Shown here: positions 1 through 64,000 of the stretch, piece after piece | Numbering within the stretch: the stretch's first letter is position 1 | How the letters are laid out: every line of letters starts with the position of its first letter | Source: Bremerella sp. TYQ1 | Lineage (GTDB): Bacteria > Planctomycetota > Planctomycetia > Pirellulales > Pirellulaceae | Reading direction: 5' to 3' | Assembly: GCF_020150455.1 (NCBI RefSeq) | Contig: NZ_CP083740.1 | Span: 6,593,001 to 6,657,000, forward strand | Length of the DNA: 64,000 bases | Notes under the pieces: model-generated | Told to the model about the DNA's origin: nothing | Seen by the model: only the letters and a program-made list of their open reading frames with translations | Databases searched by the model: none | Program-made: the position numbers and the translations under genes

Positions 1-3000
1 ACCGTTTCCGAGCAGATCGTGTTCAAGTTAATCTTGCCTGGTTCACGGAATTCCAAACGACGGTTGAATGGGAACATGTAACCCAGTCGAGCATCGTTGT
101 ACTTCGCGGGCGATCCACCATCGTTACGAAGTTCGGTTCCTGGCGGATTGAACTCGGTGATGTCGAACCACTTTTTCGTTCCGTTGAAGCGAGAAGGAAC
201 ATGAATGTAGTCGAAGATGCGGACGAACTGAGCCGACATATCGTTGCTGGTCGACGTTCCATCCAGATCGTTCGTCTTTCCACTATGGAAGAAGTTGAAC
301 AAATGCTGGTAAGGAGCGTGGAAGTCGGTCAAGCGTTCGGTATCGTTAGTGCCATCGGTGCTGAATGGATCGACGTTCTTCGACAGCGAATACTCGAACA
401 GCATTCGTTGTGGCGATGACGACGGAACCATCATCAAGTCGTACTTGCTGACATATGGAGAGTTGGCCCAGTGTAGCCAGCTGTACGGCGTGTTGATCAC
501 CGGTTGAGGAACTGGAGTGATCGGATCAGGGGCATAAGCTGCGTCTTCCGGATTTGGCGAACCTCGATACACCGCATTGATGGTACCGCCACTGGCAATC
601 GGCACGCCCATCTGACGATTGACGTAGCCCAATGTATGGATGACAGGTCGTGCAAAGTGTTCGGCCTCCATAGTAGCGGCATCGGTGAACGTCGCCGTAT
701 CTCGTGGAGTTTGAATTTCAGGACGCTTGACTCGCAGGACACCGTCAATGCCGTCTGGTGTGGTAATCAATGCTGGGGCAATGTTGTTCAGCATGCCGAG
801 CAGGTTACCGTTGGAGTTCTGCGTTGCATTGTCGCGAAGACCACGCTCGCGGCTTTGGAAGTAAACCGTCGTTGCGGCATTCGGATCTTGGCCACCTTCC
901 GATGGGTCCCATGCATCAGCTGTGATCGTCGCATCGGTACTCGTGCTAGGATTGTCCTCGCCGTTGAACACCGTCAAATCGATCGGCATGTGATCGAGCG
1001 TGATGTACGGATTCAACGTCGCATGGAAGTCGGAAAGAGGGTTGGCCAGACGCTGCAGAACGGCCGACTTGTAACCCTGGACCGCGTTGATACCCCCTGC
1101 CGAAGGATCGGGATAAGTCCCCGTTCGCTGTATGCCGGTGGAAGCACCATCGGGATCGTTCAGAGGGAAGTTTGTCGTGCCAGCGGCAGGCGTGTCGGTT
1201 TCAAAAGGGACATCCGGGAGCGACATCGTGGTGTCGTCGCCATAGTAGGCGTACGGTCCAGCCATCGTGCCGGGAGCCTGGTGGGTTGGTTCCTGATAGT
1301 AATCATCCCGGAGTGGTTCCGAGATGTTCAGACCAATCCCAGCGGGGGCTCCGTCGGTATCGTACTGGTTCGTCCAGACCGTCGCATCAGGCAGGTCCAT
1401 CGTCACGGCAATGGCCAGGTTCGGCTTCGACTGCGTGCTCGAATTTGGATACTGAAGCGGATGATCGTTCAGCGATCCGTTTCGGTTGAACACGAGTGTA
1501 TCGTGTCCATAGCCGGCGTCGAGGCGATTGCCAGCGGGCACTGCTTGGATCTCAAACGAGTACGATCCTGGCACGTTTGTGCCCGCGGTCATGGCTGCGG
1601 GGTCGGGAACCGATCCGATGTGCGTCACGTTTCGGGGCGCGACGACAAAGTATTGATCGGGTTCAAGCAACAGCGGCGAGTTGTTCTGATTGCGGAACTC
1701 TCGATCGTTCGCAGGAGCTGGCGAAGCATAGTTGGCAAAGTAAATGATTCGGTCGATCTGGTAGTTCTCGTCCGAACCAGAACTCAGCATTTTCAGGCCG
1801 GCTGCAGGAACGGCCGTTCCTTCGTTGCCAGCCACGCGGTCGCTGGCTTGTGGTTGGAAGTTGATGGTATCGAGACCATCGTTTCGCAGCATTTCTTTGG
1901 TAATGCTCGAAGTCGTACTGCTTGCGACATCTTCCCGTTCCACAATCAGGACACGCCAAACGGGCGAATTGCCGCTTGGAGTCATCCGATTGAGATGCAG
2001 TTTGCCATTCTGGTACAACTCGGAAGGAAGCGAGAAGCCAGGGTTGTTGGAAGCCAGATTGCGTGGGTTGTAGAACTCGAGGAAGAGCGATCCCTGTGGA
2101 ATACGATACTGATCGAGCGTATCGTCATCGCTCATCGCAGTACCACGCTTCGCTTGGGAGTCGTTGTCCCATTCGGTGTCTTTGATGCCACGGTCGTGGA
2201 ATGCCAGCGTTTCCGACAGCAAGAGATCAGGAGCTTCCGACCCCCAGACGACACGACGGTAAGGGGATGGATCGCCACCCTCGATGCCGGCCGAACCATC
2301 CATCTGCGTGACCAGGTTACCGTTCACATTCCAGGGATTGCCAGAGCTCTCGTCGTCTCGGAATGGGTAAAGGTCGAACTCGAACGGAGTCATTACGCCG
2401 TCGCGATCACGGAAGTCGACCACGTTGATCGCCCATTGGGCAATGCGTCGACGCGTCAATTCGGTCAGTTCATCAGGCGTGTATGCTCCCGCACCAGCCG
2501 CTTGGCGATACGTTGGGAAGCGATAATCCTCTTCCATCAGAAGCAGCATCATCACGTACAAGTAACGAGCCATCAGCTGACGCGACGCACTGTACGAAGT
2601 GGGGTTGCTGAAATTGACCGGCGTCGGCAGCGAAGGCGAATTGCTGGCCATGCCGGCCGTTCCGCTCACCCAGTTGATGAATTGCGATTGCGGTGCGTAC
2701 GTGCCGGACGTGTTGTAGGCCGATTGGAAAAGAATCTCGGCGTGCCGCTGCAACTCGAAAATGTCGTCGGTGTAGCTGTCGGAATCGTTGTCGTTGCCAT
2801 CAGCCGGAGCTTCCAGCAAACGATTGATATCGAACGGTTCGCCCCGCATGATTTCCGGCGGAAGCAGTTGGTGGACTTTTTCTCGCAGTCGGGTATCCAG
2901 CGAAGGGCCTGCCCAGCCTGGGTTCTGACGACGAAGACGTTCCTGGCAAAGCGTAACGAGGGTTGGAGCAGGACGTTTTGCTTCGACTGTTTTGTTCTTG

Positions 3001-5282
3001 AAGATCTCGTTGTCGAGCGTGCCGCTGACATCTTCGTCTCGCAAGTCGTAAGGAATATCGGCCCGGTTGGTGGTCGGCACTTGGAAGCTGGCCGTCGTGA
3101 TGAGACGACGCTTCGCAGTGGAAGTACTCAGCGAGTTGGCGGCCAACTCCATGATGCGGTCGTTGCTGTCGGTCACGGAACCGGAGTCGTATTCTTCGTA
3201 ACGTAGAACACGTTCCAGCTCTTGATAGGAAAATGGCGAGTCGTAACGGCTGGGGTGTAAGAGATCCATTTCGTAAGGATCGTTGCGGCGTTGACCAAAC
3301 CCTGGAGGCGTCGCCTGCGAGGCGAGTGTCGCTGGATTGACCGCCGGCTGGAAGCGAGGACGTCCGGCATAGTCGATGTACATACGACCCAAGCCCAGGC
3401 GATCTGGCGGCGTCGAGAACAGGTTTCTCGTAGACGTCGTGTACGAATCGATCAAGCCGATGTTGTCCATGCGACTACGTTCGTCGTCGTAGCCCACCAC
3501 GGGGGAAGCGGTGTTGTCGACGACTTCCCGTCCGGGAGTGGCAGGATCGAGAACCTGGTTTGCGGTCGATGCCAGGTTTCTAATCAGGTCGTTGGACGAG
3601 TATCGAGCGTTCAAGAGGCGATACGCGTCTGTCAAGTCAGGATCGGCGGCATTGGTGTAGTCGCCAAAGATGCCAAACAAACTGACTTCGGCAGGGCCAT
3701 ATCCGCTACCCAGCGGAAGCTGCATTGAGGTCGCCGTGCCACCGCTCCACGCAGGCGAATAGGCCCCGTGGTTTAGCTGCGTTGTCGCTGGATTCATCAG
3801 CGTACGATTGCCAACGGCGTTGTTCGTAAGCGGCAGGGCAGTGTTCGATTCAAACTGCTGGAAATGAGCGTACGAGCCTTGGGCGTTGATGTTGATGAGC
3901 CCGTCCATGTCTTTGACAAGGATGGCAGCCAACGGCTTGTAGCGTCGCCCTTGGCGATCGGTCTTCATCGGCAAACCGATGTCAATCCAAATACTGTCCG
4001 CCACCCCGTCGAGATCGTTGTCGATATCCCATCGTGCGTTCGTTGCCGTTCCAAAGATATCGAAATTCGGGTTGCTGCCGTCAAAGTTGGGATGCTGTTC
4101 CGGCAGGGGGCGGAGGATCACCTTCCGTCGTGCATTTTCAACAAGTTGAACATGCGTAGGATTAGGAGCCGTTCCTGCCACGGGAAGGGTAGTGATCGTC
4201 GGATCACGGAACAAAGCAATCTGGTCGTTCGCGTCCAACGCGCCAAACGTTGTGTCTTTATCACCAAGATAGTTGACCCAGTATCGTGCTAGATCTTGTC
4301 GATGAAACGACGGCAAAATGTCGTTGGTTGTCGGGAGTGCACCGGAAGCGGCGTCCCATGGGATATACGACAGGAAAATGTTCTGGTGATCGGGGGCATC
4401 GTAGCTTTCGTCGGCACCGCCGGCTTCGACAGAGATCGTATCGCCGGTCACGCTGTGGACGACCGTTCCCAGGGGATAGGCCGCATTGATGTTGGGGACC
4501 AACGCAACGGGGTCGCCGTCGGCATCGCGGAGGTTAAGGCTTCGTTTCTTACGGGGTGCGGTAGGATCGGTTGGGTCGTAGCCGTACCCGGTTCCGTTGA
4601 ACGGCAGATCGTTCAGCACGAAGTTGTCGCCATTGCCAGGCACGTTGGCGCCGCTGACTCGCTTGGGAACGGTAACGGGATCGGCATCGACGACAATTCG
4701 GACACGCACCAACGTGCCGGACGTGCTGTTCCATTCCGGCCAGAAGTGCATCACGCGGTGCGACTGCCCCTGGGCGAGCCCTGACGAAAACGTGACGATC
4801 GAACCTGAGTAATACTCTTCAACCAAATGCATGCCGAGCGTGTTCAGGACATCTTCCAGCGTGGTTGTGTTCGCCGTGTTCGGATCGGTCAGGATGATTT
4901 CGTAAAGCTGGTCGATGTCGGCCGGAGTCGCGGCGCCATCTTGCGGATGACCAATCGCGATGTTGAGATCAGTCACGGGACGAACAACGACGGAATCATT
5001 GCCCCAACTGTCGCGAAGCAACTCTTGGCCTTTGAGCGGGGTGTACGTTCCTGCTCGAGGACCACGCAGGAAGTTCATAAGCGCGGCGTCTGCTTCGCTG
5101 GAGGCCTGGCCGACGTTGATGTCGCGGCGCAGATTGGCTGTGGCGCCTCGATTAAAAGCACCTGCCGCGACGACAAACGTCAGGCCAACTAGGGCAAAGA
5201 GGACCAAGATGCTGAGAACCACCAACAGCAAGGCACCGCGACGCGGCTGCTTGGCATTCATAAAGCTCTCGATGCGTTTCAT
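1..5282 (-). CDS. GspK-like giant minor pseudopilin (partial, C-terminus outside window)
   Basis: The frame is open from an ATG at 5282 to the left edge, at least 1,760 codons, so the stop lies outside the window. The N-terminus has a short basic leader ending in PRRG, then a hydrophobic stretch (ALLLVVLSILVLFALVGL), the pattern of a prepilin peptidase substrate of the GspK/PilX type, in which position +5 is not Glu. Most of the rest looks extracytoplasmic, with many Asp, Asn, Thr and Pro residues, and near the window edge there is a PGKINLNT motif like that found in GspK proteins. It is the last gene of the pseudopilin operon, 135 bp after its neighbour. Typical GspK is about 330 residues, so this one is more than five times longer; long versions are, to my knowledge, a planctomycete feature. 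AAGGA about 10 bp upstream supports the start. By family analogy it would sit at the tip of a pseudopilus; its actual role is unknown. Confidence 0.8.
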   Translation of the reverse strand, partial: MKRIESFMNAKQPRRGALLLVVLSILVLFALVGLTFVVAAGAFNRGATANLRRDINVGQASSEADAALMNFLRGPRAGTYTPLKGQELLRDSWGNDSVVVRPVTDLNIAIGHPQDGAATPADIDQLYEIILTDPNTANTTTLEDVLNTLGMHLVEEYYSGSIVTFSSGLAQGQSHRVMHFWPEWNSTSGTLVRVRIVVDADPVTVPKRVSGANVPGNGDNFVLNDLPFNGTGYGYDPTDPTAPRKKRSLNLRDADGDPVALVPNINAAYPLGTVVHSVTGDTISVEAGGADESYDAPDHQNIFLSYIPWDAASGALPTTNDILPSFHRQDLARYWVNYLGDKDTTFGALDANDQIALFRDPTITTLPVAGTAPNPTHVQLVENARRKVILRPLPEQHPNFDGSNPNFDIFGTATNARWDIDNDLDGVADSIWIDIGLPMKTDRQGRRYKPLAAILVKDMDGLININAQGSYAHFQQFESNTALPLTNNAVGNRTLMNPATTQLNHGAYSPAWSGGTATSMQLPLGSGYGPAEVSLFGIFGDYTNAADPDLTDAYRLLNARYSSNDLIRNLASTANQVLDPATPGREVVDNTASPVVGYDDERSRMDNIGLIDSYTTSTRNLFSTPPDRLGLGRMYIDYAGRPRFQPAVNPATLASQATPPGFGQRRNDPYEMDLLHPSRYDSPFSYQELERVLRYEEYDSGSVTDSNDRIMELAANSLSTSTAKRRLITTASFQVPTTNRADIPYDLRDEDVSGTLDNEIFKNKTVEAKRPAPTLVTLCQERLRRQNPGWAGPSLDTRLREKVHQLLPPEIMRGEPFDINRLLEAPADGNDNDSDSYTDDIFELQRHAEILFQSAYNTSGTYAPQSQFINWVSGTAGMASNSPSLPTPVNFSNPTSYSASRQLMARYLYVMMLLLMEEDYRFPTYRQAAGAGAYTPDELTELTRRRIAQWAINVVDFRDRDGVMTPFEFDLYPFRDDESSGNPWNVNGNLVTQMDGSAGIEGGDPSPYRRVVWGSEAPDLLLSETLAFHDRGIKDTEWDNDSQAKRGTAMSDDDTLDQYRIPQGSLFLEFYNPRNLASNNPGFSLPSELYQNGKLHLNRMTPSGNSPVWRVLIVEREDVASSTTSSITKEMLRNDGLDTINFQPQASDRVAGNEGTAVPAAGLKMLSSGSDENYQIDRIIYFANYASPAPANDREFRNQNNSPLLLEPDQYFVVAPRNVTHIGSVPDPAAMTAGTNVPGSYSFEIQAVPAGNRLDAGYGHDTLVFNRNGSLNDHPLQYPNSSTQSKPNLAIAVTMDLPDATVWTNQYDTDGAPAGIGLNISEPLRDDYYQEPTHQAPGTMAGPYAYYGDDTTMSLPDVPFETDTPAAGTTNFPLNDPDGASTGIQRTGTYPDPSAGGINAVQGYKSAVLQRLANPLSDFHATLNPYITLDHMPIDLTVFNGEDNPSTSTDATITADAWDPSEGGQDPNAATTVYFQSRERGLRDNATQNSNGNLLGMLNNIAPALITTPDGIDGVLRVKRPEIQTPRDTATFTDAATMEAEHFARPVIHTLGYVNRQMGVPIASGGTINAVYRGSPNPEDAAYAPDPITPVPQPVINTPYSWLHWANSPYVSKYDLMMVPSSSPQRMLFEYSLSKNVDPFSTDGTNDTERLTDFHAPYQHLFNFFHSGKTNDLDGTSTSNDMSAQFVRIFDYIHVPSRFNGTKKWFDITEFNPPGTELRNDGGSPAKYNDARLGYMFPFNRRLEFREPGKINLNTICSET

Positions 5283-5352
5283 AAGTCTTCTATCCTTGCT
5301 CGCTCGTTTGGAAACCAGCCCCCGCAAAGTTTCCGAGTTCGCTTATTTGTGT

Positions 5353-5378
5353 CGTCTCTGGCCTGGCAAGCCGAGACG
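5353..5378. terminator. Intergenic hairpin between two pseudopilin genes
   Basis: CGTCTC at 5353-5358 pairs with GAGACG at 5373-5378, and an inner GGC/GCC extends the stem to about 9 bp with one bulged T. It lies in the 135-bp gap before the GspK-like gene. On the minus strand, the direction of the operon, no T-run follows, so this is more likely an mRNA processing or attenuation structure than a strong terminator. Confidence 0.4.
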
Positions 5379-5417
5379 GGTTTTATAAAGGAAAAGGGAT
5401 CGGTGAAAAGTTGCCCG

Positions 5418-6752
5418 CTACGGCGTCCACGGCGTTTGGGATTCAAGCTTTACACGCTTGGAGTAAACACCCACAACTCCATCAACAACGATGGCATGAG
5501 TCGGCGCGCTTGCTGCTGTTGCAAGTGGCCAGTCTGGGCCGCTGATAGTAACCCGACGAGAAAACGGCAATGCACTTCCAGTGGTGGTTCCCGCGTTGTC
5601 GAGTACTTCGTCCACCATCACAACGCGATACCATTGATAGATATCGCCGCGTGGGTAGTTCGCATTTGCAGGCATTCTTTTTACAAGGCAGATCCAATCC
5701 CCGTTGCTCAGTTTTAAGACGCGTTCCTCAGCATCTTCTCTTGAGCCAGTCGTTTGCTGCAAAACGACTTCTCCTGTGGAGTAGCCACCCGAGGACAGGA
5801 ATCCGCTGACATTTAGTATTCGTTCATTCGATTGAACTAACTCAGGGTCTGCCGCACCTATTGCGCCTTGCGGGATGATTCCCTGGCGATTCTTCACAAT
5901 TAGAACATGAGCCGTATACTCGTCCGTTGCTGCGCGTGACAACACCGGCGTCAGGGCAGAAGTTCCAATAGGCGGAGCAGGTGTCCGAGTAATATCAATC
6001 GGAGGTTGCATCCAGCTTGCGTCGGTTGGCGAAAGTGCCGTTGGAATAGTTGAAACTTTCCGCGTCTCAAAGGGTTCCGGAGTTAGCATGATCATCCAGC
6101 TGTACTCGCCCAATGCTTGTCGCTTAACAAATGTTGGCGTAGTCCCTCGTTCATAGAACCGCTGAAACGATGGTAAGTCCCCATCATCGGGACGTTCAAA
6201 TGCAAGGTCGTCGTACGATTGAAAGCTTTGCCGTGCCAAAGGAAGCGATAGTGCGCTTGCAACGGAGTCATTGCGAAGGCTAAGCCTTGGCATTTGGATT
6301 GGACGAGTGCTCGCTGAATCCAACGAAGCGGTACTCGCTCCAGCGACGGCCAGCGAAGTAGCGTATGGAAAAACGACTCGTGAACTGTCTGTACCATTTG
6401 CCCCAAAAAATAATGGGTCAATCATGTAGGGTTGCCGGACTGGTAGGCGAGCACTCTCTAATGAGATTTCATCAGGCCCAATATTCCCAATCGGATCCGT
6501 ATCGCCGGGAATGAACCATTTGCTTGGATTGAAAACCTGCCGTGCTTTCGCTTCATGGTAGGCTCGTTCGCCCAAGCTGGCGACGCGGTCGGCTTGGACG
6601 CCTCGTTCGGTCAGGTGCGTCCCCAGCGGGATCAAAGCGACCAGGCCCAGGATGCCGAGGCTGACAACCATCGTCGACATCATCACTTCAATAAGTGTGA
6701 TTCCGCGATGTGCCTGGCAGTGGTTCGTGTTGTTTGGCATGGTGAAGAGCAT
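5418..6752 (-). CDS. PilV-like minor pseudopilin
   Basis: About 444 residues. The leader ends in AHRG and is followed by ITLIEVMMSTMVVSLGILGL, a class III prepilin signal with Glu at +5 and the I/L-rich helix typical of PilV/GspI-type minor pilins. I start it at the ATG at 6752, four bases after the previous gene's stop and preceded by GGAGAAGGGG; the open frame extends upstream into the previous gene, but that part is not pilin-like. The body is a periplasmic domain of no recognised family. It is tightly coupled to the GspH-like gene upstream and precedes the giant GspK-like gene. A minor pseudopilin at the tip of the pseudopilus is the likely role, by analogy. Confidence 0.8.
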   Translation of the reverse strand: MLFTMPNNTNHCQAHRGITLIEVMMSTMVVSLGILGLVALIPLGTHLTERGVQADRVASLGERAYHEAKARQVFNPSKWFIPGDTDPIGNIGPDEISLESARLPVRQPYMIDPLFFGANGTDSSRVVFPYATSLAVAGASTASLDSASTRPIQMPRLSLRNDSVASALSLPLARQSFQSYDDLAFERPDDGDLPSFQRFYERGTTPTFVKRQALGEYSWMIMLTPEPFETRKVSTIPTALSPTDASWMQPPIDITRTPAPPIGTSALTPVLSRAATDEYTAHVLIVKNRQGIIPQGAIGAADPELVQSNERILNVSGFLSSGGYSTGEVVLQQTTGSREDAEERVLKLSNGDWICLVKRMPANANYPRGDIYQWYRVVMVDEVLDNAGTTTGSALPFSRRVTISGPDWPLATAASAPTHAIVVDGVVGVYSKRVKLESQTPWTP

Positions 6753-6756
6753 AAGC

Positions 6757-7899
6757 CTACTGGTCCCCTTCTCCCTGGACGGTGAGTACCTTGGTGGCGT
6801 ACTCACGAGCGGTGGCAAGCACGTCTCGGTTTTTGGCCGGTTGCGTTGATAAGAAACTGTAGGTAGGTGGAATCAGTTTGTTGCGCGTCGTCGTCACTTG
6901 CCCGGTCAGGAAGTTGACCGAGACCCACATGGCCGTTCCATCTCCGAGATTCGTAGGGAATTCGGGATCTGTCAGGAACAGCTCGTAATCGACGCTCGTG
7001 TTGGCAATGTCGGTGATCCCGTCGTTGGTTCCATCGTTGTTAAGTGCCTCTAACGCATTCACGGCGAAATCGTACTTGCCGACAAGCAAGTGAATGTTGC
7101 CGCTGGCTCGCTGCCAGGCACTTGCGGAAGTCCAGACACGGTCAAGATCTCCGCGTGGGTTGAACGTGAACCGAATCGGCTCGTGCGAGCCAGAGTTCCA
7201 CGTGGCGAACTGGCCACCACTGTTGCCAAAGCCCGAGCATGTCAGGTCAATGCACATGTCGGTGGGCAGTTGCAGCGGCGTAACACTGCTGCGAATAGGC
7301 TGCGGGTAAATCTGAAACGGATACGATCCCGCGGCGTGGGTCGGAGGGCTTTGCCCTTGTTCCCAGGAAACAGTGAGGACGCGAGTCGTCGTATCGACAC
7401 CGATAATGCGGTACTTGTCTCCACGGTATCCAAAGCGAATCAGATCGCCGGGGCGAACGAAGCCTTCGACGCCAATCATCGACGCGGTTGCCGAGGAAAA
7501 TGTTGCCGTAAACGTGACATTGGATCCGGTAACAGCCGTTAATGTCGCCGTGGCGCTGCTGTCGTCGCCGGCATACGTTGGTGGTGTTTCGATGACATAC
7601 ATCACCAACGAAGTGTTACTGATCCCCGAGTCGGCAGCGCTCAACCCAGGCGTTCCGTCGGTGTCACGAACGTCGCGAACGATTTCGACACCGACTGGGC
7701 GATTGATTTCCAATGCACGAGCTTGGGCTCCGGCGATGAACGCGTTTACCTGACGAGCCGCTTCTCGCTGTTTCTTCCCTCGCGTGCCGGTTTTGACTGC
7801 CGTGGCAGCAATGCCAAGCAAAACGGCCAACACGCCGAGCACGACAAGCAGTTCGACAATCGTTAACCCAGCGCGGTGATGTTGCTTTAAAAAGCTCAT
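6757..7899 (-). CDS. GspH-like pseudopilin
   Basis: 380 residues. MSFLKQHHRAG precedes LTIVELLVVLGVLAVLLG: prepilin cleavage site after Gly, Glu at +5, then a hydrophobic helix. After the helix comes an Arg/Lys-rich segment and 'AARQVNAFIAGAQARALEINRPVGVEIV', which resembles the conserved region of GspH/FimT pseudopilins where residues align along the pilus axis. GspH is usually 150-200 residues, so the C-terminal domain is about twice as long. Its start codon overlaps the stop of the preceding pseudopilin gene in an ATGA, which indicates translational coupling. Likely a minor subunit of the same pseudopilus. Confidence 0.85.
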   Translation of the reverse strand: MSFLKQHHRAGLTIVELLVVLGVLAVLLGIAATAVKTGTRGKKQREAARQVNAFIAGAQARALEINRPVGVEIVRDVRDTDGTPGLSAADSGISNTSLVMYVIETPPTYAGDDSSATATLTAVTGSNVTFTATFSSATASMIGVEGFVRPGDLIRFGYRGDKYRIIGVDTTTRVLTVSWEQGQSPPTHAAGSYPFQIYPQPIRSSVTPLQLPTDMCIDLTCSGFGNSGGQFATWNSGSHEPIRFTFNPRGDLDRVWTSASAWQRASGNIHLLVGKYDFAVNALEALNNDGTNDGITDIANTSVDYELFLTDPEFPTNLGDGTAMWVSVNFLTGQVTTTRNKLIPPTYSFLSTQPAKNRDVLATAREYATKVLTVQGEGDQ

Positions 7900-8897
7900 T
7901 GATCATTCCCCGCGATTACGAGTTGGTGATTGGAGATGTTGTCGAAGTAGGCTTCGTATCCATCCGCATCGACATCAAATTCTTCGCCGAAAAGTCGCCC
8001 ATCGTAGAGCGGTTGGGATGGCGAAGAAATCGGAATATAGGGGTCATTGGGAATAACTGGCGACGCTGCTGTTCCGGTAATCATCGCAGCCATTTCATCT
8101 GTGTCGTCGACACGAAATGGAATGTCCAGTTGTTCATCAGGACCAGCGCTGATGACGAGTGGATACAAAGGAAAGTGGTCATAGATGCCTGTCCCGGCAG
8201 ATTGACCACGTCCACCGCGGACGTTCAGTGGATCTAACGGATCTGGAGCATCACGTCGGTGCAAGTTGGAACGAACGCCGATAAATCCAGGAGCCCAACG
8301 CAAAAAGCGAATGGGTCGTCCCCAGCCATCCAAAATCTCTGGCATTCCATCACCATCGAGATCGCCGAATTCCGACTCTTTGAAGTAGTCGAGTCCATTG
8401 GTATCGCCGTCCTGAATGGACTCCAAAATCATGTACAAGCATTCGGCGTCATCGAAGCTGATCGTCCAGCCTCCAAAGCCACCCGCACGAGTCATCACCC
8501 GACGCTGATAAAAGTTCCAAAGGGCAGGTTCATCCCCAGTTGGTGTCACAGAGCCGCTTGCTCCCAACTTAACGTCTTCAATGTGACAAGGCATTTCCAT
8601 CCGCATTAAGGCGCGAATAGCATCAACGCGATCTCGTGCTTTAAGTCTTGGGTTTGCAGCCGAGGATGGCGGAACGCGGCGGTACCGGTACTCTTCCCAT
8701 CGCGGCATTAGCAACTCGTGGATCTTTTGAACTTGGCTGCGAGTGCGATTCAGACGTGCTTGTTCGGCTGCGGAGGAAAGTCCGACGAGAACCATGCTCG
8801 CCATCATCGCGAGGATCCCCATTACGACGAGCAGTTCCACCAAAGTGAATGCTGGTCGCAACAGTTTCCGTTCGAGTTGTCGTGCCGAAATAGGCAT
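7896..8897 (-). CDS. Type II secretion/type IV pilin-like prepilin
   Basis: About 333 residues from the ATG at 8897. An ATG nine bases upstream (8906) is also possible, but AAAGG sits directly against it and at a proper distance from 8897. The leader ends in LLRPA and is followed by FTLVELLVVMGILAMM. The residue before the cleavage site is Ala rather than Gly; planctomycete prepilins often have this, and prepilin peptidases tolerate it to some degree. After the helix there is a charged alpha-helical stretch (SSAAEQARLNRTRSQVQKIHE), then a mixed domain with several Asp-rich loops (DGDTNGLDY, GDLDGDGMPE) resembling calcium-binding loops of major pseudopilins. It ends in an ATGA overlap with the GspH-like gene. 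Confidence 0.82.
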   Translation of the reverse strand: MPISARQLERKLLRPAFTLVELLVVMGILAMMASMVLVGLSSAAEQARLNRTRSQVQKIHELLMPRWEEYRYRRVPPSSAANPRLKARDRVDAIRALMRMEMPCHIEDVKLGASGSVTPTGDEPALWNFYQRRVMTRAGGFGGWTISFDDAECLYMILESIQDGDTNGLDYFKESEFGDLDGDGMPEILDGWGRPIRFLRWAPGFIGVRSNLHRRDAPDPLDPLNVRGGRGQSAGTGIYDHFPLYPLVISAGPDEQLDIPFRVDDTDEMAAMITGTAASPVIPNDPYIPISSPSQPLYDGRLFGEEFDVDADGYEAYFDNISNHQLVIAGNDQ

Positions 8898-8910
8898 GAG
8901 GGACATCCTT

Positions 8911-9864
8911 TTACAAGTCGGTGTCGCTACCGAGAGTCGACGCTTCGCTAAAGCTGGTGATGTTGTCGAAGTCTTCCAGCGTGTAGGCAACGCTGCCGGT
9001 CACGTCCGCTGTACCGGACGAGTAAATTTTCATTGCCGTCGGAAGCGCGGTACCGGAGGAGTCGACGTAGACACCGAAGTCGTTGTCGAGGCCGGCGACC
9101 ATCAACTGATATCCGTTCGGTTTCACCCAATCGAGTGCACCACCGGTGCCAACGCGAGCGTAGGGACGCGCGACACCACTGGCGGCCGAACCGATATCGG
9201 ACATGTCGAGACTCGCCACGTTGCCGCTACCGTCGATGTACGACTTGGAATTGAAGTAGACGATTTCGGAATCGCTGTACCTGGTCTTGTACGACCACCA
9301 TCCGTCGTTGTCGGGATCGACCAGGCGGGTTTCATCGAATTCAAACAGACGCGTACGATCTCCGGTTCCGGTGAGCGGGTTTTCGACATCCGCGCTGACG
9401 CCCATCAAGATGAGCACATAGACTTCCGAAGGATCGAGCATCCAGAGTTCAAAGGCATTTGCTCCCGTAGCCGCGGAATTGATCGTGCCTGCGGCGGCCA
9501 TATTGGTTTGGGCTGCCGCGGTTGTCGGATCGTCCGAGGTGGGATTGCGCTGCGGAAACTTCTTTCGCAGGAAGCGATTGATTTCGTTGATACGAGCCGT
9601 TTGCTGAGCTGCCGTCGGCGAACTAATGGTCAGCGGGTAGTAGACAAAGTTCATGTCGGGAGGATACGCCCCTGACCCTTTGTACTGATCGAGCGCCGAA
9701 CCAATTTGACCGAGCTCGACTTTCATGGCGGTTTGTTGAACGCTGACGACGGCACCTCGAATGCCGACGAGGGCAAGGCCTGCCAAGATGCCGATGATGG
9801 TGATCACCACCAGCAATTCGACGAGGGTAAAGCCACGATGGCATGCGCGTGGACGGGATGTCAT
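8911..9864 (-). CDS. gspG: GspG-like major pseudopilin
   Basis: 317 residues. The leader MTSRPRACHRG is cut before FTLVELLVVITIIGILAGLAL, the canonical GspG signal. The segment that follows (VELGQIGSALDQYKGSGAYPPD) matches the GspG pattern in which a long helix is followed by 'YPP' or 'YPT'. GspG is normally about 140 residues, so the C-terminal part is an extra domain with several DPDNDG-type acidic loops. It is the first pseudopilin after GspF, separated by a 160-bp gap with a strong hairpin, so it may have its own promoter or a processed mRNA, which would fit the higher dose needed for a major subunit. GspG versus a type IV pilin is inferred from sequence only. Confidence 0.8.
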   Translation of the reverse strand: MTSRPRACHRGFTLVELLVVITIIGILAGLALVGIRGAVVSVQQTAMKVELGQIGSALDQYKGSGAYPPDMNFVYYPLTISSPTAAQQTARINEINRFLRKKFPQRNPTSDDPTTAAAQTNMAAAGTINSAATGANAFELWMLDPSEVYVLILMGVSADVENPLTGTGDRTRLFEFDETRLVDPDNDGWWSYKTRYSDSEIVYFNSKSYIDGSGNVASLDMSDIGSAASGVARPYARVGTGGALDWVKPNGYQLMVAGLDNDFGVYVDSSGTALPTAMKIYSSGTADVTGSVAYTLEDFDNITSFSEASTLGSDTDL

Positions 9865-9974
9865 GGTAGACCTTTCCTAGTACGAAGCGATGCTTCGCCC
9901 CTGATTTGGTAAATGGACGGGCGCTGGTGCGCCTGTCGGGCTGTTGAATTTCAAGATTGTGGTTTCCCAAACTC

Positions 9975-10005
9975 GGCGTCCCGAAACCCCTGAAACCGGG
10001 ACGCC
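9975..10005. terminator. Strong GC-rich hairpin between gspF and gspG
   Basis: GGCGTCCCG at 9975-9983 pairs perfectly with CGGGACGCC at 9997-10005 around a 13-base loop. It lies in the gap after the gspF stop (10025) and before the gspG start (9864). No T-run follows on the minus strand, so it may act as an RNA stability or partial termination element that sets apart the pseudopilin transcript. Confidence 0.5.
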
Positions 10006-10024
10006 TTGTCGATGGCGGGCTGGC

Positions 10025-11419
10025 TTAACTCAGGTTCTGAATCAAGTCGACCAGCGGGAGGAACAACGCGATGACGATGAACCCGACCGAAAAGCCGAGG
10101 AACACGATCAACAACGGTTCCATGATCTTGGTGAGCGAGTCGGTGAGAACTTTGACGTCTTCGTCGTAGGTGTCGGCCACCTTGTACAACATGGTGTCAA
10201 GTTCACCGGTCTCTTCCCCCACGTCGATCATATTGGTAACGAACAGTTCCACCATTCGTCGCCGCAGTGTCAGGAAGTACCAGCCGGCACCCAGGGCACC
10301 AGCCACGCCGACCGCTTGCCAGGCAAACGGCTGCATCGCTTCGATGAAGAAGAATGAGATGAATGGGGCCAACGGGAAGATGACCCAAAGGAAAAGCGCG
10401 ATCGGATGGAAGGGAGCTCGGCAGTTCTCTTCCATAGGTTTAAAGATCGATTCACCCTCTTTCACCGATTCCGAAACATTGTGGTACATCCGCTCGAACA
10501 TCGCGTTACCGCTGGTATCGCGAGCGATGTTCAGACATTCCAAAATGGGAACCCCGGAGGAAATAAGCGTGCCCAAAGTACGTGTCGTACGAGCCAATAC
10601 GTTCTTTTCGACGAGGCCGCCGAAGATGGGGATGTTCAGGAAGAACAAGTCCCAGCCCATGCGGCCATGTTTGAATTTTCTAAGCAGTTTGACGAACAGG
10701 AACACCGCAATCGGAATCAGCGGGATGCAGTACCAGTAGTTCACAACGCCGTTACTGATGGTGATCAGCAGTTCCGTAACGGCCGGCAAATCGAGCTCGA
10801 ATTCCTCGAAGATCTGGCGGAACGTAGGAACGATCTTGATCATGATAAACGTCAAGATACCGACGGCGACGGTGATGACCACACATGGATAGATCATCGC
10901 CCCTTGCACTTTTCGGCGAAGGTCGGCATCGCGTTCCATGAAGTCGGCCAGACGCATCAGAATGACTTCCAATGCACCACCTGCTTCCCCGGCACGGATC
11001 ATGTTCACGTACAAGCGGTTGAAACATTTGGGGCACTTGGCCATCGCTTCGGAAAGCCCTGCCCCTGATTCGATGTCTTCGCAGACATCCATCAAACTGT
11101 TTTTGAGCCGGCCAGGCTTGGCTTGTTGTTCGAGAATCTTAAGGCTTCGCAGAATCGGCAAACCGGCATTCTGCAAAATGGCCAGCTGCCGCGTAAACGT
11201 GGTCAACTGTCGGTGGCTGACGCCGCCGATCGTGAAGCCGCGATTTTTCCCTTTGCCTTTAGCGCCCGCTTTTTCCCGCGATTTCTTTTCGTTGATGCGG
11301 GTAACGAAGTAGCCCATCTGCCGGATGGTCGCTTGGGCATCGTCTTCGGTCGGGGCCTCGATGACGTCGCGGATCTCCTGACCTTGAGCGTCCATCGCTT
11401 CAAATTGATAGGTTGGCAT
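10025..11419 (-). CDS. gspF: Type II secretion/type IV pilus inner-membrane platform protein GspF/PilC
   Basis: 464 residues, slightly over the usual 400. It carries two repeated GspF domains, each with long hydrophobic helices: the first near residues 170-240 ('GAMIYPCVVITVAVGILTF'), a second group near 360-390 and a C-terminal helix ('IVFLGFSVGFIVIALFLPL'). The second repeat has 'VDVGEETGELDTML', resembling the family motif GE.tG.L..ml. The N-terminal cytoplasmic domain includes a Lys/Arg-rich insert (residues 45-60). It sits between the GspE ATPase and the pseudopilins, as in most such operons. The protein anchors the ATPase at the inner membrane and supports pseudopilus assembly. Whether to name it GspF or PilC depends on which machine is built; the family is certain. 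Confidence 0.92.
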   Translation of the reverse strand: MPTYQFEAMDAQGQEIRDVIEAPTEDDAQATIRQMGYFVTRINEKKSREKAGAKGKGKNRGFTIGGVSHRQLTTFTRQLAILQNAGLPILRSLKILEQQAKPGRLKNSLMDVCEDIESGAGLSEAMAKCPKCFNRLYVNMIRAGEAGGALEVILMRLADFMERDADLRRKVQGAMIYPCVVITVAVGILTFIMIKIVPTFRQIFEEFELDLPAVTELLITISNGVVNYWYCIPLIPIAVFLFVKLLRKFKHGRMGWDLFFLNIPIFGGLVEKNVLARTTRTLGTLISSGVPILECLNIARDTSGNAMFERMYHNVSESVKEGESIFKPMEENCRAPFHPIALFLWVIFPLAPFISFFFIEAMQPFAWQAVGVAGALGAGWYFLTLRRRMVELFVTNMIDVGEETGELDTMLYKVADTYDEDVKVLTDSLTKIMEPLLIVFLGFSVGFIVIALFLPLVDLIQNLS

Positions 11420-11493
11420 GGCTACGTCGGGCTCTTGCTAATGAAGTCAAAAATGGGTGTACGGTAATTGCTGGCCAGCAAGTGGTTTGTTCG

Positions 11494-13218
<1,725 letters not shown>

Positions 13219-13277
13219 GAAGTCGTCTCGTTGTCCGTCAGGTTTTGAAAAGGAAAAGGGAAGAGCGAGCAGGGCCG

Positions 13278-14378
13278 TTATGCGGCGCCTTCACGGTCTT
13301 CGACAATACCGCGTCGCGCGTCGGCGATACGTTTTGCCAGGTCGTTGGGATTTTGGGCTTTGGCCAACGCGTCTTCCATGGTGACACGTTCGGCACGCCA
13401 ATGATTGAATAAGGAGTCGTCCATCAGAATCATCCCGTGCTTCGAGCCGGTTTGAATCATCGATGGAATACGGAATGTTTTGTTTTCACGAATCAGGTTG
13501 GAGATACCTGAGGTGACGTTCAGCAACTCGTAGGCAGCACAGCGTCCGCCACCGATTTTGGGGCACAGCGTCTGAGCCAACACGCCCAGCAGTGCCGAGC
13601 CGAGCTGGGTACGAATCTGATCCTGTTGGCCGGCCGGGAACACGTCGATAATACGGTCGACGGTACTTGCCGCGCTATTGGTATGCAGCGTACCGAACAC
13701 AACGTGCCCTGTTTCCGCCGCCGAAATAGCAGCTTCAATCGTCTCCAAGTCTCGCATTTCACCCACGAGGATCACGTCAGGGTCCTGACGCAACGCACGT
13801 CGAATGGCTTCCGAGAACGACGGCACGTCAACGCCGATTTCACGTTGGTTGACGGTCGACTTTTTGTGGTAGTGATAAAATTCGATCGGGTCTTCGATCG
13901 TGATGATATGGTGGTCGATGGTTTCGTTGAGGTGGTTGATCACCGAGGCAAGCGTGGTCGACTTACCAGAACCGGTCGGTCCAGTGACGAGGAACAACCC
14001 ACGCGGCCGATGGCAAAGCTCCAGCACTTTCGCCGGCAGACCCAACTGCTCGGGGGTGAGCATGTCGTTTGGAATCTGACGCAAGACCATCGAGATGTTT
14101 CCACGCTGTCGGAAAATCGACACACGGAAACGAGCCAAGTCCGAAAACGCAAAACCAAAGTCGGAACCGCCTGTTTCTTGCAATTCGCGTTGGCACCGTT
14201 CCGGCGTGATGCTTTTCATCAGCGAAACAGTGTCGTCAGGTTCCAGCGATTTGGTATCCAATTGACGCATTCGACCATGCAAGCGAAACACGGGGGGCTG
14301 TCCCACGGTTATATGAATATCGCTCGCGCCTTGTTTGATGGCGGCCTGTAACAATTTGTCAATCAGAATCGTGGCCAT
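13278..14378 (-). CDS. pilT: Twitching motility/retraction ATPase PilT
   Basis: 366 residues, the normal length for PilT. It has 'ASDIHITVGQPPVFRLHGRM' near the N-terminus, Walker A GPTGSGKSTTL near residue 135, Walker B ILVGEMRDLET, and the PilT-specific signature 'AISAAETGHVVFGTLHT'. It lacks the zinc-binding CxxC region of PilB. The C-terminus is Glu/Arg-rich. The protein powers pilus retraction, and its presence next to PilB-type ATPases argues that a retractable type IV pilus, rather than only a secretion pseudopilus, is made here. It is separated from the upstream ATPase by 336 bp, so it may have its own promoter. Confidence 0.95.
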   Translation of the reverse strand: MATILIDKLLQAAIKQGASDIHITVGQPPVFRLHGRMRQLDTKSLEPDDTVSLMKSITPERCQRELQETGGSDFGFAFSDLARFRVSIFRQRGNISMVLRQIPNDMLTPEQLGLPAKVLELCHRPRGLFLVTGPTGSGKSTTLASVINHLNETIDHHIITIEDPIEFYHYHKKSTVNQREIGVDVPSFSEAIRRALRQDPDVILVGEMRDLETIEAAISAAETGHVVFGTLHTNSAASTVDRIIDVFPAGQQDQIRTQLGSALLGVLAQTLCPKIGGGRCAAYELLNVTSGISNLIRENKTFRIPSMIQTGSKHGMILMDDSLFNHWRAERVTMEDALAKAQNPNDLAKRIADARRGIVEDREGAA

Positions 14379-14714
14379 TGGTTCCCTTTACCACATCTTG
14401 GATTGCCTCAGCATGGACCGAAATCGATCTTTTATTGAGGAGAATCCAGCCTCTATTTGGCCGCAGTCGTTGGGATGACGTCTGCTTTCTGTTTCACCTT
14501 CCAGGGCGAAGCGAAAGCTCCCAGTGTGCCGACAGGACCGTGAACTGCTGATGAATAAATATTGAAAAGCGTTGGAAAAGCTGTCCCGATGACCGAATTG
14601 TTGCTATCAGCCGCCGGAGACTCAAATTTGTCGTACTAATTTTAGCGTTCACGGCCTGATGGCTCGTAAACGCTTAGTTTGTCCCAGTTTGGGGGTGAAC
14701 ACCGAGAATGCCGA
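14379..14714. other. 336-bp gap upstream of pilT
   Basis: I see no gene here. The gap follows the upstream ATPase stop (14715) and precedes pilT. An imperfect hairpin lies at about 14644-14676 (AGCGTT pairing with AACGCT around a GCC/GGC stem); it has no T-run in the direction of the genes. A promoter for pilT is plausible but not recognisable. Confidence 0.4.
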
Positions 14715-16442
14715 TTAGGCGTCCTTCTCGACGATCTTGGCCACACGGAAGACTTCTTCCAGCGTTGTCTTGCCGAGCATCGCTTTTTTGACCCCGTCGT
14801 CAAACAAGGTATCCATGCCGGTGTTCACAGCGGCGCGACGGATATCCTGGGTGGCCGCCCCTTGGAATGCCAACTCTCTAAGTCGTGCATTCATAGGCAT
14901 TAACTCAAAAATACCCATACGTCCCTTGTAACCACTACGCTGGCAGTTGCCGCAGCCGCGACCCTTCATAAAGGTCGCCCCTTCGGCCATCTCTGCCGTG
15001 ATGCCAGCGGCGTCCAGCGTTTCCTTGCTTGGCTTGTAGGGAGCCTTGCATTTCTCGCAAATGACTCGCACAAGACGCTGAGCTAGCACCCCAATAATTG
15101 TACTGGAAACAAGATATGAGGGAACACCCATATCGATTAAACGTGTAATAGCACCGGGCGCATCGTTCGTGTGCAGTGTACTAAAAACCAAGTGTCCAGT
15201 GAGTGAGGCTTGAATCCCCATGGATGCTGTTTCAGTATCGCGCATTTCACCAACAAGGATGATATTGGGGGCCTGTCGTAACATGGCCTTAATAATCTTG
15301 GCGAAATCGAGCCCGATGCTGTGCCGCACCTGAGTCTGGTTGATGCCTGGCAGGTAGTACTCAACGGGGTCTTCGGCGGTGATGATCTTCGTATCTGGGC
15401 GGTTCAGTTCGTTGAGGGCCGCGTAGAGGGTAGTCGTCTTCCCCGAACCGGTGGGTCCGGTGACGAGCACAATACCGTTGGGCCGTTTGATGAGGTTATT
15501 GAACTTGATGAAGTTGGTGTCGGAGAGACCCAGCTGGCGAATCCCCACCTTGATGCTGTCTTTATCCAGAATCCGCATCACGATCGACTGACCATGGTTG
15601 GTCGGGATGACGCTCACGCGGAGGTCGATCGTTTTCGTTCCAACGTCTGCTTTAATACGACCGTCCTGACAGCGACGACGTTCGGCAATGTCGATACCCC
15701 CCAAAATCTTGAGGCGCGACAAAATGGCACCCAGCATACGTCTGGGGGGGCTGTCACGTTCGATTAAACGTCCATCGATGCGGTAGCGAATACGAACACG
15801 GTCCTCAAATGGCTCGACATGGATGTCCGACGCACGCAGTTGAACAGCCTCGTTAATCATCAACTGCACCAGCCGAACGACGGGGGCGCTCGTTTCGTCC
15901 ACCGTTTCGTCACCGGCCATCGTCATGGTGTCTTGTTCCATGGTGTCGGTGAAGTCGATCGCCGTATCGGTGAATTCCTGCAGCATCGTATCTGCCGATT
16001 CGCCCTCTTGCTGACCGTAATATCGGTTGATCGATTCCAGGATGTTTTCCCGGGGGGCGAGGGCAATCTCGACCTTACGATTCAGAATGAATCGGAGTTT
16101 GTCGATCGTTTCCAGGTCCAGAGGGTCGGAAATGATGACTTTCAGTGCCCCGTCGTCTTCGGCCATTGGCATCACCACGTTTTCACGAGCGACCGATTCT
16201 GGCACTAGTTCGACCGCAGACATGGGAATTCGGACCTCTTCCAGGTCGACGAATTCAAGTCCATGCTCTTCCGCAACGGCTCGCATCACGTCGTTGGCAC
16301 CGACGTAACCTGACCGAATAAGTGCCTCGGGAACGGGGATTCCCTGGGCATCGGCCATGGTTTCGGCCTCGCGCAATTGGTCCGGACCTACGAGCCCGCG
16401 TCGAATCAGAATGTCCGCAAAATTTCCCAGGGTTCCAGCCAA
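14715..16442 (-). CDS. Second GspE/PilB-family ATPase, TTG start
   Basis: 575 residues. Domains: MshEN (residues about 5-140, with 'GNFADILIRRGLVGPDQL'), GspE core with Walker A GPTGSGKTTTL near residue 327, Walker B IILVGEMRDTET, His box STLHTNDAPGAI, and a C-terminal zinc region with C..C pairs (CEKCKAPYKPS and CGNCQRSGYKGRMG). The frame has no ATG before the conserved domain; TTG at 16442 has GGAGGA at 7-bp spacing, so TTG is very likely the true start. It shares family features with the downstream ATPase at 11494-13218. Having two extension-type ATPases plus PilT suggests either two machines sharing GspF and the pseudopilins, or a T4P with a redundant motor. Confidence 0.9.
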   Translation of the reverse strand: MAGTLGNFADILIRRGLVGPDQLREAETMADAQGIPVPEALIRSGYVGANDVMRAVAEEHGLEFVDLEEVRIPMSAVELVPESVARENVVMPMAEDDGALKVIISDPLDLETIDKLRFILNRKVEIALAPRENILESINRYYGQQEGESADTMLQEFTDTAIDFTDTMEQDTMTMAGDETVDETSAPVVRLVQLMINEAVQLRASDIHVEPFEDRVRIRYRIDGRLIERDSPPRRMLGAILSRLKILGGIDIAERRRCQDGRIKADVGTKTIDLRVSVIPTNHGQSIVMRILDKDSIKVGIRQLGLSDTNFIKFNNLIKRPNGIVLVTGPTGSGKTTTLYAALNELNRPDTKIITAEDPVEYYLPGINQTQVRHSIGLDFAKIIKAMLRQAPNIILVGEMRDTETASMGIQASLTGHLVFSTLHTNDAPGAITRLIDMGVPSYLVSSTIIGVLAQRLVRVICEKCKAPYKPSKETLDAAGITAEMAEGATFMKGRGCGNCQRSGYKGRMGIFELMPMNARLRELAFQGAATQDIRRAAVNTGMDTLFDDGVKKAMLGKTTLEEVFRVAKIVEKDA

Positions 16443-16585
16443 AGCGCTATCCTCCGAGCGGAATATAGAAAGGGAGAAGGTTCTAGAGAAAAAGATAAGT
16501 GCATTCCTAGCCTACCACGAGGCTTGGAACGTCGTTAAGTCTTTTGTGCGTGAAATTTACGTCTAATTTCGCAAGTCTATCATCC

Positions 16586-17341
16586 TTAAAGCGATGGCCT
16601 GTCGTCAAGACGCGGTTCTTTCGGGGGGGCTTTGAAGCGATAGGTATCCTTTCTGGGTTCTTCCTGTTTGGGGATGTACTGGCGATATTTCTCGCCATGT
16701 TCCGACTCCGCGTCTTGGTAGGTTTCTGCGGCTTCGTTTTTCTGCGGGACGCTGAATCGAGGCTGGCTCTTGGAAGGCTCGATGCGACGTGGCCCATATG
16801 GAACGTGTGAATGGTTGGGCGTCCACGTCGGAGATTGGTACATGTTGTCGTTGACCGTGGGGCCTTGGTGGATCTGGGGAGCGTCGGTCGCGGTAGGTGG
16901 CTGAAGATTCGGCGAGTACGGGTTCGAGTAAGCGTATGGCATGGCTGGAGCAACAAGTTTCCTGGCCGATTCCCACTGAGTGCGGCCAATTTCGCGGAGC
17001 TTGTCGGCCATTGTGAAGTTGTTTTGAGATTCTGCCTGGGAGGCTAATGCTTCTAGCTTTCGAGCGTCCTGGCGAAGCGTTTCGACCATTTCGCGAATCT
17101 CTTGTTGTAAGTCGCCGGTGGATGCATTTCCGGAAGCTGGTTCCGCTTGAATGCCGAGTGCTTTCGACTCGACTTTAAATTCGGGGCCGAGCTGTTCGCG
17201 GATCTTTTCGATTTCCTTGAGATCCCATGACCCTGTTTGCCAGTGGCTGGAAGGGGCATCTTTCGAGGGCTTTTCGTCGGCGTGAACGCAGGCGGTAAGC
17301 AGTAATAGAGCAATTAGCGGGGTCCAGCATCGCGTCGGCAT
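16586..17341 (-). CDS. Putative lipoprotein with coiled coil and proline-rich tail
   Basis: 251 residues from the ATG at 17341. The N-terminus (MPTRCWTPLIALLLLTACVHAD) is a signal peptide with the lipobox LTAC, so the mature protein probably starts at Cys and is membrane-anchored. Then come an amphipathic, Glu/Lys-rich stretch (about residues 70-115, likely helical coiled coil) and a Pro/Gln/Asn-rich C-terminal half. No family is recognised. An in-frame extension 36 residues upstream is open but lacks a signal peptide, so I prefer 17341. It follows 144 bp upstream of the ATPase gene and may be co-transcribed with it, which could mean a role in the envelope around the pilus. That link is inference from position only. 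Confidence 0.6.
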   Translation of the reverse strand: MPTRCWTPLIALLLLTACVHADEKPSKDAPSSHWQTGSWDLKEIEKIREQLGPEFKVESKALGIQAEPASGNASTGDLQQEIREMVETLRQDARKLEALASQAESQNNFTMADKLREIGRTQWESARKLVAPAMPYAYSNPYSPNLQPPTATDAPQIHQGPTVNDNMYQSPTWTPNHSHVPYGPRRIEPSKSQPRFSVPQKNEAAETYQDAESEHGEKYRQYIPKQEEPRKDTYRFKAPPKEPRLDDRPSL

Positions 17342-17518
17342 AGTTCTACTCCATTGAGTGAGATGGTAGGAATCGACATCTGGCGACCATAAATTAGCAA
17401 ATCCGACAAAGTCTACCAACTTTGACTCAAGAATCTGCATTGACGCCACCGCACGACGTTTCGATAATCCGCTGCCCCAAATTGGTAGCTATCAGAGATC
17501 GTCTGCAAAGGTTGGTGG

Positions 17519-18373
17519 ATGGCGAACGCATCCGGCAAATCGAATTCCGCTCTTTTAACGCTCTTCGCGTTCGTTCTGCTTGCGCCGGCTTTGATGGCAG
17601 AGGAAGCCGTCTCTCAATCGACAGCAACTGTGGAAGAGATTGAACCACTGCCAAAGTCGATGTTGGAAGCGGAAGTCATCGAAGCAGGGCCCAGTCGAAC
17701 CTATGCGTATCCGGACGCCGGCGAGTCATGGTTCGGCGGGAAGCATCAAAAGGGTGAGTTTTCTCATCGATTCGATATGGTTCACAGCCACCCTGACGAT
17801 CCGGCGCGGCATATCGGTTGGGGGCAGCCTCTGACAGGAATGAGTTGGCGGAATCGTCCTATTCATATTGATGTGTTTGCCGGCACGATTATGCTGCAAA
17901 ATCTGATCCCTGGCGATGTCGAACAGGAAGGGGCTTTCTTCGACGGCTTACGCTTGGGATACGACTTCGATCACTACTGGGGGACCGAAGTGCGTTTGGG
18001 CTTCGCGGAAGGTCGGCTTACCTATCCGACCGATACCAGCTTTTCGGGAAAGAGTCAGCTGATTCTGCTCGACTACAACGTGCAGTTCTATCCGTGGGGC
18101 GATTCGGCCTGGCGTCCTTATGCCACGTTGGGATTAGGAGCGGCCGTGTTTCAATATGAAGATGTGCTTGGACGCGCACGTGATCAGGCTCAAGTTTCTA
18201 TGCCGTTTGGATTGGGACTGAAGTATCTCGTTCACAAGCGATTGGCACTTCGTTTTGAAGTCCTCGATAACTTGGCCCTGGGTGGAAGCGACGCCGACTC
18301 GACCAACAATTTTTCAGTCACCGGTGGCTTTGAGTATCGCTTCGGTGGAAGTGCGCCAGGGTACTATCGTTAG
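17519..18373 (+). CDS. Predicted outer-membrane beta-barrel protein
   Basis: 284 residues. Residues 1-27 form a signal peptide (MANASGKSNSALLTLFAFVLLAPALMAEE). From about residue 115 there are alternating aromatic-rich beta strands (IHIDVFAGTIML, GLRLGYDFDHYWGTEVRLGF, SQLILLDYNVQFYPW, RPYATLGLGAAVF, SMPFGLGLKYLVHKRLALRFEV), and the protein ends in a strand with FEYRFGGS, typical of OmpA/OmpW-like porin-fold barrels. The N-terminal 90 residues before the barrel are acidic and of unknown role. The gene runs opposite to its neighbours and has its own likely promoter in the 177-bp gap upstream. It ends near a bidirectional terminator. No specific ligand can be inferred. Confidence 0.75.
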   Translation: MANASGKSNSALLTLFAFVLLAPALMAEEAVSQSTATVEEIEPLPKSMLEAEVIEAGPSRTYAYPDAGESWFGGKHQKGEFSHRFDMVHSHPDDPARHIGWGQPLTGMSWRNRPIHIDVFAGTIMLQNLIPGDVEQEGAFFDGLRLGYDFDHYWGTEVRLGFAEGRLTYPTDTSFSGKSQLILLDYNVQFYPWGDSAWRPYATLGLGAAVFQYEDVLGRARDQAQVSMPFGLGLKYLVHKRLALRFEVLDNLALGGSDADSTNNFSVTGGFEYRFGGSAPGYYR

Positions 18374-18427
18374 TCGGCCCGGTTTGACATTCACACAAAG
18401 CTGAAGTGTGAGGCACTGAAACGCTCG

Positions 18428-18470
18428 GCGCATGAAAAAAGGGATGCGACCCCGATGGTGATCGCATCCC
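18428..18470 (-). terminator. Terminator of the cysteine-rich lipoprotein gene (tail motif GCGCATG)
   Basis: A perfect 9-bp stem, GGGATGCGA (18441-18449) with TCGCATCCC (18462-18470), around a 12-base loop. On the minus strand it is followed by T6 (A6 at 18435-18440) and then CATGCGC. It terminates the minus-strand gene that stops at 18502, and it may also help terminate the plus-strand gene that stops at 18373. It shares its downstream motif with two other hairpins (see 19343-19385 and 19523-19565). Confidence 0.8.
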
Positions 18471-18501
18471 TTCTAAAGCCCCCCTGGCTATTGATTTGGT
18501 T

Positions 18502-19161
18502 TTACATGCTTCCGCGACCCAGTCGGTGAGGGCTGCGTCCGCTGGTCGAAGTCGTGTGCGTGCGGTACATCGTTTGATCGGATGGGGAAGCTGGCGTAGG
18601 CGAGCCATACTGCATGGGAACTTCAGAGTCGTAGAGAATTGTCGACTCTCCAGGAATCGTTTGCTCGTAACCCACGGTGCGTGTCTTCGCTTGGCAAGCA
18701 CAACTGTTACATGGCATCCCTTGATCGCACATGCTCGAGCAGCTGTCGTCGCCGTGGCGGATCCCCGTCAGGCCAGGTCGGCACTTTCCGCCAACAGGAC
18801 CAACGTAGTTGCCAAAGCAGTCGCATGGATCGCACTTGGGAGGATCTGAGATCCATTCGCCCCAGTAGACTTCATCGGAGCAGCCTGCGGTGCATGTCAG
18901 GTTGTTTCGCAAGTGTTGACGAATCTCTGCGAACGGAGGTTTCGGCAGGCAGACTTCGTAGTTAGGACCGCAGCTTTTGGCACATGTCGTTGTGCATCCG
19001 CACGAGTCGCCACAAGTCGAACCGCAATCGTCGCAGGCACACCCAGACGAAGGAACGACGTTTCCCATGTGGCAGGAATTGCAGCTAGGTACGGTACGGC
19101 AACCGGTAGCCGCGAATGCAACGACGGCAACAATGCTGAGGATCAAGTGGCGTGACATCAT
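18502..19161 (-). CDS. Cysteine-rich putative lipoprotein
   Basis: 219 residues from the ATG at 19161, preceded by GGAAAG. The N-terminus (MMSRHLILSIVAVVAFAATGC) has a lipobox ATGC, so a lipid anchor at Cys 21 is predicted. The mature protein has about 30 Cys residues, in clusters such as CACDDCGSTCGDSCGCTT and CDPCDCFG. The clusters suggest metal binding or many disulfides. The C-terminus is Ser/Thr/Pro-rich and cysteine-free. Several planctomycete genomes have such lipoproteins, but I know no function. The longer open frame upstream of 19161 runs through the region with terminator hairpins and is not coding. Confidence 0.7.
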   Translation of the reverse strand: MMSRHLILSIVAVVAFAATGCRTVPSCNSCHMGNVVPSSGCACDDCGSTCGDSCGCTTTCAKSCGPNYEVCLPKPPFAEIRQHLRNNLTCTAGCSDEVYWGEWISDPPKCDPCDCFGNYVGPVGGKCRPGLTGIRHGDDSCSSMCDQGMPCNSCACQAKTRTVGYEQTIPGESTILYDSEVPMQYGSPTPASPSDQTMYRTHTTSTSGRSPHRLGRGSM

Positions 19162-19342
19162 GTCGAGACTTTCCTGGTTCACTTCAAACGAACCACCCTG
19201 GATCGACAGGGCAGGGGGGGATTGGGATCGTGACTCAAGAACGGATATCGGCCAAAAAGTTGGCACAATCGAGAGAATTGCCGTAATCGGCAAAGTTTGC
19301 CACAAAAAGAGATCGATGCTGTCAGTGATGGCGTAATCGTCA

Positions 19343-19385
19343 GCGCATAAAAAACCGTTGTGATCCGCCCCCAGATACACAACGG
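19343..19385 (-). terminator. Hairpin with T6 and GCGCAT tail, second of three
   Basis: CCGTTGTG (19355-19362) pairs with CACAACGG (19378-19385), and T6 follows on the minus strand (A6 at 19349-19354), then ATGCGC (19343-19348 on the plus strand). A terminator form, but no known gene ends just upstream. It would terminate a transcript from the 19390-19522 region. Confidence 0.6.
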
Positions 19386-19522
19386 CTTCCTGCCCACGAC
19401 TTCCATCGTGGCATTTCGGTACTTTGGCTATCGGCTTGCCAAAAGCAACGCGCCGAGCATCGCTGAGGGTGAATTCGGGGAACCACATGAGAAAGGGGGA
19501 CCGCTTCCCCATCGTGCGCCGC

Positions 19523-19565
19523 GCGCATAAAAAAGGCCGTCAAGTGGGGCAGGTACTTGACGGCC
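19523..19565 (-). terminator. Terminator of the membrane protein gene, third with the shared tail
   Basis: GGCCGTCAAGT (19535-19545) pairs perfectly with ACTTGACGGCC (19555-19565) around a 9-base loop. T6 follows on the minus strand (A6 at 19529-19534), then ATGCGC. It terminates the minus-strand gene that stops at 19781, about 215 bp upstream. The 12-base string GCGCATAAAAAA is identical to that at 19343-19354. Confidence 0.75.
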
Positions 19566-19780
19566 TTGATTAACAGCTTGCGCCGTTAATCGTGTATTGG
19601 AGCCACATTGGGCCCATGAGCTACTGTCATCGGCGTCTGCTGATCAGTCGATAAGCAATAATCTCGATGGACGTTAAAGCTTAGCTCTCGCCGATAACGT
19701 TGTGCGAGAATCTGTCTCAAAAAGCCAAAGAATCACAAAATCATGAAATCGTCAGAATATGCCTTACGAATCACAATCAC

Positions 19781-21097
19781 TTAGGCCTGTGGTTGCTCTG
19801 TCGCCGAGGGGTTCTCGCTTGGCTGATTCGGGGCGGGCAGCGACATCGGAGGTTGTTTGGAAGATCGCCGAAAGAACGCTTTGACGACAGTGCTCCACGC
19901 CGACTTCGCCATCGTGCTCCAGCGGAAGTCGTGGATGTCGTCGGTTTGAAAGGCCTTGCTTAATGCATCTTCTTGCCCACGATACGAGGCTGGAAAACGA
20001 ACGATCAACTGCGAGCCGCTTTCCAGTTGTTGCATTAGTCCTGGGAATAGCGATCCTTTGGCGATTACGTAGGGACCATCTTCGATGGGAACACAATGCG
20101 ACGGCCCAACACAGAATCGTCGATACGAAAAGAACCAGCCTTCGTCTTTCTTCACCAGAGAGCCCAGCGTCATCCAGGGTAAATTTCCGGCGAATGTGGC
20201 GAAGGCTGTCAGCTGAGTTGAATTATCTGCGATTTGATCTGTACGAAACAGCACGACGTCGTAGATCAGACGGAATCCTAGCAGCGTGGTTCGTAGTGAT
20301 CGATCGAAGGTGATCAGCGACACGATCAGTATTGGCAACGCGATGATTCCACCGAGTGCCGGATGAATCCAGCAGGCGACGTACATGCAAAGTAGAATGC
20401 TTATTCGCCCAACGCGAAGAAACGTATCGACCAGTGGAAAAGGGTTAATCAGAATGAGCACTTCGAAGACATTGCTCATCACCCAAATGCTTGTGTAGAA
20501 AGCAAACATCAGTACGACAATTCCGATTGCCAGTACGGTCCCCAGCGGCCCACCTTCGGCACCGACATGGATGTCGAGTAGGTGATAGATCAAGCGAAAG
20601 CCGAGGAAAAAGCCAATGACGTGAAAGAGAATGCCAAGGATGTCGAGGGGCATTTTTAGATAGCTGGCAAACGTGAGTACCGTATCTTTAAATGCGACTA
20701 CCGCGGTGACAATGATGATCGGAATGAAAAACCACGGTTGGTATAGAAAGATCAATTCTGCCCGCTGGCCTGGCTCCGTCAGAAAGTAGACGACAGGGGA
20801 TACCACCGAAAGGACCAGCAGCGGCGAAAGCCCTGTGGCCGTAATTCCGACGAGATCCTCCAAGCCGTTGACGACCATACCGGCACGTCGCCGTCCAAAG
20901 AAGTCGGCAAGAATGCTCTGCGGCGAAGTGTAGACTTTATCTTGCGAGTCGTCCTCGGAAACGATATCGGAATGGGGTGAATCCAGTTCCGTTGGTGACA
21001 TAGTGTCCTGCCCCAATGCGGTAGCAGGAAAGATACTTCCCAGTGCGAGCATGCATAGCAGCCACAGTCCGAGGTTTCGAGTTGCCAGATTCGTCAT
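19781..21097 (-). CDS. Multi-pass membrane protein of unknown function
   Basis: 438 residues. A signal-like N-terminus (residues 1-29, ending TALGQD) is followed by an acidic segment and about seven hydrophobic helices between residues 85 and 275 (for example 'LLVLSVVSPVVYFL', 'WFFIPIIIVTAVVAF', 'ILGILFHVIGFFLGFRLIYHLL', 'VLAIGIVVLMFAFYTSIWV'). The C-terminal 170 residues are soluble and contain Trp/Phe-rich segments (GWFFSYRRFCVGPSHCVP), ending in a Pro/Ser-rich tail. I recognise no family. The gene stands alone between a terminator and the tRNA-Ser. Its ATG at 21097 follows a region that also lies just upstream of the tRNA, so the two are divergent. Confidence 0.75.
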   Translation of the reverse strand: MTNLATRNLGLWLLCMLALGSIFPATALGQDTMSPTELDSPHSDIVSEDDSQDKVYTSPQSILADFFGRRRAGMVVNGLEDLVGITATGLSPLLVLSVVSPVVYFLTEPGQRAELIFLYQPWFFIPIIIVTAVVAFKDTVLTFASYLKMPLDILGILFHVIGFFLGFRLIYHLLDIHVGAEGGPLGTVLAIGIVVLMFAFYTSIWVMSNVFEVLILINPFPLVDTFLRVGRISILLCMYVACWIHPALGGIIALPILIVSLITFDRSLRTTLLGFRLIYDVVLFRTDQIADNSTQLTAFATFAGNLPWMTLGSLVKKDEGWFFSYRRFCVGPSHCVPIEDGPYVIAKGSLFPGLMQQLESGSQLIVRFPASYRGQEDALSKAFQTDDIHDFRWSTMAKSAWSTVVKAFFRRSSKQPPMSLPAPNQPSENPSATEQPQA

Positions 21098-21319
21098 GAG
21101 GTCTGTACTTCTCGGTTGTTCGTCAACGAATGTTACCCTGGTGCCATCATAGCGTTATTGTCTCGTCTGATAGAATTATTGAACACTTCAGCCAAGAAAA
21201 ACGGGATTTGATGTACGAGACTTCCTGTTTTGATGCGAACAACCATCGTAACCAGACATTCTTGAACGCCGGCCCGTTGACATAAATACCACGGATAGTT
21301 AGCGTTAACGAAGATCGAT

Positions 21320-21403
21320 GGAGGCGAGCCGAATTGGTTAGGGAGCGGATTTGAAATCCGTCGCCGGTTACGCCGGTTGCAGGTTCGAGTCCTGTCGCCT
21401 CCG
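21320..21403 (+). tRNA. tRNA-Ser (anticodon UGA)
   Basis: The 84-base gene folds as a class II tRNA. The acceptor stem pairs GGAGGCG (21320-21326) with CGCCTCC (21396-21402), with G as discriminator and no encoded CCA. The anticodon stem GCGGA/TCCGT encloses the loop TTTGAAA with anticodon TGA, which reads UCA (Ser). A long variable arm (around CGCCGGTTACGCCGG) is typical of serine tRNAs. The T arm pairs GCAGG with CCTGT around TTCGAGT. The TTCGAGT loop is clear, so confidence is high; the D arm is slightly unusual in that position 8 appears to be A. Confidence 0.93.
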
Positions 21404-21413
21404 CTTAGAACGC

Positions 21414-21452
21414 AAAAGAGCCACGGGCAGTGTAATGTCCGTGGCTCTTTTC
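21414..21452. terminator. Bidirectional terminator shared by tRNA-Ser and the TolC-like gene
   Basis: AAAAGAGCCACGG (about 21414-21426) pairs with CCGTGGCTCTTTT (about 21440-21452), giving A-run on one side and T-run on the other, so it works in both directions. It lies 10 bp after the tRNA-Ser on the plus strand and 45 bp after the stop of the minus-strand TolC-like gene (21498). Confidence 0.85.
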
Positions 21453-21497
21453 GTATGTTTCTCAAGTTCTACGTTAGGACTTGCACAGGTGGAAAGC

Positions 21498-23336
21498 TTA
21501 ACGAGCATCTTCCGGAACGACTAAGGCTTCCGCTGGCATGTCGTCGAGCGATGGTCCGAGTTCAATGTATTCCGGAGTCATCAGTTCTTCGCCGATGCGA
21601 AGATCTTCAAAGAACATCGTGTCGTAGCCGACGGCTAGTTGAGGCATGCAGTTGCAGCAGAGACGAGTAATTTCGATGTGCTGGTCTTGCAGCAGCGTCC
21701 CCTGCGCTCGGGATAGATTAACGAGCGACAAGTTGTATGTCGCAAGCGATTGAGCCAACTGCCGCTCAGCTTCCGCGAGACGCACCTGAGCCGAAAGCAG
21801 GTTGTCCAGGTACAACGCGGCCGACGGATCGTTTCCGGCCATGACCTCCCAGCGTTTTCTCAGTGCGACAACTTCTGCCTGGCTGGCTTGCATGGCCAAC
21901 TGCTTCGATTGCAGTTCGGAGTACGACGTTTGCACTTCTCGAACGGCTACTTCTACCTCCAGCATCAGCGTTTCGATGGTGGCACGCAGCTGACTTTGCA
22001 GTTGGCGTACTTCGATCTCGCGGCGTCGCTTGCGTGCCGAGGCGGTACGATTGCCGAGCGGGTACTCAAGTACCAAACCAGCGAAGTAAGATGGTTCGCC
22101 GACAGAAAACTGATCGACCCACGCCTGGCCGATGTCGTTGCTGCCACGGAGGCCTGAAACATATGTCTCCATGACAACGTTTAAGTAGGGCATCAATTCA
22201 TTGACGGCCATGTCCAAGCGACGGGCAGCCGCTTGGATTTGAACGCGGGCCTGGGCAATTTCGGGGCGATACTGCAGAGCCAGCATTTTCGATTCGTCGA
22301 TGTTAACTGGTTCGTACGTCGTTTGTGGATGAGCGACCGGAAGCATTTCCAGACCGACTGCGTCTTCCAGGTAAGGATCGTTCACCAGGCTGACAATGCG
22401 GGATTCGGCATTGCGGACGGCTGTTTGCGTACGAGCCAGGTCCGATCGTCGCTGAGCGGCAGCACTTTGAGCACGCAGCAACTGGGCGCGACCGACGTCC
22501 AAGTTCTGACGTTGTTCCAAGATGTTGTATAAGTCTTCGCTTTCACGAACGAGCTTGACGCGCTGAAGTAAGTGAGCCCGTTCGACATATAACGCCCAGT
22601 AACCGCGAGAGACTTCCAGGATTTGCGATTGAACCTGACGGGAAAACTCGTGGTTGGCCGCCGCGGTATCGAGCATGGCCAAGTAGACTTGTGAGGTGTT
22701 GTAGTAAAGCCCGCGACCTCGCATCAGAGGATGGTTGTATCGCATGGTAAGACGCGACGTGCCTTGGTCTTCGGGGATAAAGAACACCGAGTTGTTGTTC
22801 GTCAGTCCGAAGTCTTGCAGGATTTCAAACTCTCCACCGAGGCGGTTTAGTCGACGGAATCCCAGGTTCGTATCAAAGTCCGATTCACGAAAGCGAGTGG
22901 GACCGCCGGTCGTGAGCGTGTTGCCCACGGGGTCACTCGTTTTACGATAGCCAGTTTCACCGAAAACTCGCCAGTCGAAAACGCCATCTTCTTCTGTGAT
23001 GGTTTGTTCGCGGATCAATGGAAGATCGCTGAACGCTCGGATTTGATGTGATGATTGAAGGGCACCCGCGACGAGCGTTTCAACAGTAACATCAACAGGA
23101 ACACTATGGGCCGCCAATTGCGACTCGAGTTCAGGCTGCCACCAAGGCGTTTGCGTCGCCTCGGGAACGGTGCCCCCCATGTTGTCGAAATTGCTAGGCA
23201 TCGACAACGGGTGGTTTAAGTCTTGTTGAATTGGAGGAAGTCGCGCGATGTCTTGTGCGATTCCGAGAGTGGGCAGTATGCCCAAGACGAGCGTTCCTGT
23301 AAGAACGCGCAGAGTCGGCGCTAAGCTTGCGATCAT
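21498..23336 (-). CDS. TolC-family outer-membrane efflux protein
   Basis: 612 residues from the ATG at 23336. A signal peptide (MIASLAPTLRVLTGTLVLGILPTLGIAQD) is followed by a Pro-rich segment and an OEP/TolC core: helices such as 'LEVSRGYWALYVERAHLLQRVKLV' (residues 255-300), repeated amphipathic helices with Gln/Arg/Glu-rich heptads, and the barrel segments 'FAGLVLEYPLGNRTASARKRRREIEVRQ'. The C-terminus has about 60 extra residues with CCNC. The frame is open upstream to a TTG at 23525, and that extension encodes a second hydrophobic N-terminus, so the true start is uncertain; I choose the ATG, which has GGTGGAA upstream. It is next to the giant repeat protein, and it could form the outer-membrane channel for it together with the HlyD-like adaptors on the other side. 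Confidence 0.82.
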   Translation of the reverse strand: MIASLAPTLRVLTGTLVLGILPTLGIAQDIARLPPIQQDLNHPLSMPSNFDNMGGTVPEATQTPWWQPELESQLAAHSVPVDVTVETLVAGALQSSHQIRAFSDLPLIREQTITEEDGVFDWRVFGETGYRKTSDPVGNTLTTGGPTRFRESDFDTNLGFRRLNRLGGEFEILQDFGLTNNNSVFFIPEDQGTSRLTMRYNHPLMRGRGLYYNTSQVYLAMLDTAAANHEFSRQVQSQILEVSRGYWALYVERAHLLQRVKLVRESEDLYNILEQRQNLDVGRAQLLRAQSAAAQRRSDLARTQTAVRNAESRIVSLVNDPYLEDAVGLEMLPVAHPQTTYEPVNIDESKMLALQYRPEIAQARVQIQAAARRLDMAVNELMPYLNVVMETYVSGLRGSNDIGQAWVDQFSVGEPSYFAGLVLEYPLGNRTASARKRRREIEVRQLQSQLRATIETLMLEVEVAVREVQTSYSELQSKQLAMQASQAEVVALRKRWEVMAGNDPSAALYLDNLLSAQVRLAEAERQLAQSLATYNLSLVNLSRAQGTLLQDQHIEITRLCCNCMPQLAVGYDTMFFEDLRIGEELMTPEYIELGPSLDDMPAEALVVPEDAR

Positions 23337-23548
23337 GGCTCGGTTCCACCAATTGCCATTTGCGTTGTTTGGCCCATTGCTCCATGCATCAGGATCTACC
23401 GTGATCCTGTGGGCGTCGCAAGTTTTATCGACGTGCCAAGAACGTGCCAGCACGTTCCTTTGAGGGAGGGGCGCAACCGAAATAACTAGTCCGACTGCGA
23501 CGAGCGTTATCAAGCGACGTCGCAATCGCTAAAGGTGGAACGGTTCTT

Positions 23549-26500
23549 CTACTTCCCTGCTGGTAGGAACGAAGAGAGTCGCAATTCGTATCCTGCCAGG
23601 ATTGACGGGTCTGCAAGTTGTAACGGTCGGGCATCAGCTTCCAACATCGAAGAAAGCGAATTGGAAGGACTACCTAGGTAGGCAGAGCCTGGAGAGAGCA
23701 TTGGGCGGAAGTAGGTCGCCATCTGACGTGCTGGTTCATAGTAACGTCGTAGATTGCCATCCATCGATTCGTTGAGCCCATATTGAGCCGAGGTCGACCA
23801 GACTCGCGAGTCTCGGACTTCCCGCTCGAATTCAACGCCTTGCATGTTGGCGAAGTAATTTCCGCCGGAATCGGTGACGACAGACTTCCAACCAACCAGT
23901 CCTCCGGACGGATCACGGAATTCCAGATGAAGCGTTGACCCAGGAGTTGCGATGCCTGAGATAAACGGTTCTATACGGAGGTCTGGCGTACGACGAATCG
24001 GATCGTCCAGGATATCGTGGAACGGCCCCAGGAAATCGTTGAAGGCATCTTTCCCATAGAACGTCACTAAGTCAGTGTCGGAGTCAAAGTTGTTTTCCGG
24101 CGTCGGATCAGGCCCCAGCGTTCCGTCGTCACGAACGTTCACAAAGTTAGTGAAGTCCATGATCGTTGGGTCGGAAACTATCGTTTTAACCTGAGCAGTG
24201 ATCGTCAACGATACCTGCCCGCCTTGTCCGGCGAGATTGCCCAGTTGCCATTCAATCGTGCTTGTGGATGGATCGTAGACACCTCCGTTGGAAGCGGAGA
24301 TAAAGTCGAGGACGTCCGATGGGAACGTATCGGTCACGACAACTCCGCTGGCCGTTTGATTCCCAACGTTGGTGACGAGGATGTCGTAGACGATCGTATC
24401 GCCGGGGAAGGCGCGGATAATGCCGTCGTCCTTGGTGACAACCAAGTCTGGGGTAACACTTTCGTCAATTGGCGTCGTTACATCGTCATGGTTATCTTCC
24501 GGCGTCGGGTCGATATCGTCATGTGTGACATCGACGTTATTCATCACGAACTCAACGGGAGGGGCCGGATCGCTAAGCTGAACCATCATCTCGATATCAA
24601 TCGACTCGCCGATGGCCATGCTTGGAATGACGAACGTGACCGTTCCAAGCGTTGGGTCGTAGTTATCGAAGAACGGACTGGTGCTGCTCACGAACGTCAC
24701 GCCAGGAGGGAGCGTATCGACGACGATCACGTTGGTTGCCACATCGGCGAAGGGGCCTTGCTTGTTGGTGACGGTCAGATCGTATTCGTAGATGTCGCCT
24801 GGGAAGAGAACTACGGCTGGCGTGCTCTTTTCCACCGTCAGGTCAGGGCCGACGATGGTTGCTTCGGCATCGTCCATGGTTTCATCAGGACGCTGCTCAG
24901 GGTTCTCGCCCGGCTGGCTATCCCAGTCGAGCGTTGCCGTATTGGTAAACGTCGTTCCATAATCGGCAATGTCGCTGGTTACTTCCGCATCGACTGTAAT
25001 CGTAATCGATTCGCCGAGTGCCAGTTGATCGATCATCAGCGAGATCATGTTGCCCGATGAGCTGTCCATGACAATCGTTCCCATCGGAGAAACCACCATC
25101 AAAGTGCCGGGGACGATGGTAACCTCAGGCGGCAACACGTCTTGGATGATCAAATCGTAGGCATCCGTCGTGCTCATCGCATCGTGTGTAATGACAAACT
25201 CGTAAGTAACGATGTCGCCCAAGTGAGGTGTCGTGTCGCTGATAGTCTTTTCGATGTCGAGGAACGGTTCGACAATCGTCACGTCGAAGTTGGCATTGTC
25301 CGAAAGCTCGTTGTCAGAAGTCGCCTCGACGCTGTTTGGCTTCGTTTGATTATTCGCGTTGGCTGGATCGTTTACCACGACTGCTTCGTATGTGATGGTG
25401 AAGCTGTTGTTCATTGGGTTGTTGTCACCGGCGTTGGTGACATCGCCCAAATCAATGGAAAGCGTGCCTCCCATGAAGCTGGCCATCGGTGCGGAAGCGA
25501 ATGTGAACTGACTGCCGGCGTTTACTTGAACAGTGCTCGGATCGACCGTGAAGACGGAGGCAACCAGATCGGTAATGTTCAGATTAGGCGTGAATCCCTC
25601 GAACAGTGTGACCGTCAACTGATAAACGACCGTATCCCCAATTGCGAACTCGGTTCCGTTGAGGGTTGTCTTCTCGATGGCCAGGGAGCCTTCCACGGTT
25701 TCGCTGACCGAATCGCCGGCGAAGTAGTTGTTGACATCCATGGCATCAGGGGCGCCACTGCCGTCACGCTCGCCGGTCTCTTGGCCGCTGTTTTGATCTC
25801 CTTCCAGTGAAGACCATGTGAGGTCGGCATCGTTGGTCAAAACCTGATTGTGCTCGACCGAATCGGATAGGGTGATGGTGTACTCAAGGGTTATCGATGA
25901 ACCAAGCGGCATGTCGAATTGGCCCATCGTCGCACCATTCAATCGCAGGCTGGTACCGCCACCGAGGATTTCGGCAGTGGGCGGCGTGGCAAAGCCAGTC
26001 GCGATGACATTAACCGAGGTGATCAGCGTGTCAGAAGGAGCGATGTCGGTAAACACAACATCAAATGCATCGGCGGTACTGCCGGCCGCATGCTGAATGA
26101 CGACTTGATACGTAATCGTGTCGCCAGCGTCAGGCGGATCTTGAGACTGACTAGTGATTTGCTTCTCAATCTCTAGGTCTGGTTCGACCAGTTCGACCAA
26201 TGCGGTATCCGAATCCGTGAACGTGTCGAGCGTTACCGTTGCGGTATTGACCAGAGGCGTTCCCGTCGCTTGATTATCGACAACGTTCAGGACCTGAGCG
26301 TCAACTTCAATGACAATCTGGTTCAGCGTTGGATCACCCATCCCAGGTAATTGAACCTGATCGACATCGAACGTAATCGTCAGTTGATCATCGTAGCCAT
26401 CCGTGCCGGTATCGGAGGTTGTCACCGTGGTTCCGTTCAGCGAAATGTTACCGCCGACCATTGTTACGCGGACATCACTTGCCCCTGAAATCAAAGCAAG

Positions 26501-29500
26501 ATATTCAGGAAGCAGGTCGGTTAAGATAACATCGTCTTCATAGAGACCTGCTGGTAGGTCCAGCGTGATTTGATAGGTTACGACTTCACCAATTGCTAAA
26601 TCGACGATGTCGGGGTTGTATTGATCTGACGTCGTGCTGGCTTCGCTGGTGCGAATGACAACTTTATCGATGCCGACTTCTTCCTGTGGCGTATCTACTT
26701 CATTGTCGTCGGTGTCGAGGCCAGGCCGACCGCCATCTCCGGGATTGCTGTCGTAATTAACCGAGGCAGTATTGATAACCGTGTCGCCAGTCGGATCTAC
26801 GTTCGCATTCAACTGGGCTTCGAAGGTGATGGTCACCGTGTCGCCGATATCTAGAGAGTCGACAGCAACCGCTATGGTGGTGTCACCGGACGTGTTTCCC
26901 GTGACTACCGTTCCGGTACTTGTCATAACGCTGCCGACAACTAGGTCTAGCTTGTCGTTTAAGCCCATCCCTTCCAGCAGTTGATCGTCGATGACGATGT
27001 CGAACGCGGTAGCGGTGCTATTGGAAGCGTGGCTGACGACCAACGTATACGTAACGATATCGCCCACGTTGGCTGTCGAGATATCGGAAGTCTTTTCAAT
27101 CTCCAGTACCGGTTCCACGATGTCGACATCGGTCATGTCACTGTCTGTGAAGCCGGGATAGGTGACCGTTCCGGTATTGGTTATCGTCGTGCCGTCGACG
27201 TTTGTTGGATCGTCCGGAACGATAGCCACAATCTCGAACACCAATAGATTGTCGTTCGTGCCGACAGCGGATGGGTTCACTAGATCGGTAAACGTGAACG
27301 TAACAGTGTCGTCGAGCATGTCGGTGTTCGAGTCGCTCGTCGTGACAGCCAAGTTCGAGAACGTTATGTCGGAATCAGAAAGATCGGCTCGATAGGTTTG
27401 GCTGACCAGTTGCAGCTTGCCCGGCATGGTTGGAAGGAAATCGGTGACGACGAAATCGTTTGGATAGGTTCCTTCTGGAAGCGTAACCGTCAAGTAGAAC
27501 GTCGCCGTTTCTCCTACGACTAAGTCATTGCCAATTGTTTCAGGCACAGACGTGGCAACGAGTGTCTTCTCAATCGTGGGCGTGGCCGTCCCAGTCGTGA
27601 CGGAGTCGTCGTCGAAGTAGTTGTTTAGACCATTCGCATCAGGGCGACTACTGCCATCGCGCTCCCCTTGTGGATCGCCTGGGTTCACGTCGCCGTCGAC
27701 GCTCGACCAGTCGATAGATGCGTCGTTGGTCAGATCTTCACCTGGGGTCAGCGAGTCTTGTATTGTGACTTCGTAAACAAGCGTAATGCTTGCCCCCAAT
27801 GGCAAGTCGAAGACGCCAGAGCCTGCCGTATCCGAAAGAACGATCGAAGCTCCTCCAGGTACAATCTCTGCGATTGGGATTGTCGTTGTGCCAAAGCCTG
27901 TCCCCGTTACCGACACGACACTGGTAATCAGCGTATCCCCAGGAGCGAAATCCGCGAAAGCAACCTCAAACGCATCGCTCGTGCTGCTGCCGTCGTGGCT
28001 GATGACAACCGTATATTCGATCGTGTCGCCGGCATCGAGATTGGCCTGGCTTTGTCCCGAAATTTGTTTCTCGACATTGAGTTCTGGTTCAATCAGTTCG
28101 ATGTCGACCGAACCGGTTGTTAGCGTCGTCGTAGACGTGTCGGGATCGGTATACTCAAGCTCTCCGGTGTTGGTCAGCGTAATGCCGTCTTGATTGGCGA
28201 CAATGTTAAGTACCCGGGCAGTGACTCGCACTACAAATGAATTGTTGTCGACGTCGTTGTCGGCTGCGGTTACCGTATTTCCGAAATCAAGTTCCAGATC
28301 GGCGCCACTGCCCGAGGGACTATTGACCATCGGCGTCGGGAGCGTGCCGCCATAGTCTTCGGTAAGAAGGCCGTTCGACAACGCGGCTGCGGTGATGATC
28401 TCGTAGCTGACATATTCGAGACCTGGTGGCAAGTTATCGGTAAGGAACAAGTCAAGCGTGGTCCCTTCCGGAAGGGTTACGAGCAAGTCGTACGTGACGA
28501 TTTCCCCAATGGTGTATTCCGTTTCGTCGACGAACTTTTCGACCGTAGGACTATCGAGTTCTAGCGACGCGGTTGACGTGTCTGCGTAGTCATTTAACGC
28601 ACCATTGGGGCCATCGTCGCCGGTACGTTCACCATTGACTTCGCCAGGATCACTGTCGGTCGCGGGGAGTACCGATCCGGTTGGATTCGGGGCCGTTCCT
28701 TGATCGCCAGGCAGACTGGTATAGGTAATGTCAGCCGTGTTGTCGATGGTCAGATCGACCGCTGTATCGTCGAGAACCGTCGCGGTGATCAGCAGGGAAA
28801 TCGATTGGCCCTCGTCGAGGCGATCGAAAGTCATATCGACAAAGTTGCCGGCGCCGGTGTCCGAGTTGTCCGTGATGATCGTTGCGACCGGAGAAGAAAC
28901 CACTTGGACCGACTGCAGGTCCAATGCTGGATCAAAAATGTCCGACAGGCGGATGTCAAACGCAGTGGTCGATGTCGCGCTGGCAAGGTTTTCGATCGTG
29001 ATCGAATAGGTGACCGTGTCCCCAGCGTCCACTGGTGGAGTAACGACCAATTTCTCGACGTTGACATTCGGTTCAACGACTTGAACGGTTTCGGTATTCG
29101 AGGTGAATGCAAACTCACCATTGTTGCCACCCACCGAAAAGACGTTGTCGAGCTGAGTGTTGGCCTGGTTGCCGCTGACATTATTCACCAAGGCATTGAA
29201 TTCAATCACGATGAATTCAAAATTGGCATCGTTTTCGTTATTGGTAATGGTGCCCAACGAAATGATGGGATCGACGCCAGAGGTGAAGTCCGTTGAACCT
29301 GCTTCCGGCGAAATGAGTGAAGAATCAACAACGAATGACAACGCACCATTCATTAGGTCAAATGTTGCGCTGTCTTCAAAATAGGCGTTGGATGGAGACC
29401 CGAGCGAGCTGGAAAAGAACAGCGCTGGGTCATCGCCGACAAACGCAACCATTGTCGTCCCATCATTCAGGAACGTCATGCCGTCTGGCAGCTGATCTTG

Positions 29501-32500
29501 CAGGAATGCTCCGACGATGGTTTCAGGGACACGAGTGATTAAGCGATAACGAACGATTTCGCCAATGGCGACTTGTTCAATGCCAGCGACTTCACCGGTG
29601 TGCGATTCGGAGGTGGTCGATACAAATTTGACCAACGTGGGAGAATCAAAGAGGAACGTATTAGTTCCAGTGTCGGCGTAGTCGTTCAATGCTCCCCCGG
29701 GACCGTCGGCTCCGGTGCGTTCGACACTGTCAGTATTGAACGTGGAGCGTTGACCAGGATCGCCGTCGAGACTTGTCCACGCGATGTCCGCCTCGTTGGT
29801 AACCGCCTCGCCGGGCGTTAAATTATCGAGCGTTCCGGCAACAGTAATCGTAACGACACGGCCCAGATTCATGTCGATCGTATTCATCGAGATGTCGCCG
29901 CCGATGGCGAACTGAAGCGTACCGCCAGTGATGACAACATCCGCTGTTGTCAGTATCCCTTCTGAATCAACTACGCCGGTAACCATCGGGGCGACGATGC
30001 CGGTCGGAAGAAGATCGGTAAGCGTGACATCGAAAGCATCCGTTTCACTACTGCCGCTATGCTGCAGCGTTATCGTGTATTCCACTGGGTCGCCGGCATC
30101 GCCTGACCCCGGAGGCGCCGTGTTGCCGTTGACGGTCGCTGTCTTGGTTACGTCAAGCTCTGGTTCGATCACCGTTACCGGAGCAGCATCCGCGGTTGTG
30201 GTGATCGGTTGCCCATTCACCGTATATTCCGCTTCGGCTCGATTGACTTCCTGCGAGCCAGATTGGTTTTGCACATCATTCAAGACGACGGCGGTCACCG
30301 AGATGGTAATCGTTTCCGCCACGGAATTGTCCGCGTTGGAATTGGTGACCGTGCCGAAGTCAAACGTAATCACCGTGCCATTATTCGTGACGACTGGAGT
30401 GACCGCAGTAAGATCACCGCCTGGCAGGTCTGTCGACAAATCGCCACTAACGGTGATCGAGTCGACTTGAACGAAAGCCATTTCTGAAAGCAAGTTGAAC
30501 TGATCGGTGACAATTAGGTTCGGCGTCACGCCTTCCGGCAGCGTTACCACGATGTCAAAGTAAACTAGTTCGCCGATAACCGCTTCATCGAAACCGTTCG
30601 TCGCGTTGTCGATCTCGGTGCCCGTCAAGATCTTCTCAACGATCGGTTCTCGGACCATTACGATGGCATCGTCGGTGAACGGCCCATCTACGCCTTCAGT
30701 CCAGTCGACGCCATTGTTGATCCCGGCGAAATTCTCTAGCGTTGCCGTATCGAGCTGTTCCGAACCGACGGGAATATCGGCAGCGGCTTGCAGGTCAAAT
30801 GTGATGACGATGATGTTGGAACCAGAAGCGGCTCCTGTCGGTTGCCCATCGATCACGCCATCCAGCGGATCACCACCCATCAAATCGGCTGGATCGACTA
30901 GGCGAATTCCCTGGCCATTACTGCCGCTGGTAAAAAAGAAATCGGCTTCGGTTCCTGGTGTAATCAAATTTCCAGCCGAGTCCGTGAATGCCAGAACGGT
31001 TCCGTCTCCTGATTGAACTTGAAGATTCAGGCCAGTCGCGTTGGCTGGAATAACAAATCCAGGGGGAAGCGTATCGTTGATGATGAGGTCAAAAGCATCG
31101 TCCGACCCAGTGTTCTCGACGACAATAGCAAACTTGACCAAGTCGCCGGCATCGATCCCGCTTAGGTCACTATCGATCGGGTCGGTGTCGAGATCGGCAG
31201 ATGTGATCGGAGTGGTGAACGCAGGGCCTGCGGTACCAGGAGGCGTGAATGGTACAGGGCCGGTCGTGCCTGGCGTGAACTCTGCCGGAGGGGATGCGGT
31301 GTCGGTGCTGACGACCCCCTTTTTCAGATTCAGCTCAGGACTTTGCGTTTGCACTTGAATCAAGTCGACATCGGTACTTGCACCACTGTTCGTTGAACCT
31401 TCGACCGTTTCGACCAGGTTTGAAAGGAACAGTCCGTCCGCGAATGGAACGTCTTCGACTTGAACAGTGAACAACAAGTCAATCGTCGTCATCTCGGGGG
31501 CAGCAGCCGCGAAGGTTCCGAAGTCGAGAGAGAACGAATTGCTCGTCATCGACTGAGCTAACGTTGGAGTCAGGCCTCCGCCGGTACTGTAGAGATCGAA
31601 GAAGGCTTGAGCATTGGGCCCGTAGGTAATTTGGCCAACCGCTGGAACACCAGTCGTTTGCACCGAATTAACGAACGTCAAGACGGTTGAAGCGTCAAAG
31701 ATCGGCAGCGGCAACGAGTCGGTAATGGTAAGGCTTTGGAACTCTGTCAGCGGAAGTTCATAGCTGATGCGATAGGTGACCTGATCGCCTGGGCTAAGCG
31801 TCGGCGTACCGACGATAGCATTGCCGTTGATTGCGAAGACGGTCTTGTCGACCGAACCTGTGGGTAGCTGCGTCGATGTGCTGCTGTCGTCCGTTTCTGA
31901 TTCGCCCCCGACAATATCGCCAGAGACTTGAACGTTGTTGCCAACGGTATCCCCCTGGTCGACATTGATGCTATCTGGGGGAAGCGTCGGATCGCGGAAG
32001 GTGTCGTCGATGACCGCTCGAAAGACGATCACGCCGGTTGTACCAGGCGAACCACCATCGTTGCCAATCAATGTGCCTGATTGGCCGCGATCAATCAATT
32101 CATTTGAAACCTCGAACGTAACTTCCGTTCCGTAAGGTGTACCTGGTTGAACGACGAATGAGTAGTTCGCGGATTGGAAGTTCGACAATGGCGACGTTGC
32201 GCCAGCATTGCCACTGATTTGCAGCATCGGAACAAACGACGCATCGAACGACTGGCCATCCGACAGTAGATCGCTGAGGACAATGTTCTGGAAATCAAAG
32301 TAGTCCGAGATCTGGAACTCGAGACGATATTCCAAGACGTCCCCTGAAGAAGGACCCGTTGGACCGATGTCGTTGACGTTGGAAACACTCTTTTGAACCG
32401 CGATCGATTTATTGGTCAGCGTCTGATTGCCATCCGAGCCATCATCGACGACCGTCTCTGTGACATCATCGTCTCGTGGGTCAATCGGGTCCCATGTGTA

Positions 32501-33553
32501 TTCGGCAAACGCCGTATTGAGCGTCTCGGTATCATCTCCCGTGATCGGATCGAGGATCGGGTTTCCATCGGCATCGAATTCTGAGACATAAAAATCAAAT
32601 TGCACGGAGATATCAACGGAGCTTGAGGTGCCCACAATACTGTCGTACTCGACCACCAATTCCGAACCATTCAATGGAGTCGTATTGATAGGAGGCTCGG
32701 AGACGATCATTCCCGTTCCTACGCCAGCTCCGCCAAGGGCGACGTTGTTCAGATATACGATTCGGTTGGAGATTGGATCGGTTATGACCAAGTCCGTAAT
32801 CGTTTGGCCATCCGCGATGTCAATGTTGATGACATAGCTGCGCGGGAAATTCGAGCCCGTGGCTGTTTCGTTCTCAGGAGCGATCAACATCTTGTCGATG
32901 CGAATTACTTCAGGGGTCACCGAGTCGGAAACGAAATTGCTAACCGTGTCGTTGGGATTGTCGACGCTAGGATTGTCCAGCGGATCACACCCGTACTGAA
33001 ATCCGCCCCGGACTTCAATTGGCAATGCTTCGCCGACATCGGCGAGCTGATCGATGTTGGCGGTACCATGGATCGTCAATTCAGTCGAGTCAGCTTCATA
33101 AGATCCAAGCGGTAACTGAAGCACAATAAAGCGATCGCCAGGCGTGAGTCCTGAAACGATCACTGGCGTTCCATCGGGATTACGAAGCAATGGATGTTCG
33201 ACGGTGCCACTTGGACCGACGATTTGGTCGAGCACTGGAGTCAGGGCGATGCCTTCGATGTCGAACGTCACCGAGCCTGGGTCAGTACCCAGGCCATCAG
33301 GCGTATCGGTGCCTGCAGCGCCATCGGCTCCATTACGAGGTAGCACCACGTCAATGAAGGGGCCGAACCCGGGACCGGTGCCCGGAGCCAGGTCGAACGT
33401 AATATCAAATTCGACGGTCTCACCAATGAGCGCCTCGTCCGGCAGATCAACGGTGACGTCAGGGACCGCGTTCAGCAACACGCGTCGTTCGAGTCGTTCC
33501 AGGAGAAGTCCGCTTTGTTTTTTCTCAGTAGGACGTTTCAGCATGGGGATCAT
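23549..33553 (-). CDS. Giant LEPR-XLL surface protein with about 18 DUF11-like repeats
   Basis: 3,334 residues, from ATG at 33553 (a second ATG at 33544 is also possible). Residues 16-29 (LLLERLERRVLLNA) match the LEPR-XLL signature, a short N-terminal sorting-like motif of very large planctomycete surface proteins. The rest is a chain of Ig-like domains of the DUF11 type (TIGR01451), each starting with a 'VEK' or 'IEK' strand, followed by 'GD.V.Y.....' and a 'D.LP.G' loop. I count about 18, six pairs of which alternate in two types (see findings). The C-terminal 200 residues are different: RTPDLRIEPFISGIATPGS begins a segment that may be a capping or anchoring domain, with an aromatic-rich 'RRYYEPARQMATYFRPML'. 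It is highly acidic and poor in Cys. It is flanked by a TolC-like gene and a divergent HlyD/M50 operon. Likely extracellular and adhesin-like; transport route unknown. Confidence 0.9.
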   Translation of the reverse strand: MIPMLKRPTEKKQSGLLLERLERRVLLNAVPDVTVDLPDEALIGETVEFDITFDLAPGTGPGFGPFIDVVLPRNGADGAAGTDTPDGLGTDPGSVTFDIEGIALTPVLDQIVGPSGTVEHPLLRNPDGTPVIVSGLTPGDRFIVLQLPLGSYEADSTELTIHGTANIDQLADVGEALPIEVRGGFQYGCDPLDNPSVDNPNDTVSNFVSDSVTPEVIRIDKMLIAPENETATGSNFPRSYVINIDIADGQTITDLVITDPISNRIVYLNNVALGGAGVGTGMIVSEPPINTTPLNGSELVVEYDSIVGTSSSVDISVQFDFYVSEFDADGNPILDPITGDDTETLNTAFAEYTWDPIDPRDDDVTETVVDDGSDGNQTLTNKSIAVQKSVSNVNDIGPTGPSSGDVLEYRLEFQISDYFDFQNIVLSDLLSDGQSFDASFVPMLQISGNAGATSPLSNFQSANYSFVVQPGTPYGTEVTFEVSNELIDRGQSGTLIGNDGGSPGTTGVIVFRAVIDDTFRDPTLPPDSINVDQGDTVGNNVQVSGDIVGGESETDDSSTSTQLPTGSVDKTVFAINGNAIVGTPTLSPGDQVTYRISYELPLTEFQSLTITDSLPLPIFDASTVLTFVNSVQTTGVPAVGQITYGPNAQAFFDLYSTGGGLTPTLAQSMTSNSFSLDFGTFAAAAPEMTTIDLLFTVQVEDVPFADGLFLSNLVETVEGSTNSGASTDVDLIQVQTQSPELNLKKGVVSTDTASPPAEFTPGTTGPVPFTPPGTAGPAFTTPITSADLDTDPIDSDLSGIDAGDLVKFAIVVENTGSDDAFDLIINDTLPPGFVIPANATGLNLQVQSGDGTVLAFTDSAGNLITPGTEADFFFTSGSNGQGIRLVDPADLMGGDPLDGVIDGQPTGAASGSNIIVITFDLQAAADIPVGSEQLDTATLENFAGINNGVDWTEGVDGPFTDDAIVMVREPIVEKILTGTEIDNATNGFDEAVIGELVYFDIVVTLPEGVTPNLIVTDQFNLLSEMAFVQVDSITVSGDLSTDLPGGDLTAVTPVVTNNGTVITFDFGTVTNSNADNSVAETITISVTAVVLNDVQNQSGSQEVNRAEAEYTVNGQPITTTADAAPVTVIEPELDVTKTATVNGNTAPPGSGDAGDPVEYTITLQHSGSSETDAFDVTLTDLLPTGIVAPMVTGVVDSEGILTTADVVITGGTLQFAIGGDISMNTIDMNLGRVVTITVAGTLDNLTPGEAVTNEADIAWTSLDGDPGQRSTFNTDSVERTGADGPGGALNDYADTGTNTFLFDSPTLVKFVSTTSESHTGEVAGIEQVAIGEIVRYRLITRVPETIVGAFLQDQLPDGMTFLNDGTTMVAFVGDDPALFFSSSLGSPSNAYFEDSATFDLMNGALSFVVDSSLISPEAGSTDFTSGVDPIISLGTITNNENDANFEFIVIEFNALVNNVSGNQANTQLDNVFSVGGNNGEFAFTSNTETVQVVEPNVNVEKLVVTPPVDAGDTVTYSITIENLASATSTTAFDIRLSDIFDPALDLQSVQVVSSPVATIITDNSDTGAGNFVDMTFDRLDEGQSISLLITATVLDDTAVDLTIDNTADITYTSLPGDQGTAPNPTGSVLPATDSDPGEVNGERTGDDGPNGALNDYADTSTASLELDSPTVEKFVDETEYTIGEIVTYDLLVTLPEGTTLDLFLTDNLPPGLEYVSYEIITAAALSNGLLTEDYGGTLPTPMVNSPSGSGADLELDFGNTVTAADNDVDNNSFVVRVTARVLNIVANQDGITLTNTGELEYTDPDTSTTTLTTGSVDIELIEPELNVEKQISGQSQANLDAGDTIEYTVVISHDGSSTSDAFEVAFADFAPGDTLITSVVSVTGTGFGTTTIPIAEIVPGGASIVLSDTAGSGVFDLPLGASITLVYEVTIQDSLTPGEDLTNDASIDWSSVDGDVNPGDPQGERDGSSRPDANGLNNYFDDDSVTTGTATPTIEKTLVATSVPETIGNDLVVGETATFYLTVTLPEGTYPNDFVVTDFLPTMPGKLQLVSQTYRADLSDSDITFSNLAVTTSDSNTDMLDDTVTFTFTDLVNPSAVGTNDNLLVFEIVAIVPDDPTNVDGTTITNTGTVTYPGFTDSDMTDVDIVEPVLEIEKTSDISTANVGDIVTYTLVVSHASNSTATAFDIVIDDQLLEGMGLNDKLDLVVGSVMTSTGTVVTGNTSGDTTIAVAVDSLDIGDTVTITFEAQLNANVDPTGDTVINTASVNYDSNPGDGGRPGLDTDDNEVDTPQEEVGIDKVVIRTSEASTTSDQYNPDIVDLAIGEVVTYQITLDLPAGLYEDDVILTDLLPEYLALISGASDVRVTMVGGNISLNGTTVTTSDTGTDGYDDQLTITFDVDQVQLPGMGDPTLNQIVIEVDAQVLNVVDNQATGTPLVNTATVTLDTFTDSDTALVELVEPDLEIEKQITSQSQDPPDAGDTITYQVVIQHAAGSTADAFDVVFTDIAPSDTLITSVNVIATGFATPPTAEILGGGTSLRLNGATMGQFDMPLGSSITLEYTITLSDSVEHNQVLTNDADLTWSSLEGDQNSGQETGERDGSGAPDAMDVNNYFAGDSVSETVEGSLAIEKTTLNGTEFAIGDTVVYQLTVTLFEGFTPNLNITDLVASVFTVDPSTVQVNAGSQFTFASAPMASFMGGTLSIDLGDVTNAGDNNPMNNSFTITYEAVVVNDPANANNQTKPNSVEATSDNELSDNANFDVTIVEPFLDIEKTISDTTPHLGDIVTYEFVITHDAMSTTDAYDLIIQDVLPPEVTIVPGTLMVVSPMGTIVMDSSSGNMISLMIDQLALGESITITVDAEVTSDIADYGTTFTNTATLDWDSQPGENPEQRPDETMDDAEATIVGPDLTVEKSTPAVVLFPGDIYEYDLTVTNKQGPFADVATNVIVVDTLPPGVTFVSSTSPFFDNYDPTLGTVTFVIPSMAIGESIDIEMMVQLSDPAPPVEFVMNNVDVTHDDIDPTPEDNHDDVTTPIDESVTPDLVVTKDDGIIRAFPGDTIVYDILVTNVGNQTASGVVVTDTFPSDVLDFISASNGGVYDPSTSTIEWQLGNLAGQGGQVSLTITAQVKTIVSDPTIMDFTNFVNVRDDGTLGPDPTPENNFDSDTDLVTFYGKDAFNDFLGPFHDILDDPIRRTPDLRIEPFISGIATPGSTLHLEFRDPSGGLVGWKSVVTDSGGNYFANMQGVEFEREVRDSRVWSTSAQYGLNESMDGNLRRYYEPARQMATYFRPMLSPGSAYLGSPSNSLSSMLEADARPLQLADPSILAGYELRLSSFLPAGK

Positions 33554-33848
33554 CTGCCAACGGAACGTGTGAAAAAGATGGAACGGTCTGATCTATCTTG
33601 ATTCGCCGGAGTACGAATTAAACCGTCAAATCGTCGAAAATTTGCCTTCCGACAGGAGATTCGATTATGATTTGCGGGAACCCTAATTTCCAACAAAATC
33701 GGCATAATCGATACGCGGTCAGCCGCACTGCGGGCGTCCGGCAAAACGCTCGAGCATCGTGAATTCGGAACGGCGATTGCATTTTCTCGCATCGTTCAAG
33801 TTTCAAGATCCCTAAGCAGCTTGTTACGGCTGCCCATCCCAGCGGACG
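33554..33848. promoter_or_regulatory. Divergent promoter region between giant protein gene and HlyD/M50 operon
   Basis: A 295-bp gap between two divergent genes, so it must hold promoters in both directions. I see no clear -35/-10 pair or operator that I would rely on. The shared region suggests coordinated control of the giant protein and its possible export operon. Confidence 0.5.
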
Positions 33849-34718
33849 ATGCAAGTGGAAAGAAGACACAAAACACTGGTAATTACCGCTTCGATTGCCG
33901 TTCTGTGCTTTTTGTTGCCCTGTTTGTCCCAGGCAGAGGAAGCAACGATTCAGAGCTTCACGGAGCCTGTCGAGACGGTCCGTGTTGCCTTTTCGCAACC
34001 TGGGAAGTTGCAGAAGCTCAACGTTGCGGAAGGCGAGCAAGTAGAAGCGGGAAAGATTTTGGCAACGCTCGATGAAGGGGCGTTGGGGGTCATGTTTGAG
34101 ATTGCGGAGGTCCGTTCGGCGGATCAATCTCCGGTGCATGCCGCCCAAGCCGAAGTCGACTCACTCACACAAAGAGTTACTGATCTGAAGGAACTCGTCG
34201 ACTCAGGCGGTTCCTCTACGGCAGAAGTTCGTCGTGTATCGACCGATTTAGAAATCGCCGCGGCCAAGCTTCAATCGGCCCAGCGAGAGCAAGAGATCAA
34301 CGCGTTAGAAGTTCGCCGTCTTGCTGCCGAACGCCAGAAGTACGAACTGCCGGCTCCGATTGATGGCTACGTCGTCGAAATATTGAAGCATCCCGGCGAG
34401 TTCATCAGCGCGAACGATCCCGAGGTATTGCAGCTTGTCAAACTCAATCCGCTGAGGGTTCGATTTCACGTCCCTGTCGAGATGGTCGAGGCTTTGAAGA
34501 CAGGGCAATCGGTTGAAGTCACGTTGCCGCAGTCGCGTCAGCAAGCGGAAGGGACGATTCAGCGCGTCTCGCATGTGATCGATCCCGAAAGCGCCACCGT
34601 TCTGGTGGAAGTCAACATTCCCAATCCGGAATCGAAATATCGTAGCGGTGCATTATGCCTGTGGAACGGAATGCCGCGGAACTCCAACAAAACATCCAAC
34701 GTGGGGACAGCCCAATGA
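33849..34718 (+). CDS. HlyD-like periplasmic adaptor (membrane-fusion protein)
   Basis: 289 residues, ATG at 33849. It has a signal peptide (hydrophobic at residues 9-27, ending LSQAEEA). The order is typical of a membrane-fusion protein: a lipoyl/biotinyl-like half-motif (residues 42-72: 'VRVAFSQPGKLQKLNVAEGEQVEAGKILATLD'), a helical hairpin rich in Gln/Glu/Arg (residues 95-155), the second lipoyl half ('YELPAPIDGYVVEILKHPGEFI') and a beta-barrel ('PLRVRFHVPVEMVEALKTGQSVEVTLPQ'). It is short for the family and lacks an N-terminal membrane helix other than the signal. It starts the operon, and its stop overlaps the next start in an ATGA. It probably bridges an inner-membrane component to the TolC-like channel. 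Confidence 0.87.
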   Translation: MQVERRHKTLVITASIAVLCFLLPCLSQAEEATIQSFTEPVETVRVAFSQPGKLQKLNVAEGEQVEAGKILATLDEGALGVMFEIAEVRSADQSPVHAAQAEVDSLTQRVTDLKELVDSGGSSTAEVRRVSTDLEIAAAKLQSAQREQEINALEVRRLAAERQKYELPAPIDGYVVEILKHPGEFISANDPEVLQLVKLNPLRVRFHVPVEMVEALKTGQSVEVTLPQSRQQAEGTIQRVSHVIDPESATVLVEVNIPNPESKYRSGALCLWNGMPRNSNKTSNVGTAQ

Positions 34719-34975
34719 ATGCGGAACCAATCAAGTTCGTTGTTAAGTACGAAACGACCTCGGCTCTTTACGCCGGACAGACCATTGTGAATGCTGTAGG
34801 GGATGAGGTGATTGTTGATTTCTCCTCAGGCCCGATTCCTGGACAAGGAGAGCAAGTACTGCCGATTCATACTCGCATCGCATTGTCGAGCGAATCGGCA
34901 AGCCGACTGGCACGACTTCTCCTGCAAGCGACAAACCGTCAGTCTGACGATGAAGCACGCTTGCCGGGCAGTTAA
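34715..34975 (+). CDS. Small DUF3467-like protein
   Basis: 86 residues from the ATG at 34715, which overlaps the previous stop as ATGA. It has a short beta-rich pattern: 'FVVKYETTSALYAGQTIVNAVGDEVIVDFSSG' then 'RIALSSESASRLARLLLQAT'. This resembles DUF3467, a small soluble protein family found next to various systems, but without a database search this is a weak assignment. The translational coupling with the adaptor, and the 58-bp gap to the next HlyD gene, indicate a role in the same system, perhaps an accessory or chaperone protein. An upstream in-frame ATG (34655) lies within the preceding gene and is not chosen. Confidence 0.6.
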   Translation: MNAEPIKFVVKYETTSALYAGQTIVNAVGDEVIVDFSSGPIPGQGEQVLPIHTRIALSSESASRLARLLLQATNRQSDDEARLPGS

Positions 34976-35033
34976 GGAGTCACGGATGCAAGAGGCATGT
35001 CTTTCTTTCAGGAACTCTTAAGAGCCCTAATGC

Positions 35034-36797
35034 ATGTTGGCTGAAATCAACTCATCCACGAATCGCCCAGCGGTGAACGATCTCACGCAGCAATATCTAG
35101 TTGTTTTGCAGCAAGATACGGAATGCGACGTGATCCAGCGCCAACTAGCTGTATTAACTCAGCAGCGAATCAACGCCCGAAGCGTGCAATGGATTTCACT
35201 ACCGGCGGAAGGCAATAACGAGGAAAAGAACGAAGCTATTTCGCTCGATGAAGAACTGCTTGCCTGTTTGAACCTGGCTCGAGAGAAACAAGCTGCCGCG
35301 ATTCAGGCAAGCCAGCGAGTTCCTAAAGCATTCGATATCGCGATTCATGTTCCGAAGCACGGCACGCTCGTAAGCCGCATTATTGCGAACGAACGCACGT
35401 TGCCATCGTTTGTGGCATTGCTGCAATTGGCGGCCGGCTATTTCGTGATGGCGGAAAAGAGGCAGTCGCAATTGCCCGCTCCGGAAGTGCAGACAAGCTC
35501 GCGGCTCTTATCAGCGGTTAGCAAAGGAACTTCGCTGGCAGAAGTGGGGCGAACATGGTCTCTCGATCTGTCGACCGTCGCTGGAGCAAAAATCGCTTTG
35601 CTCTGCCTGAAAAAGGGTTGGAGGAACAAGCTTGAACTAGTTGCGATGTCTTCCCGAGACATCCCTGCCGGACAAGGAGAGGTGACTCAAACGGCGTGTC
35701 AAATGGCTCGTCAGGCGATGATTGCTTCCGGCGAAGCAGATGGCATTGTCGGTAATCACGGACATTGCCACGCCCAGTCGGCCGATCGATTGGCGCTGCA
35801 ATTAGGCGTGCATCAGGCCGTCGCTTACGCTTTGGTCGATGCACACGGCGAAGCTCAAGGGGCGGTCATCCTCGCAGGCGACACACTGCTTCCGAAAAAA
35901 CTTGAGGAAGCACAACGACTGATTGCTGCGACTTCGCCGGTATTGTTACTCAATCAAAAAGCTCTTCCGGCAAAGCAGAGAAACAAGACGTCCAGTACCG
36001 TCAAGCGAACGGCATGGATCGCCGGAGCTGTGCTACTTTTGGCAGGTCTTATGGCATTGCCGATTCCGTACTACCTAAGATGCGAAACCACTCTCGAACC
36101 GGTAACGCGTCGTTTCATCGGAGCTCCCTTTACCGGGGTTCTTTCTCAGGCTCATGCCGAATCTGGCGACTTGATTGAAGCAGGGCAATTGCTCGCGAAT
36201 CTGGATGATCAACCATTGAAGATCAAACGGTCGCAAATCGCCGTGGAACTGGCTCGTGTAACAAAACAGCGGGAAGTTCACCTCGCGCAGGGCGAAATCG
36301 CAAAGTCTCAAATCGACGAGCTCCGCCGCAAAGAATTGAATGCAGAACTCCAATTGATCGATCAGCAACTCAATCAGGCCGAGATTCGTTCGCCGATTTC
36401 AGGAGTCGTTCTTAGTAACGACTTGAACGATGTCGTTGATGCTCCTGTCGATCTGGGACAAAACCTATTTGAAATTGCCCCGCTCGACTCGCTCCGGGCA
36501 CGGATCCTCGTTCCGGATGAAGATGCCGATTCCATCGAAGTCGGTCGGGTGGTTCATGTTTGGATCTTGGGTAATTCTGGACCGGCACTCGAAGGTGAGC
36601 TTTCTCGCATTTCACCCATCGCGGAAGTTCAGGAAGGCAAAAACGCGATTACAGCAGAGGTGATACTTTCCGATCCCGAAAAGCTGCTTCGACCGGGGAT
36701 GAAGGGAAGGGCGTCGATCGATGTGGGGAAGAAAACGGTGGGATGGATTGTGTTTCATCGCTTGTGGAATCAATGGCGAATCTATTCACCATGGTGA
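35034..36797 (+). CDS. HlyD-like adaptor with long cytoplasmic GAF-like domain
   Basis: 587 residues. The N-terminal 320 residues are soluble and have no signal peptide. Residues 165-305 ('LLSAVSKGTSLAEVGRTWSLDL' to 'AVAYALVDAHGEAQGAVILAGD') resemble a GAF-like sensor fold. A single transmembrane helix lies near residues 326-346 (WIAGAVLLLAGLMALPIPYYL), and is followed by a periplasmic adaptor part: lipoyl-half motifs ('FTGVLSQAHAESGDLIEAGQLLANL', residues 360-395; 'AEIRSPISGVVLS'), a coiled-coil hairpin, and a beta-barrel. The C-terminus ends in an aromatic segment (VFHRLWNQWRIYSPW). The arrangement is of a cytoplasm-facing sensor coupled to an adaptor, unusual compared with HlyD alone. It ends 12 bp upstream of the M50 fusion gene. 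Confidence 0.8.
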   Translation: MLAEINSSTNRPAVNDLTQQYLVVLQQDTECDVIQRQLAVLTQQRINARSVQWISLPAEGNNEEKNEAISLDEELLACLNLAREKQAAAIQASQRVPKAFDIAIHVPKHGTLVSRIIANERTLPSFVALLQLAAGYFVMAEKRQSQLPAPEVQTSSRLLSAVSKGTSLAEVGRTWSLDLSTVAGAKIALLCLKKGWRNKLELVAMSSRDIPAGQGEVTQTACQMARQAMIASGEADGIVGNHGHCHAQSADRLALQLGVHQAVAYALVDAHGEAQGAVILAGDTLLPKKLEEAQRLIAATSPVLLLNQKALPAKQRNKTSSTVKRTAWIAGAVLLLAGLMALPIPYYLRCETTLEPVTRRFIGAPFTGVLSQAHAESGDLIEAGQLLANLDDQPLKIKRSQIAVELARVTKQREVHLAQGEIAKSQIDELRRKELNAELQLIDQQLNQAEIRSPISGVVLSNDLNDVVDAPVDLGQNLFEIAPLDSLRARILVPDEDADSIEVGRVVHVWILGNSGPALEGELSRISPIAEVQEGKNAITAEVILSDPEKLLRPGMKGRASIDVGKKTVGWIVFHRLWNQWRIYSPW

Positions 36798-36809
36798 GAT
36801 GAAAACACA

Positions 36810-38945
36810 ATGAATCCACTACTGCAATTGCGGCCTCAACTCCGCTCCGAAATCCGTTTCTCAATCGAGTCGTATGGTTCGACGCCTTGCTGCGTTTTAG
36901 AAGACCCGATCAGTGAGAACTTCTGGCGAATCGGCATCCCTGAATTTCGTTTTATCTCTCAGCTGGATGGGATTCGATCCATTCCCGAGGCCCTGGCTGC
37001 CGCGAATCGGGACGCGGACGAGACGCCAGTATCCCCATCCGATGCCGAGAAAATACTGCACTGGCTGGTGCGTGAAGATTTGTTGGCCAATGCTCGAAGT
37101 GGTAGTCCGACGCAGCCCAAAGGCTCGCTCGCAGAACGAACCGGCAGCTTGATCTTTCTGCGTTGGCCGCTCGGTAATCCGCAACCGTTGTTGGAAAAGC
37201 TTTACCCCTGGCTTGGCTTTGTAACCGGGCCAGGCTTCGCGTTGATTTGGGCCGCCGTTGTCTTAGCGGCGTTGTATCTTGTAGTCGGCAACTGGAACGA
37301 GTTTCGTGATTCATCGGTGAGCGTCATCTCGCCTGATCAATGGTGGCATTTTGTTCTCATCTGGTGGGGGCTGAAAGCGGTTCACGAATTGTTCCACGGA
37401 CTGACGTGCCTTCGCTATGGTGGGCAAGTGCGAGAAGCGGGGATTTTATTCATTCTGTTCGCACCCCTGGGGGCGTATGTCGATGTAACCTCCAGCTGGC
37501 GATTTGGCTCGAAGTGGGAACGGATTCATGTCATCGTGGCGGGCATTTATTCCGAGTTCCTTGTTGCCGCTTTGGCGATCATCGTCTGGGCGAACACCGA
37601 CGACATAGTCGTGAAGCAAATTTGTTTACAAACGGCCTTGCTCGCGACGATTGCTACCGTATTGTTCAACAGCAATCCGCTGATTCGCTTCGATGGCTAT
37701 TACCTATTGTCGGATTGGTTGGAAATCCCCAATCTTTACCAGCGAGGGCAGTTGGCACTGCGGCGGTTAGTCGGACGCATCTTCTTCGGGGCGTCGGCGA
37801 CGGAAGAACATACCTCAGGACGTTGGCAAACGTTCATCCTCGGCTATGGAGTTGCCGCTTGGATTTGGAAGGTTCTTCTGTGTGCGAGTATCTTGGTCGC
37901 ATGTGCTTCGCTACTGCATGGAGCGGGGCTGGTGCTTGCCATTTTGGCGACCATCGCCTGGCTGGTCCTGCCGCTGTGTCGTGGCCTCATGTCGATCGCT
38001 CAAGTCTGCCGGACTCAACCAGCAAAAGCGGTTCGTGCGATCCTCGTTGCTACGTTATTGGGTGGTGCCGCCTATTTCCTGCTCAGCGTGCTGATCGTGC
38101 CGCAGTATGTCATTGTTCCCGGGGTAATACGGCCGACGAAAATGAGTATCGTCCGCTCAAACGTCGCCGGTCAGGTCATCGACGTTCAAGTGAAGCCAGG
38201 GCAATCTGTGCAAGAGGGCGACTTGCTGGTCCGTCTGGAAAGCCCTGAACTCGACCTGCGTGTCCTCCAAGCACAAAACGAATTGAAACGCATTGAACAG
38301 CGACGACGACAACTCAATCGAGAGGATCGCATCGCCGAAGAGCTCGCCGAAGTCGAAGTCGCACGGCACCAACAGCAGCAGTTGGATATCTTGTTAAATC
38401 AACAACAAAGCTTAGAGGTTCATGCACCGCATGACGGTATCGTGACAGATTTCGATTTGTCCCACTTGAGCGAACAGTATATCGACCGCGGAACTCCGTT
38501 GGTCAACATTGCCGAAGTTGCACAACTTGAATTCTGGTTCTCCGGACGACAGAATCAAATCGATTTGCTCCGCCGCTATCTCCGTGACAAGTCGACACGA
38601 AGGGAACTGCACGTCGAGATGTTTGTCGATCAACATGTCCCAGTCGGTTTGAATGTTGAGAAGCTCACGCTCAACGAATCGGCAACACGCGACTTGGAAG
38701 AAGATGCATTGTCCGCTCTTTCAGGAGGCAGCATCGCCGTCAGCGCACGTCAGCGAGCTAGCGGTCGTACTTTCTACGAAACGGTCGATTCTCGTATTTC
38801 TGGCAAAATGCCTCTCGATGTCAACGAATCCCTGGTGCCTGGATCGAAAGGGACGCTGCGTATCACGTTGCAGCGGCGCACTGTGTTGCAATGGCTTAGT
38901 CCTTGGCTTGAAGAGAAGTGGCTGCGAACACGTGATCAACTGTAA
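36810..38945 (+). CDS. M50 (site-2-type) metalloprotease fused to a HlyD-like adaptor
   Basis: 711 residues. An N-terminal soluble domain (residues 1-100) may be PqqD-like. About six transmembrane helices follow. The zinc motif HELFH is at residues 192-196, and the second M50 motif FDGYYLLSD starts near residue 294, with Asp 295 as the expected third zinc ligand. The last transmembrane helix (residues about 415-435) leads into a HlyD-like adaptor: lipoyl half 'VKPGQSVQEGDLLVRLESPE' near 458, a coiled-coil hairpin (residues 490-530), then 'EVHAPHDGIVTDFDL'. It could cleave a membrane or lipid-anchored substrate and at the same time act as an adaptor to the TolC-like channel. It has no ATPase domain, so the energy source is unknown. 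Related proteins are annotated elsewhere as putative peptide zinc metalloproteases without known function. Confidence 0.88.
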   Translation: MNPLLQLRPQLRSEIRFSIESYGSTPCCVLEDPISENFWRIGIPEFRFISQLDGIRSIPEALAAANRDADETPVSPSDAEKILHWLVREDLLANARSGSPTQPKGSLAERTGSLIFLRWPLGNPQPLLEKLYPWLGFVTGPGFALIWAAVVLAALYLVVGNWNEFRDSSVSVISPDQWWHFVLIWWGLKAVHELFHGLTCLRYGGQVREAGILFILFAPLGAYVDVTSSWRFGSKWERIHVIVAGIYSEFLVAALAIIVWANTDDIVVKQICLQTALLATIATVLFNSNPLIRFDGYYLLSDWLEIPNLYQRGQLALRRLVGRIFFGASATEEHTSGRWQTFILGYGVAAWIWKVLLCASILVACASLLHGAGLVLAILATIAWLVLPLCRGLMSIAQVCRTQPAKAVRAILVATLLGGAAYFLLSVLIVPQYVIVPGVIRPTKMSIVRSNVAGQVIDVQVKPGQSVQEGDLLVRLESPELDLRVLQAQNELKRIEQRRRQLNREDRIAEELAEVEVARHQQQQLDILLNQQQSLEVHAPHDGIVTDFDLSHLSEQYIDRGTPLVNIAEVAQLEFWFSGRQNQIDLLRRYLRDKSTRRELHVEMFVDQHVPVGLNVEKLTLNESATRDLEEDALSALSGGSIAVSARQRASGRTFYETVDSRISGKMPLDVNESLVPGSKGTLRITLQRRTVLQWLSPWLEEKWLRTRDQL

Positions 38946-38968
38946 GGCGTCAGCAACGTTTCACGTAA

Positions 38969-39748
38969 CTAGCGTTCTCGTTCGCTCGTATAGACCATCT
39001 TGAGACGCACGTTTTTGTTGTTCTCAAAAAATTCGGTCTCTTCCGTTCGCAGGTTTGTAACCAGGTAGTTCAGTTTATCAAGGGCTGCGATATGTCGCAT
39101 CGCATGATGTCCGAACTTTGAGTCATCGGCCAACACGGCGACACGATCGGAATGCTTGATCATCAATCGCTCGCTCTCGACGACATGCTCGTTGTCGTTG
39201 AAGATGCCTGCCTCGGTAATTCCGCCTGCGGAAAGCAAAGCCCAGTTGGCATGGTATTGAACGATCGAATATTGTGCGCTCGGTCCAACTAATAGACCGG
39301 AGCCGGGAAAGAGATAGCCTCCCGTTAAAAAGACTTCCCAAGGGCCGCGTCCCATCATACGGCGTTCGATGGCGGCGGCCAGGATCAGCGAGTTGGTAAT
39401 GATCCGCAGTTTGATCGGCGGAAGGCAATGGGCAAGTTGAAGCGTCGTCGTTCCACCATCCACAAACACGACATCCCCTTCGTTGAGAAACGCAGTGGCT
39501 CGCCGAGCGATATCGAGTTTCGCATTCGCATTCTTCACTTCACGAGCACGAAACGGTGTTAGCTCAAGCGATTTCGCCAGTTTGATTCCTCCCCGAATCC
39601 GTTCGACGACACCGGCCTCTGCGAGATGGTTGAAATCGCGACGAATCGTCGCGGGACTCGCCTCTAGACGCGTCACAGCATCGTCAACATGCAACTCTCC
39701 GGTCTCGGATAGGAAGCGAAGGATCTGGTCGTGGCGGCTGGAGCTCAT
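38969..39748 (-). CDS. DeoR-family transcriptional regulator
   Basis: 259 residues, ATG at 39748 (an in-frame TTG at 39766 is possible but less likely). The N-terminus has a DeoR helix-turn-helix ('RHDQILRFLSETGELHVDDAVTRLEASPATIRRDFNHLAEAGVV') and the C-terminal sensor domain has 'FVDGGTTTLQLAHCLPP' and 'IITNSLILAAAI', resembling the phosphate-binding loops of DeoR sugar-phosphate sensors. The gene is divergent from the sugar operon at 39983-43953, with TGATCA motifs in the shared intergenic region. It most probably represses that operon and releases it on binding a phosphorylated sugar. It ends 23 bp from the M50 gene on the other strand (convergent). Confidence 0.9.
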   Translation of the reverse strand: MSSSRHDQILRFLSETGELHVDDAVTRLEASPATIRRDFNHLAEAGVVERIRGGIKLAKSLELTPFRAREVKNANAKLDIARRATAFLNEGDVVFVDGGTTTLQLAHCLPPIKLRIITNSLILAAAIERRMMGRGPWEVFLTGGYLFPGSGLLVGPSAQYSIVQYHANWALLSAGGITEAGIFNDNEHVVESERLMIKHSDRVAVLADDSKFGHHAMRHIAALDKLNYLVTNLRTEETEFFENNKNVRLKMVYTSERER

Positions 39749-39783
39749 TGGGTATTTTTCGGACAATCACTTCAGGTCAATAA

Positions 39784-39908
39784 TGATCAGTTCGAGTGGT
39801 TGGAAATGATCATAAGTGATCAGAGTCAGTGAGTGGTGTGAATAATATGCGAAATATACGCTCAAAATCGATCGATAGCAAATGATCATTATTGATTAGA
39901 GGTGATCA
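39784..39908. promoter_or_regulatory. TGATCA repeats: probable DeoR operators in divergent promoter
   Basis: Five exact TGATCA hexamers lie within 125 bp, at 39784, 39807, 39817, 39883 and 39903. The copies at 39807 and 39817 are 10 bp apart, and those at 39883 and 39903 are 20 bp apart with a near-copy TGATTA at 39893, so the spacing is one or two helix turns. TGATCA is itself a palindrome. DeoR-type regulators commonly bind tandem sites; this is the likely operator. There is no direct evidence of binding. Confidence 0.65.
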
Positions 39909-39982
39909 GTCCATAGCATGCAGGCGTTGTCGGAAACGACCTGAATTCTCTCGAATTGGCCCGCCCCACGGAGCGTCTTGGC

Positions 39983-41671
39983 ATGTCATTGACCCTGAAT
40001 CTTGGTGTGAAATCCGATCCCGTCGAGTATCGCTACTCGTTTCCCTGGTTATTTCGCCTGTTGGCGGAAGAGGGCATTCACTTGGTTCAGCTGGGAACCT
40101 GGTTCGAGATCTATCAGCTGCCGGATCAGTTTTTCGTGGACTTACGGCGGCAAGCGGAAGATCACGAAATCAAGATCAGCAGCATGTTCACGGCCCATCG
40201 AGAACTGGGCGGTTTCTTCCGATCGGAAGCAGGATTTGAACAAGTCGCTCGTCGAAACTTTGAACGCCTGATCGAAATCGGCGGTATTCTGGGGGCGACG
40301 TCGGTCGGGTCGAATCCTGGCGCTGTGTTACGTGATCAGATGGGAACGAAGTCAAACGGAACCGCCTGTTACGTCAAACACATGAAAGAGTTGATGCACT
40401 TCGCGAAAGAGCAGGGTGTGGAGTGGCTGACGATCGAACCGATGTCGTGCCTGGCCGAACCGCCGACGCTTCCCAATGAAGTAGCTGACATGGGACGCGA
40501 GTTGACGGATTACCATCAGCAAAATCAAAACACCACTTCCAAGATTGGCTACTGTGCCGACATTGCTCATGGGTACATCGATAAGCAAGACGAAGTAGGC
40601 TTCGACCACGTTCAGTTATTCGAGGCAACGTATCCATGGCTGTACGAAGTTCATCTGAAAAACACGGACGCGCGATTCAACTCGACGTTTGGTTTCGGTC
40701 CCGCTGAAAGGGAGAAAGGGATTGTCGATGTCGCCCATTTTCGTGATCTGCTCTATGCGAACGCCGACAAATTGCCAGTGCAGGAAATGACCGGATTCCT
40801 CGAGATTGGTGGTCCTAAACTAGGTCGCGACTACAGCGACTATCAGCTAGAAGACCAACTCCGGTCGTCTCTACGATATCTAAAAGAAGCGTTTCTCGGT
40901 GAAACAGCGCCGCAGATTCACGCTCCCAGTTCTGCCATCGGTGAATCGGTGTCGGCTACAGAAAACCCAGTTGAGATTTCGCCATCGATGATGTGCGTTG
41001 ACCCGCTGAACTTTGAGTCGGAACTGCGTCAAGTCGAGCGTGTCGGGGTCGATATGCTGCACATGGATATCATGGATGGGCATTTCGTGCCCAACATGCC
41101 CATGGGGCTTGCGGTGCTGGAACGGCTTCAAGATGCGACGACGTTGCCGCTCGACGTTCATTTGATGGTGGACGACAACGACTTCTTTGTGCAGCAGTTA
41201 TCAAAGCTGCGAATCAGCCAGATCTCGGTCCATTTAGAATCGTCAGTGCATCTGGATCGCACGCTTTCGCATATTCGAGATCTGGGAATCAAAGCAGGCG
41301 TAGCAATCAACCCTGGTACACCTCTGTCGGCGATCGATTATGTACTGGAACGCGTCGACTACGTGTTGGTGATGACAGTGAACCCTGGCTATGCCGGACA
41401 AAAGATGACTCCGGCATCGCTGCGAAAAATCGCCGATTGCAAGCAACTGTTGCATTCGCGCGGATTCGATTTGCCGATTCAAGTCGACGGCAATGTCAGC
41501 TTCGAGAATATCCCAGGTATGGTTGCTGCGGGGGCTACGAACTTAGTCGCGGGGACCAGCAGCATTTTCCACAAAGCAAACTCAATGGTCGAGAACAAAC
41601 GCCGCATGCTGGCTGCAATCGAACAAGGACTGGCCGCTCAAGAAGCGACGGCACTTGCAGCCGCTTCGTAG
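39983..41671 (+). CDS. Fused xylose isomerase-like TIM barrel and ribulose-phosphate 3-epimerase
   Basis: 562 residues from the ATG at 39983, preceded by GGAG; an in-frame TTG at 39956 is also open. Residues 1-300 are a TIM barrel of the sugar-phosphate isomerase/epimerase (xylose isomerase-like) type, with 'WLTIEPMSCLAEPPT', 'GYCADIAHGY' and 'YEVHLKNTDARF' as likely metal-site strands. A linker (residues 305-330) leads to a complete ribulose-phosphate 3-epimerase: 'ISPSMMCVD', 'HMDIMDGHFVPNMPMG', 'DVHLMVDD', 'VMTVNPGYAGQKM' and 'QVDGNVSFENI', which carry the metal-binding His/Asp pairs. The fusion would place two consecutive isomerisation steps of a sugar pathway on one chain. The substrate is unknown. 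It is the first gene of the operon, followed closely by the GatD-like dehydrogenase. Confidence 0.87.
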   Translation: MSLTLNLGVKSDPVEYRYSFPWLFRLLAEEGIHLVQLGTWFEIYQLPDQFFVDLRRQAEDHEIKISSMFTAHRELGGFFRSEAGFEQVARRNFERLIEIGGILGATSVGSNPGAVLRDQMGTKSNGTACYVKHMKELMHFAKEQGVEWLTIEPMSCLAEPPTLPNEVADMGRELTDYHQQNQNTTSKIGYCADIAHGYIDKQDEVGFDHVQLFEATYPWLYEVHLKNTDARFNSTFGFGPAEREKGIVDVAHFRDLLYANADKLPVQEMTGFLEIGGPKLGRDYSDYQLEDQLRSSLRYLKEAFLGETAPQIHAPSSAIGESVSATENPVEISPSMMCVDPLNFESELRQVERVGVDMLHMDIMDGHFVPNMPMGLAVLERLQDATTLPLDVHLMVDDNDFFVQQLSKLRISQISVHLESSVHLDRTLSHIRDLGIKAGVAINPGTPLSAIDYVLERVDYVLVMTVNPGYAGQKMTPASLRKIADCKQLLHSRGFDLPIQVDGNVSFENIPGMVAAGATNLVAGTSSIFHKANSMVENKRRMLAAIEQGLAAQEATALAAAS

Positions 41672-41731
41672 GCTTACGTGGACCATCGATTCCCCATCTT
41701 TTTTCTCGAACCGACGGAAACTGATTTTCCT

Positions 41732-42808
41732 ATGAGTTCTACTGAACAGTCTGAAATGGAAGCCATCGTTTTGCATGGCGTGGGTGACCTGCGATTTGAA
41801 CATGTTCCCGTTCCCAAGCTGGAGCCCGGCAAAGTTCGCGTCCGAATTGGTTTTTGTGGCGTGTGTGGATCGGATATTCCTCGCTGCTTCAGCAAGGGAA
41901 CCTATTCGTTCCCGACGATCTGCGGACATGAGTTCGCTGGAACCGTCGAGGCATGCGGCGAAGGGGTAACGGATTTTCAGCCTGGCGATCGGGTGGCTGT
42001 CTTTCCGCTTCTGTGGAACGACGATCATCCCGCTTGCGAACAAGGCAAATATGCCCAGTCGGATGGATACGACTATCTCGGTTCACGCAGCGATGGTGCG
42101 TTCTCGGAGTATGTGATCGCACCGACTCGCAATCTCATTCGCGTGCCAGATAACGTCTCGCTGGAAGAAGCGGCAATGACGGAACCAGCAGCGGTCGCTC
42201 TGCACGCCGTGCGTCGGGCCAACGTTCGCTTAGGCGACAGCGTTGCCGTGTTTGGACTTGGCCCGATCGGTTTGATGGTCGCTCAGTGGCTGAAAGCTTC
42301 CGGAGCAGGGCCTATCTTGCTGTTTGATATTCAGCCGGAAAAGCTCGACATCGCCAAGAACCTTGGGTTCGAGCACACGTTCGACAGCCGCTCGTGCGAT
42401 GTCAACGAAACCGTCAAACGGCACACCGATGGCCATGGCGTGCATGTCGCCATCGAAGCGGCCGGCGTACCACCGACGATGCTGGCGGCTATGGAAGTCG
42501 TACGTCGTTCCGGTCGAGTCGTTCTTCTAGGTAACCCTGCCGCAGACGTGAAACTTCCTGCTCCTTTGATCTCGCAAGCCATGCGTCGTGAGATCGATAT
42601 GCTCGGCGTCTGGAACTCCGACTTCAGCGTCTACAGCGACGACGACGATTGGCGAACGGTTCTTTCAGCCATGAGCAGCGGCTTACTGAATTTGAAACCC
42701 TTAATCACTCATCGTGTTCCGCTAGTCGAAGGCATTGCTGCGTTGGAAATGATGCATCAGCAGTCTGAGTTCTTCACCAAAGTCCTCATCCATCCGCCGT
42801 CGAAATAA
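41732..42808 (+). CDS. MDR-type dehydrogenase similar to galactitol-1-phosphate 5-dehydrogenase
   Basis: 358 residues from the ATG at 41732. Catalytic zinc ligands: Cys in 'FCGVCGSDIPR', His/Glu in 'CGHEFAG', and Glu in 'TEPAAVALHA'. The Rossmann motif is 'VAVFGLGPIGLMVAQ'. The stretch 'CGSDIPRCFSKGTYSFPTICG' is very close to E. coli GatD as I recall it. The usual four-Cys structural zinc lobe has only one Cys here ('LLWNDDHPACEQGKY'), so the structural zinc is apparently missing. The enzyme probably oxidises a polyol or polyol phosphate. An upstream in-frame GTG at 41678 is possible, but the ATG fits the conserved start better. Confidence 0.85.
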   Translation: MSSTEQSEMEAIVLHGVGDLRFEHVPVPKLEPGKVRVRIGFCGVCGSDIPRCFSKGTYSFPTICGHEFAGTVEACGEGVTDFQPGDRVAVFPLLWNDDHPACEQGKYAQSDGYDYLGSRSDGAFSEYVIAPTRNLIRVPDNVSLEEAAMTEPAAVALHAVRRANVRLGDSVAVFGLGPIGLMVAQWLKASGAGPILLFDIQPEKLDIAKNLGFEHTFDSRSCDVNETVKRHTDGHGVHVAIEAAGVPPTMLAAMEVVRRSGRVVLLGNPAADVKLPAPLISQAMRREIDMLGVWNSDFSVYSDDDDWRTVLSAMSSGLLNLKPLITHRVPLVEGIAALEMMHQQSEFFTKVLIHPPSK

Positions 42809-42849
42809 CTAGGTTACTTCCCACAAAAACAACTTCTGAAATACCCATC

Positions 42850-43953
42850 ATGAACGCCCAAATTCATTATCTCGATCAGCCCGGCGGTACGTTCACAGCG
42901 ACCGAACAGTCGTTGACGAAGCCCGCCCCCGGAGAAATTCGCTTGCGGACCGTTACGACATCGGTCTGTCAGTCCGACGTTGTCATCTACAAACAAGGAC
43001 TTCCCCGCATTAAAAAGTGGCCTGCGATCTTACTGCACGAAGCCGCCTGCGTGGTCGACGAAGTGGGCGAAGGGGTCACGAAGTTTGAACCAGGCGATCT
43101 CGTTGGCCTAGGCTGCGATATTCCGTGCGGCGATGCCGATTGCATTTACTGTGGAGAAAACGGAACCGGCGACTGGACAAGTTGTCCCAACACTTGGGCA
43201 ACTGGACACGAGTTCGATGGCTTCGCTCGTTCGCACGCGATTCTTCCCGACTGGTTCGTCAAATATGGCCCGATCGTCAAGTTTCCCAAGGGATTCAATC
43301 CTTCCCACGCTTGCCAGCTTGAACCCCTGGCATGCTGCTTGGAAGGGATGACTCGGGTCAATCATTGCATTGAAAACCGTATCGTAGTGCTGATCGGTGC
43401 CGGCTCGCAAAGTACCTACGCCCTGCAATGTGCTCAGGCCATGAATGCTCGAAAGATCATTCTCGTTAATCGCGGCCAAGAGCGATTGGAACGCGTGCTA
43501 AAAGACTTTGGTGCTCCCAATGTCGTCGGGATTCGGTGGGACGAGAACGTGGTTGAAAACGTCTACAAGGAATGCCAACCGTTCAACGAGCCGCACTTCG
43601 TGATGGTCAATGCACCGGTCGCTGCGGGCTATGAGTTGGCTCCCAAGCTCATGGGTTATGGGACCGTCATGGATGCCCATGCTGGTGTGAAAGGGGCGGC
43701 AGGCAAGCCACGTTTGGCCCATGAAGTCGACTTGAATAACGACATCCACTATCGGCTGCAGTGCTACCAGGCCACGCATGGATCAAGCATGCGGGGCATC
43801 CAGTTGGCGCACAAATTCCTGTCGGAAGGAAAGCTTCCGAACATCGACAAGATGACCAACGACTCAGAGCGATTCGGCAGCAGCGACATCCATGCAGCCA
43901 TTCATCGTGCCGCCGATTCGGACAGCCTGAAAGTGATTGTCCACTGGGACTAG
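42850..43953 (+). CDS. Second MDR-type Zn-dependent alcohol/polyol dehydrogenase-like protein
   Basis: 367 residues. MDR fold: N-terminal catalytic domain ('VCQSDVVIYKQGLPRIKKWPAILLHEAACVV'; His 63 and Glu 64), a structural-zinc-like lobe with C..C..C and a fourth Cys ('CGDADCIYCGENGTGDWTSC'), and a Rossmann motif 'VVLIGAGSQSTYALQCAQ'. The usual GxGxxG is GAGSQS, which departs from the consensus. The enzyme is the third gene of the operon, 41 bp after the GatD-like gene. It could work on the next oxidation step in the pathway, but no substrate can be named. It ends 6 bp from the stop of the giant ceramidase-like gene on the opposite strand. Confidence 0.82.
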   Translation: MNAQIHYLDQPGGTFTATEQSLTKPAPGEIRLRTVTTSVCQSDVVIYKQGLPRIKKWPAILLHEAACVVDEVGEGVTKFEPGDLVGLGCDIPCGDADCIYCGENGTGDWTSCPNTWATGHEFDGFARSHAILPDWFVKYGPIVKFPKGFNPSHACQLEPLACCLEGMTRVNHCIENRIVVLIGAGSQSTYALQCAQAMNARKIILVNRGQERLERVLKDFGAPNVVGIRWDENVVENVYKECQPFNEPHFVMVNAPVAAGYELAPKLMGYGTVMDAHAGVKGAAGKPRLAHEVDLNNDIHYRLQCYQATHGSSMRGIQLAHKFLSEGKLPNIDKMTNDSERFGSSDIHAAIHRAADSDSLKVIVHWD

Positions 43954-43958
43954 AATTT

Positions 43959-46900
43959 CTACTTCTTTGGCATGGAAGAGGTCAGAAACTCGAGCAGGTT
44001 AGCCATCTGCTCGAGTGAGATCTCTTTTTCTAATCCATCCGGCATCAGCGAGCGGTCGCTTGTTTGAAACAGTTCAATCTCGCTTCGAGCGGTTTCCTGC
44101 AGCTTGCCATCTGCCATCTGCAAAACAATCGCCTGCGGTGACTGATGAGCCACAATGCCGCTGAACGTTTGCCCGCTGGTAGTCAGCAATTGACTTGCGG
44201 CATACTTAGGTTCAACTTTGCCGCTCGGATTCAAGATGTCGAACAAGATCGCCTCGCGGGAACGATTTTGCGAATCGGCTAAGTCTGGGCCGACGCTGGG
44301 CGTTCCTGGCTCGGCTGGTGTATGGCACTTGGCACACTGCTGCAGAAAGACTTGTCGTCCTGCGAGTGGGCTTCCGATTGTCTTCGTCGCACTCGCGTAA
44401 CGCTTGAGCACCGCCATGCGATCCTTATTGGCGGCTCTTCCCAGAAGCTGTTCCGCTTGTTTGCGAATCGCCGGATCACGATGTTCTCGCAACTGGGTTT
44501 GCTGATCGAGTCCGATCGAACTCAACGCGACGGTACCTGATTGAAGGCCCTGAAACAAAAACTCGATGCCTGTGGGCGACTTCAATAAAAGCGAAACGGC
44601 CGCACCTCGCGTCGCAGGCTCAAGCTCTTGCCAAATCTCGCTAAGCAGTTCTGCTTTTTCATCCGAGAGGGAAGTCGCCAAAGCGGCGATCGCCTCTTGC
44701 TGGACAATGGGAGGATGCTGCGGCGAGCAAAGCTCGACAAAAAACGAGCTGTCCGCGAGGTTCGCGAAACGAAGCAGAGCAATTGCGTCCTGTCGCATCG
44801 CCGGAGGTTGTTGTTCTGAAGTAGCCAGCGAATGAAGTTGCTTTGTCAGCGATTGCTTGCCATCCGGCAAGCGAGCGAGAACCGCGTCGAACTGTTTACT
44901 TTTTCCCAGTCCATCTGCTAACCCTTTGAGCACGCCAAGCTGAGCAGGTCCGTTCGGTTGAGACAATGCAAACTTTAAGATCTGAGTGACCTCGGCAGGC
45001 TCGTTGCGTTTGCCGACGATCTGCGCCAATCGTTGCGGCAGTGTCGAGTCGGTCGGGATGTGTTTCAGCGAACGTTCCAGCAACTCGGCGGCGCATTGCT
45101 CGGAAGCGGCAATCATGGCATCCACAAACGTGGGATCGCTGCCATCGGTTTCGGCCAGTGCCGAAAGAACTTCCAGCTTGCCATCGGCGTCGGTGTTGCC
45201 GATGGCAAGGGCAAGTTGGTAGCGAACCCATGCCGAATCATCCTTGGCCAAACCAAACACCTTTGGGCAAACATCGGGAAACGTATCCCAGTTTCGTGCC
45301 GCCAGTCGAATGGCCGCCGCACGCACTTCTGAGTGGTCATCGTTCAACGCGCTGGCAATTGTCGGTTCGTCGAGCGATCCAAGACCTTCCAGTGTCCATA
45401 ACGCATGCAAACGTCCTAAAGGAGATGGCGATGTTTCAGCCAGTTGGCGAATCGCATCGGCGAGTTCTTTGGCCTGAGTTTCAACGAGATACTGTTGAGC
45501 CATGCGGCGCTGCCAACCACTGGTCGATTCCAACCATGCGACAAATTCAGATGCTTTCGCCGGAGGAGTGAACGAGCGACGAGCGACATCCTGCTCGGGG
45601 ACGATTCGCCAAATGCGACCGCGGTCTTCCCCGGCTCGCCAGTCCAATTGAGCCGCAATTTCCGGGGGAAGAAACTTCGGATGCTCGACCCATAGGCGGT
45701 ACATGTCGGCCAAATACAACATGCCGTCCGGTCCGTTGGTCAAGCTTGCAGGGCGAAACCAGGTATCGGTCGAAGCTAAAAAGTCAGCATCATCTTGTGC
45801 TCGAATCGACTTGAGTTTGGGGCCATCGCGCGTAACGATCGATCGCGTAACGAGGTGCCCAATCGGTTCGCAGGCAAACACACTATTCTCCATCGCGTCG
45901 CCCAAACCGTCGCCAACGTAAGCGGTGGTACCACATGCCGACGTATGCGTACCCGCGTGCGAAAGCCAATTGCTTTTCATGGCGACACGAGGGAAAACCT
46001 TTGAGTCGCCACCGGACGGAGCCACGTCGTACTGTACCGAATGGATGCGGGCAAACGGGTTTCGTGCCGCTTCTTCCGGTGTCATGGTGGTGGCAATGAT
46101 CGGGTTTCGATTCGTACAGAATAAACGGTCGCCCCATGCGGTGATTGTGTTGCCGTATTGCCCGGTACCACTGGCCGAACCAAATTCATAGGTCAGCGGA
46201 TCGAACCAAAACTCGGTTCGCGGAATAGTGACAGGCATCGCCATATCGGGGCCGGTGACTTTGCCGACGCCGTAATTCAGATAGATACGATTGTCCAAGC
46301 CCAATCTGGGACAGCCTACTTGCATCTGCGGATGGGCTGGCTGAAAGCCTTGAAAGAGAACCTCTCGCGAGTCAGCGACGTTGTCGTCGTTCTCGTCTCG
46401 CAGAAGAATCAGTTCGGTCTGGGCACAAGCAAGAATCCCATCGTTCAACGGCATCAAGCTGTGGCAAAAGTTCAGCTTGTCGGCGAAGACGGTCCGCTTG
46501 TCCATCTGGCCGTCGTCGTTGGTATCTTCCAGAAGGACGATTCGCGAGAGTGGGGCGTCCCCTTCCTGGCTAGGGCCGATAGGGTAGTCGCCATATTCCG
46601 CGACAAACATGCGTCCCTGCGTGTCGAAAGCGATTGCCACAGGATCCATCACGAGTGGTTCCGCGGCGACCAGTTCGATGCGATAGCCTGGTTCGATTTG
46701 AAAGCACTTAAGCTGCTCGTCGGCCGATTTCGGAGCTGGCGTCGCGTCATCGACCCAGTGGCGTCCCCCTTTCGTCTTTTCCTCTTCACTCAATGTTTCT
46801 TGGACAGCGGCTACGGGAGTGTTAGAGTCAGACAAGGCCAGTTGCTTGATTTCGTCCGACGTTAACGCGCGATCAAACAGGGCGACTTCGTCGAGTCGAC

Positions 46901-48893
46901 CTTGCCAGTTGTTTTTGTTTTTAGCGTGACCACCCATGAAAATCGTGCCGGACGATTGGTTCGGCTTGCTGGCTGCTTCGACATCTAATTCACCATTGAT
47001 ATAGACACGAGTCTGATTCCCTTCACGAACCAGAGCGACGTGAGTCCATGTCCAGCGATCGATCTTATGCTTGCCGAAAATCGTTTTTCCGTCGGCCGTT
47101 TCCAGGATTACGTTGCCAGCATGCTCTCCTTTGCCGGAAACGCCTAGCGAATCGCCATGGGAAAGAAACCATCCCGCGATCGGCTGAGCGTCCAAATCGA
47201 TCCCGTTCCAGATCCATTGGCTGACCGTGTACGAATCTTCGGGAAGGGAAACGTCGGCCACGAGACGGCCATCGGCGAAGTGAGCCGCACGATTCAGCTG
47301 TGCATCGGTGGAAAATCGAGGTCCTTCAGCCCCTTCGAGATAAAAGACCACGCCATCTTCGAACAGGCCATGTTGCTTTTGGCCGGAGAAGTCTTCTGCG
47401 TGGGGACCTTCCATGTCGTGCAGCGGGAAGTAACGAACAGGCTTCAACTGGGTGATTTTCTTCGCCATCTCACTGTCCGGCGGCAATGACCTTCGACGTG
47501 GCGAAGCGGTAACTTGCTCGAGCAACTTCAGATCGGCCTCAACGATTTTCGGCTCGGCCGAGGTCTCAAGTCCCGCCGAACGTGCCGCCCAGGTGTTGTA
47601 ACCGCCCAGCACATGTTGCTCTGGTGGAGGAATGTACCCGTCGCCTCCGTTGGCTAGTTCAATGACCATGGTCTGCGGGAACGGGCTGCGAGCTTTCAGT
47701 TTGAGCCCGGTCAGCGCGTACGTTTCGTTCGGGGTCGTGGCGATCGCGATGTCGCCGATCCGCAAAGCTTGCAGCACGATCTCGGTTGATTGGCGATCGT
47801 GAAGGATGATTTGTTCGCGAGCATAAACTTCCGCGGGCGTTTTGGGTGGACGATCTCCCATCTCGGCCACGATCTTTTTGGCCCAGCTCAAACGCTCTTC
47901 GCTCGGGACGCGGTAGTCGAGTCGCATGCGTGTTTCCGCCATAGCCACTGGTGCGTCACGCTGGTATTTGATTGAACCCAATGCCTCTTGCGTCTTCGCG
48001 ACCATGCCATCGACGAAACCATCGAACGTTTGATTCGTGTCGGTGCGATAGTCGACACGCCAAATGTCACCACTGCAGCCGTGCGACATGGCCGCGACAA
48101 AGGGTGGCCGGTCGGATGACTTACTTCCCAGGGCTTCTTCCAGCTTTTGACAGTAGGCACCGAAGTAATCGGCCGCTCCGCCGCCGCTGAAATAATGCAT
48201 CGAGAAGTTCGCCAACAGCGCGATCGGTTCCCCGCTGGGAGTCTGAAAAGAGATGACCGAGAGCTCCGGATCTTCGGGACCTGACTCACCGGTAACGTTG
48301 GCCAGGTTGTTTTTGGCGGTGTGCATACTCGCACGAACCGTCTTTTCGCCGAACGGATCTTCCCGTTCCATGCCTGGTCGTAAGATCCAGCGGCGAAGCG
48401 CGGTGAACTCGTTGGCATCTGCGGTGCCCCAGCCGACTTGCGCAGGTGCCAGATTCTTTTCTGCGGCCAAGATCGCTTCGGCCAGCTTGATGCGAAGGTA
48501 CGGGACATACGTCGGATCGGCGTCAGTTCCGAGGGCTCCCATCGACGAAGGGGCCGTATGGGTATGCGTCGCCGAGATCAGCATGTGGTCCGTTGGAATC
48601 TGAGCACGCTCGGCGGCAAGCTTTTTGGCGCTATCGACTAAGTCCTTAGGCAGCATGCAACTGTCGGTCACCACCATGGCGATTCGCGTAGTGCCATCGT
48701 CGACGACAATCGCCCTGGCGTGGATGTTTTTCGGTTCCCCTTGCCGCGTGTAAAATCCACCGTTGATCAGAACGGGAAACGACTGCGGCGTGATGTCGAC
48801 CGTCGCGGCACCCACTTGCAGCTCCGCATGCAACGTGCGCGGTAAGACGAAACCAAGCAATAGAATAACGCCAGCGGCAAAGGCCAGTCGCAT
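43959..48893 (-). CDS. Secreted fusion: ceramidase-like + LamG + PVC membrane-bound dehydrogenase + HEAT + cytochrome c
   Basis: 1,644 residues from the ATG at 48893, with GGAGAA 6 bp upstream; a longer frame upstream is open but has no signal peptide. Order: signal peptide (1-23, ending TLHAE); neutral/alkaline ceramidase-like domain (about 25-460), with His-rich loop 'SATHTHTAPSS' and 'FSMHYFSGGG'; a LamG/concanavalin-like domain (490-690); a beta-propeller dehydrogenase domain (about 725-1110), with 'VAIAFDTQGRMFVAEYGDYP'; HEAT-like helical repeats (about 1150-1480); and a C-terminal cytochrome c domain with CAKCH at about 1520, of the TIGR02603 type. It is secreted and probably envelope-associated. 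The fusion suggests a hydrolase coupled to periplasmic sugar or lipid oxidation. The substrate is unknown. Confidence 0.88.
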   Translation of the reverse strand: MRLAFAAGVILLLGFVLPRTLHAELQVGAATVDITPQSFPVLINGGFYTRQGEPKNIHARAIVVDDGTTRIAMVVTDSCMLPKDLVDSAKKLAAERAQIPTDHMLISATHTHTAPSSMGALGTDADPTYVPYLRIKLAEAILAAEKNLAPAQVGWGTADANEFTALRRWILRPGMEREDPFGEKTVRASMHTAKNNLANVTGESGPEDPELSVISFQTPSGEPIALLANFSMHYFSGGGAADYFGAYCQKLEEALGSKSSDRPPFVAAMSHGCSGDIWRVDYRTDTNQTFDGFVDGMVAKTQEALGSIKYQRDAPVAMAETRMRLDYRVPSEERLSWAKKIVAEMGDRPPKTPAEVYAREQIILHDRQSTEIVLQALRIGDIAIATTPNETYALTGLKLKARSPFPQTMVIELANGGDGYIPPPEQHVLGGYNTWAARSAGLETSAEPKIVEADLKLLEQVTASPRRRSLPPDSEMAKKITQLKPVRYFPLHDMEGPHAEDFSGQKQHGLFEDGVVFYLEGAEGPRFSTDAQLNRAAHFADGRLVADVSLPEDSYTVSQWIWNGIDLDAQPIAGWFLSHGDSLGVSGKGEHAGNVILETADGKTIFGKHKIDRWTWTHVALVREGNQTRVYINGELDVEAASKPNQSSGTIFMGGHAKNKNNWQGRLDEVALFDRALTSDEIKQLALSDSNTPVAAVQETLSEEEKTKGGRHWVDDATPAPKSADEQLKCFQIEPGYRIELVAAEPLVMDPVAIAFDTQGRMFVAEYGDYPIGPSQEGDAPLSRIVLLEDTNDDGQMDKRTVFADKLNFCHSLMPLNDGILACAQTELILLRDENDDNVADSREVLFQGFQPAHPQMQVGCPRLGLDNRIYLNYGVGKVTGPDMAMPVTIPRTEFWFDPLTYEFGSASGTGQYGNTITAWGDRLFCTNRNPIIATTMTPEEAARNPFARIHSVQYDVAPSGGDSKVFPRVAMKSNWLSHAGTHTSACGTTAYVGDGLGDAMENSVFACEPIGHLVTRSIVTRDGPKLKSIRAQDDADFLASTDTWFRPASLTNGPDGMLYLADMYRLWVEHPKFLPPEIAAQLDWRAGEDRGRIWRIVPEQDVARRSFTPPAKASEFVAWLESTSGWQRRMAQQYLVETQAKELADAIRQLAETSPSPLGRLHALWTLEGLGSLDEPTIASALNDDHSEVRAAAIRLAARNWDTFPDVCPKVFGLAKDDSAWVRYQLALAIGNTDADGKLEVLSALAETDGSDPTFVDAMIAASEQCAAELLERSLKHIPTDSTLPQRLAQIVGKRNEPAEVTQILKFALSQPNGPAQLGVLKGLADGLGKSKQFDAVLARLPDGKQSLTKQLHSLATSEQQPPAMRQDAIALLRFANLADSSFFVELCSPQHPPIVQQEAIAALATSLSDEKAELLSEIWQELEPATRGAAVSLLLKSPTGIEFLFQGLQSGTVALSSIGLDQQTQLREHRDPAIRKQAEQLLGRAANKDRMAVLKRYASATKTIGSPLAGRQVFLQQCAKCHTPAEPGTPSVGPDLADSQNRSREAILFDILNPSGKVEPKYAASQLLTTSGQTFSGIVAHQSPQAIVLQMADGKLQETARSEIELFQTSDRSLMPDGLEKEISLEQMANLLEFLTSSMPKK

Positions 48894-49126
48894 AGCAAGT
48901 TCTCCGGTCGAGGATACCGTTTGGAAGGCAGGAGGGTGCGACGTCAATATGCCAAGTCGACGCGAAGTTGGCAAACATTTCTTTCTGCCGAAAAACGATT
49001 GCGTGGCAAAAAATCGAGAAATATGATGTCTCGTGACATTTTTAGGCGTTTTCGCTGCCGAAATTCGTTCACGAATCGATCCAGTCGAGGGATACGTGCC
49101 TCGATTGATACCACCGAAGGAATATC
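48894..49126. promoter_or_regulatory. Divergent promoter region of the ceramidase fusion and beta-helix genes
   Basis: A 233-bp gap between divergent genes. No operator is recognised. The upstream part contains AT-rich stretches (for example around 49010-49040) which may contain promoters. Confidence 0.4.
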
Positions 49127-50485
49127 ATGAATCTAAAAACAAACTCCAGCATTGCGGCCGTTTGGATCGCCTCTTTCATGCTGGGTATCGCTTCCGTACA
49201 TGCTCAAGCGGTCGCTAACGAAGCAGCATCGGCGCCGTTGAAAACCGCCGTCGACTTTGGTGTTGTGGGTGATGGAATTCACGACGATACCGAGTTGCTG
49301 CAGCAGTACATCGATTCCGCGCCGTCGGCGGTTGCTATTCCACGCGGGACTTACCGCATCACGAAAACGTTGGTGGTCGATCTTGATGAGATCGGCTTCA
49401 CTTCGATCGTAGGTGACGGGACAGCAACGATTGTCATGGAAGGGAAAGGGCCGGCGATTCGCCTCGTGGGTACCCATCAAGGTTCGGCCGATCCGAAGAC
49501 GGTTCAAGACAACGTTTGGCAAAAGCAACGCATGCCGTTGGTGCAAGGGATTGAGATTGTCGGCGCGCACGATGAAGCGGATGGAATCGAAGCGGTTCGC
49601 ACGATGCAGTTGATCATTTCCCAGGTCGTCATCCGTCATACGCGACATGCGATTCACCTGGTCGATCGAAATCGCAACGTCATCATCTCCGACTGTCATC
49701 TCTACGAAAACCGCGGCGTCGGTGTGTTTCTAGATGACTTAAATCTGCATCAAATCAATCTTTCGGCGTGCCATATCAGCTACAACCAAGGGGGCGGATT
49801 CGTTTCGAAAGGAGGCAACGTTCGGAACATTCATATCGCCGGATGCGATATTGAAGCGAACGTGCAGAACGTGCTGATCGATAGCGCCGGAACAAAATAT
49901 GGAACTGCCGAAGTCGCGATCACCGGCTGTACCATTCAGCACTCTGGTGGCGAAAATTCGACGAATGTTCGATTCATCGGCGCCAGTCCCGAGGGCGAGC
50001 CTCGCTGGGGACTTGTCACGATTGCCAACAATATTTTGAGCGACGTGGAAACGAACGTCGACATTCAAAAGGCCCGCGATGTCGTTATTCAAGGAAACAC
50101 GATCTCCAGCGGATATCGCTATAACCTCCGCGTGGAAGACAGCCAGAATATCGTTGTTGGTCCCAATGTCTTAGGAAGAAATCCTCCATATCGCGATGAG
50201 GATACTTGCGACAACGGAGTCTTGTTTCGTAACTGTGTGGGAGGGACGATCTCGGGTTTGCACATTCATCAGACGTTGCGTACCGATGCCGGCATGATCC
50301 TGGACGGCTGCCGCCGTTTTCATGTCACCGGATGCACCGTGTTAGATTGTAAAAAAGCAGGGATGCTTCTCAAGGACCTCGTCGAATGTCGGGTCGCCGA
50401 GAACATGCTGTATGGCCGTGAAGGCGACAAGGAATGGGTGCCTACAATCATCTCCGGCGGCTCCCAAAATAAGATCGAGCGGTAA
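49127..50485 (+). CDS. Secreted right-handed beta-helix protein (pectate-lyase-superfamily-like)
   Basis: 452 residues. The N-terminus is a signal peptide (residues 1-27, ending SVHAQA). 'DFGVVGDGIHDDTELLQQYID' at about 43-63 is the start of a pectate-lyase-3-type fold (Pfam PF12708), as in polysaccharide lyases and phage tailspikes. From residue 140 onward the protein shows the rung periodicity of a beta-helix: 'VVIRHTRHAIHLVDRNRNVIISDCHLYENRG', 'INLSACHISYNQGGG', 'VTIANNILSD', 'VVIQGNTISSGY'. Catalytic residues cannot be identified. It is divergent from the ceramidase-like fusion. A role in polysaccharide binding or cleavage is plausible but not shown. Confidence 0.85.
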   Translation: MNLKTNSSIAAVWIASFMLGIASVHAQAVANEAASAPLKTAVDFGVVGDGIHDDTELLQQYIDSAPSAVAIPRGTYRITKTLVVDLDEIGFTSIVGDGTATIVMEGKGPAIRLVGTHQGSADPKTVQDNVWQKQRMPLVQGIEIVGAHDEADGIEAVRTMQLIISQVVIRHTRHAIHLVDRNRNVIISDCHLYENRGVGVFLDDLNLHQINLSACHISYNQGGGFVSKGGNVRNIHIAGCDIEANVQNVLIDSAGTKYGTAEVAITGCTIQHSGGENSTNVRFIGASPEGEPRWGLVTIANNILSDVETNVDIQKARDVVIQGNTISSGYRYNLRVEDSQNIVVGPNVLGRNPPYRDEDTCDNGVLFRNCVGGTISGLHIHQTLRTDAGMILDGCRRFHVTGCTVLDCKKAGMLLKDLVECRVAENMLYGREGDKEWVPTIISGGSQNKIER

Positions 50486-50496
50486 CGCATCATTGC

Positions 50497-50537
50497 AGCG
50501 GTCAGGCGTCACAGAGGACGACGGACGCCTGACCGCT
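50497..50537. terminator. 13-bp perfect hairpin between convergent genes
   Basis: AGCGGTCAGGCGT (50497-50509) pairs perfectly with ACGCCTGACCGCT (50525-50537) around a 15-base loop. It lies 11 bp after the beta-helix stop and 23 bp after the DinB-like stop on the other strand. There is no T-run, so it may act as a bidirectional RNA-stabilising structure or a weak terminator. Confidence 0.6.
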
Positions 50538-50560
50538 GGCAAGTCATGCTCGGTGGTGGG

Positions 50561-51064
50561 TTATCCTTCGTCGGCCGACGGTCCATACAGTGCGGGGACA
50601 GGAACGCCATTGACGCGGAAGTACACCGTAAGAATGCCACGATGATGAACGGTGTGATTAATCACCCAGGTTCGTATGACCGCCATCTTAGGAAGCGTGA
50701 AAAGCGTTTCCCCCGCGTTCAGTAGCGACCAGGGCTTTTGCAGCGTCTCGTCGTCGACCGACTTCAGTGTGGCGAGTGCCTGGGCAACATTCTCATCGAA
50801 GATCTCCAGGTTTTCGGCACAGTTGGTCGGAGTCGGAGGATCGAAGTTAGGTCCGTCGGGGGGACTTAAATCGAGCGAATCGCGATCGAACGTAAACATT
50901 GTCCAGCTAGGAATACGCCCTAAATGCGTAGCGACCCAGCCGATCGTGTTCGACTTCTCGTGGATCTTCCAGTCCCATTTCTCATCTGGAACACGCTCTA
51001 ACGTCTTCCGAGTCTGGGCCATTTCCTGTTCGAAATCTGCAAAGACTATATCGCTCAGGCTCAT
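50561..51064 (-). CDS. DinB-family protein
   Basis: 167 residues from the ATG at 51064 (an upstream TTG at 51094 is open). It has the DinB/YfiT four-helix pattern: 'ATHLGRIPSW' near residue 45 and 'VINHTVHHRGILTVYF' near 135, with the three His expected to bind a metal. The fold is used for thiol-dependent or unknown transferases. It has no clear partner among its neighbours. Confidence in the family is good; the substrate is unknown. Confidence 0.82.
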   Translation of the reverse strand: MSLSDIVFADFEQEMAQTRKTLERVPDEKWDWKIHEKSNTIGWVATHLGRIPSWTMFTFDRDSLDLSPPDGPNFDPPTPTNCAENLEIFDENVAQALATLKSVDDETLQKPWSLLNAGETLFTLPKMAVIRTWVINHTVHHRGILTVYFRVNGVPVPALYGPSADEG

Positions 51065-51190
51065 CGCAATCGTCCCTAATCGAGGCTTCGGCAAACGGAA
51101 AACAAACGGCTGCCCCAGAACGCCTGCAATGTATACAAGTGTTCAGTTGTGTGCAACCTGATTCTCAAAAATTTGCCGCGGTCGATTTAG

Positions 51191-51252
51191 AGACGGTCTT
51201 CAAGTTCGCTTTGCTGTCGATCGAAGTCCAAATTGGAATTTGAAGACAGTCT
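51191..51252. terminator. Hairpin just after acpS
   Basis: AGACGGTCTTCAA (51191-51203) pairs with TTGAAGACAGTCT (51240-51252) with one mismatch. The right arm also contains the palindrome GAAGACAGTCTTC (51242-51254). It starts within 3 bp of the acpS stop. There is no T-run on the minus strand. Confidence 0.5.
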
Positions 51253-51254
51253 TC

Positions 51255-51665
51255 TTAGGGACGCGGATTCGAAAGCTTCGAGGTATCGCCGAGTGCAAGG
51301 GCATAAGCCACTGCATGCGTGCGGCAATGGCTGATGCTAATTTGCACTTCTTCGATACCGCGGCGTTTGGCCGAGTCGAGGGCTCCGCCGTATAGATGAA
51401 TCACCGGCTTGCCACCAAACTGGTTCGCGACTTCGACGTCGCGCCATGTGATTCCTTTGATCCAGCCGGTACCGATCGCTTTAAGAACTGCTTCCTTGGC
51501 TGCCCAGCGGCCGGCGTAATGTTGGGTGGCCGCTTTGCGTTCGCTGCAGTACTCGATCTCGTGCTGCGTGTAGACACGATTGATGAACATCTCGCCGTGT
51601 CGCTCGATCATTTGAGCGATACGCAGGCACTCGATGATGTCGGTTCCGATTCCAATAATTTCCAT
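51255..51665 (-). CDS. acpS: Holo-[acyl-carrier-protein] synthase
   Basis: 136 residues, close to the family length of about 125. 'GIGTDIIE' at residues 5-12 and 'RWAAKEAVLKAIGTGW' at 53-68 are the AcpS motifs with Asp and Glu that bind Mg. 'ISISHCRTHAVAYALA' is the C-terminal motif. AcpS transfers 4'-phosphopantetheine from coenzyme A to acyl carrier protein. It is 16 bp downstream of trpS and probably co-transcribed with it. Confidence 0.96.
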   Translation of the reverse strand: MEIIGIGTDIIECLRIAQMIERHGEMFINRVYTQHEIEYCSERKAATQHYAGRWAAKEAVLKAIGTGWIKGITWRDVEVANQFGGKPVIHLYGGALDSAKRRGIEEVQISISHCRTHAVAYALALGDTSKLSNPRP

Positions 51666-51681
51666 CGTTTCGCTTGCCTGT

Positions 51682-52665
51682 TTACTTCAACTTCGCGTGC
51701 CAGCTCGAGATTCCGGAAGCCTCTTGGGCTCGCGTCAAAACTTCCCGTGCTTTCTTTCGTGCCACTTGAGCTCCGTCGCCGAGGATTTCCTTTAAGCGAT
51801 TGGGATTGGCAACCAATTCCGCACGTCGCTGGTGCGCTTCGGCAAAATAAGCTTCGGCTGCGTCCGCCAGGGCTTTTTTCACGTGGCCATATCCGAAGCC
51901 GCCGGTGCGGTAGAGATCGGCCATCTCTTGAAGCGGTTCTGGCTCGGCGAACAGCGAATACAATTGGTAAAGGTGATCGGTCTCGGGATCCTTGGCGTCT
52001 TCCATCGGACGCGAGTCGGTCACGATCCGCATGATCTTCTTGCGAGCCTGTTTGGGTGGCTCGAACAGTTCGATGATGTTGCCGTAGCTCTTGGACATCT
52101 TTTCGCCGTCGGTGCCTGGGACTTTGGCAGAAGCGTCCAGGACTTTGGGTTTCGGCAGCACGAAGACTTCGCCAAACTGGTGATTGAAGCTTTGGGCGAT
52201 GTCGCGGGTGACTTCAATGTGCTGAACTTGATCTTGGCCAACAGGGACGACGTCGGAGTCGTAGCCGAGAATGTCGGCAGCTTGCAAAACTGGGTAAGTG
52301 AACAGTCCGGCGTCCGCTTTCAGGCCTTTGTCTTTTTTATCTTTGTAGCTGACGCAGCGTTCGAGCAGCCCCATACCGGTTCCGGTCATCAAGATCCAGC
52401 ACAATTCGCTGATCTCGGGAACGTCCGACTGAACGAACAGCGTGGCCTGATCAGGATCGAGGCCGAGCGCGAGAATATCGAGCGCCATATCGATGGTCGC
52501 TTGCTCCAGCTTTTCTCGGTCGCGAACGGTCGTCAGGGCGTGCAGATTCGCAATGAAGTAGAACGACTGCTCGTTGCCTTGCAGCTCGATATATTGACGA
52601 ATGGCACCGAAGTAGTTGCCCCAGTGGGGACGCCCTGTCGGCTGAATTCCGGAAAGAACGCGCAT
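51682..52665 (-). CDS. trpS: Tryptophanyl-tRNA synthetase
   Basis: 327 residues. Class I aminoacyl-tRNA synthetase: the HIGH-like motif is '[10 protein letters not shown]' near residue 12, the KMSKS motif is 'GEKMSKS' near residue 195, and the conserved 'GIQPTG' begins at residue 6. '[17 protein letters not shown]' is the TrpRS signature. It charges tRNA-Trp. Length and motifs match bacterial TrpS. Confidence 0.97.
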
Positions 52666-52752
52666 GGATCGTGTCAGATTACGGGGAAAACGAAAGTCAA
52701 AACCAGCGTGTTATTATGACGGACAGAAGGGGAGAGTGTCACCCCGGGGGAC

Positions 52753-53664
52753 TTACGCTTGAAGCGTTCCCACGACATCCTTCACGCTGGTGGTGCCGAG
52801 CATGCGAAGTGCGCCTGGCAGTTCGTTCACGACCCGATTAGAGAGTGTCGGGTCGAAATAGTTGGCCGTACCTATTTGAACGGCTGTTGCCCCGGCAACC
52901 AGGAATTCCATCACGTCGTCGGTGCTGCTGATGCCGCCGATACCAATGATCGGGACACTGGTCGCTTTGGCGATTTGAAAGACACACCGCAGCGCGACAG
53001 GTTTGATGGCTGGGCCGGAAAGTCCACCGATGACATTCCCGAGCATCGGCTTTTTACGCTTCCAATCGATCGCCATCCCTTGCACGGTGTTGATCGCTGA
53101 AACGGCATCGGCACCACCTGCCTCGGCCGCTTTGGCCACGTTGGCGATACTCGTTACGTTGGGAGTCAGCTTGGCGATGATCGGATGAGGGCAAGCCGCA
53201 CGAACTTCGGCGACCAGCTTTTCGCATGTGGCGGGATCGGTCCCGAAGTCGATCCCACCGCTCACGTTGGGACAGGAAATATTGAGTTCAATCGCCGCGA
53301 CTTGGGAATGTTCGCCCAGTTGGGCGGCCATGCCGACGAAGTCTTCCTTCGTTTTACCGGCAATGCTGACGACCAGCGGCGACCCAAGCGAGCCTAGATA
53401 CGGCAGGTGATTGGCGATGAAATAATCGATGCCGTCGTTATCGAGACCGATGCTGTTGAGCATGCCCCCGGTCGTTTCAACGGTTCGCCATGGCTTGTTG
53501 CCAGGTCGAGGGCTGCTGGTGATCGTCTTCGGCAGGATTCCCCCCAGCTTCGCCAGATCGACGATTCCCGCCATCTCCTTTGCATAGCCAAAGGTGCCAG
53601 AAGCGACGAGAACAGGATTGGGGAGCGAAAGTCGCCCTAGCTGCACGGAAAGATCAACAGACAT
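52753..53664 (-). CDS. pyrD: Dihydroorotate dehydrogenase, class 1B-type catalytic subunit
   Basis: 303 residues. '[18 protein letters not shown]' at residues 14-31 and '[11 protein letters not shown]' are typical of class 1B enzymes. The catalytic Cys lies in '[12 protein letters not shown]' near residue 130, and '[13 protein letters not shown]' holds the Lys that binds substrate. The C-terminal half has '[26 protein letters not shown]', the FMN phosphate site. It catalyses the fourth step of pyrimidine synthesis. No PyrK partner is seen in the window, so the electron acceptor partner is elsewhere or different. Confidence 0.94.
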
Positions 53665-53790
53665 GCGTGTATGTTGGCAAAGGATTCATCAAATGTAGTC
53701 AAAGTCTGCGCGAAGTGTACGCCAATCGTACCGGTGGATTGGGGATCTCGCAACGAGGGCGAGTGTTGGACAGCTGGTTGACTTTCGCGC

Positions 53791-53837
53791 AAACAAAAAG
53801 ACACCACCAGTCTGCGCATTGGCAGCCTGATGGTGTC
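53791..53837 (-). terminator. Terminator of the small lipoprotein gene
   Basis: GACACCACCAG (53800-53810) pairs with CTGATGGTGTC (53827-53837), with one mismatch, and the loop has an inner CTGC/GCAG. T5 follows on the minus strand (A5 at 53795-53799). Further on come GTTTGCGCG, a GCGC element near a T-run as in the other terminators. Confidence 0.8.
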
Positions 53838-53876
53838 TCGTTTCACGGTTTCGATTTTTAGCGGTGGCCCGCGGCG

Positions 53877-54095
53877 TTAGATGATACCGCCGTGGGTGCG
53901 ATATGGAGCCAAGTGGCTTGGCTGGTCCAGGAACCAGATGCGTTGCCATTCTTCGAGGATATGGCGTTCGTTTTCCGAGGTGTAGATTAACTCTTGCGTA
54001 CGAACACTCGGATCCGCCGAGTAAATCGGCAGGAAGCAACCGGTGTTACTGATCAGGGCGATACCAAGCAGCAGTGCAACGATGAAATTACGCAT
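53877..54095 (-). CDS. Small putative lipoprotein
   Basis: 72 residues from the ATG at 54095, with GGAGGA 7 bp upstream. 'MRNFIVALLLGIALISNTGC' has a lipobox SNTGC, so the mature protein is a 53-residue lipoprotein. The mature part is Trp/Glu-rich ('EEWQRIWFLDQPSHLAPYRTHGG'). I recognise no family. Its own terminator follows. Confidence 0.7.
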   Translation of the reverse strand: MRNFIVALLLGIALISNTGCFLPIYSADPSVRTQELIYTSENERHILEEWQRIWFLDQPSHLAPYRTHGGII

Positions 54096-54203
54096 CTCAT
54101 TTCCTCCGTGAAACTTATGAAGCGGCCATCCTGACCGTTTGCGTTCATTGTCCATCCACCAAGGATTGAATCTTGGAGAGTTCGGAGAAACCTAAGCTGA
54201 TGC

Positions 54204-54641
54204 CTAATTTCCGAAGTCGCCCGGACCAGAAGTCGGGGGATTCGGTGGGTTAGGGTAGGCCGATGGATATCCTGGCGAGTCATTCGACTGCGGAGGGGAA
54301 TAGGGTTGCTGCTGGGGAGCTGCCGATTGCTCGGCCTCGAGTCGACCTTGTCGGTCTTTCTCTTCCAGCTGACGAACGCGTTCTTCCATCTCTTTGCCAG
54401 GCTTAAAGGTGACGACGTATTTTTCGTCGACATCCACTTTGGCACCCGTTCGTGGGTTGCGTGCCTTTCGAGCGGCTCGCTTTTTGACCTCGAAAACGCC
54501 GAAGTTTCGCAGCTCGATACGACCATCCTCGACAAGGGTAGTCACAATGGCGTCGAACGTTTTCTGGACGATCTCTTTCGTCTTGAGTTGTGTGAGCCCG
54601 ATCTCTTCAGAAATCGTCTTCACAATCTCTTTTTTGGTCAC
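54204..54641 (-). CDS. HU/IHF-family DNA-binding protein with proline-rich tail, GTG start
   Basis: 145 residues from the GTG at 54641, with GGGAG 7 bp upstream. The core, residues 1-92, has the HU fold: '[25 protein letters not shown]', '[25 protein letters not shown]' (beta-arm, with the conserved Pro-rich tip 'NPRTGAKV') and '[14 protein letters not shown]'. After it there is an unusual tail of about 50 residues, Glu/Gln-rich then Pro/Ser/Asn-rich ('[30 protein letters not shown]'). Bacterial HU is about 90 residues. An upstream open frame extends 50 residues further but does not look like HU. Binds DNA without much sequence preference; the tail may link it to other proteins. Confidence 0.88.
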
Positions 54642-54980
54642 GAGGCGACTCCCACACAAGGATGAATTGAGTTGTCGTAAGTTTTCTAGACTTCCGTCGG
54701 CAATTGCTCCAAGTGTAAGTGCCATAAGCACTAGAGTCAAGCTCATTCTGGCAGTGCGCACAGTTAACGCGATGCCAGCAACGGGACGCATTCCCTTTTT
54801 CAGGCTTCTCCGAACTATCCAATTTTCAAAGATCCAAGGTAGCGAAGAGCCGCTTTTCGTGCCGTAAAACAGGGCTTTACCTGTCCCCCAGTTCGAACGT
54901 ACCGGTCTCCGTACAATCGGTATCGACGGAATAATCGGTAAATCTTCAATCCAAACCGGCCATTTGAACCCAAATTTTCC
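54642..54980. other. 339-bp gap upstream of the HU-like gene
   Basis: No gene seen. The gap lies between the HU-like gene start and the stop of the cysteine-cluster gene. It probably holds the promoter of the HU-like gene. No clear hairpin or operator was found. Confidence 0.35.
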
Positions 54981-55412
54981 TTAAATTCGGATCTCGCTCG
55001 CTCGGTCTTGGATCTCGTCGAGGCTGTAGAGACGCCCCTTACCGCTGCCGGGACAGAAATCGCAGGTGTCCTGCCAATCTTCCGGCGACTTGATATTTGA
55101 GTCCCAGAAAGGCCATGTCCGGCATTGGCGAGGTCGCGCCGAATAAACCGTACATCCCTTGCTTTCGGTATCGAGAAAAACACAGTCTCCAGTTGAGTAT
55201 TCCTTCAAACTCTTCCGAAGTCCGACTTCTCGGACGTAAACCGACTCGAATTGTTCGATCGTCATGTCGGTAACTTCTGCGAGAGCCGCAATTTCTGCCG
55301 CGTTTACCCAAACGTAACCAGGGCCTCCGGTACAGCATCCGCCGCATTGGGTGCACTCAAACTGAAGACCATCTTGGTACCACGGTTTGCTTTGATCTGG
55401 CTTATTGGTCAT
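54981..55412 (-). CDS. YkgJ-like cysteine-cluster protein
   Basis: 143 residues from the ATG at 55412 (upstream in-frame ATG at 55442 is possible). A cysteine cluster 'ECTQCGGCCTGGPG' near residue 20, then 'GDCVF' and 'CTVYSARPRQCRTWPFW', and 'CDFCPG'. This is the pattern of the YkgJ family, which is thought to bind zinc or iron. Function unknown. It lies between the HU-like gene and the cysteine desulfurase. Confidence 0.85.
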   Translation of the reverse strand: MTNKPDQSKPWYQDGLQFECTQCGGCCTGGPGYVWVNAAEIAALAEVTDMTIEQFESVYVREVGLRKSLKEYSTGDCVFLDTESKGCTVYSARPRQCRTWPFWDSNIKSPEDWQDTCDFCPGSGKGRLYSLDEIQDRASEIRI

Positions 55413-55463
55413 TGCTATCGATGCTATCGCAAGAAGGGACACCCGGGCGGTGGAAGTGGAGGG

Positions 55464-56624
55464 CTATCGCAGGATGGCCTGCATGGCTTCCAGCGTTCGG
55501 TCAATTTGTTCGGCAGTCGTAAAAATGCTGAGGCTAAATCTTAGCGTACCGCCATGTCCGATGGTTCCCAAGTGCTGGTGCATTAGCGGGGCACAGTGTA
55601 GCCCGGCTCGGCATTGAACGCCGAATGCTGAATCCAATGCGGTGGCCAGCTCATGGGGGTCGAACGACTCGACCTGAATGCTGACGACTCCAGTCCGCTG
55701 CTCTAAATTCTGAGGGCCGAAGATTCGTACCTTCGGCATACCTTGTAAACCTTCGATTAATCGGCTGGTGTTCTGCATCGTGTGACGATGCAAAGCCGTG
55801 ACGGTTTGCTCGCGGATATATTCGACACCTGCGCGAAGCCCCAAGATACCAGGCACATTCGCATTGCCGCTCTCGAACTTTGTGGGCAATTCGATCGGCT
55901 GTTCATTCGATTCGCTTTTAGTGCCGGTGCCGCCCTGACGCTGGCTTTTCAGTTCTCCGGCTACCTCCGGCTGTAAGATCATTGCGCCGGTTCCAAGCGG
56001 ACCCAGCAGTCCTTTGTGGCCAGGAAACGCGACCATATCGATAGGGGTTTCTGCCAGATTTAAATCGAGATGACCTGCTGATTGGGCCGCATCGACGAGT
56101 GTGCGAACGCCACGGTCTTTGGCAATCGCACAAATTTCCTGGATCGGTTGGATGGCTCCTGTCACGTTGGAAACATGCGTGATCGCAATTAACCGGGTGT
56201 TGTCCATGATGGCATTGCCAACGTCATGAGGATCAACGCGGCCATCCTCGCCGGGTTCAACGTAGGTGACGTCTAATTCCAACGTTTGCATCATCGTGGA
56301 AATTGGGCGGAGGATCGAATTGTGCTCTACCGAGGTAGTAACGACATGATCGCCCCGTTGAAGTAGCCCATGCAGGGCCAAATTCAGCATGTCGGTGCCG
56401 TTGTAACCAAAAATCACATGCTCCGGCGAATGTGTGCCGAAGAGATAAGCGATCTGCTTGCGGGTATCGCCGATCAAACGTTCGACTTCGTTCGCTTCGC
56501 GATAGCCACTTCGTCCAGCACAAGCACCTAATTCCGTCATGTGATGCTGAACGGCTTCGACCACGCTGGCTGGTTTAGGCCAACTGGTTGCTGCGTTATC
56601 AAGATAAATTCGTTCGCGTGCCAC
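55464..56624 (-). CDS. Cysteine desulfurase / class V aminotransferase
   Basis: 386 residues from the GTG at 56624, preceded by AGGAAAG; a TTG at 56663 is open upstream but has no SD. PLP motifs: 'YLDNAATSWPKP', 'SVEHNS', 'LVDAAQSAGH', and the Schiff-base Lys in 'FPGHKGLLGPLGTG'. The Cys expected to carry persulfide is in 'VQCRAGLHCAP', the short type II (CsdA/SufS-like) form. It would remove sulfur from cysteine. Next to the moa genes, it could supply sulfur to MoaD or to another acceptor; no SufE- or MoeB-like gene is in the window. Confidence 0.88.
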   Translation of the reverse strand: MARERIYLDNAATSWPKPASVVEAVQHHMTELGACAGRSGYREANEVERLIGDTRKQIAYLFGTHSPEHVIFGYNGTDMLNLALHGLLQRGDHVVTTSVEHNSILRPISTMMQTLELDVTYVEPGEDGRVDPHDVGNAIMDNTRLIAITHVSNVTGAIQPIQEICAIAKDRGVRTLVDAAQSAGHLDLNLAETPIDMVAFPGHKGLLGPLGTGAMILQPEVAGELKSQRQGGTGTKSESNEQPIELPTKFESGNANVPGILGLRAGVEYIREQTVTALHRHTMQNTSRLIEGLQGMPKVRIFGPQNLEQRTGVVSIQVESFDPHELATALDSAFGVQCRAGLHCAPLMHQHLGTIGHGGTLRFSLSIFTTAEQIDRTLEAMQAILR

Positions 56625-56698
56625 CGCTGTCTTCTTTCCTGAATTTTGGCTTCGATGGTTCAACCGTCGTGGTCAAACCGGTTTGTTGGGAACGGCTG

Positions 56699-57706
56699 CT
56701 AACCGCCAATCTGGTACATCGCTCGCTCGGGAGGAACAAAGTCTGGCGAATCCATCCCGTGCGACGCTTTCTTTGCTTGGACGCATTCGTGAAGGAGACG
56801 GGAAATATCGGCATCGCTCCCGCCACTTCGGACAATCTGCCGCGCATCCCATTCTGTCGTGCTGAACAAGCAATTTCGCATCTGGCCTTCGGCGGTCATG
56901 CGTAGCCGATTGCAGGTGCTACAAAATGGTTCGGTCACACTGTTGATAAACCCAACGCGTTGCCGGCCATCGGCATACACGTAGTCGACCGCTGGTTGAC
57001 TTTTGTCAGTGCGGTTCACTTCGACCAGCTTGGCTACGTCTCGCGAGATCATTTCGCGAAGCTGTTGGCCGGAGAGAACTTGATCTTTGTCCCAGGCTCG
57101 ATCGGCATCAAGCGGCATGAACTCAATGAACCGCAGATGAAGATCATTCTCTCGTGCAAATTTCGCCAGTGGAACGATTTCACTCTCGGTCAAGTTCCGA
57201 ATCGCGACAGAGTTCAAGCGGATATTCGTAAACCCGGCTTGTTGCGCGGCAGCGATACCATCGAGTACTTTCTGAACGCCTTGCCGACGGGTGATTCGCT
57301 CGAACATTTCCTCGTTCATGGCATCGAGGCTGACGTTCAACCGATCGAGTCCCGCTTCTTTAAGCGATTCGGCCTGGGATGTCAGTAAGATACCGTTGGT
57401 TGTTAATGCAATTTCATCGATGCCGGGAATGTCTTTTAGCATGCGAATCAACTGCGGAAGATTCGAGCGAACCAACGGCTCGCCACCGGTCAGACGCAGT
57501 TTGTTGATTCCGTGACCTGCCGCGACGCGAACAACACGCGTCATTTCTTCAAATGTGAGGAGCTCGTCACGTGGTTTGAAGCGGACATTCTCCAGCGGCA
57601 TGCAGTAGAAGCAGCGTATGTTGCAACGATCGGTCACACTCACGCGCAAGCTCGTATGCACGCGGCCAAACTGGTCGATCAACGGAGAATGGAATGCGGT
57701 GGACAT
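56699..57706 (-). CDS. moaA: GTP 3',8-cyclase MoaA (molybdenum cofactor synthesis)
   Basis: 335 residues from the ATG at 57706. The radical SAM motif is 'CNIRCFYC' near residue 30, and the C-terminal 4Fe-4S site is 'CSTCNRLRMTAEGQMRNC'. 'LRLTGGEPLVR' follows in the core. The protein ends in GG, which MoaA needs for activity. It makes the first intermediate of molybdopterin from GTP. The stop codon is 74 bp before the cysteine desulfurase gene. MoaC is not seen in this window. Confidence 0.97.
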   Translation of the reverse strand: MSTAFHSPLIDQFGRVHTSLRVSVTDRCNIRCFYCMPLENVRFKPRDELLTFEEMTRVVRVAAGHGINKLRLTGGEPLVRSNLPQLIRMLKDIPGIDEIALTTNGILLTSQAESLKEAGLDRLNVSLDAMNEEMFERITRRQGVQKVLDGIAAAQQAGFTNIRLNSVAIRNLTESEIVPLAKFARENDLHLRFIEFMPLDADRAWDKDQVLSGQQLREMISRDVAKLVEVNRTDKSQPAVDYVYADGRQRVGFINSVTEPFCSTCNRLRMTAEGQMRNCLFSTTEWDARQIVRSGGSDADISRLLHECVQAKKASHGMDSPDFVPPERAMYQIGG

Positions 57707-57710
57707 ACTT

Positions 57711-58154
57711 CTATTGTAACGTATTTTCGTCCGTCCGCTGAACCAATCCTGGGTGAACCCAATCGGTTGCCCCACTTGCCCAGTGCTCTTTTTTCCAGAC
57801 GGGGACCATTTCTTTCAAGCGATCCATCAGCCAACTAGCCGCCTCGAAGGCATCTTTTCGGTGTGGCGTCGAGACGGCGACCGCGACACTTGCTTCCCCA
57901 ATTGGGACTTCTCCCAGGCGATGGATGAGCACACATCGATCAATCGGCCAGCGTGCGATTGCTTGCTGCTCAAGCTTTTCCATTTCGCTTTGCGCCATCG
58001 GCGCGTAGGCGGTATATGTCAGCGTGACGGTTTCCTTGGCGTCAGTAAATTGCCGTGTCGTGCCCAAAAACAACACCACAGCACCACATTTGGGCGAAGT
58101 GACCGAGCTGGTAATCGCGTCGGCTTGGATTGGCTTTTCGGTAAGTTCAACCAT
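57711..58154 (-). CDS. moaE: Molybdopterin synthase catalytic subunit MoaE
   Basis: 147 residues. 'GAVVLFLGTTRQ' near residue 24 and 'RWPIDRCVLIHRLGEVPIGEASVAVAVSTPHRKDAF' are MoaE motifs; the catalytic Lys in 'PVWKKEHWASG' is present. It inserts sulfur into precursor Z with MoaD. It starts 8 bp after the moaD stop and is 4 bp from moaA, so the three are one transcript. Confidence 0.96.
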   Translation of the reverse strand: MVELTEKPIQADAITSSVTSPKCGAVVLFLGTTRQFTDAKETVTLTYTAYAPMAQSEMEKLEQQAIARWPIDRCVLIHRLGEVPIGEASVAVAVSTPHRKDAFEAASWLMDRLKEMVPVWKKEHWASGATDWVHPGLVQRTDENTLQ

Positions 58155-58162
58155 TGGGAATG

Positions 58163-58408
58163 TTAGCCTCCACTGACCGGCGGGAGGCAGGCAATCTCAT
58201 CCGATGCTTCCAGCACTCGTTGATTCCCGGCGTATTCATTGTTCACTGCGAACGCACAGCTGGCGAGCACGGGAGCTAACGCGGGGAGTTCTTTCGCAAG
58301 CGTTTCTCGAAGCATCCCAATGGTGGCCGGTTTTTCCACTTCGAGCGACACTTCCTCGCAGCCGGCGAGGTCTTGCGTCAGGGCAAATAATTTCACGCGT
58401 ACGTTCAT
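58163..58408 (-). CDS. moaD: Molybdopterin synthase sulfur carrier MoaD
   Basis: 81 residues, ubiquitin-like, with the C-terminal GG needed for adenylation and thiocarboxylation ('PPVSGG'). 'VKLFALTQDLAGCEEVSLEV' begins the fold. The start overlaps the stop of the upstream FAD/Fe-S oxidoreductase as ATGA, showing translational coupling between the two. Confidence 0.95.
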   Translation of the reverse strand: MNVRVKLFALTQDLAGCEEVSLEVEKPATIGMLRETLAKELPALAPVLASCAFAVNNEYAGNQRVLEASDEIACLPPVSGG

Positions 58409-61404
58409 GTGACAAACAATTCGTGTGCCGATGGAGAAAACAGGTCAGTCTCTTGTTCCAAGATGCCGTACGATTTGGCGAGCAACTTAATCGGATGAAC
58501 GACCGCTTTATTGCCGGCTTGCTCCATTTGCATCTTGCAGGCACTACACTCGGTCGATCCAATCTGAATCTGCTTGGCACGCATGGCAACGACAAGATCC
58601 CAACCGATACGCAGACTGCTGCGGAAGTTCTCTCGCGTCAGCCCAAACGTTCCGGCCATCCCGGAGCATCCTTTTTCGATCGAACGGACCGAAAGGCCGG
58701 GGATCAGCTGCAAGATTCTCTGACCGTAGGAATGCTCGTGCAATGCGCGGAGATGACACGGTACATGAAAGCCAACCGTCAAGTTGACTGGCTTCAAATC
58801 GAGTTCCAGCTCGCCGTGATGGTGTAGGTCCCAGAGGAATTCACACGCTTCGCGCGTATTCTCGGCGACGATTTTCGCATCGTCCGAGTCGAGCAACTTG
58901 GGATATTCATGGGTTAATGCCATGACCGCGGATGGTTCCGTCGCGACGATGGTGTAGCCTTGCCGGACTGCTTCGGCTAACGCTTTAACGTTTTTGTGGG
59001 CCAAGCGAGCAGCCATGGTAACCGCTCCCTGGGAAATGGAGGGCATGCCACTGACTTGCTGTTTCGGATGAACGTAGACCGCAATCCGGTTGTGATCCAG
59101 CACGTTGACAAACGCTTGCGCAAGCTGCGTGTCGAATAGATTCGCGTAGAGGTCAACAAAGTAAAGCACTTTGCGACCACTTCGACGCGAAGCCGTCGTA
59201 AGGCCTCGTCGAGCGGCTTGTTTGACAAAGCTACGATTTGCCAGTCGTGGTAACTTTCGCTGCTTGGCCAACCCGATGAAACGTTCCATCAGCCAACGCA
59301 TGACTCGATTGCCCAGGGCCCAGTTGGCGATTCTGGGAAAACGATTGCCCCAGACAGCCCAGCGATGAATCTTGGCTTGTAGTGAACCATCTTGAGTCAG
59401 GCCGTTCGCATCGACGTTTCTGGCTTTCATTTCCAGAACCATGTTGGGAATATCAACATTCGACGGACAATCGATGCGACATTGATGGCAATGGAAGCAG
59501 GTATCAAGGATGCTTTTGGTCTCTTGCGAGTCGAGACTTTCCGGCGGCAACTGACCTGCGAGAACACCACGCAAGAGGTTGGCTTTCGCCCTCGGCGAGG
59601 CGTCTTCCCGTGAATCGAAGCGAAAGACAGGGCACATTCGTGTGTCGGCGCCGTACGTGCGGCAGCGACCACAGCCATGGCAACTGCGAGCTTCGGTCGC
59701 CATCTCTTCAGGCGTCCATGTCAGAATGGGAAGCTCGAATTCGTTCTTGTTGCTTTTGTTCTTCGACGTCGCCTTTGTGCCGTCGTCAGACTTGCCATTG
59801 GAATCGCTTCCACCCGCTGGGATAACGAGTTCGACGCGGCGGACCAGTTCCATGGGCGAAAACGTCGAGGAAAAAACCTTCTTCCCAGGGTTCATGATGC
59901 CACTGGGGTCGAACAGCCGTTTGATGCGTCCGAATAGGTCGTACAGCGGCCCATACTGTCGCGGAAGATATGGGGTCCGGCTTAGCCCATCGCCACATTC
60001 ACCACTTAAGGAGCCGCCCAATTGAAAGAGTTCTTCGTACGTTTCGTCTGCGATACGTTCAAGCTTTGCCAAGTCCGCCGGATCTGCCATGTTTAGCAGT
60101 GGTCGCACGTGCAAATGCCCATGAGCCGCGTGCGCGAAAATAGAAGCGATCGTTTCATGTCGCTTCAACACGTCTTGAAGTTTGGACAGAAAGTTCGGCA
60201 TCTGCGGCGGCGGAACGGTCATGTCCTCGATGAAGGGGAGGGGCCGTGTATTCCCTTTCAAACGGTAAAGAATCGGCGTCATCCGCCGAGCCAATTCCCA
60301 GTAGGTGCCGACTTCCTTCGGGCTTGTCGTAATGAGCGAGTGAAATGCAAGTCGTCGTCGCCGGCGAATTCGATCCGCGATCTTTTCCAACTCGTCGTGG
60401 ACGATCGTTTGGGTCTCGCCAGAAAACTCGACCAGCAGCATGGCCTCAGTATTTTCAGGGATAAGATTCGAGTACCGTGGATCGGTTTCTCGAGCAATGG
60501 CTAGGATTCGGCGATCTAACAGGTCGCACGCACTGATGCCGGACGATGCCAACTGCACCGCAGCTTTTGCGGCGCTGTCGAGTCGTTCAAAGAAGAGCAG
60601 AACCAAGCCTCTCGCTTTTGCGCGAGGTGATGTTCGCAGTTTGGCCTGGGTAACTAATGCCAGACTTCCTTCCGAGCCAGACAGAATCTTACAGAGATCG
60701 ATTTGATCGTCATTTAGCACGCCAGACAGACGATAGCCACTTCCCTGATTGAACGTTTTGGGAAGGTGTCCCTGGATCTTGTCGGCGTTGGTCTCCATCA
60801 ACTCTGCCACACCAGAAGTGATGCGGACAAGTTCTGGCGATTCGAGATGGGCAACGCGATCGAGATGAGTCGGTTTGATGGTGACAACTTCGCCGTTGGC
60901 CAAGACGGCTTGGAGTTCCAGGATATGATCGCGAGCTGAACCATGCTGCGGCCAGTGACTTCCCGAAGCATCCAACGCGATGACGCTGCCCATGGTGGTC
61001 ACGCTGCGCGTCGCCGGATCAGGGCCGAAGATACTTCCCCGCTGTGCGAGGTGGCGATTCAAATTGGCCAGCACAACGCCTGGTTGAACACGCACCCAGT
61101 CGTCGCCTGTCTCCAAGATACGACGCATCGAATGGGCAAAGTCGATCACGATCCCTGTGCCAAGCGATTCCCCAGCCATTCCGGTTCCAGCTCCGCGAGC
61201 ATGAATGGGAATCTGGTTTTCGGCGGCGTACTGAACGGTGGCCGAAACATCGGATGTTCGACGAGGCCGCACAACCGCGAGTGGTTTTACCTGATAGATA
61301 CTCGCATCGGTTGAGTACAGCTCGAGGAATGTGTCATCGCAGCGGATCTCACCATCCAGAATGCCACGGAGATCAGCTCGTATTCGTTCGCGTTCTAAAT
61401 CCAT
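58405..61404 (-). CDS. FAD-linked oxidase / Fe-S oxidoreductase fusion (GlcD–GlpC-like)
   Basis: 999 residues from the ATG at 61404 (TTG at 61422 is upstream). The N-terminal half is FAD_binding_4-like ('VVRPRRTSDVSATVQYA', 'IHARGAGTGMAGES') followed by the C-terminal FAD-linked oxidase domain ('FAHAAHGHLHVRPLL'). Near residue 580 come two 4Fe-4S motifs ('CHGCGRCRTYGADTRMCP' and 'CFHCHQCRIDCP'). Then there are CCG-type motifs of heterodisulfide-reductase-like domains ('FHVPCHLRALH', 'KGCSGMAGTFG', 'TECSACKMQ'). The arrangement is that of D-lactate or glycolate dehydrogenase fusions. Being first in the moa cluster is unusual. The substrate could be D-lactate, glycolate or another 2-hydroxyacid. 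Confidence 0.87.
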   Translation of the reverse strand: MDLERERIRADLRGILDGEIRCDDTFLELYSTDASIYQVKPLAVVRPRRTSDVSATVQYAAENQIPIHARGAGTGMAGESLGTGIVIDFAHSMRRILETGDDWVRVQPGVVLANLNRHLAQRGSIFGPDPATRSVTTMGSVIALDASGSHWPQHGSARDHILELQAVLANGEVVTIKPTHLDRVAHLESPELVRITSGVAELMETNADKIQGHLPKTFNQGSGYRLSGVLNDDQIDLCKILSGSEGSLALVTQAKLRTSPRAKARGLVLLFFERLDSAAKAAVQLASSGISACDLLDRRILAIARETDPRYSNLIPENTEAMLLVEFSGETQTIVHDELEKIADRIRRRRRLAFHSLITTSPKEVGTYWELARRMTPILYRLKGNTRPLPFIEDMTVPPPQMPNFLSKLQDVLKRHETIASIFAHAAHGHLHVRPLLNMADPADLAKLERIADETYEELFQLGGSLSGECGDGLSRTPYLPRQYGPLYDLFGRIKRLFDPSGIMNPGKKVFSSTFSPMELVRRVELVIPAGGSDSNGKSDDGTKATSKNKSNKNEFELPILTWTPEEMATEARSCHGCGRCRTYGADTRMCPVFRFDSREDASPRAKANLLRGVLAGQLPPESLDSQETKSILDTCFHCHQCRIDCPSNVDIPNMVLEMKARNVDANGLTQDGSLQAKIHRWAVWGNRFPRIANWALGNRVMRWLMERFIGLAKQRKLPRLANRSFVKQAARRGLTTASRRSGRKVLYFVDLYANLFDTQLAQAFVNVLDHNRIAVYVHPKQQVSGMPSISQGAVTMAARLAHKNVKALAEAVRQGYTIVATEPSAVMALTHEYPKLLDSDDAKIVAENTREACEFLWDLHHHGELELDLKPVNLTVGFHVPCHLRALHEHSYGQRILQLIPGLSVRSIEKGCSGMAGTFGLTRENFRSSLRIGWDLVVAMRAKQIQIGSTECSACKMQMEQAGNKAVVHPIKLLAKSYGILEQETDLFSPSAHELFVT

Positions 61405-61694
61405 CGGTTGCGAGTCGGCCAAGACCCGTCAAAGAGCGGCACATGCGGTGCGCAAGTTCTGCTGGTTTTCTACCACGGCGGCGCGAGCCGAAAATCGCTT
61501 TCCAGCAAGGTACCACGAAGCATCAATGGTAATCCCATTCGAGCATGCTGCCCAGGGATCCCTTTTCTCTTACGTAAGTTACGTCAAACCACACGATTGA
61601 AGATAAAGGTCGTATCCACGCTGGAATTGTTCGCTCTTGGGCCGAGCAATTCCAGCGAAACGATGCATTTGGGGCTGAGAATCGCCGATTTCGA
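61405..61694. other. 290-bp gap with a 10-bp inverted repeat
   Basis: A gap between the SHD1-domain gene and the FAD/Fe-S gene, both on the minus strand. It holds a perfect inverted repeat: GCTGGAATTG (61620-61629) and CAATTCCAGC (61647-61656), loop 17 bases. It has no T-run and could be a regulatory site or a weak terminator. TTACGTAA lies at 61570-61577. Confidence 0.45.
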
Positions 61695-62843
61695 CTAGCC
61701 GTAAAACTTCTTCGAGAGCAGGCTCAAGCCACCGATCGCAACGATCAAACCACCCCCAATATAGAAAACGGGGTAACGGACGTACCAAGGTTCGACCGGT
61801 GGCCCCGTCCCCGGAGAGACCGAGGAATCCAGGTAGAACTTGCAGCGCGGGCAATGATCGCCTGGGCCGACACCTTGGGGAAGTTCCTTGCGGCAGTTAG
61901 GACAGTGCCCTGGCTGAACGCCGTTCGAATTGCCGCGGAAACGATTGCCAAACCCAGGCGACGAGCTACTGCCAGATTGTGCGTTGGAATCGATCGATCC
62001 GTTCGCAGGCGTATTCGCCGCCATAATCGGCTCGCCATTGGCATCGGTTCCAAAACCACTCTCGGGCGTCGAAATGGTGCTTTCCGGCATGCGGCCGCCG
62101 TTGGGATTATACGGAACGGAAGAAGTCGGAGTCGTACCGCCGCCGTTTCCTTGATTGGCGATCATGTCGGAAGGAGGTTCGTATGCAGGCGTCTCCGGCG
62201 GAACATAGGCTGGTGGGCGAGAACTATTCTGCGTATTTCCAGGTGCAGGATTACTGCCGGCGTTACTATTTCCAGCAATTGATGAACGATAGCTGCGATA
62301 TTGATCGAGCTCCTTATGAACATCAGGGGCAGCGAGTTCCATTTCTAGGCGAGGCAAGATTTGCTCCTCTTCGCCACGTTTGCGTAAATGGTCTCGCAGC
62401 CATTTTTGATCCTCGTCGCTGAGTACGTAGAACGATATCTTATGACCGGTCGCGCCTTGTAGCAAAATGACATAGCCTTCGTGCATCCGAACAAACTTTG
62501 CTTTGACTTGGCGGTCACGAAAGTCGGTCCACTCGCGATTCTCGAAGAGAGTCGTGTCGCTTTTGTCGACTTTGGGCGTTTCCATTGCAGGCTTTTTTGT
62601 GGCGCTCCCTTGCTGCATGCGAGCGTATTTCTGGTCTTCTTCACTGAACGCATTCAGCGGAATCACGAAAACATCGGTGTCGGTTTCGATGCGGACGTTA
62701 TTTTCAGGCGTCAGTTCGAGAAATCTACCGCGAAGCTTCTTGCCGTTCACGTCGGTCCACTCGTGCGTGTCCTGACCCATCGCAAATGTCGCAAATAGGC
62801 AGAAAAGCAAAGGGACGAGTGCGATGTTTTTGCTGGCCAACAT
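61695..62843 (-). CDS. SHD1-domain protein with C-terminal zinc ribbon and membrane anchor
   Basis: 382 residues. Signal peptide (residues 1-23, ending FAMGQD). Two SHD1-like domains: 'HEWTDVNGKKLRGRFLELTPEN' near residue 27 and 'REWTDFRDRQVKAKFVRMHEG' near 105, each with 'WTD...G' and a following 'FVIPLNAFSEEDQKY' or 'KISFYVLSDEDQKWL'. A long Pro/Ser/Asn-rich linker follows. A zinc-ribbon-like 'HCPNCRKEL...HCPRCKFYLD' lies near residue 320, and the last 30 residues contain a transmembrane helix ('FYIGGGLIVAIGGLSLL'). SHD1 proteins are widespread in planctomycetes and of unknown function. It is likely anchored at the membrane. Confidence 0.82.
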   Translation of the reverse strand: MLASKNIALVPLLFCLFATFAMGQDTHEWTDVNGKKLRGRFLELTPENNVRIETDTDVFVIPLNAFSEEDQKYARMQQGSATKKPAMETPKVDKSDTTLFENREWTDFRDRQVKAKFVRMHEGYVILLQGATGHKISFYVLSDEDQKWLRDHLRKRGEEEQILPRLEMELAAPDVHKELDQYRSYRSSIAGNSNAGSNPAPGNTQNSSRPPAYVPPETPAYEPPSDMIANQGNGGGTTPTSSVPYNPNGGRMPESTISTPESGFGTDANGEPIMAANTPANGSIDSNAQSGSSSSPGFGNRFRGNSNGVQPGHCPNCRKELPQGVGPGDHCPRCKFYLDSSVSPGTGPPVEPWYVRYPVFYIGGGLIVAIGGLSLLSKKFYG

Positions 62844-62903
62844 CTGAATTCTCCCGAACTCGGGGATAAGTGTGTTCTTGATTGTCGATATTCGAGTGCG
62901 AGC

Positions 62904-64000
62904 CTAACTGACGCCGATCAACAGGCCAAATCCGCCCAGCGTCAAGCAAATGCCGAGCAGCATTCCAAGCAGAGGAATGCTTGCTTTGTCGAAGTCAGTT
63001 ATCCCATGCACGATCGCCATTCCTGGAATCAAACTGCGAAGTCCGACCTGAAGACTCTCTAGGAAGGCCAACGCAATTAGCCAGAGATAGCCGCCAGCGA
63101 TCAGCAGGCTGCCAAACGCCAACAGTGTGACACCGAACATTTGCAAGTTCCAGTCGGCAGTTGTGAATTCCCGTTCTTCAACAAACTGCATCGGCTGAAA
63201 GTCGCTGCCGGGCGTGTAGGTATGTGGATTGAAATTGGCATCTTCCGCCGAGGTATCATTCGTTGGCTGTGGACGACTGTTCGAATTGCCATCGGCGGGC
63301 GTATCACTCGCTGCGTTCGGATTTGTCGATGTGTCGTTCGCGGAATCATCCTTCTCTGGCGGACGGGCCTCTGGAGTAGTGGTTTCCCCCGGAGAGGAAA
63401 CGCTCGGCGTCATCGCATCGAAGCCCGTCGAGCGAGAAGGAATCGACGCGACGTCAAACAGCGGCCGATCACTTTCATTGGGTTGGGCATGCTCGGTATC
63501 GATGATGGTAGAAGATGGTACGCCCACTTTAGGCCGCGACATGTCGTGGCTTGGAATCGTCGTGAACGACCCATGGTCCTGCGTTACGGCGTCTGTAGAT
63601 ACGATATCCTCCGAGGGCGTGACGTTGCCGAAGCCACTGCTGGGAAGCTTGACACTGGAACCAGGTTCACTCGCTTCGCTATTGGTCTGGGAGGGATCAC
63701 CAAAGCCAGACGAAGGCAGCTTCACGTTGGAAGCGGTCGAATCGCCAAAACCGCCAGGCGGAAGTTTCACTCCACCGTTTGTCGCCCCAAAACCAGTCGG
63801 GGGAAGCTTGACTCCATTGTCGACCGAGCCAAATCCATTGCCGGGGAGTTTAACTTCACTTTGCGTGATGCCTTGTTTCGGGGGGCTCGTCGATCCGCTT
63901 GTCGGTTGCGAAGAGGGTACCGGAGGGTGATCGCGATAAGATGGAACAGGCTCAGGGTCGGGACGTTCCACATCCAACAAGTCAGAACGAACAGGAGGGA
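62904..64000 (-). CDS. Repeat-rich membrane protein with KLPxxGFG repeats (partial, N-terminus outside window)
   Basis: The frame stays open to the right edge, so the N-terminus lies outside. Five copies of a VKLPxxGFG motif spaced 12 to 27 residues apart lie near 63620-63860. They are followed by Ser/Thr/Pro/Asp-rich sequence and then three hydrophobic helices at the C-terminus ('VTLLAFGSLLIAGGYLWLIALAFL', then 'GMAIVHGITDFDKASIPLLGMLLGICLTLGGFGLLIG'). No family is recognised. It ends 60 bp upstream of the SHD1 gene, on the same strand, and the two may be an operon. Confidence 0.75.
   Translation of the reverse strand, partial: PPVRSDLLDVERPDPEPVPSYRDHPPVPSSQPTSGSTSPPKQGITQSEVKLPGNGFGSVDNGVKLPPTGFGATNGGVKLPPGGFGDSTASNVKLPSSGFGDPSQTNSEASEPGSSVKLPSSGFGNVTPSEDIVSTDAVTQDHGSFTTIPSHDMSRPKVGVPSSTIIDTEHAQPNESDRPLFDVASIPSRSTGFDAMTPSVSSPGETTTPEARPPEKDDSANDTSTNPNAASDTPADGNSNSRPQPTNDTSAEDANFNPHTYTPGSDFQPMQFVEEREFTTADWNLQMFGVTLLAFGSLLIAGGYLWLIALAFLESLQVGLRSLIPGMAIVHGITDFDKASIPLLGMLLGICLTLGGFGLLIGVS

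Follow-up and report, generated by a model that had tools for sequence, protein, structure and literature searches.

Which machine would carry a giant protein out of the cell when the unit around it encodes HlyD-family adaptors and a TolC-family channel but no ABC transporter? This question is raised by a locus of Bremerella sp. TYQ1 within the window, i.e. the whole stretch of 64,000 nucleotides that was analysed. The inventory of six open reading frames given by the original prediction held in full, places and strands included, and Pfam supplied the families (Table 1). The channel gene (OEP) and the gene of the giant lie on the minus strand, followed by a divergent set on the plus strand that encodes an HlyD adaptor, a DUF3467-like protein, an HlyD adaptor with a cytoplasmic domain and an M50-HlyD fusion. 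That no ABC ATPase is nearby was likewise confirmed, with no ABC transporter among the seven proteins around the unit that were scanned with Pfam. As judged from sequence comparison, the probable role of the six-gene unit is to export a single giant surface protein, and probably also to process it.

Table 1 Features of the unit (positions in the window)
Feature	Position	Strand	Evidence or remark
TolC-like outer-membrane channel (OEP)	21498..23525	-	PF02321 1.8e-22, two stretches
Giant protein, 3,334 aa	23549..33553	-	DUF11 2.6e-69 (Pfam); TIGR04226 isopeptide-forming D2 domain 4.4e-79 (NCBIfam); presumed export substrate
C-terminal region of giant, type ct1	23552..24121	-	No hydrophobic helix (hydropathy)
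LEPR-type N-terminal motif of giant, LERRVLLNA	33467..33493	-	Presumed export signal; also in Stieleria giant
HlyD-family periplasmic adaptor	33849..34718	+	PF13437 (HlyD_3) 1.5e-19; TIGR01730 over cut-off
DUF3467-like small protein	34715..34975	+	PF11950 2.8e-4, 21.3 bits (below gathering score 25)
HlyD adaptor with N-terminal cytoplasmic domain (~320 residues) and TM helix	35034..36797	+	PF13437 6.9e-21 at 451-555
M50-HlyD fusion	36810..38945	+	HlyD_D23 3.1e-12, Peptidase_M50 2e-8 (Pfam)
PqqD/RRE-like N-terminal domain of M50-HlyD, residues about 16-88	36855..37073	+	Model: three strands and three helices
HExxH zinc-site motif HELFH, residues 192-196	37383..37397	+	H192, E193, H196 invariant in 35/35 aligned proteins
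Second M50 motif NSNPLIRFDGYY, residues 287-298	37668..37703	+	N287, N289, D295, G296, Y297 invariant in 35/35
AcrA/MexA/MacA-like adaptor part of M50-HlyD, residues 427-711	38088..38942	+	

The giant has a counterpart of 3,943 aa in Stieleria tagensis. No hydrophobic stretch like that of a signal peptide was present at the N-terminus in any of 17 LEPR-type giants checked (KD ≤1.2), and since the window giant is devoid of such a stretch, its LEPR-type N-terminus is taken as the presumed export signal. This motif was present in 16 of 20 open reading frames of at least 1500 aa from the 31 neighbourhoods of clade A (see below), in 0/2 such frames from control regions and in none of 7940 shuffled N-termini. 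The planctomycete cell-surface motif (PF07595) was reportedly put forward as an export signal by Studholme et al. in 2004. A consensus for this motif with the core ExLExRxLL is quoted in the accessible text of PMC8567305, which treats the motif as a proposed export signal and names no machine there. The N-terminus of the window giant, ERLERRVLLNA, fits this core, but neither short model scores the protein: the published LEPR-XLL model NF012209 gave no match in the window genome at E 0.1, although LERRVLLNA is present, and the PF07595 model left the giant without a score. At the other end, a profile of the last 190 residues matches the Stieleria giant and three further giants (G055_6794, G055_4161, G006_4681), as well as a 732-aa open reading frame (in G038_C184). 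This region contains no hydrophobic segment (KD 0.71); giants of type ct2 carry one at their C-terminal end.

For the channel, the true start is probably the internal ATG at about 23336 (residue 64 of the translation), since a signal-peptide-like hydrophobic stretch (KD 1.96) begins at this Met. An orthologue occupies the equivalent place in Stieleria tagensis. The first HlyD adaptor also has a signal-peptide-like stretch near its N-terminus (KD 2.63), and its stop codon overlaps the ATG of the DUF3467-like gene (ATGA). In the second adaptor the TM helix lies near residue 327 (KD 2.24). The description of this protein as GAF-like applies to its family, with GAF domains in 10 of 15 aligned relatives (best 1.3e-13), but not to the window copy, where none was detected. 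Similarly, the small gene named DUF3467-like does match PF11950, but under the curated score. Its product is 50 and 47% identical to two related proteins (L203 and L180), and such genes were found near 8/13 clade-B, 2/31 clade-A and, among the best 80 of 576 wider loci, 13 M50-HlyD genes. A role as SecB-like chaperone, guessed from the pattern of strands and helices, is not claimed here, as the fold-search matches listed contained no SecB.

In the M50-HlyD fusion an RseP-like core stands between a PqqD/RRE-like N-terminus and an AcrA-like adaptor, and the HExxH motif, the Asp of the second motif and the M50 fold assign the protein to the M50 (site-2) protease family. While the window copy alone has no Pfam match at its N-terminus, PF05402 is found in 9 of 27 relatives, and a profile of this region built for the family matches PqqD (3g2b, 4.5e-4) and TfuB1 (6jx3, 2.6e-3). 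The nearest NCBIfam models are daptide and epipeptide metalloproteases, both under their cut-offs; the daptide model NF041824, with a cut-off of 300 bits, gave 170 bits for the window protein and 134-189 bits for relatives. The nearest other relatives in a protein-database search were 41-47% identical.

The six genes form a conserved unit, as had been predicted: Stieleria tagensis has them in identical order, with an M50 protein 44% identical to that of the window. When the window protein alone was used to scan genome contigs, no relative came up; an alignment-based scan gave the wider set, i.e. the best 80 of 576 loci. A family set of 44 loci from 25 genomes was drawn from more than 150 listed matches. 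It comprises 31 loci of clade A, including G006_5623, which the tree puts loosely with B, and 13 of clade B, including the truncated G010_C52b, which is outside the tree and was assigned by judgement. G028_15 was left out, as its M50 gene overran the edge of the stretch, and the second tree excludes three rows in which no HExxH was found. Since loci with high scores and long contigs were favoured, the percentages in this family set are not unbiased. Moreover, the profiles of the components were refined by iteration over the very loci counted, SecA and OEP being independently checked with Pfam. Read in this way, clade A has at least two further adaptors at 29 loci, an OEP at 25, and an open reading frame of at least 600 aa with the LEPR motif within 20 kb at 16. 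In clade B an OEP is near 3/13 loci and a LEPR-motif frame near 2/13. The original prediction was to be refuted if M50-HlyD often occurred without a giant or TolC gene nearby; this applies in part, as the common clade-B loci mostly have neither in their vicinity. In the wider set 74 of the 80 loci have a further adaptor and 24 an OEP, while 20 control regions of 20 kb each from seven family genomes contained no unit component.

Genome-wide occurrence points in the same direction as these neighbourhoods and bears out the predicted link to giants. M50-HlyD is present in 46 of 199 genomes of the phylum, among them 14 of the 15 LEPR-XLL carriers (all except G248; p 2.7e-9) and 33 of the 39 carriers of a second SecA, six being M50-negative (p 4e-21), with p-values that treat related genomes as independent and become weaker in family-code tests (1e-5 and 5e-10). 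A stricter test without split SecA matches, from which seven genomes were removed, left 30 of 32 second-SecA genomes M50-positive; 13 M50-positive genomes have no second SecA. The M50-HlyD family is linked with LEPR-type giants, and many lineages show a further link with a truncated SecA ATPase. The idea that M50-HlyD reads the whole PF07595 class was given up and kept for LEPR-XLL only, the association being weak, with 7 of 16 carriers M50-positive (p 0.05) and the motif also in nine M50-negative genomes. Nor is the family planctomycete-specific, as had been supposed. Its loci were found in eight phyla, the SecA-linked form in seven, and the range extends to Verrucomicrobiota, Pseudomonadota, Nitrospirota, Thermodesulfobacteriota, Fibrobacterota, Bacteroidota and Kiritimatiellota.

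The proposal that the M50 protease takes the place of the ATPase could not be upheld, because many relatives have a SecA-like ATPase adjoining the M50 gene. A protein of ~650 aa of this type is encoded at 15 of the 31 clade-A loci, being missing at the other 16, and at 34 of the best 80 of 576 wider loci. All 35 SecA-M50 pairs are co-stranded, with SecA directly downstream in 27. In Methylomonas sp. LW13 one locus (L227) shows GAF-HlyD, M50-HlyD, SecA-like and HlyD genes one after another, close to a LEPR-type giant. The six proteins scanned all contain the motor core (SecA_DEAD, PP_bind and P-loop domains), and among 54 short SecA frames of at least 560 aa GEGKT is found in 52 and GRGTD in 51. 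Two short SecA proteins stayed below the curated cut-offs of all SecA and SecA2 models, far so for SecA2, and matches end near position 600. Since this truncated SecA is found beside the M50-HlyD genes of relatives, the neighbouring ATPase is SecA and not ABC. The window locus has no SecA-like gene; its genome has one extra SecA, located at a paralogous M50-HlyD locus, and 7 of 21 other M50-HlyD genomes have no SecA beyond the housekeeping copy.

Taken together, we consider it fairly likely that a machine of SecA, M50, HlyD and TolC parts is dedicated to trans-envelope export of the LEPR-type giant. On the cytoplasmic side, the RRE-like domain of M50-HlyD would recognise the LEPR N-terminus, and a SecA-type motor would drive the unfolded giant across the inner membrane; for the window unit this motor may be the extra SecA from the paralogous locus or the housekeeping SecA. 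The M50 domain may cut a leader or membrane segment, gate the entry to the periplasmic conduit, or do both. Three HlyD-type proteins docked on the TolC-like channel would build this conduit, with the GAF adaptor and the DUF3467 protein as putative accessory or regulatory parts, and the isopeptide-stabilised repeat fibre would end up at the cell surface.

Alternatively, the giant could reach the surface by another route, and the M50-HlyD complex could do no more than process, anchor or release it on a scaffold of adaptors, as a protease-controlled adhesin that is Lap-like in spirit. The intact M50 motifs would suit this, as would the genes of a single sensor-kinase-type family (HKN) that lie no more than 20 kb from 14/31 clade-A loci and the C-terminal hydrophobic segment of ct2-type giants, a possible target of an intramembrane protease. 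The window giant, however, has no such segment, and three adaptor-type proteins, a TolC-like channel and the SecA-like motor of relatives suit transport better, so that we regard this explanation as rather unlikely. It is scarcely credible, and was already disfavoured, that the unit genes are unrelated neighbours: clade-B M50-HlyD can occur without OEP and giant, but the gene order kept by Stieleria at 44% protein identity and the co-occurrence of M50-HlyD with LEPR proteins across genomes speak against chance proximity.

An ABC transporter for type I secretion or efflux, encoded elsewhere in the genome and borrowing the adaptors of the unit, seems quite improbable as exporter of the giant. 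ABC ATPase-like matches do exist in the genome in large number, which speaks for this objection, raised with the original prediction; but the best match to the type I model TIGR03375, the one model tried, reached 285 bits against a cut-off of 693, which is strict, because 14 control genomes likewise had none above it. ABC-type frames were recognised by an incomplete regular expression, which missed one ABC-looking frame in G011_2636, at 3/31 clade-A neighbourhoods (≤40 kb) versus 2/20 controls (20 kb), and the neighbour conserved across phyla is SecA. The PqqD/RRE-like domain and the closeness to daptide and epipeptide metalloproteases could also mean that the true cargo, matured and exported by the operon, is a small RiPP-like peptide, with the giant as a mere neighbour. 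This we think very improbable, given that both metalloprotease models stay under cut-off (best 189 of 300 bits), that the association with giants extends genome-wide beyond the neighbourhood, and that inspection by eye, which was not systematic, spotted no RiPP-type enzyme among the listed neighbourhood frames.

Dedicated export of the giant thus remains the preferred reading, and the SecA-linked relatives in several phyla suggest, on sequence grounds, a type of bacterial secretion machine that has yet to be described. As a serious though tentative possibility, we propose a new secretion class in which a truncated SecA would act on giants with an N-terminal LEPR-type signal in place of a signal-peptide-like stretch and pass them through an RRE-M50-HlyD gate of the inner membrane into the HlyD/TolC conduit, possibly without SecYEG; it would read the planctomycete motif, or at least its LEPR-XLL branch, and the window would hold a SecA-less subtype. 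If true, this would show a way in which planctomycetes, verrucomicrobia and many proteobacteria bring giant proteins to the surface, and would provide a candidate machine for the N-terminal export signal proposed in 2004. To our knowledge, no secretion system described so far has an HlyD/TolC conduit together with both an M50 membrane protease and a SecA-type ATPase; a literature search for this set, with bioRxiv and most subscription journals outside its coverage, found no paper.

The accessory SecA2 systems of Gram-positive bacteria, which use SecY or SecY2, resemble the proposed machine in that a second SecA is associated with large surface proteins, but the short SecA of relatives is far from SecA2 by score and has HlyD, TolC and M50 partners. 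The daptide and YydH-LiaK intramembrane metalloproteases share the M50 core with a PqqD-like N-terminus, whereas M50-HlyD, below the cut-off of these models, is fused to an adaptor and tied to giants and SecA. Unlike tripartite efflux pumps (AcrA with TolC), the unit has an M50 protease fusion as its candidate inner-membrane part, and not an RND, MFS or ABC protein. Type I secretion is similar in its HlyD-family adaptors, TolC-family channel and very large repeat-rich substrate; here, however, the unit is devoid of an ABC transporter, in a genome without a TIGR03375 match over cut-off (one model), the ATPase partner conserved in relatives is SecA-like, and the recurrent signal-like motif of the giants is N-terminal.

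All genes named in the original prediction are present in the window (G000:C1:6593001-6657000; the genome is one contig of 6.66 Mb), each with its predicted position and strand. The prediction had also pointed to relatives for the same gene order, and in Stieleria tagensis TO1_6 all six genes recur: OEP and a 3,943-aa giant (both minus strand), then, divergently, HlyD, the DUF3467-like gene, HlyD with an N-terminal domain and M50-HlyD. The two M50 proteins share 44% identity. The Stieleria giant carries LERRVLLNAVPD near its N-terminus and shares its C-terminal type with the window giant. These six genes are a unit. In the window, an ATGA overlap joins the HlyD stop to the DUF3467 start, and M50-HlyD has intact protease motifs between an RRE-like N-terminus and an adaptor. 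The giant begins with LERRVLLNA, and a signal-peptide-like hydrophobic stretch is absent from its N-terminus (maximum KD 0.74, compared to 2.63 in the HlyD protein and 1.96 in OEP). Its DUF11 repeats are isopeptide-forming fimbrial D2 domains according to NCBIfam. In G043, the sole same-genus genome sampled, M50-HlyD matches reach only the level of clade B (best 1.2e-61, 29%), which together with the tRNA-Ser gene at the unit edge hints at an island recently gained or lost.

Features near the unit and at other M50-HlyD loci
Feature	Location	Strand	Remark
T2SSE/MshEN ATPase (type II secretion or type IV pilus)	window 14715-16442	-	~5 kb past OEP gene
tRNA-Ser	window 21320-21404	+	adjoins unit at OEP end
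DeoR-type regulator	window 38969-39766	-	next gene after unit; taken as outside it
1,671-aa protein (DUF7133, laminin-G-like, HEAT, cytochrome c domains)	window 43959-48974	-	apparently unrelated to unit
L007-L008, first clade-B locus of the genome	G000:C1:1972000-2007000		surrounded by several large ORFs that begin with LE.R-type N-termini (cadherin repeats in one); of five PF07595 matches in this genome, two lie within ~10 kb of the M50 gene
L009-L010, second clade-B M50-HlyD triad	G000:C1:3336000-3370000		adjoins genes that by eye resemble a type VI secretion cluster (ClpV-, ImpB/C-, ImpG-like N-termini); 2,861-aa protein nearby (LEPR-like N-terminus, DUF5649 repeats)
SecA-like gene, L169 (Pirellulaceae MAG)	4758-6875	+	flanks M50-HlyD
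SecA-like gene, L169	12515-14572	+	flanks the same M50-HlyD

The M50-HlyD query matches 60 of 60 Pirellulaceae genomes (E <= 1e-3), in G022 (best 2.9e-6) maybe through the adaptor domain alone. We studied 44 loci from 25 genomes closely; a tree of 43 M50 proteins sets apart clade B (12 rows) with full support, and the rest, window included, was named clade A. Of 31 clade-A loci, 29 have at least two further adaptors, 25 an OEP within 20 kb, 16 a LEPR-motif ORF of at least 600 aa, 14 a ct1 or ct2 giant tail, 15 a SecA-like gene within 8 kb, 14 an HKN-type sensor gene and two a DUF3467-like gene. The 13 clade-B loci include 12 with adaptors, three with OEP, two with a LEPR-motif ORF, four with SecA-like and eight with DUF3467-like genes, and giant tails at none. 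Twenty control regions of 20 kb held none of the components. Seven complete genomes totalling ~54 Mb yield 196 matches to the OEP domain, often as pairs in one gene, so OEP at clade-A loci lies far above background. The ct2 giants (at clade-A loci such as G013_C34, G055_5357, G036_6075 and G012_C7) end in a hydrophobic segment and a W...DPL-type tail, and are usually accompanied or followed by an HKN-family sensor kinase.

Independently of neighbourhood, one set of 199 phylum genomes shows statistical links of M50-HlyD with LEPR giants and with a SecA-type motor, relatedness being corrected by family code only. M50-HlyD is present in 46 (E <= 1e-20), LEPR-XLL in 15 and PF07595 in 16 (both E <= 0.01), and at least two SecA matches in 39 (E <= 1e-30). 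The predicted co-occurrence with LEPR giants was borne out, as 14 of the 15 LEPR-XLL genomes carry M50-HlyD (both/feature only/M50 only/neither 14/1/32/152, p 2.7e-9; family-code test 10/11 families, p 1e-5), with the window genome scored negative since LERRVLLNA gets no score from the model, which spans 24 positions. The second SecA gave 33/6/13/147 (p 4e-21), 30/2/13/147 (p 1e-22) without seven genomes having split SecA matches, and 17/2/7/54 (p 5e-10) by family code; PF07595 gave 7/9/39/144 (p 0.05).

In many clade-A loci a ~640-aa protein reading as SecA sits between OEP and HlyD. In each of the 23 family genomes searched, housekeeping SecA is joined by one or more additional strong SecA_DEAD matches (open frame 587-830 codons). 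The short SecA comprises SecA_DEAD, preprotein cross-linking and a second P-loop; PF07516, which we take to be the scaffold/wing family, is not among its domain matches, and matches to full SecA models end near position 600 of 787-814. Among 21 other M50-HlyD genomes checked, seven have housekeeping SecA alone, including the two with the nearest relatives found outside Stieleria of the window DUF3467-like protein (L203, 50%; L180, 47%). The window system therefore looks like a SecA-less subtype, though its genome holds one extra SecA (694-codon frame) at a paralogous clade-B locus near 1.99 Mb, beside two adaptors, M50-HlyD and a DUF3467-like gene.

Beyond the family, among the best 80 of 576 loci in an alignment-based scan, a co-oriented SecA gene lies no more than 8 kb away at 34, at least one further adaptor at 74 (at least two at 58), OEP at 24 and a DUF3467-like gene at 13. 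SecA-M50 pairs share one strand in 35 of 35 cases, with SecA directly downstream in 27 (gap <=331 bp; 10 overlap as longest ORFs). Such loci occur, for example, in Psychromonas, Oceanospirillales, Methylomonas sp. LW13, Roseomonas, Thermodesulfovibrionia and a Fibrobacter MAG, and LEPR-type N-termini on large or contig-cut ORFs adjoin M50-HlyD in Verrucomicrobiota, Kiritimatiellota and Gammaproteobacteria. The original observation stands, and its interpretation as an exporter gains support in part and is widened; confinement to planctomycetes is not supported.

We propose that the LEPR N-terminus may be an export signal, read by the RRE-like domain, that SecA would push the giant, and that M50 could act as leader protease, membrane-segment protease or gate, with HlyD/TolC as putative conduit and GAF as possible sensor. 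The passages of PMC8567305 consulted name no machine for the planctomycete motif proposed as export signal, and in the searched part of PMC8277102, an extensive review on TolC systems, 'SecA' occurs in two passages, both on SecDF/SecYEG. Judged from comparative genomics and models, the system lacks testable defining features of type I secretion, of tripartite efflux and of SecA2 systems, although it probably functions in the manner of a TolC conduit, and it is a candidate for a new kind of secretion system.
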